Origin: Ichthyophthirius multifiliis
Taxonomy: Eukaryota; Ciliophora; Oligohymenophorea; Hymenostomatida
NCBI RefSeq assembly: GCF_000220395.1
Contig: NW_004086232.1
Span: 1 to 29,019 of the forward strand
Length of the DNA stretch: 29,019 bases
Reading direction: 5' to 3'
Under the pieces are notes generated by a model. It was not told where the DNA came from, did not search any database, and worked only from the letters and a program-made list of their open reading frames with translations. Each line of letters starts with the position of its first letter. Within the stretch, counting starts at the first letter, position 1. Of this stretch, positions 1 to 29,019 are shown piece after piece. Made by a program: the position numbers and the translations under genes.

Positions 1-639
1 AAAAAAATAGATATTAACTAAAAAATAAAATTTATTATAACACAATTTTACATATTTGCTTTATAAAAGCTATTATTGAATACTTTTTGTTATTTTAAAA
101 TTTAAAATTTTGGATATTGAATAATTGCACCTGACTGATAATAAATAGTTTATACTGTATTAACATATTATTATTTATTAATAGAAATATAAATATTATT
201 ATAAATTATCTATAATTCTAATTTTTTTATAAATTCTATTTTTATATTTGATGAATTAAATAAATATTTATTAAAATATGTTTAAATTAATATATTTTAT
301 ATTTATATTTTTTATAATAAGATAATATACTATAATACATATTTTTATATATAAATTGTATATATTAATTTTTTTAATTTTATTTATTTTATTAATATTA
401 AATTATATAAACTATAATAAATTATATTATATATTTTTTATAGTTTTCTTTTTTATTATTCGAATTTTTAGTATATTTAAAAAAAATAATGAACTGAAAA
501 CATATTTATTATATTAATATTAAAAGAGTGTAATTTTTTTTTATTATTAAATTTATTTTATATATTTAATTTTTATAATTTAAAATAAATATTATTATAT
601 AAATAAAAATATAAAATTATTTGATAATTATTATTTATA
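1..639. other. AT-only intergenic DNA at left edge
   Basis: Almost pure A/T sequence with short runs. No TGA-terminated frame with amino-acid composition unlike random A/T was found on either strand. Frames stay open here only because G and C are so rare, so open length is not evidence of coding. Nothing else is recognisable. Confidence 0.6.
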
Positions 640-925
640 TCATCTTTTTATACTATAAATATCATTTATAAATGAGTTTTAATCATTAAATTTATTATAT
701 TAATATTCAAGTTAAAGTTCATCCTCACATAAAAATTTTTGTATTTTTTTTCTTCTCTTTCTGTTCTTTAAGAAGGTGCTCCAGGATGAGATTTAGCTTT
801 ATGTCCACCGAGCTATTCCTTTTTAAAAACTTTTTTTGACAAATTGTGCATAAATATTGCTTTTAGCCGTTTAAAAATAATACTGAAGGAAGTATTTTTT
901 TCTGTTTTTTTATTTTTTTAGTCAT
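640..925 (-). CDS. Small C2H2 zinc-finger protein with GGHKAKSHPG tail, two single-base frame breaks
   Basis: Read on minus from ATG at 925 (context aaaATGACT). The product starts with a Lys-rich stretch (MTKKIKKQKK) and then QYLCTICQKKF. After a one-base shift in the A/T run at about 820-837, it continues FKKEQLGGHKAKSHPGAPSQ. Joined, the two parts give one canonical finger C-x2-C-x12-H-x4-H, with an LGGH motif like the QALGGH helix of plant-type fingers and a basic tail. A second one-base shift in the T run near 733-737 leads to an acidic end (CEDELQLEY...) that closes on TGA at 640-642. Adding two bases makes the span exactly 96 codons, which supports the model. It is probably a DNA- or RNA-binding nuclear protein. 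Both shifts lie in homopolymers, so assembly errors are likelier than a dead gene. The finger is clear; the C-terminal frame is less certain. Confidence 0.6.
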
Positions 926-1791
926 TTTAGAATCGTTGGATGGTAATTAATTATGAGAAAAATAAGAATTTTGCTATGAAAATTATGTGAAGGTATTATG
1001 AAATAGATCTTATTAATATTCAAATATTTATTAATCAAAAAAATATTAGCAATAATAAATTTATTTTGAATTTTATTTATAATTATTATTTAGGTGATTT
1101 TAGTTTAAGGAAAAATAATCCATTTTATTTTTTAAATTTAAAAGATTATTAAATATATATTGACATTAATATAAAATATTTTATTTTAAAAAAAAATAAT
1201 TCAGATACTTCTTGAAAAAGTATCTAATTTTTGATTAATTTTTTATTATAAAATAATAACATTATTGATTAAATTTTTTTAAATTTTGAAAATTAATTAA
1301 AATATTAAAATAAATAAAATATATATAATGCAAAAAAATATAATAAATTACTATAAAAATAATAAAAAAACATGAATAAAATATATATAAATGTATAAAT
1401 ATATAAATATATAAATATATAATTATATTTATATTTATATATTTTTATTTTTTTTTATTTATATTTATTTTTTACATATTTTAATAAATAATTATTTATA
1501 TTATTAATATTGTATTTAAAAAAAAAAAAAAAAATACTTTTATTGAAATTCTTTAATATAAAAATATTTAAAATAACTATATATTTTTTTTATATCATTT
1601 TATTTTTTATTTTTATATATACATAATTTTTTTTTTTTTTACAATATTAATTTTTATATTTTTTTATTATATAAATAATATTTGTTTATATGTTTTTAAA
1701 ATTTTTTTTATTAACTTAATAAATTATATACAATATTTATATTTATTTTTCTTCTTTTACATTTAATTATTTTATATTTTTTTTTGTTAAA
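926..1791. other. Intergenic stretch between divergent genes
   Basis: Separates the minus-strand zinc-finger gene from the plus-strand Q/N-rich gene, so it should hold both promoters. Very AT-rich, with long A and T runs around 1500-1535 and 1625-1640 and an ATATAA-type simple repeat near 1380-1430. The one distinct structure is the hairpin at 1203-1225, listed separately. No coding frame is supported. Confidence 0.5.
1203..1225. repeat. Perfect 8-bp hairpin followed by T-rich DNA
   Basis: AGATACTT at 1203-1210 and AAGTATCT at 1218-1225 pair perfectly around a 7-nt loop. Flanking AATT/AATT extends the stem with one mismatch. It sits in the intergenic space between divergent genes. Role unknown. 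Confidence 0.45.
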
Positions 1792-3166
1792 ATGATTATA
1801 TAAAAAGCAAATATATCTTCAAAGATTTTATAAAAAAATGATTCTAAATTTAAAAGTTCATTGGTAAGAAATTAAAAATAAAGTTAGAATAATAAAATTC
1901 AAGAAAGTTAAGATTCTTTTAATCATAATTAGTATGAAAACCTAATTTCTTCTCAATTAAGTATTGCATAAAATATTTAATTAAATCAATATGAAAATCT
2001 AAATACTTTTAGAAATAAGATTTCACCAACAGACATATAAAATTAAAAAAATTTAGGAGATCATTAAATATAAGAATTATAAATGAAAAGTAATAAAAAT
2101 TAACATAATGAAATTAAGAATTAAATTGAAATAAAATAGTAATAAATAAATTTGGAAATATTAAATATAGGATAAAATAATTTAAACTAATTAATTAATA
2201 AATTACCATTTAAAAGATTTTAAAAATAATAAAAACCATAAAAATATGATTAGAATGAAAAAAAAAATTAAAAAAAGGAATAATAAAAAACGTAAACTTA
2301 AAATGTAGATTATAATATAGCTTTAAAAAAGAATTAAAAATTAGTTAAAAAAGAATAAAATGTATTTTTATAAAAATATTTTATTTTTTATTTCAATTTA
2401 TTGGATAAAATAAATAAAAATTTTCAAGATTTTTTAAAAATAAGATTAATTTAAAATAACAAAAAACATGAAAAGTAATTTTTTAGACGATTTTATAAGT
2501 AGAATAAAATATTTTACTTACAGTACTAATGATTTAGATGAAAACTAAGGATAATTATTTCTTGATGTACAATAAAAATTAATTAATAGAAGCATTAATT
2601 CTGATGTTGAAAACTTTTTAAAAGACATTGAAAATTAAGATTATTTGACTCTATATAATAAATAATAAGAAGATTAATAAAACTAAAATTTATTGAATTA
2701 AAAAAATTATTAATAAGAATCAGAATAAGAGAATTTAGGAGATTAAGAAAAAACAGAATAATAAAATTAAAAATTATTTGAATTAAATAAATAATAATGT
2801 AAAAGTTAAAATTCAGAACTAAAAACATCAAAAAAATTATAAGTATTTTATATTTTTAAAAACAAATTTAATGTATTTTTTTTTTATAAGTAAATGTATG
2901 ATTTTGTTAATTATATTAATTTAGAAGATTAAGATTTACTAAAAAATAATGAAAAAGAAAATAATAAAATAGAAAATCGAAAATATTATAATAAACCTGA
3001 AATAGATCTTTAATATATTTAATAAAAAGTTAAATAAAAAATAGATGAATAAGAAAAAAAATAAAAAAGTAAACAAAAAAATTAAAAAATAGTAAAACAA
3101 TATAATTCTGTTTACAAAAACTATCTGTAATTAACAGAGGAATTTTTAAGTTCATTTAAGAAATGA
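1792..3166 (+). CDS. Q/N/K-rich protein of unknown function, three exons
   Basis: Exons 1792-2361, 2429-2842 and 2891-3166 join to about 419 residues under code 6. Start is the ATG in ttaaaATGATT, and stop is TGA at 3164-3166. Introns are 2362-2428 (GTATTT...TTTCAAG) and 2843-2890 (GTATTT...TTATAAG). The first must be removed to keep the frame; the second is in frame but looks like an intron. The N-terminal half is low complexity (Gln, Asn, Lys, Ser). Exon 2 opens with a less biased stretch (SNFLDDFISRIKYFTYSTND), then turns into acidic/Gln-rich sequence. The C-terminus is predicted helical or coiled coil (KQKIDEQEKK, then YLQLTEEFLSSFKK). No known domain was recognised. A scaffold or nuclear low-complexity protein is possible but unproven. 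Confidence 0.65.
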
Positions 3167-3556
3167 TTTTTTTTTAAAAAAAAAAACTATTTTAATCTAA
3201 TGTTAAACAAATAAAATAATAAATTATTAATATATTAATTTTTCTTTTGTTTAAAAAAAATATTTTTTAAATTTAAAAGATAGTCTTTATAATATTTAAA
3301 TATATTCTTTTTAAAAAAATAACATTAGTATTTTTATAATTTTATTGTAATAAGTTAATATTTTTTTCTTTAATAAATGTAAAAACAAATGTATAATATT
3401 GTCTATGCAATAAAACTGAAAAAATTAATTGATAATATTTCATGTTTAAAAAAATAAAGAAATTAATTCTAAAGATTTAAATTACCCATTATATACTTTA
3501 AACATTTTAATTTAAATCATATTTACATCACTTTCTAACATTTTTATTATTTTTTT
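3167..3556. other. Intergenic, no feature seen
   Basis: A/T runs after the TGA of the Q/N-rich gene; no convincing frame on either strand. It leads into palindromic element copy 1. Confidence 0.4.
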
Positions 3557-3640
3557 ATAATATTTTTTTAAACACAATAATTAAAAAAAAATGATTATAG
3601 CATCTTTTTTATTTTATTGAGTTTTTTTTAAAAATATTAA
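3557..3640. repeat. Intergenic palindromic element, copy 1
   Basis: The left half carries T-run/A-run then ACACAATAATT. The centre is AAATGATTATAGCATC. The right half is TTATTGAG followed by T-run/A-run. It matches the other copies at about 9170, 13104, 17228, 20831 and 24988 in order and spacing of parts. The outer CTGTA/TACAG ends are degraded here. It lies about 160 bp upstream of the ATG at 3803. Confidence 0.55.
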
Positions 3641-3802
3641 AAAAAAAAAAAAATTAAATATTTTCAATTTTAACTATTAATTTGTTATTGTAATAAAAAT
3701 AATTTTTTTAAGTATCTAATTTCAATTTCATGATTTTCTAACATTTTTCAAGATTTTATTTTAAATACAAAAAAAAATTCGAAATTATAAAGTTTAATAA
3801 AA

Positions 3803-4310
3803 ATGGCATAAAGTCAATAAATATTTTAAATTTAGAGATAGAAATAATTTTAAAATAAAAATATATGGATAGGTTAAATAAATTAAAAGTTCAATAATAT
3901 CTAATACACAATTTGTATTTGAACTATTAAATTGCGTAAATTAAAAAGTTCTAGTATCTTTAAATAAAAATACCGTCAATATATTGAATAAAAATAATAA
4001 AAAATTGCTGAATTGTAAATTTAAGAAACAGAAATACAGTAAATTATCAAAGTTAATCTTACAAAAAATTAATTATTAAAAAATTTTTAAATATTTAAAA
4101 ATAGTTTTAATTTTAAAAATGATGATACTCAAATTAAAATATAATTAAAAACAAATATATTTTAAAAATAATTAAAAATTAGAATTTATAAACTTAACTA
4201 TTTTTTTTTTGAAAATGAGAAATAAAACCAGAGGAGAATCTAAAATATAGTATCCTATATATATTTTTTTTTTTTACAATATATTTAAAATTAATTAATT
4301 TTTTAAAATT
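3803..4310 (+). CDS. Probable small gene with interrupted frame, product unknown
   Basis: The region has more G/C than its flanks, and protein-like sequence is spread over more than one frame. From ATG at 3803 (aaaaATGGCA) the first frame gives MAQSQQIFQIQRQKQFQN. Another frame then reads well across about 3860-3965 (IISNTQFVFELLNCVNQKVL). The first frame resumes from about 3968 with helical, Gln/Glu-rich sequence (KYRQYIEQKQQKIAELQI). One intron plus one homopolymer indel, or two indels, would be needed to join them, and neither splice site is convincing. The 3' end is not fixed; the downstream frame closes on a TGA near 4310. The coiled-coil part is the best supported. Family not recognised. 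It could also be a decayed gene. Confidence 0.35.
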
Positions 4311-4869
4311 TGAGAAAAAAATTCTAGATAAAACTTCTATTTTAATAAATATAAAATAAATTATATATTAAAAGTAAAAATATTTAAATTAACATTGTTG
4401 TACTTAAAAAAAAAAATTAAGTTTTTATCAATTTTTTGAAAATCGAAGGAAAAAAAGTAATAATAAATAGATTTAAATTAATTATCTAATAATTATAAAG
4501 AAAATAATAATAATAATCTATTTATTTAAAAAAAAATATATATAAATAATTATCATACTAAAGATACAAAAATAAAAAAAAATTGATAATAATAAAACAA
4601 ACAAAAGATATTAAAGTAAAATACAAATAATTAGAAAGTTTTTTTAAAAAAATATATAGTGATTAATAATAATTATATTTATTATTAAAATAAAAACATT
4701 TTTGTCAAATTATTATTATTTATTTTTTGCTAATTATATAAATAACATATATAATATATGCAAAAACATTTATTCTTTTTTTTTCTATTATATTTATATA
4801 TAATATTTGTTAATTTTGTATTAGGTATATATTTTTTATGTATTTAATTTTTTTAAATTTTTATTATTA
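4311..4869. other. Intergenic, AT-rich
   Basis: Long A/T tracts with no supported frame or repeat family member. It includes the upstream region of the acyltransferase gene. Confidence 0.4.
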
Positions 4870-6256
4870 ATGGAGCGATAATAAGATATATCAACAAATA
4901 GATAAAGAAAAAGCTTTTTATAACAATTTAGAAGCGCGTTAGGATTATATTTATATTAATATCTTCCTCTAAATACTTTTATCACAGGATCATTTGCTAT
5001 TAATTATTTATCTAAAAAAGTTTTATTTAAAAAAAATATAATTATTACATTATTTTTATTTAAATTATATATATAAAGCTTAGATTTGGTAATAAAGGTA
5101 TAGCAGCATTTTTTGTTATGAATTAATTCTTTTAATAATTTGCTAGAAAATCAGATACATATCAGAAAATTTTTCAATATTTAGCACCTCATAAATATTT
5201 TAAAGGTTTTAATGTGCATTATGAAAGTCCTTTAGAAAAAGAAAAAATATTATTGCCAGTTTATTTTATTATTATTTTTTTTATAATATTTTTTTAATAA
5301 AGGTTCATCCACATAGTATTATGGCAATGGCTCTTTTATTAAATATGTATAGAAAAGAAGAACCTTTAAGTCAAGTAGTTTTTTGTGGATCACGAGTTGC
5401 TTTGCAAATGCCTTTGGCTGGGTATTTAATAAGATGGTCAGGATTAGTATCTGCTGATCCACAAAGTTTCTAAAGTTACATGTAAAAGGGAAAAAACATA
5501 TGCTTTATTCCAGGAGGATATGAAGAAGTAATTTTAATATATACTACAAAAAAAATAAAAATTATTCATTCCATAAATTTTATTAAATACTGATTTAATA
5601 ATAAAAAAAATGATATTAACTAATTATTTTTTAATTTAATTTTTTTTTTTATGCATTACAAAAATATAAAAGATTTTTTTAATTTGTAATGCAAAAAAAA
5701 AAAATCAATTTAAATATGTTTAGTAAAATAGTTTTTTTTTTTAAAATTAAGTTTTTGAAAAAAATTAATATTTTTTTTTATATGAACAACTAATATTTCC
5801 AAATTAATAAATTTTAAAAAGGCTAGTTTAACTTCTTAAAATTAATATAATTATTATTTAGAACATAAAGGCTTCATAAAATATGCAATGAAATATGGCT
5901 ACAAGATTAGACCTTGTGTAGCTTATAATGAAAATAAAGCTTATTAAACAATAGATAAGTTTTATAAATTCAGACTTTTATTAAATAAATTTAAATTCGT
6001 AGGAACTTTATTTTATTCTAAATATTTTTTAATTTTGTCTAATCCTAATATTAATATTGAAATGGTTGTTGCAAAACCTTTTGAAGTTCCATAAATTGAA
6101 AATCCGACTAAAGAATAAATTGAAGAATGGCATAAAAAATATATAGAATATGTAACTCAAATTTTTTATAAATATAAAAACTAATTTGATTCTAAAGGAG
6201 GAGATTTATATGGATATTAAAATGAATAATTAAAATAACTAAAACCAAAGTTATGA
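4870..6256 (+). CDS. DGAT2-family acyltransferase (mono/diacylglycerol acyltransferase type), four exons
   Basis: Exons 4870-5019, 5079-5258, 5303-5527 and 5822-6256 give 329 residues ending at TGA 6254-6256. Diagnostic blocks occur in order: a VHPHSIMAMALLLN block (family signature HPHG; residues 112-115 are HPHS here), a GSRVALQMPLAGYLIRWSG block, SADPQSF, then NICFIPGGYEE at the exon 3 end (residues about 176-185), then HKGFIKYAMKYGYKIRP and a C-terminal IEEWHKKYIEYVTQIFYKYK. DGAT2 enzymes transfer an acyl group from acyl-CoA to mono- or diacylglycerol at the ER or lipid droplet. The His of the HPH(G/S) block is the expected catalytic residue. Length fits the shorter family members, and the N-terminal membrane hairpin is short. 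Three introns are 44-294 nt; the last is unusually long. The exact acyl acceptor cannot be told from sequence. Confidence 0.9.
5528..5821 (+). other. Long intron of the acyltransferase gene carrying an inverted repeat
   Basis: At 294 nt it is about five times longer than the other introns in this window. It begins GTAATT and ends AAAAAG. It contains TGCATTACAAA (5652-5662) and its exact reverse complement TTTGTAATGCA (5683-5693), flanked outside by a T run on the left and an A run on the right. A stem of about 20 bp with one mismatch and a 20-nt loop could therefore form. This may be a small inserted element. Confidence 0.6.
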
Positions 6257-6316
6257 TTATATATTAAAAAATATATTTATATTTTAATTTTTATAAAGTA
6301 AAAGTTAATAAAGTCT

Positions 6317-6424
6317 TATTTTTATTTTTGTTTTTTTATTTTTATTTTTGTTTTTTTATTTTTATTTTTGTTTTTTTTATTTTTATTTTTTTTATTTTTA
6401 TTTTTATTTTTTTTATTTTTATTT
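6317..6424. repeat. T-rich minisatellite
   Basis: Tandem units of about 20 bp made of TTTTTATTTTTG blocks, clear for three copies (6321-6370) and degenerate afterwards. It lies just downstream of the acyltransferase stop. The remainder of 6425-6742 is plain AT-rich intergenic DNA. Confidence 0.75.
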
Positions 6425-6742
6425 TCTATTAAAACTTTATTTAATATGTTTATATATAAATTATTAAAATATTTTAATAAATGCATTTTTATTTTAAATT
6501 AATAAAAAATATTTTTCTTTATAAAGTGAAATATTTTTCTATTCTATTTAAGAAGTTATATACTTAAATTTTTTAATAGTTATATTAAATATATAAAAAA
6601 AATTAAAATTTTTGTATTTTAATTAAATATTCATATAAAATGAATTTAATTACAAAAATAATATATTTTATCTTGATATATATTTAATTAAATAATTTAT
6701 AAATTATAAAGTTGATAAATATAATTGACTTTCAAACTATTT

Positions 6743-7732
6743 ATGAAAAGTATGAGAAGTAGTAAATAAAGTTAAAACAAAGATTTAATTCTTAGCAATA
6801 AATTATCAGTTTCAAATTTAGAATATTGTAGGATATGCCATTAAATATAATAAGAGGATGACCCATTTATCAATAAATTTTGCTATTGTACAGGATCACT
6901 AAAAAATATTCATAGTTAATGTTTTTTGTTTTTAATTAATAAAGAACTGTAAAACGTAAATAAATTAAAGTTTAAAAGTTTTTAAATAAAAAAAAGATGT
7001 AATGCCTGCTTTTTCGAATATTAAATATATGGTAAATAGAAATATATTATAAATTAAATGATATTTACAAATTAAAATAAACGTTATATAATTCTTACAA
7101 TTATATCGTTATTAATGATTATATTGATAATAATTTTAATTATTTTTGATTTTTTTTTGGAAAAAAATACATTTAATTATTATATAATACAAATGAGTTT
7201 ATTATGTACATCAATATTTATAATAGTATTAATTATTTTTGGATTATTTTTTATATTTTTTAATTATTTAATTGTATATAAATTATATTATATTGAATTA
7301 AGAAGTATAATTTAAAAAGATAAAAACTATTTTGAATTAAATAAAAACATTCTTGTTTATAGAAAAAATAATAATAAAAATTAAAATAAAAATAATAATA
7401 AAAATAATAATAAAGATAATAATAATAATAATAATAATTATAATAATAATAATAATAATAATATTAATAATAATAAATAATTATAATTATAACTATAATA
7501 ATTTTTTCATATATCCATTTAAAAAAATTAAGTAATTAATTTTACAATTAATCATTAGAATTAAACTTCTTTTTAATAAATTATGAATTCTTAATAATAA
7601 AACAATATAAGTTAAATTTATAAAATTAATAATTTTTATAATAAATTATAATTTATAATTTGCTAAAATAATTAATAAAATCCTGAAGAAATGTTTTAAA
7701 TTTAATATAATAATTTTGAATAAAATAAATGA
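6743..7732 (+). CDS. RING-CH (RINGv, MARCH-type) membrane E3 ubiquitin ligase
   Basis: A single uninterrupted frame of 329 residues from ATG 6743 (in-frame TGA just upstream at 6713) to TGA 7730-7732. Residues 29-89 form a C4HC3 RING-CH: C29, C32, C47, C49, H57, C60, C86, C89. They sit in the blocks EYCRICH, KFCYCTGSLKNIHSQC and RCNAC. The GSLKNIHSQC block is typical of the family. Two strongly hydrophobic segments follow (about residues 115-137 and 148-175), matching the usual MARCH topology of an N-terminal RINGv and paired TM helices. The tail has a long Asn tract encoded by AAT repeats (about 7389-7480) and a Gln/Asn-rich end. Such proteins attach ubiquitin to membrane cargo at endosome, ER or plasma membrane. 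The spacing between C60 and C86 is somewhat long for the family. Confidence 0.88.
7389..7480 (+). repeat. AAT microsatellite inside the RING-CH gene (poly-Asn)
   Basis: A run of AAT codons with a few AAA, GAT, TAT and ATT interruptions, in frame with the ligase gene. It is translated as an Asn-rich linker after the second TM segment. Confidence 0.8.
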
Positions 7733-8093
7733 ATTATATAATAATACATGTAAAATATTTAAAAAATAAAAATCGAAATATATATTTATCTTAAAAACAA
7801 ATATATTTTTATTTATTTATAATTATTATATATATTAATAATATTTATAATATTAATTTTTTTTTTATTAAATATATGCTATCAGTTTTTTTTTTAATAA
7901 ATTTTTCTTTCATTTAAATTATTTTTTATATTAAAAATTTAATTTTACTTTGTCATTATTGTTTATTCATAATTTTTTTACAGCTTCATATTAAAAAATG
8001 TGATTTAGTTAAAAGTTTTAAGTATTTTTTTATTTTAAGATTTTTATTTATATTATTTTTTAGTTAAAGTTAAATTATTAATTTATTAATATT
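7733..8093. other. Intergenic, no feature seen
   Basis: T-rich DNA between the ligase stop and the hydrophobic ORF at 8094; nothing supported. Confidence 0.4.
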
Positions 8094-8555
8094 ATGAGTT
8101 TTAATAATTTTTTTATTTTTAATATTACAAATGATCTTCAATTTTATTTATTTTATTATTTTCTAATATATTATATTTTATTTATATATTTTTTTAATGT
8201 ATATTTTTTTTTCCTTTTAAGTCTATTAATACAGTATTTTTTATTTAATTTACATCTTATTTTTGTAATCTTTCTAAATATGTATCATTAGTATTCTATA
8301 TTAGCCACTTTTTTAAAATAAAATTTTAGGTTTTATCAAAATCTAGAGTCGTATAATTTTATATCAATTTCTTATATTTAATTGTAATTAAATTTTACAA
8401 TATTTTATTATTAATTTTTAGAATAAAGTTTTTAAAAATATTAGATTTTATATATTTAATAAATTAATAGTCATATAATTATTCATTTCTTATACTAAAT
8501 GATTTGCTTATTTTTACCTTTTTAATATCACTGGTAAAAGATCAGAAATAATTGA
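8094..8555 (+). CDS. Doubtful hydrophobic ORF
   Basis: From ATG 8094, code 6 gives 153 residues to TGA 8553-8555. The first 65 are Phe/Leu/Ile/Tyr-rich and would span a membrane two or three times. The rest (NFRFYQNLESYNFISISYIQ, ...) is less biased. T-rich DNA yields such hydrophobic frames by chance, so this is weak. The slightly higher G/C at 8300-8540 is the only point in favour. No family recognised. Confidence 0.25.
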
Positions 8556-8904
8556 TTTTTTTTATATATTAAATTAATTATTTTATTATTGAAAACTTAA
8601 TTTCTTAGACTATTTTAATTTATCTTCATAATTTAAAATGTTTTTTTTTAAAAAAATTTATAATTATTTAAATTAAATTTTAATTATACAAAAAAACTTC
8701 TCTTTATACTATTTTTTATTTGCAATTTAAAAATTATTAAAATTTAAAATATTTTCTTTAATATAAATGAAATTTAATTTATCGTGAATACATAAAAAAA
8801 ACATTATTTTAAATGACAATTCTTGGAAAAAATATATTAATATAAATAAAAAAAGTGATTAAACTTTATATAGTCATACAATTATTGTTTAAATTTAATA
8901 AGTA
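8556..8904. other. Intergenic, no feature seen
   Basis: AT-rich; no frame with convincing composition. Confidence 0.35.
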
Positions 8905-9114
8905 TCAGAATGACAACGACTAAAATAATAAAACATTTTATTATTTATACTTAATAAAGTAATATATAATCTACTTGAAGAAACATGTAATATTAGTATT
9001 AGTAATAGATTAAAAAATCAGTTCATAATAATCAAAATTTAATTTTTTTAAGATATTCAATTTTGCATTAAGTTTAAAGAAACTAAAGTGAAGATTTTTT
9101 AAATCATTATTCAT
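8905..9114 (-). CDS. Possible 69-residue protein, unknown
   Basis: Minus-strand frame from ATG 9114 to TGA at 8905-8907: MNNDLKNLHFSFFKLNAKLN, then a stretch with ELIFQSITNTNITCFF and a Gln-rich end. The composition is more balanced than chance A/T frames. The ATG lies about 55 bp from palindromic element copy 2, an arrangement shared by other short ORFs here. No homologous family is recognised and no intron is needed. Confidence 0.3.
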
Positions 9115-9169
9115 TAAAAATTTCACCTATTGTAAAAAATTATTTGCTCTGATGTTTTTTTTTATTTTT

Positions 9170-9255
9170 CTGTATTTTTTGTTAAACAAAAACTCAATAT
9201 AAAAAGGGCATTTATCAAATTATTTATAGAGTTTTAAAAAAAATTAAAGAAAACT
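9170..9255. repeat. Intergenic palindromic element, copy 2
   Basis: Left half CTGTATTTTTTGTTAAAC then AAAACTCAATA. Centre TAAAAAGGGCATTTATCA. Right half TTATAGAG, TTTTAAAAAAAA, then TTAAAGAAAAC. The halves are inverted copies of each other, and the centre resembles the ATAATGTCCC centre of copy 4 read on the other strand. Confidence 0.65.
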
Positions 9256-9625
9256 AAAAAAAAAAGCATTAGAAATGCAATATAAAAAATATAAAATGAT
9301 AAATAAATTATTTAATTAATGAATGGAAATACAAAAATATAAATACAATCACAAAACTTTTAAATTAATAGTAAAAAAAATATAAATATTTAAAAATATA
9401 AGACTAAAATACAAAATTTAGTAAATTTTAAATTTAATAAAGATATAACACTTTTATAATAATATTTTAAAAGAAATTAATAATTGAAAAAAAAGAAAAA
9501 ATAGATAAATTTTTATTTATATATATTTTTTATAATTTATTTATTATAAACTTTTTTTATTTTTTTTGAATTCTAATAATTTATATTTTACATTATTCTA
9601 CTTTTTCTTTTTCTTATAATTTTTT
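9256..9625. other. Intergenic between element copy 2 and the channel gene 3' end
   Basis: AT-rich tracts; presumably contains the 3' UTR of the minus-strand channel gene. No coding frame supported. Confidence 0.4.
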
Positions 9626-12600
9626 TCAAATCTTAATTTCATTCATTAAATTTTCAATTTCTTATAAATTCTCATATTTATTATTATCTTTTTTATCATG
9701 ATTTATTTATAGAGTTTAATAATTTAATTAAACTTTAACATCAGATGCAAATTTGCTCTATTAATTGTGATAATCAATATTTTATTTTTGAAACATCTTT
9801 TATTAGGAAAGCTATAAAAAAACAAATGTGATATAATTTATAAATAAACTATTATTTTTTACTATTGATTATCTAAATTCTTAAGCATTCTATATTTTTT
9901 TAATATATTATTATCGTCTTGTTTATTATGCAGTTGCAGGATTAATTAAGTCATATTACTTTAAAAAACATATATAAAAAACTAAATATATAATATTTTA
10001 TTATAAAATAATAAAAAAATGTTTAATTTTTAAATTTTATATAAACTTTTTAATTATAATTACAATTAGTATTATATTATATTATATTATATTATATTAT
10101 ATTATATTATAATTATATTAATTTATTATTACCACTTTAAATCCTTATTCTACTTTATTAAAAGTTTCAACATTCGGTATTCCTTCTTTTATTTTAAACA
10201 TTTTTTCATTGAAATATTACATAGGTAATAATGCATGAATAATTCCTATTATAATACCTGCAATTGCTATTTTCGGAGCTTGTGTTTTCTCATCTGAAAT
10301 ATAAAGGAAAAAAACTAAGTTAGATATACTAAATATAGGCAATATTATCTCAATCATTTCTGTCATTTCTATTGAAAGTTCTTGCCCTTATTAATATTTT
10401 ATTGTTCTTCTGTTTAAAATATTATACTATTTTTTTTTTATAATTTTTCTTTAAAAATTTAAAATATTACCTTATCAATCCAATACTATAAGAATATAGT
10501 TATAAATGAATATAATATACAAATAGGTAAAATAGGTCCGTAAAAAGCTGTCATATACATCGTATTTATTAATGTACAATATCTAATTTCTATAGGATAT
10601 ATCGGATCCTCATATAATCTTTTAGCATTTTAAAATTTAAATATTTAAAAAAATAATTTATATTTTTTAAACTCATTTAATTATGATTAAGTTAAAATAG
10701 ATTTTAAACCCTTTTTTCTTGTAATTTTCGTTTCAATTTTTTTACGTAATATCCAACATCTAAAGCTTAAGTTACAAATGATATTACCATATTCGAAATA
10801 AAAACATAATTTTAATTTTATGCTAACCCACCTTTTTAATTTAAAATAAATAAAACAAAAATTAATTTTGATTATTTATACCATTTCCAAATATTTTCAA
10901 GAATTTTGATTTATTATTATTAGTTATTACTATTTCAACTAAAAAAGTAATTAAAGAAGTATTACAAAACTAAGCTATTGATATTTTTTTAGCTTAACTA
11001 ATATTAAATTTAGTAATAGTAATATGCCCTTCTTTTCTTAAAAAATTATATAATGTTAAAATAATAAATTTATAATTTTTTAAATTAAAAATACTTAGCA
11101 ACTTCAACTAAAATAATCTTCAAAACTTCATTAAAAATACTAATTACTACAGAAATAGCAATACCAACTATTTAAACGATTGTTTAATTATCATTATTAG
11201 AACTAGTATTTAAAGATTTTTAAGCTGTAATAAGTCCATAAAGTAATCCAAAACAAGCTCCTAAAACTAAAAGTGAAAACAAAGTTCCTAAAAGATTTCT
11301 TTATGATCTTTGTTTATCTGACAGTTTTAAATTTTCCCAAAAAATATCAGTAGGTTAAGGAGCTTATTTAATTACAAGCTAATTCCCATGATAAACTAAA
11401 GGTTTAACTCCTTTTATTTTCATTTAAATAAAACTACAATCATATAAATCTATAATTTCTTCCTTTTCTTATTCTGTTTATAAACTTACAAAAGCCCATC
11501 CACTAAAGTATTTTTCCATAAATTATTTTCCCTTTCCATCTGCAAATTTAGCTTCTAAAGTTTCTTTATTTTTATCAGCAATATAAACTTCTTAATTTAC
11601 TTTTTCTAATGACATACCTTGAGGATATTATCCTTTATTATAAAAATAAGATAATAATTTTTATTTTTTCAGAATTTTTTATCTCTTATATTTATGCAAA
11701 GTCTTCAATTCATCCAAATCATAACATAAATTAACTTTTACAATATTTAGCTTTTTTCCTCCTGGAAATGCATTTTTTTCCAAAAAATCTTTTAAATCAT
11801 CGTCATAATCATCATTCAATGCATTTTCAATTTTTTTTGGGATATTATTTATCATAATTGTATAATCATTTACAGAAATATCCGCAACATCACATTCTAC
11901 ATCTGTTTTTCTTTGAACATATCGAAAATATTATAAAAGAATTATTATTATAAATATTGAAAATAAATTCAAAGCGCTTTATATATCCATTAATTAATTT
12001 TCATTTCTTTTATTTCCTAATGAATATTTTGTAATCCAATTATTTGAATCACATTAATCTTAGTCAACTTTTAATTTTTATTATTCACAATATTAGCCTT
12101 ATTTAAATTTATTTATTTATTTAGTTTATATTTGTATTTACCAATAGTTCCATTTGTTACTGTGTTAAATATTCCACTTACGCCAAACAAAATAATTAAA
12201 AACATCAAACAAAATTTTATATAAGTAAAAAATAAAGGAAAACCACTACCTAAAATGATAATTAAGTTAAATCGCACCATAAACTAAGTCTTATATTTTC
12301 TACTCTTCTGCTACAACATTTACAATATGAAATTTAAGAATTTTCTGAGTTATCTTCTTTTCCAATAATAGAAGCTTACTTAATCAATATTTTTTTATAA
12401 AAATAATAAAATCGATATATATTACGCTATGTTATTTTGCTTATTTAAAGTCTGCAGGTATTTAATCAGGATCATAAGTAGATTCGGTTTCAGAATCTTT
12501 CTTTTATATTTATTAATTTTTAATACTTTCGTATTATTAATTTTATTATTGTTTTTTATTTGTTGTTATAAAAACATTTATTATACTTTCATTATTTTAT

Positions 12601-12959
12601 TTGTTTATGTTTACTTTAGGCGAATTATTTGTTATTGGTCTTTTTTAATTTTTTGAAGAACTCGTCGCATTTGTTATAAGATTTTTTTATTTTTGATTAT
12701 TTTATTCATCATTTAAGTTTTTTTGCTCGATTTCTTGTATAAGGTCTTCTATTTTCAATATTTCATCATTTTGATTTTATTTTTATATTACAAGAGCACC
12801 AATATTCTTTTTTTTTATTAAAACTACACTGTTTTTGTTTATATTTGGTTGCTTTTTATCAGCGCCTTTTTTTATTTTATTTAATTTAAAAATTTGATTA
12901 ATAACAAATAACTATATAATAATTATTTTACCACTAATATTTATCTTTTTTGAAGCCAT
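9626..12959 (-). CDS. OSCA/TMEM63/CSC1-like (DUF221) mechanosensitive cation channel, ten exons, two one-base breaks
   Basis: Exons on minus: 12959-12932, 12865-12426, 12378-12142, 12097-11095, 11036-10882, 10831-10673, 10618-10471, 10426-10133, 9958-9863, 9811-9626, ending TGA. Introns are 44-66 nt except 10132-9959 (174 nt). The product is about 915 residues. Family blocks occur in order: RLSLWCDLTQLSF then GSGFPLFFTYIKF (TM), NNWITKYSLGNKR, a TM, a soluble loop with SVNDYTIMINNIPKK and KYFSGWAFVSLQTEQEKEEI, QPTDIFWENLKLSDKQR, then many TM helices with HITITKFNISQAKKISIAQF, LTQSQLNE, LYEDPIYPIEIRYC, FLQYWIDKYNILNRRTIKY and DLINPATAQQ. These channels open on membrane tension or osmotic stress and pass Ca2+. 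Frame breaks of one base sit in a T4 run (12252-12255) and an A4 run (10725-10728). Exon phases close exactly if one base is added at each. The N-terminus before TM1 is a long low-complexity tail. Confidence 0.88.
10071..10112. repeat. ATTAT pentanucleotide microsatellite in intron 8 of the channel gene
   Basis: About eight perfect ATTAT units. It accounts for much of the extra length of this 174-nt intron. Confidence 0.85.
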
Positions 12960-13103
12960 TTTTAGTATTATTTAAAATATCTTTCTTTAATTTTTTTTTC
13001 TTAGTTAATTATTTAACTTATTGTATTTTCATATAAAAAAATAAAAATGAATAAAATAATATAATAATATAATATTTTTTTTACATATTGACTTTTTATT
13101 TTT

Positions 13104-13194
13104 ATTTTTAGTTTAATTTAGTATGAATATAAAGAAATAGAAAAAATGGAATTAACCTTTATTTTGTTCAATTGATTTTTTTAAAAAAATACAG
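13104..13194. repeat. Intergenic palindromic element, copy 3 (one half decayed)
   Basis: Right half is well kept: GTTCAATTGA, TTTTTTT/AAAAAAA, TACAGAAAC. The centre is AAAAATGGAATTAACC. The left half (TAGTTTAATTTAGTATGAAT) is degraded. It lies 145-235 bp upstream of the channel gene start on the minus strand. Confidence 0.5.
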
Positions 13195-13618
13195 AAACAA
13201 AAAAAAAATAAGAAAAATTATAGTTAATACATTAATAAAACTAAAATATTAAAGTTTCATTTAATAAAAAAAAAAATAAAAGTAAAAATTAAATATAATG
13301 ATAAAATTTTAAATTAAATAGTTTCGAAAATTTAAAGGTTTTAATTTATGTTCTATAAATAAAGTATTTTATTTTCAAAGATTAATTAATAATTTATATT
13401 ATACTAATGAATAAAAAATTATTCATGGAAACAAATTCAAAAAAAAAAGATTATTTGACGTTTTGCAATAAATACTATATATATTTTTATTAATTAAAAT
13501 AATATAAACAAAACATAAAAAAAAATTATTAAATTAAATTGATATAAAAGTTGATCAAACATGATAATAGATAAAAGTTTATTTGTATATAATTTATTTT
13601 ATTTTTGATATTTTATTT

Positions 13619-13653
<35 letters not shown>

Positions 13654-14085
13654 ATTTAACCTAAATATAAAATTATCCTAGATAATTATTACTAATATAA
13701 AGTTAATTATTCAATTCATATTTATTATTATGTAGAGTATTATGAATATATTTTAAATAATAGTTTAGATTTAATATTTTAACAATAATATAAATATTTA
13801 TTTATTTTATTACTAGATTATACAGTTTTTTTTATATTTTTAATTTATAATTATTCCAGATATTTAAATTACAATACATAATAAGGAAAAATTTTAATAC
13901 AATTAACTAAACTAATATATAATATAATTTAATATTTATCTAAATAGTTTTTAGAATTTTTAATTGATTAATAATTTGAAATATTATATTTTTAATATTT
14001 ATGTTTTAAATAAAAAAATTTATATTAATTTACATTTATAATTATATATAAATTTATATTTATATATCCACAGTTTTTAAATATT
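13195..14085. other. Gene-poor AT-rich region with TA microsatellite
   Basis: Contains (TA)n at about 13623-13650 and otherwise plain A/T sequence. No frame with protein-like composition was found. It separates the channel gene's upstream region from the 3' end of the next minus-strand gene. Confidence 0.5.
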
Positions 14086-16440
14086 TCAATCTTAATCAAT
14101 TTAATTAATACAAGCTTTAAGACAACTTATTGTATTTAATAAAAAGTCATGACTTAATTTACTTCTTGTCGACATTTCAGAATTACTTAAATGACCACTA
14201 AAACTTTTATTAAAAAAATAATAATTATAAAATAAATTAAAAGTATTTATATTTGCTTTTTACTTTATTGAAGGTAATTTTTGCTTATTTTATGCATATA
14301 TCTTATAAGGATCTTAGAAATATTAAGGTTTATTTTACTTTTTATTTTTTAAATTACTATTAACTTATTTGTTTCTTGTTGATTCTCTTCCAGAAAGAAA
14401 CTAATTTTTAGTTTATTTATTAATTTTCAAATTAATTTTATATTAATTATAGCCTTATAATGAATTCCCTTATTAATTACTAATTGTTCGATTATTTTAT
14501 ATTTCTTCAGTTAAATTTTATTGTAAAAGTTATTATTACTCTTTAGTTTATTAAAATTCATTTGAATCTTTTTCATTTTGTTTTTAATTTCCATTTGGTA
14601 AAGAGCGATATTATTGATCTAATTTTTGTTTAAAAAAAACACTTTTTTATTAAAATTATTATTCAATTTATTATTTTTATTATTTTTATTAGAAAATGAA
14701 GGTTATTAATAATTAATTGAGGATTTACTTGTTTGAGATTCACTATTATAAGCTAAGTTTTTCTATAAATTAAAAATTTAATAAACATCGCCTTTTTTTT
14801 AATTGTTTTTATAATATTCTCCAAATGCCTTTTTTTTTTTCTTAGAAGTTTCGTTTTTCAATATTTCTTGATTCTTCCTGACATTTCTTATAAGATTAGA
14901 TTCTATAATGCATTTGGTATAATCCAAATAGCAGGATTCACACACTTTTGTTTTCAAACTTAGCCAACTTTAGTTTTGTTTGATTTTTTAATAGTTTTAT
15001 TGATTAAAATTTCCCCATACTTTAACAATTAATGCTGGCATTATATTAAGGTTAATTTCGTTTTTTTAATGTTCTTAGTCAAGATATTTAAGTAAATCAT
15101 TTAATTCTTGTTCTTTATTCATATACCTTTCAGTAATAGATTAATTATTAGTATTTATGGAAATTCGTTTGCTTTCATTCTATTTTTTTTCAAGATTTTC
15201 TCTTCTTCTTGCTATTTTCTCTTTGCTTTATTCTATTAAATTAATTATGTCTTATGGTAAAATAGTTTTTTCATTTCCAACAGCTTATTATTCATAAGTA
15301 TTTATAATTTAAGAAAATTAAATTTCGTATAATTAATTAGTATGTAATTCACAATTTGAACAGTTTTTTCAAAATTATTCTATAAATTTATAACATGACC
15401 ATTTTAGATATTCATTAAGGTTCCCATTATATTATGTGCTTTGTAATTGTTTTTTAAAGTTTAAATATTGGAGATAGCATTCTAGGTATTTATTAGGTAT
15501 TTGTATTTAATTCTTTGTATTCTTAAAAACGTTCTCTTACCTTCAAACCAGTACAAAAAAGAAGCCAAAGTCTATTTTTGTCATCCAATTTAAAATATAA
15601 TACCATTCTTGATATTTATATGTTTCCTCCACTTATGTCTTATATATGTTTTACTATATTTACACATATTTGTTCTAAGTCTGCTGATAATATTGGGGAT
15701 GTTATACTATCTTATATTGCTAAATATTCAGGACCTTCGAATGTACATAAACGTTCATTCATAGGTACCTTTGTATTATCTAATTTATTAATGTTTGTTT
15801 TTCTATATAATAAACAAAATTATGGGGACCAGGATATTTTTATTAATGAATTTACACCACCTTTTGGCTATATAAATTTCTAAAGAATTGCATTTAAGTT
15901 TTTCTCTCGCTAATGAATAAATATATTAAATTAATCTTCATTAAAATATTCAAACTATATAACTTCTTATTCTGAATCTTATTTTTATATTTTTTTATTT
16001 TTTCATATTTTTTTTATTTACTTTCTGGAAAATTCGTCATTTAATCGTTTATATTATTTTTTTATAAACATTGCTAATTATGATTTTAAGAAACTAAATA
16101 TTATGCTACTATTCCAGATTAAGGAACATTATATATGAATATATCTTATGCTTTTTATATATCTATACGTTCTTTTGTTTTTCGTATTATTTAACCTTCT
16201 CGATTGGTAAAGTACCAAAAATATGGTTATGCCCATCTATATATTATTGTATCAACTAAAAATACTCCAGGGCAACTTGCACCTGTTTGACTATTTTTTT
16301 TCCATAAATGAAAATATAGCCATTCTGTTGATGTTGATAATTTCATTATATTTTAATTTTTTTAATTTGATGAATTTTTTTGATTTGATAGTTTTTTTTA
16401 AAATAAAATAAAAATTATTAAATATATAATCTAATTCTTG
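14086..16440 (-). CDS. Large multi-exon unknown protein with Cys pairs and Gln-rich C-terminus; frame breaks
   Basis: The 3' end is well defined: TGA at 14086-14088 and an intron 14204-14263 (GTAAAA...ATAAAAG), giving FSGHLSNSEMSTRSKLSHDF and an end SCLKACINQIDQD. Going upstream, the C-terminal third is Gln/Asn/Ser-rich, with a one-base shift in the A8 run 14632-14639. Before it come MPALIVKVWGNFNQQNYQ, VCESCYLDYTKC and IARRRENLEKK. The central block at 15560-15770 is the most conserved-looking (NERLCTFEGPEYLAIQ, VNIVKHIQDISGGNIQISRM, YFKLDDKNRLWLLFCTGLK). Between 15350 and 15545 the frame is unresolved. One reading has CSNCELH preceded by an in-frame TGA. The N-terminal part (about 15900-16330; GASCPGVFLVDTIIYRWAQP) is also coding-like but its exon limits are uncertain. 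No family was recognised. It is a real gene or a recent pseudogene. Confidence 0.5.
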
Positions 16441-16466
16441 ACACAGTAAATTAAATCTCTATCAAC

Positions 16467-16790
16467 TCAAAATGGGAATTGAAAACATTTATTATAGTTA
16501 GTTTTTTAAAAATATACTAAATGCCTTTGATCTATTTATAAAAAGATTTGGAATAAAATTATTTATAAAAATTCTTATTATACTAATATATATTTTTCAT
16601 TTTAAATTTAATATTTATAATTCATTTTTATTTAAATTATGTTTATAAAAAGAATTAATTTATTTTTTAATGATTGATAGGACCAGTTCTCTTCACATTT
16701 TTTGTTTCGCCTTAAAGGCCATATGATTATTTCAATTAAACAAAAAAAGAGCAGGTATAAAATAATTGGAATTTACAAATTATATATTTT
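16467..16790 (-). CDS. Possible small membrane protein or upstream exon
   Basis: A minus-strand frame closing on TGA at 16467-16469. It contains a hydrophobic helix (IPIILYLLFFCLIEIIIWPL) followed by basic and Cys-containing sequence (RRNKKCEENWSYQSLKNK), then Gln/Ile-rich residues to the end. The G/C content around 16675-16760 is clearly above the flanks. No ATG is evident in frame, so it may be an exon of a larger gene, possibly the neighbour at 14086-16440, or a relic. Family unknown. Confidence 0.3.
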
Positions 16791-17227
16791 TATATACAAA
16801 TATTAAATTATCTTTTTTTTATTTTAATATTGGTATTTTAATTAGAAATTATATTTTTTAATAAATTTATTAATATATTTATTATTTAATATTTATTAAA
16901 ACTAAATTTTATTTATTTTTATTATATTATTAAATTATATTTAATTATATTTTTTAATTTAAAATTTTATAATTCCAAACTTCCTTAAATATAAATATTA
17001 ATTAAAATATTGTAAAACTAAATTTTTTAGTTTTCCTTTTTAAAATATTAATACATTATATTTTTTCTGATATTTAAATATATAAAATTAATAAAAATGA
17101 TAGAGTATTATTTTTATTTAAATATTAAAATAAAAAAAATAGACTTTGTAATATTTATATTTTGTTAGAAACTTTATAGTTTTAATTATAAAATATATTA
17201 TTTTTTTATATTAATTATTTTATTTTT
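16791..17227. other. Intergenic, no feature seen
   Basis: A/T tracts between the minus-strand genes and element copy 4; no frame or motif supported. Confidence 0.4.
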
Positions 17228-17325
17228 CTGTAGTTTTTTTTTTAAAAAAAAATTCAATAATCAGAAAAAATGGATAATGTCCCTCTTATTATTTATTGAG
17301 ATTTTTTTTAAAAAAAATAAATAAA
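17228..17325. repeat. Intergenic palindromic element, copy 4 (best preserved)
   Basis: Both halves are clear. CTGTAG plus T10/A9 plus TTCAATAATC forms the left half. The centre is AAAAATGGATAATGTCCC. The right half is TTATTGAG plus T/A run (T8/A8) plus TAAATA. It sits about 80 bp upstream of the ATG at 17407 and between divergent genes. Confidence 0.7.
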
Positions 17326-17406
17326 AATATATATATTACCAAGTATATTATTTTTAAAAAAACAATTAAAATATATTAAAAATTTTATTTAATTTTTTAA
17401 TAAAGC

Positions 17407-19447
17407 ATGCTAAAATAAATGTAAAATTTAGATAAAGACCAAATAATTAATAACTAAGATTGCTACATACAAAATGAATATTAAAATAAAATAAAATAGG
17501 ATATCCACAATAATGAATAAAAATGTATATGAAAACTAATTATTACATTATTTATATTTAACAAAAAATTTAAATTATTATTTATTAAGTTTACGATTAA
17601 TATAAGAAATAAATATTAGATAAATAATAAATCAAAATTTAAGTAAAAAAATGTTTTAAATAAAGATTTTAATATATAATTTTTTTTCTAAAAAAATATA
17701 TTTAAAGAATGAAATCAAGTTAATATAAAAAAGGATTATATAAGATCATAAATATGATCCTATAATTACTGGTATCTTTTTCTTAGAATAACCAATTAAA
17801 AATGGTTTGACTTTTTATTTCGATAAACTTTTTTAAAATAAGTAATAAGTATTATAATATCTAAATAGTGAATATAAAATACTAATAAACTCTTAAACAA
17901 ACACAAGAGTAGAATCTGAAATAAAAAAATTAAAACTTATAATAGATAGTCTTGAAAATGACATAATTTTTCTTTAGCCTTTAAATAGTTTATATTACAG
18001 TTTCAAAATAGATTTATAAGAAAAAGATACAAGAAAATATCCAAATAATGAATTTTATTTTCATGTAGATTTTGTTTTTAATTTACCAATAAACGTGGAA
18101 AAAATAAGAATAAAGTATGGTTTTTTTCATAAAAATGAAAAACCCTTATCAAATAGATCTACTAATGAGCATTATATAGATTTTTTTGAAAACAAAGGTA
18201 TCAAAAAATACATATCAAATAATAAAAATAATAAAGGCTTTATTAAAGAATAAGAACATATTAAATTTAATGAAAAATTTAATGATATTTTTATTTATTT
18301 TTAATTAGTTATTTTTTTTAAATAATAAAGACTACCTGAAAGTGGTGGTTGGACCATGCATTAAATATATAATAATAAAAACGAATTAGAAACAGGATAG
18401 TTTATAGCACCTTTTTACGATGATAGACTCAAATATAGTTATTTATTTGAGAATTATTAAGAAAATTTAAATTAAAGTAAATTGTGTTTTAGTATTATAC
18501 CATTCCTGGAAGAAAACAGTAATTTGATTTTATAAAATGATTATTACTAAATTAATAATTACAATTTTGGATGCTTACACGTAAAAGAATAAATAAATAT
18601 ATAAGATAAAAAAAAAAAATTATTAAAATAATAATAAATAAAAACTAATGATTATTCAACATTAAATAAATTTTATGATGAAATTTTCGACGAAAAGCCT
18701 AAACCTTTTTTATTAGAGTATTTTGTTTTTTATTATTAAATATAATAAATATAAAAAATATTAGTATTAAAAATGGAGAAATATAAAATAAATATATTTA
18801 AGCCAAATTATTTTCAAATTGCAAACTTTAAGAAATTTAAGAATAAGTATGAAAATAAAATTTTTAATATAAAATATTCACTTTTATAATTTAATAAATC
18901 TATAACTTTTATATATTAATCATTTTTTAATACTTTAATCAATTTGTTTATTATTTATAATATTGATAATAATTTTATTTATATATATATTCTTCACATT
19001 ATCATTTAGTTTTAAATGCAATTTAATTTATTAGTTATCTTAATTTTGATAGTTTATTCTTTCGATATTTTTAGTTTGATAAAATTTTGTTCATTATATA
19101 ATTTTTTACCTAAATTTTATGTAAATTACTTCTAGTTTAGAGATATTTTAATCAGTTTGTTTATCAATTATTTAATATAAAAATTCCTTTTTTTAATTGC
19201 ATTTATATATTTTTTAAGCTATATTAATTTGATTATATATGACAATCCCAACAATATTTTTATAAATATTAATTTTTGGAATAGTTATAAAAAGGTTATA
19301 ATCTTTTACTCAATTTTATATTACTTTCAGGGTTTCAACAATAAAAATTAACATATTAATTTAATATTTCTTTCCTAATTATTAATGAATTTAAGAATAA
19401 AACTAATAATAAAAGCTCAAATATTTTTTCATTAACAGATAAGTTGA
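17407..19447 (+). CDS. Multi-pass membrane protein of unknown family, three exons
   Basis: Exons 17407-17524, 17590-17642 and 17708-19447; two 65-nt introns; TGA at 19445-19447; 636 residues. An in-frame ATG at 17419 is an equally possible start. The N-terminal 60 residues are polar (MLKQMQNLDKDQIINNQD). Then comes a large soluble part with recognisable secondary structure: KYDPIITGIFFLEQPIKN, NEFYFHVDFVFNLPINVEKI, RLPESGGWTMHQIYNNKNEL, PFYDDRLKYSYLFENYQ and NYNFGCLHVKEQ. The last 200 residues hold about five hydrophobic segments (INLFIIYNIDNNFIYIYIL, NLLVILILIVYSFDIFSLI, FLFLIAFIYFLSYINLIIY and others). The layout, a large globular region followed by a C-terminal TM bundle, resembles several receptor or transport-accessory families, but no signature was matched. 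No frame break was found. Confidence 0.7.
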
Positions 19448-20686
19448 TACAAATTTATTAAGAATTTATTTATTTTTCTTTTTTATATTTAAATAATATA
19501 TTTATTAAATATTAAAACATAATTCTAAATAATTTTCTATTATTAACTTATATTGAAAAAGATTAATAATATTAAAATTACTATTAAATCTCTGTTTATT
19601 AATGTTTTATTTTTAGCATTTAAAAATTTATTTTTTTAATTATAAATAAACATAAAATAAAAAAGTAAAGAAATTTAAATAAATAAAATAATATTAAAAA
19701 TAATAGAAAATAAATAAAAATCTTATATTTGTATAAGATTAAAATTAAATTATTAATATATAATATTAAAAATTAAATATTTCATGTTTTATTGTTTTAA
19801 AAGATAATATAATTTTAAATATAAATTATATTAAAATAATAAATGTACTCGAAAATTGAAAAAAATAAATAATTTATTATATATTTATTAAAATTAATAA
19901 TTAACATAGTTAAAAAAATCATTTATATATGCAGAAAAAAAAATTATGAAAAAATAATAAAAAAGGTAAAAATTATTATTAAGAAAGTAAATATAAAATG
20001 TATTTATATATTTTAAAAAAATTTAATATAAATTAATTTAAATAAAAAATATAAATATATTATTTTTATTATTATATAAAAAAATGTTTTTTAAAATATA
20101 TAATTAGATTGTTTAAAATATATATATATATTTATATATATATAATATATTTATATTATTTTATTTTTATTTTTTTCATATTTATTTTATAATTGTTAAT
20201 ACACTTTTTATAAATAATTTTATACAAATTAATATATTAATTTGAAAATATATCAATATATACAACTATAAACTTATAATTATTTTTAGCTTTAAAAATA
20301 TTTTTTTGATTTTGTATATTAAAGAAATTTTTTTTTTTCTTCTTTTCTTTATTATTTACATATTTATACATCAAATATATTAATATTTTATTTTTTATTA
20401 CCAAAGATATATCTAGATAATTTTTTATTAGGTTTTTTATAAATTTGATAATTTTTTTTTTTATTTATATAAAAATATCAATTTTATCTAATTTATTATC
20501 TTATTAATTTTAATATTATATCTTTTATAATTGTAATATATTTGCCCTTTATTATTATATTTATTATACCTTTGAAATATTATTTTTTATTTTCTTATTT
20601 TTAGTAAACATTAGTTTTATCTACTTTATCAAATCAAGTATATTAAAAATGAAAAAAGATAATAATTTAAGCAAATTATTTTTCTT
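19448..20686. other. Gene-poor AT-rich region
   Basis: Simple A/T sequence with local TATATA tracts (about 20120-20150). No frame with non-random composition was found on either strand over about 1.2 kb. Confidence 0.5.
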
Positions 20687-20700
20687 GTTTCTATAGAAAC
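20687..20700. repeat. Perfect 14-bp palindrome
   Basis: GTTTCTATAGAAAC equals its own reverse complement and is unusually G/C-containing for this stretch. It could be a dimer binding site. It has no near gene except the short ORF at 20884. Confidence 0.4.
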
Positions 20701-20774
20701 TTACTTATTTATGTTTTTAAATAATATAAAATTCATATTACAGATAAAAATATTTTAAATATCTTAATAAAAAA

Positions 20775-20855
20775 AGATTTATTAAAATAAAGTAAGTATA
20801 TATTAAGTCTTATAAGGTCTTGTTTCGTTCACTGATTTTTTTTAAAAAAATACAG
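20775..20855. repeat. Intergenic palindromic element, copy 5 (right half clear)
   Basis: The right half GTTCACTGA plus T8/A7 plus TACAG (20831-20855) is almost identical to that of copy 3. The left half and centre (TATTAAGTCTTATAAGGTC) are decayed. It lies just before the short ORF at 20884 and about 200 bp from the transposase relic. Confidence 0.5.
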
Positions 20856-20883
20856 AAAAAATAATAAATTAAAAAATAAAAAT

Positions 20884-20994
20884 ATGAAAAATATGAAAAA
20901 GTGGTATATAATCATTTTATTTTTTATCATATATGTTACTAAAATTGTTTTTGTATAGTATCAATTAAAAATAATTAAAAAAATATTAAAATGA
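20884..20994 (+). CDS. Tiny ORF, 36 residues, signal- or TM-like
   Basis: ATG 20884 (second ATG 20893) to TGA 20992-20994. The product MKNMKKWYIIILFFIIYVTK has a basic N-terminus and a hydrophobic core like a signal peptide or single TM segment, then a short Lys-rich tail. It begins 28 bp after the TACAG end of element copy 5. It could be a small membrane peptide, the first exon of a longer gene, or chance. Confidence 0.25.
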
Positions 20995-21044
20995 TTATAA
21001 ATAAAAATAAATAAAAAATATTGTTTTTTCTTATCTATTTTAAT

Positions 21045-21235
21045 ATAAAATTAATTTTTCCTATATTTTCCAAACAATATTATTTTTTGGAACAGCCCAT
21101 TTATTTTAAATTGTATTAAGATCATGAGATTTTGTTGAACATTTTAATAAATCATTTTTATTTTTTTAAATAAATTGATAGCTTTTAATAATTTATTATG
21201 TCTCTTGAATAAATATTCAATTAAATATAAAAAAA
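21045..21235 (-). pseudogene. Relic of a Tc1/mariner-type transposase C-terminal end
   Basis: On minus, one frame reads NDLLKCSTKSHDLNTIQNKW then AVPKNNIVWKIQEK. This matches the hallmark LLxWPxxSPDLNPIENxW...LKxxI at the third catalytic Asp of Tc1/mariner DDE/D transposases. SPDLNPIEN has decayed to SHDLNTIQN. The catalytic Asp (of HDLN) remains. The upstream Asp-Asn...His block is not recognisable, and an in-frame TGA lies near 21231. Only the last 60 or so residues are left, so the copy is inactive. Confidence 0.6.
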
Positions 21236-21420
21236 GTAAGGTAATTAATATTATGAAAAAAAAAAATGTAGAAAGGTGTAGAAAAGATTTAAATATGATA
21301 TAAAGGGTAGAAAAAGGTATAAAAATATAAAAATTAATAGAAATATGAAGAAAGAAGTTAAAAATTTATAAATAATAAAAAAGAAGGATATAAAGGAGTA
21401 TAATTTAGGTTTAAAAAAGT
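21236..21420 (+). repeat. Purine-rich tract with TAGAAA/GGTATAAA-like repeats
   Basis: A strongly strand-asymmetric A/G tract. Degenerate units such as GTAGAAAGGTGTAGAAAAG and GGGTAGAAAAAGGTATAAAA recur about every 10-30 bp. It is unlike the T-rich DNA around it. No protein-like frame. Confidence 0.45.
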
Positions 21421-21714
21421 ATTTGTAAATGTAAAAATTTAATATATATTATTATAAAAATATAAAAATAATAGAAATGTTTAGAAATTTATATTAATAT
21501 AAAATATAAAATAAATTTACTCCAAATATAAAATTTTATAAAAAAATAAAAATATATCTTGTAAAATTATTTTTTTGTGGAAAACTAATATAATTGTAAA
21601 AAAGATATTTTAGTAAATAAATAATTTAAAATCTTAAAATTTAAAAAATTAATTAAAATAAAAATAAAAAAATAAAATAAAAATATGTTTTTGTATTATT
21701 TTTTTTATAAAATT

Positions 21715-21815
21715 AATAAATAATAAATAATAAATAATAAATGATAAAAAATAAATAATAAATAATAAATAATAAATAATATATAATAAATAATAAATAA
21801 TAAATAATAAATATT
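21715..21815. repeat. TAATAAA heptamer tandem repeat
   Basis: About fourteen units of ATAAATA-type heptamers with a few variants (ATGATAA, ATATAATA). The remaining stretch up to 22166 is plain AT-rich upstream DNA of the next gene. Confidence 0.8.
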
Positions 21816-22166
21816 ATAAACAGATTTCTAGTTTTTTATTTATAATTTATTTTTTATTTTTAATAAACTTTAAATTTAAATTAATTTTTATGAAATAACT
21901 AAAAGTTTAATTTATTAATTAATTATTTTACAATAAATTTGATTATTTTAAGTTTTTTATAAATTCATATATATTCATATAAAATTATTATATGTTTCAT
22001 ATTTTATTTAAAATCTTTAATTAAAATATATAAAATATATATATTTTATCTAAATTAAGTTTAAAAATATTTTAATTATTTAAATATAATCTTTTTTTCA
22101 TGTGAATATAAATTAAAAAAAAATTAAAAGGAATAAATATATTAAAATTTAAAGAAAAATAAAAAA

Positions 22167-23506
22167 ATGTAAGTTGAAGCTCTAGTAAAATTAAAATATA
22201 CAATAATCGGTGTATCCTTAACTATTTTATCGTAAACTGTATATAAATACTTAAAATATAAAAGCAAATAATTAAAAAATTATGAAACACCAGAAACAAA
22301 TCAATAAGTAAATGTATAATCTTAAATTTTTCCTGTTTATGCATCTGAAGAGTATTAAAAGATAATAAAAGAATAATTGATAAGAAACATATAATTTTTC
22401 GGCGAAGAATCACAAAAAAAAATTTAAGAAAGTTATATTATAGTATTTGGGGTTGGTGGAGTAGGATCTCATTGTGTATCTTCATTAATTCGTTCAGGAG
22501 TATAAAAAATAAAAATAGTTGATTTTGATAGAGTAACTTTATCTTCATTAAACAGACACGCTTTTGCAACACAAGGAGATGTAGGCCATTCTAAAGTACA
22601 ATGTATAAAGGATTATATTTAAAGGATAAGCCCTCATTGTGATGTAGAAATATTTGAAGAATATGTAACAAAAGAAAATGTGGCAAAGTTTTTTTCTGAA
22701 TAAAAAAAGAAGATTATGTAGTCGATTGCATAGATAATATTGATGCTAAAGTTGCTCTTTTAGCTTATTGTAAGAATAATAATAAAAAAGTTATTTCTTC
22801 AATGGGTGCAGGAATGAAGTCAGATCCAACAAGGGTTTAAATAAGGGACATTTCAGAAACTACTTATGATGACCTTTCAAGGGCTGTAAGGATTAAGTTA
22901 AAAAAATTGGGGATTACTAATGGAATAAAAGTAGTACTTAGTGTTGAAAAAAGTTCGAAAGAATTACTTCCACTTTAAAGACATCAAGAAGATAAGCCTG
23001 ATGAGTTCAAAGTTTTTTCAAATTATAGACTTAGAATAGTTCCTGTATTAGGTACTATGCCAGCTATATTTGGATTAGCATTAAGTTCTTATATTTTGTG
23101 TGATTTAGCAGGTTAGCTTTATTAGCCGTATTTAATTGATGATGTAAAATAAACTAATTATGCATAAATATATGATAAAATTCACTAAGAAGCAAAAAAT
23201 AATAAAAAATAATTCCTTATGGATATTTCGGATGTGTATTTGGTCGTGAGGGAAGCTTTTTAATGGAAAGATCTTATTTAAGGAAAAAAGTAGGGAAACT
23301 TACTCTTAGCAAGATGGAACCCTGAAGGAGAATTTGAAGGGTAAAATTTAGTTTTAATGAATGCTGCGGATGTCAAAAAACATTTAACTTTCAAAAATTT
23401 TCAGGAAGTTAAAGAATATTATAACTAAGAGATTTTTAAAAGAGTTGAAGAAAAAAAATATATATATTTAGAATATTTATAAAAAAATAATATAGTCTAT
23501 AAATGA
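22167..23506 (+). CDS. tRNA threonylcarbamoyladenosine dehydratase (Tcd1/TcdA type, ThiF/E1-like), one homopolymer frame break
   Basis: ATG 22167 to TGA 23504-23506. The span is one base short of 446 codons plus stop, because of a break in the A7 run at 22702-22708; one extra A restores EQKK..DYVVDCIDNIDAKV. The fold is the ThiF/MoeB/E1 adenylating family: ATP-binding glycine loop VFGVGGVGSH (about residues 93-102), acidic strand IVDFDRVTLSSLNRHAFATQ (the SSLNRHA block is typical of eukaryotic Tcd proteins), DCIDN, then SSMGAGMKSDPTRVQIRDIS and a P-rich VPVLGTMPAIFGLALSSYIL segment. The enzyme cyclises t6A37 to ct6A in ANN-decoding tRNAs using ATP. Residues about 8-25 are hydrophobic, consistent with a membrane anchor as in the yeast proteins, which sit on the mitochondrial outer membrane. 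A C-terminal extension of about 100 residues follows the core. Confidence 0.88.
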
Positions 23507-23524
23507 TTTTAGCTTTTATATTTT

Positions 23525-24247
23525 TCAAAAAAATATTATATATTATTATTTTAATATTATAAATAAATATATTATATTAATTAATTTAATATTTACAATA
23601 ATCTATTAATTTTGATTATTATATAATATTAAAATTTATATTTGTTAAATTTTAATATAAAATGAAAAAAATTATTTTATTTGTGATTAAATTAAAACAC
23701 ATTTATTTTTATATACAATATTTTGGATAATTTTTGTTGTAAAAAAAATTAAAAAGTTTAATTTATGATTAATTGAAATTATATCAACAAATTTTTTTGA
23801 TTTTTTAAGTTTTAGTAAAATTTTAATCATTTCCTAATTAAAAATGTATAATTAGTACAATTAATAATATTTTTCATTTTTATTAGTTAATTGGTTTATA
23901 TATTTTCGTAAGATTAGTAATTATTTTTTTAAGATAAATTTTTAAAAATTGATGCATATTGATTTTATTTTATCCATTGAATAATACTCTTAAATTTAAT
24001 AAAATTCATAATTGCAGGAAAGCTTACATTTTTATACACCTTTTAAAGAGCAAATTCTTTTTTTATGATCTATTTCATAAAAACTTTTAAATTCTTTAAA
24101 ATATTCAGTAGTTATTTCATAAATATATGAAAAACTAAAAACGTTACATTTTTCAATTTTTTATTTTAATATAATATTTTTTTTTTCAAAAGGATGTTTT
24201 TTTATAATAGTTAATACAATATATGATTCCAAATTGTCAAAAATCAT
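23525..24247 (-). CDS. Possible gene, product unknown, converging on the dehydratase gene
   Basis: Minus frame from ATG 24247 to TGA 23525-23527, 240 residues. The first half has balanced composition: MIFDNLESYIVLTIIKKHPF, EITTEYFKEFKSFYEIDHKK, RICSLKGVQKCKLSCNYEFY. The second half becomes Lys/Ile/Asn-rich, and the last 60 codons look like non-coding A/T. Upstream of the ATG the same frame still reads well (KISQNVTAPQYIEQKQKNQT) to about 24330, then meets TGA. One extra A in an A8 run would join it to MHEESKKK, so the true start may be further right. A remote likeness to cullin C-terminal sequence was considered but is too weak to claim. The stop overlaps nothing but lies 18 bp from the dehydratase stop. 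Confidence 0.4.
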
Positions 24248-24349
24248 TTGAAAAGTTTAATTTTTTTACTTCTATTCTATATACTGAGGAGCAGTAACAT
24301 TTTAAGAAATTTTTAATAATTTTTTGTCTTTTTTTTACTTTCTTCATGC

Positions 24350-24987
24350 ATATAAAAATCATATTTTCAAAAATAAAAAGAATATTTAAAAAATTCAAAT
24401 TTTTTTGATTAAAATTTTAGTAACTTCAAATTATTATGCTTAGTATTTACATAAATTTATTCATATTTTTTAATTGTTTTAATAATATATGACAATATAA
24501 TTTAAAATATAAAACATACTTATATTAAAATAATTACATAAATATTATAAATAGAGTTAAATATTAATATTTTTTTAAAATTATTTTAAAATAATAATAT
24601 TCCTATTTTTTTATTTTGTAAATTAATTATATTTGCATAATATTTTATTTATGTTAATATAATAAATAAAAATATCATTAATCTTGTTCTTATTTTCTGA
24701 GAAATATTTTTGACAATACAAAATAATTATTTTCTGATTCAAAATATTATTTTTTGATAAAATGAAAAAATTATTTTATAACTTTAAAAAATTTGAAAAA
24801 AAAAATCTTTGAATTTTACTCTTTTTAAAATATTTTACATTAATAAAATTTAAAAATGACATCATAAAAAGCAAAATTTTAAAATCAACATTAAAGAAAA
24901 ATAAATTCATGCCAAAATGAAAATATTATAATTTGAATATACTTTTATTAGATATATATTTTACTTGTTCATAAAAATTTTAATTTT
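24350..24987. other. Intergenic, no clear feature
   Basis: AT-rich. Short protein-like scraps on minus near 24350-24430 may belong to the preceding gene; otherwise nothing is supported. Confidence 0.35.
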
Positions 24988-25083
24988 TTGTAATAATTTT
25001 TTAAAAAAATAATTGATAATAATAAAAATTGATAACGACATTATTTTATTATTGTTGAGTTTTTTTTAAAAAAAAAAATACAG
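24988..25083. repeat. Intergenic palindromic element, copy 6
   Basis: Left half TTGTAATAA, T-run/A-run, TAATTGATAA. Centre AAATTGATAACGACATTA. Right half TTGTTGAG plus T8/A11 plus TACAG. Its last bases run straight into ATG at 25084. Confidence 0.65.
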
Positions 25084-25430
25084 ATGAAAAATGCTAATAA
25101 AAAATTTATATTTATTAATTTAATTTAATAATTTAAGAGCTCAATTTTCCAGACATATCTAATACCAATTTTTTTCATTTTAAAAAAGTAATATTTAAAT
25201 AGATATATAGATTATAAATATATTTAATATTAAAAATAAAAATAAAATCTTTTTATTATGAGGAGAATTTGTAAGCTTTAAATTTAGGTCGATTATAATA
25301 TAATTTTATAAATAAAAGTATTATAATTAATTCGAAAACCTAAAATATTTATGCCTTTATTGTAAAAGATTTCGAATTATATAAAAAATAAGTTGAAAAT
25401 AAGCTTTACATAATATTTTTATTTTTTTAA
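25084..25430 (+). CDS. Possible short gene, two exons, structure uncertain
   Basis: Directly after element copy 6, ATG 25084 gives MKNANKKFIFINLIQ. A neighbouring frame reads FNNLRAQFSRHIQYQFFSFQ. After a candidate intron (GTAATA at about 25188 to TATGAG at about 25262) a third stretch reads ENLQALNLGRLQYNFINKSI and TQNIYAFIVKDFELYKKQ. These pieces are better than random, but joining them needs a one-base shift before the intron, and no stop could be fixed. Family unknown. May be a relic. Confidence 0.3.
25283..25344. repeat. Inverted repeat, possible hairpin
   Basis: TTTAGGT (25283-25289) pairs with ACCTAAA (25338-25344). An inner pair ATTATAATA / TATTATAAT also matches. It overlaps the doubtful short gene, so it may be coincidental. 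Confidence 0.35.
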
Positions 25431-25531
25431 AAATAATATTGGTATATATTTAAATAAGTTAATTCTAAAAAAATTCTAAAATAAATAATAAAAATTAATA
25501 TTGATTATTTAATATATATTTTTAAAAAAAA

Positions 25532-26878
25532 TCAATGTTCACATTTCGTTTTAATTAGTTAAATTTTTTAAATGAAATCATATCCATTTTAATATATTTC
25601 ATAATAATTCAAAGTTTCGAAATGTAAAACAAGTTTACTTAAATCTTCAACAATATCAAAAACATTAAAAGAACATTCTGCTTTTTTTAAAAAATCTTCA
25701 TTGATTTCTAAATTAGGTATATGTAAACCAATATTACATTCTTTTAAGTAATCTCTTAAATCATTTAAAAACAAATAAACGTTTTTTATTATTTCTTCTT
25801 AACTTTTATTTTTATTTTTATTCTTCAATTCTCTTATTAAATAATAAGCATCTTTTGCCAATAAAGCAGCATTCTTTAAACAAGTAAATTTATTTCCTAA
25901 TTCATTTTTTTAAAAAAGTAATATTCTTTATTTTTGACTATAACTTTCTGGACAACCATTAGCTAATTTTTAATAGACTTCATGTATTTCTGTGAAAATA
26001 CTTTCGTATTAGATATCTTATGCTAAGGAGCTAATTTTTTAAAACAATTCTTTGAATTAGTTGATGTTTTTAAAACATTATTAGGCTTTAAGAATGTTAA
26101 TATCTTTTAAAAAATCTAATTTATGTCCATATGAACAATCCTAATAGACAACAACAATTTCGTTATAAATTTTAATTCCTTCTTCAATCAATTCTTCAAT
26201 CGATTTAAGATTTTATTAAACATCCTTAACAAATTAATAAGCATGCTTAAATATTTCTCCAATTTCAATTATGCATGAAACAGTATTAGCTTTCTATTAA
26301 TTTTTTTTTTGAGGAAGATATTAGTTATTTTTAAAGAAAATTTTAATATTTTTTAAAGGCAAAGAAAGAGAAAAATGTTCCATTTTTTTTATTTTTTATA
26401 ATTTTTTTTAAACTTCTTTTAAATCACATTCATATCTAACTTTTTAAATTTTTTAATATAATTAGGTTAAAAATTCTATTTTTTCGAAAATTTAGTTTAA
26501 ATCACCATCTTTTATCAATTTCAAAATTTATTCAGATTCATCGTATATTTAATTAAGATCTTTTATACATCTTAGATGTTTATTCGGTTCTGTTTGCTTT
26601 ATTATGTTAGAACTAAAGTTATTTATTAATTCTTATGTGTTTTTCTTAATTTTAGATTCTATGAAAGTTTTCCCGTCTTTATTTGGATTCGAATTTTCAA
26701 TTTTTTATATTTTGCTTTAAAAAAGATTCTTCAAATTTTCAGCCTTTATTTCAAACTCTTTAGGAAACTCTATGTTCTCATTAATTTTTTCAAGTTTTTT
26801 TTAAATATAATTATAATCAAAGTAAAAACAATTAAAAAATGTTAAAAATGTAAAAAATAAAATAATAGTATTATTCAT
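25532..26878 (-). CDS. Secreted, all-helical cysteine-containing protein, intronless
   Basis: Minus, ATG 26878 to TGA 25532-25534, 448 residues, one unbroken frame. The first 17-18 residues (MNNTIILFFTFLTFFNCF) are a clear signal peptide. The mature part is predicted almost entirely helical, with regularly scattered Cys: LRCIKDLNQIYDESEQILKL, VRYECDLKEVQKK, VSCIIEIGEIFKHAYQFVKD, DCSYGHKL, QQCFKNINQFKELF, GCPESY, FTCLKNAALLAKDAYYLIRE, KECNIGLHIPN, AECSFNVFDIVEDLSKLVLH, TKCEH. Several of these start with Cys followed by a similar hydrophobic helix, suggesting a diverged repeat of roughly 90-100 residues held by disulfides. It is probably secreted or delivered to secretory granules. No named family recognised. 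Average G/C is higher than the flanks, supporting real coding. Confidence 0.75.
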
Positions 26879-27124
26879 TTTTTTTTAATAAAAATTATAA
26901 TTAATATATAATAATTATTATAATTTTAAATTTATTATTATTATTTCTTTAATTTTTATTTATAAAAGAATATTTTTATTTTCTTTCTATTTTATTCGCG
27001 TTAGTTAACATTTTTATTAAATAACATATATCTTTTAAATAAATATTAAAAATATTGATTTAATTTATTAATATATTATTAATAATTAATTATAATAAAT
27101 ATGTAAATATTTATATAATAAAAA
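26879..27124. other. Intergenic between divergent genes
   Basis: AT-rich spacer that should contain both promoters; no palindromic element copy is present here. Confidence 0.4.
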
Positions 27125-27643
27125 ATGGCTTATTTTAAACCTTATCATATTGACAGAATAGTGAAAAAATTAAGTAATTTTTAAAGAATCAAATACTTTT
27201 TTTAAAACTTAGAAAGAGATGTCTTAAAAATCAGAAAAATAATATTTTAAAATTTATTGACAGAACAATAATTAAAAAAAAATAAAAATTATTTTTATAA
27301 AAAAAACATAAATAATTTATAATAAAAGTATTTTATCAAATAGCAATATTTTGCTATTAATACCTTCGTTGAATATTTTAAAATTTTTAAACTAAATATA
27401 TACTAAAAAATTATATATTATTATTAAATTATAGTAGAAAAGAAAATATAAAGTAGAAAATTAATAATAATTTATAATAAAAATATAAATACAAATATTT
27501 AATATATTATATTAGAAAAATTATAAAATTTGTTATTTTAACATTTATGCAAAATAAAATAATTATAAATATAAAGCTTGTTTTTTAATATAAGGATTTT
27601 CTTATATTTATTATAGTCAGTAATGTTAAAAGTTTTCGACTGA
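27125..27643 (+). CDS. Possible small basic protein, N-terminal part credible
   Basis: ATG 27125 (aaaaATGGCT) to TGA 27641-27643, 172 residues. The first half is protein-like (MAYFKPYHIDRIVKKLSNFQ, then NLERDVLKIRK, NLLTEQQ, FAINTFVEYFK). From about 27390 on the sequence becomes Ile/Asn/Lys-rich A/T. The final codons overlap the end of a better minus-strand frame, so the real 3' end may be earlier through an intron or an indel. No family recognised. Confidence 0.4.
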
Positions 27644-28700
27644 CAGTTGTACCAAAAACACTTTCAGCACGGTCGTCCATTCATACAATTTTTTATATCG
27701 ATTCACTCCATCCAAAATGTGAAAAACTTATTGACGGAATTAACAATCATTTAATATTTATAATTAAAATAAAAAAATTACTTAGATACAAAAGTTAAAT
27801 GTAAAAAAAAACTCATAGAATATAAATAATATATATATTTATCTTTAAAATTTTGTTTCAATTTTTAAAAATTTTGAAGTTCTTTCTTTAAAAATTGCTT
27901 TTTATTTTTATTATTTTATTATTTAGAATATATTTATTAAAAAATATTTTATATATTAATTTTTTTATTTGTCATTGAATTTATTTGTTTTCTATATTTA
28001 TTTATATTATTATCAAAATTTAGATTTTTATAATATTTTTACTAAATGCTTATTATTTTAAATTTTTTTTATATTTTGATCTGTTAATTTATGTAAATTT
28101 TAACTTGATTTTGAATTCGAAATATAATATTCAGACGGGCTTCGAAAATAACTAGAAGAGTGCTTTAAAAATGACTATAGTTTCTTATATAAATTTAAAT
28201 ATAAATAAAAATATAATCAGTTATGAATTTATGCATTTAATTATCTTTTTGAAGCTCATTTGAAATTTTTTTCTATCTTGATTTTAAATTTGCACTGTAT
28301 CTTCTTTTAATTTGCAATTAAAATTAAAATAGGATTTTTTTAAATTAGTTTTTTTTTTTTTTTTTCAAAAAATATAAATAAAATGAGTCTAAAAAAAAAT
28401 GTCTTTTTTAATCACATTAATCCACTATGTTATATAAAATTATATGTTATTTTAATTAACTTTATGTTGAAAATAAAATATTTTACTATTAATTGCAGTT
28501 TGCTTAAAAAAATATTTTTAATTATTATTTGCGACCAATAATCCCTTATCCTACAATTATATATTTGTCTACAGTTTAGGGTTCACTAGTTCTATGTAAG
28601 TTTTGCCCTGCGAGCAAGATCTAAAATCAATGTTTAAAAAGTCAATTAAGTCTAGAGAAAAATTAAATTTAATACATAAAAAAAATATTGATAAATGAAA
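27617..28700 (-). CDS. Possible multi-exon gene at right edge, product unknown
   Basis: Three protein-like blocks lie on minus. Block one (about 28540-28700) reads FNFSLDLIDFLNIDFRSC then QGKTYIELVNPKLQTNIQ. Block two (27780-28330) is Lys/Gln-rich (RRYSANLKSRQKKISNELQ). Block three (27617-27770) reads FRQQVFHILDGVNRYKKLYE then WTTVLKVFLVQLSVENFQHY and closes on TGA at 27617-27619. Blocks one and three have much higher G/C than their surroundings, which fits exons. The joins were not resolved, and block two may be non-coding. No known domain was recognised. Confidence 0.35.
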
Positions 28701-29019
28701 TATATTTTATTATATATTAAAAATTAAAAAAAAAGTAATAAATAAAAAATAAAAGATATCTACACAGATATTCTAGATATTTAATAATTTAATAAATTAT
28801 ATTTTTTTTAATTAAATGAAAAATAATAAAATTAATATAAATATGTTACCAAAATAAATTATAAAAAAAAATATAATTGTTTAAATATTATATTAAATAG
28901 AAATAAATATAAAATAATGATGCTTATATAAAAAAAATATTAAATAAAAAAATTAAAGTTTATAATAATTTCATAATTAAAAATAAAAAAATTTAATAAA
29001 ATAAAAAAAATAATAAAAG
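28701..29019. other. AT-only right edge
   Basis: Plain A/T sequence; nothing supported. No telomeric CCCCAA/GGGGTT repeat, so the window does not end at a chromosome end. Confidence 0.5.

Follow-up and report, generated by a model that had tools for sequence, protein, structure and literature searches.

A dispersed family of palindromic repeats

The window, a stretch of 29,019 nucleotides of Ichthyophthirius multifiliis DNA taken at its full length, contains six palindromes that are decayed copies of a single dispersed repeat. The best reading of this repeat, which we hold with high confidence, is an old, gene-less, dispersed family of palindromic MITE-like elements, probably of the TA-inserting Tc1/mariner kind.

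All six places named in the original prediction are real. A profile built from 39 of 40 loci outside the window (L058, which gave no match, was omitted) recovered precisely these six at 19–36 bits (Table 1), with the seventh place scoring 6.7 bits. The search chain for the outside loci started from the window copy at 3557, and the 18-sequence seed profile with which the loci were centred had window copies 1, 2, 4, and 6 among its members. Copies 3 and 5, rightly described beforehand as half decayed, were used in neither the seed profile nor the search chain. Copy 4 can be given a direction because the family centre word GAAAAAATGGATAATG is present, and its profile match was scored on the minus strand because the element is nearly symmetric.

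Table 1. Copies of the repeat within the window, scored with the profile of outside loci.
Copy	Position	Strand	Score (bits)	E	Remarks
1	3528..3653	.	28.2	1.5e-7	3557 in the original prediction
2	9140..9269	.	35.6	8e-10	left arm an exact half-site, minus strand, 9170-9197
3	13090..13213	.	20.7	3e-5	left arm decayed, right arm good
4	17196..17342	+	28.2	1.5e-7	near-complete; centre word at 17264-17279
5	20815..20870	.	19.2	9e-5	right half alone recognisable
6	24959..25090	.	19.9	5e-5	right arm an exact half-site, 25055-25083

The original prediction would have fallen if shuffled sequence had matched as often or if the genome had yielded no further copies, and both tests were run. When the window was shuffled 40 times with its dinucleotides preserved, no match reached 18 bits and one reached at least 15 bits. 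At least 92 distinct places were found by full-length searches with two queries combined with an exact half-site search. Genome-wide, the exact half-site TTGAG-T/A run-TACAG occurred 49 times, compared to once for the pattern read backwards; a scrambled word order occurred 0 times, and once when read backwards. Similarly, the exact outer arm word had 23 genome matches and its control none. Searched in reverse as a control, the profile found nine places at E ≤1, of which one fell below 0.2 (L011, 7.5e-4), on the reversed element itself.

These results refute a chance origin, in which the extreme AT-richness of the genome would by itself produce poly-T/poly-A and AT-rich words. The sequence is indeed simple, and the outside profile supported the centres of 13 of the 20 places fetched from the first DNA search (E < 0.001), leaving seven unsupported (L014, L016, L020, L023, L025, L026, and L028). 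However, with no shuffle reaching the scores of the copies and exact-word counts this lopsided, the probability that we assign to chance is close to nil.

Architecture and ends of the element

Among copies with both ends located, the element measures 134–157 bp (10 of 11), and about 149 bp in L039. The predicted size of about 90–95 bp therefore holds for the inner part and not for the whole element. The terminal inverted repeats are TTACTTGTT...AACAAGTAA, and the consensus, with TA on either side, reads TTACTTGTT-TCATATT-T-rich-CTGTAA-T/A run-CTCAATC-A-rich-(centre)-T-rich-GATTGAG-T/A run-TTACAG-A-rich-AATATGA-AACAAGTAA. Its centre resembles GG.C..GAAAAAATGGATAATG.CC. The inverted repeat spans nearly the entire element, which is without coding sequence.

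The ends are bounded. Aligned columns of the 39 outside loci carried on average 0.39 bits of information at the left end, 0.58 bits inside, and 0.45 bits at the right end, compared to 0.16 and 0.09 bits in the flanks. For the 11 copies with both ends, TA lay outside the left end in seven, the right end in ten, and both in six. L039 was scored at an outer look-alike, and its true end also has TA before it. Inverse symmetry continues into the bases beyond the ends (ATA...TAT) and the flanks are very AT-rich, such that in this AT-rich genome a TA duplication is not separable from a longer inverted repeat.

With the outer arm word masked, the remaining element was detected at 14 of 19 fetched places (E < 0.003), leaving five unconfirmed. 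At most 17 of the 19 are independent, as L076 and L086 are near-identical contig ends and L079 and L080 a local duplication. TTGAG was intact at just four of these 19 places, and ATTGAG with up to one mismatch was found at 11. How the first copies were found therefore accounts in part for the strength of their inner motif. The exact centre word occurred at three places in the genome, window copy 4 among them, and at none in the reversed control, counts too small for statistics.

Copy number and dispersal

A genome DNA search with copy 1 as the query returned 62 rows. A full-length copy query, for which the best 40 of 342 candidates were scored, matched 41 places. Adding the places found by the outer arm word raised the tally to at least 107 places on 84 contigs, a figure that includes the five unconfirmed ones. 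The copies are dispersed, and their flanks are unrelated to one another.

Sampling the flanks gave seven copies in about 190 kb, or approximately one per 27 kb, which extrapolates to about 1,650 copies (670–3,400). One of the seven was not independent of the profile: L064 coincides with the second L018 copy, and was kept in the profile and omitted from the arm test described below (63 copies). Six copies in 29 kb are thus a local excess over the flanks elsewhere. The expectation of very many copies genome-wide was right in order, with fewer copies than the window alone suggests.

Position relative to genes

None of 26 copies overlapped predicted coding DNA. All six in the window lie outside it, in agreement with their description as always intergenic. 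Of 25 copies, 13 lay in tandem, six in convergent, and five in divergent gaps (one unknown), the same pattern as across all 65 gaps (36, 16, and 13); these classes are rough because the gene prediction marks 46% of the fetched DNA as coding, whereas the published annotation gives 21% for the genome. The L015 copy, one of the 13 in the tandem class, falls within the span of a predicted gene. The median distance to the nearest gene end was 445 bp, compared to 420 bp for random non-coding points, and that end was a 5′ end for 12 copies and a 3′ end for 13.

The copies thus follow neither the direction nor the ends of genes, evidence against a role as promoter, terminator, or insulator. The original prediction had offered a promoter or insulator palindrome as its second possibility. 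Extended to a bidirectional promoter, a shared terminator, or an insulator between genes, this explanation would account for the avoidance of predicted coding DNA, and T/A runs are a common feature of AT-rich promoters. However, gap classes and gene-end distances match their backgrounds, and the estimated 1,650 copies compare with 8,096 annotated genes. We regard such a role as very improbable.

Folding

A good copy can fold. Using DNA parameters, L009 forms a long hairpin (z −6.5) that none of 200 shuffles equalled, as would suit a hairpin RNA gene family or a small-RNA precursor. In contrast, the fold of window copy 4 is weak (z −1.7) and was equalled by 14 of 200 shuffles, and RNAalifold returned no consensus pair for 23 copies (23 of the 25 rows in the alignment; window copy 5 and L021b were omitted). 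A covariance model built from the copies contained 0 base pairs, and the window had no match in either an Rfam or a tRNA scan. As arm symmetry is expected from a DNA palindrome anyway, an RNA function seems highly unlikely.

Symmetry between arms

Changes are shared between the two arms of a copy more often than would be expected. We counted 53 shared changes, compared to 29 ± 5 expected for copies of like divergence, and no value as high arose in 1000 trials. For changes present in at most 6% of arms, the excess was not significant (4 compared to 2.4). Simple independent decay does not predict such an excess of arm-shared changes. Symmetric sub-masters could explain it, as could template-switch correction of quasi-palindromes.

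Conservation also differs along the arms. Across 126 arms, the G bases of TTGAG were kept at 0.86 and 0.91, and the C and G of TACAG at 0.74 and 0.84, compared to 0.61–0.71 for the outer G/C bases. Better-kept inner bases and arms that change together would both be expected of a conserved cis-element, such as a replication origin, a nucleosome-free boundary, or a macronuclear attachment site, in which a dimeric factor selects for the palindrome and its T/A runs. A spacing of tens of kb is likewise compatible with origins. However, TTGAG survives at few places that were selected without the inner motif (4 of 19), half-decayed copies occur (copies 3 and 5 of the window), and placement is random relative to genes. 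Defined outer ends and a recurring centre also better fit a single inserted ancestor. We consider a conserved cis-element unlikely.

A mixed origin is also unlikely. Under it, a MITE would have escaped elimination and left more than 1,000 somatic copies, their arms kept symmetric by template switching or selection, with some copies serving the macronucleus. Such copies might, for instance, provide the amplifying macronucleus with replication or boundary sites that melt easily.

Evidence for a MITE-like origin

The reading as an old MITE-like family draws on bounded inverted ends, dispersal in unrelated flanks, and independence from genes. This part of the original prediction is supported, with TA present at most ends and not provable as a duplication. 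In the model that we favour, a transposase acting in trans would bind the inverted ends and insert copies into germline TA sites, probably duplicating the TA. Elements that were not recognised for elimination, or that landed where they were harmless, would then be carried over to the macronucleus. Exonic copies would be lost, and those between genes would now be decaying under strong AT bias. Identity to a full-length query is mostly 67–80%, with a few short pieces up to 91%, and therefore shows no sign of recent movement.

A DDE_3 gene carrying the element as its own ends was considered, and was rejected for the four loci read. The genome holds eight DDE_3 transposase-like matches, and none of the four loci read had TTACTTGTT...AACAAGTAA ends on the gene. 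Copies of the element do lie nearby: in L072, a nearly whole palindrome copy (1-134) sits some 900 bases from the DDE_3 match, and L070 has a weaker match at 2068-2160 that is incomplete, covering profile positions 5-95 of 160 (E 2e-4). The L070 DDE_3 match is itself bracketed by a different 43-bp inverted repeat. Searches with PF13843 and PF03184 (DDE_Tnp_1_7 and DDE_1) gave no matches and are uninformative, as their controls were also silent.

Comparison with known systems

Ciliates typically delete transposon-derived DNA from the somatic (working) nucleus. Tc1/mariner (Stowaway-like) MITEs are short, non-coding, and intergenic, with inverted ends, TA at those ends, and many dispersed copies. 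The present family is alike in all of these features. It differs in being almost wholly palindromic, in that the copies seen are old and their TA duplication is not provable, and in having no same-ended partner transposase at the four of eight DDE_3 loci read. A description of this family was not found in the literature searched.

The copies sit on gene-bearing contigs of an assembly published as macronuclear, in which the available text allows for some germline contamination (PMC3341644). We therefore rejected their identity as IES (eliminated sequence). As given in the same text, the genome has 8,096 annotated genes and 34 Mb of intergenic DNA, to which the family adds repeat annotation (PMC3341644).

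Among ciliates, the Blepharisma BogoMITE is likewise a high-copy MITE, with 8,000 copies, and two other Blepharisma repeat families are termed palindromic in the sections available (PMC9942856). Those repeats are germline-limited and lie in eliminated DNA, in contrast to a family found in a somatic assembly. BogoMITE is also longer (about 388 bp compared to 134–157 bp) and recently spread rather than old, and its parent Bogo makes a TAA/TTA duplication where the Ichthyophthirius family has TA at most ends (PMC9942856). The Paramecium mobile IES family FAM_2183 is probably a MITE and, as here, has no partner reported in those sections (PMC9942856); it is eliminated by definition, whereas the copies described here are in a macronuclear assembly. 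Within Ichthyophthirius itself, the rDNA is also a macronuclear palindrome, albeit a 16.6 kb amplified chromosome and not a dispersed short repeat, according to the text available (PMC3341644).

A recent model, as outlined in the available sections, holds that non-excisable MITEs are selected against and never reach fixation (PMC9942856). Perhaps a thousand or more old, somatic, intergenic copies make this family a test case for that model. Its members may have survived where they do no harm, or the family may formerly have been excised and later lost excision. The family is unusual mainly for staying in the somatic nucleus, from which ciliates typically remove DNA of this sort.

Identity and anatomy of the palindromic repeat

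The window corresponds to contig C605 (1-29019) of an assembly comprising 44.96 Mb in 937 contigs. The published Ichthyophthirius multifiliis assembly is described in the available text of PMC3341644 as macronuclear, with a GC content of 15.9%, 8,096 genes, 34 Mb of intergenic DNA and 2,274 contigs; the assembly searched here is thus either part of that assembly or a different version. The window held one open frame of at least 110 aa under the standard code and 198 of at least 100 aa under the ciliate code. One minus-strand frame shared 97% identity with I. multifiliis IMG5_137940. Elsewhere in the assembly, stretches L076 and L086, the ends of contigs C300 and C887, were near-identical, which suggests an unmerged overlap or two haplotypes.

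A profile was built from 39 loci, all outside the window (40 were taken, one without a match). Thirty-six of the 40 came from matches to the full-length copy L009 and four from exact half-sites (TTGAG-T/A run-TACAG); they were centred with a seed profile whose rows included four copies from the window. Applied to the window, the outside profile returned exactly the six places of the original prediction (about 3557, 9170, 13104, 17228, 20775 and 24988) at 19.2-35.6 bits, the next place scoring 6.7, and 40 dinucleotide shuffles of the window gave none at 18 bits or more. Reversed fetched DNA yielded a single match at E < 0.2 (7.5e-4), sited on the reversed element itself. The palindromic repeat of the window is real, its coordinates had been placed correctly, and the third and fifth copies are half-decayed, as had been noted. 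The repeat list for the window was dominated by a T-rich array of tandem units resembling TTTTTATTTTTGTTTT.

The alignment of the 39 loci was bounded by TATATTAC at its start and GTAATATA at its end. Mean information per column was 0.39 bits at the left end, 0.58 inside and 0.45 at the right end, compared with 0.16 in one flank and 0.09 in the other. From outside inwards, each arm consists of TTACTTGTT and TCATATT, then T-rich sequence, CTGTAA, a run of T/A, CTCAATC and finally A-rich sequence, with the opposite arm as its reverse complement. Better copies carry a centre like GAAAAAATGGATAATG, flanked by GG and CC, by which the element can be oriented; the exact centre word occurred at three genomic places and at none in the reversed control. 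Both ends were detected, at the threshold used, in 11 of 63 copies. These measured 134-157 bp (with the end of one, L039, corrected), so that the 90-95 bp first proposed was too short. TA lay immediately outside the left end in 7 of the 11, the right end in 10 and both in 6. On folding, L009 formed a long hairpin (z -6.5), while the fourth window copy folded weakly (z -1.7). At two loci, L011 and L018, adjacent copies were paired at spacings of about 60 and 115 bases, respectively.

Locations of features in the window and the assembly
Feature	Location	Strand
Fourth window copy	window 17196-17342	+
T-rich tandem array	window 6316-6430	
CSC1/OSCA-like gene IMG5_137940	window 10133-12959	-
Open frame (97% identity to IMG5_137940)	window 10938-12383	-
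ThiF-family gene	window 22167-23494	+
Paired copies	L011:4934-5240	
Paired copies	L018:4927-5329	
Near-identical stretch L079	C656:37110-37380	
Near-identical stretch L080	C656:39176-39446	
DDE_3 match	C852:58152-58571	
DDE_3 match	C262:31251-31679	
DDE_3 match	C16:56101-56409	
DDE_3 match	C65:35929-36207	
DDE_3 match	C830:51891-52055	
DDE_3 match	C300:156966-157277	
DDE_3 match	C521:19834-20037	
DDE_3 match	C860:14947-15294	
DDE_3 match within L070 (one of the eight)	L070:1252-1680	
43-bp inverted repeat	L070:400-442 and 1699-1741	

Copy number

Exact half-sites occurred 49 times, against once for the reversed pattern; a scrambled word order gave no occurrences, and one when reversed. Two full-length queries, with the best 40 of 342 and the best 40 of 160 candidates scored, hit at least 41 and at least 40 distinct places, 15 of them common to both. 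Together with the half-sites these made at least 92 distinct places. Adding places found by the outer arm word, some without confirmation, raised this to at least 107 on 84 contigs. The flanks of 20 fetched stretches (about 190 kb) held seven further copies (E < 0.001). Scaled to the assembly, this gives about 1,650 copies (Poisson limits 670-3,400), in line with the expectation of very many genome-wide. The six copies in the window represent an above-average density. L079 and L080, about 2 kb apart with a run of N just past one of them, are a local duplication that takes in the element.

Inner motif and shared arm changes

Across 126 arms, taken from copies found by searches favouring inner words, the inner G/C bases were kept at 0.86, 0.91, 0.74 and 0.84 versus 0.61-0.71 for outer ones. 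A second collection was made using the outer word TTACAGAAAAAATAAAAA alone (23 places versus none reversed). Nineteen of these were fetched, the remaining four lying within copies already in the set, and at most 17 were independent. With the word masked, 14 of the 19 matched the profile (E < 0.003). TTGAG was intact in only 4 of the 19, and ATTGAG with at most one mismatch was present in 11. The conservation seen in the inner motif is therefore in large part a product of how copies were found.

The same changed base appeared in both arms of a copy 53 times, compared with 25 +/- 4 when arms were re-paired among any copies and 29 +/- 5 among copies of like divergence; none of 1000 re-pairings reached 53. 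Plain decay does not account for this sharing. When only changes carried by no more than 6% of arms were counted, the excess was small and not significant (4 versus 2.4; 67 of 300 shuffles). Shared changes could come from symmetric sub-masters, or from template switching that corrects quasi-palindromes, a process that occurs in other organisms. In the second L011 copy, both arms depart from the family alike at four sites.

Position relative to genes

None of 26 copies (E < 0.001) overlapped predicted coding sequence by more than 10%, even though the gene finder assigns 46% of the DNA to that class. Gene pairs around 25 copies were tandem (13, one of these copies sitting within a predicted gene), convergent (6), divergent (5) or unknown (1), and the full set of 65 gaps in that DNA comprised 36 tandem, 16 convergent and 13 divergent ones. 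Copies lay a median of 445 bp from the nearest gene end, versus 420 bp for random non-coding points. That end was 5' for 12 copies and 3' for 13, with one copy within a predicted gene span. This placement is as expected from insertion followed by loss from exons. The gene-direction and gene-end pattern is not that expected of a promoter, terminator or insulator. Of the two roles originally proposed, a promoter or insulator is thus disfavoured by placement, and the MITE is favoured by form and spread.

Candidate transposases

The Tc1-like transposase domain DDE_3 had eight matches in the assembly, all over the curated cut-off. The 2011 genome paper, in its available text, reports no clear contamination by known ciliate transposases as detectable (PMC3341644). 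At the four DDE_3 loci read (10.5 kb), the element was not found as the ends of the gene. A nearly whole copy lay about 900 bases from the DDE_3 match in one stretch (L072); in another (L070) the match to the element, some 390 bases from the DDE_3 match, was weaker and partial. Finding one or two copies within 10.5 kb is not clearly more than expected, since copies occur about once every 17 kb with the window included and every 27 kb with it excluded. Around its DDE_3 match, L070 carries a different 43-bp inverted repeat (81%), and may hold a Tc1-like element of about 1.3 kb within the macronuclear assembly. From the TA outside the ends and the presence of DDE_3 genes, we infer a probable Tc1/mariner-like class for the palindromic family.

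Comparison with known repeats

Judged by form and spread, the element is a MITE. The family, a new one within a known kind, most likely consists of decayed palindromic MITEs. Literature joining Ichthyophthirius with 'miniature inverted' was not found in a search that left subscription journals mostly outside, and among the matches listed for Ichthyophthirius with 'transposable element' no title concerned such a family. Mentions of palindromes in the available text of PMC3341644 concern rDNA. The accessible part of the SIGAR paper (PMC7586852) describes rearrangement junctions in Ichthyophthirius with long TA repeats, and contains neither a palindrom- word nor 'inverted repeat'. What makes the family of interest is that a somatic ciliate genome has retained it. 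A model in the available portion of PMC9942856 expects selection against MITEs without excision. The nearest ciliate repeats found, the BogoMITE and palindromic repeats of Blepharisma, lie, according to that portion, within eliminated germline DNA, whereas the Ichthyophthirius family lies in contigs of a macronuclear assembly.
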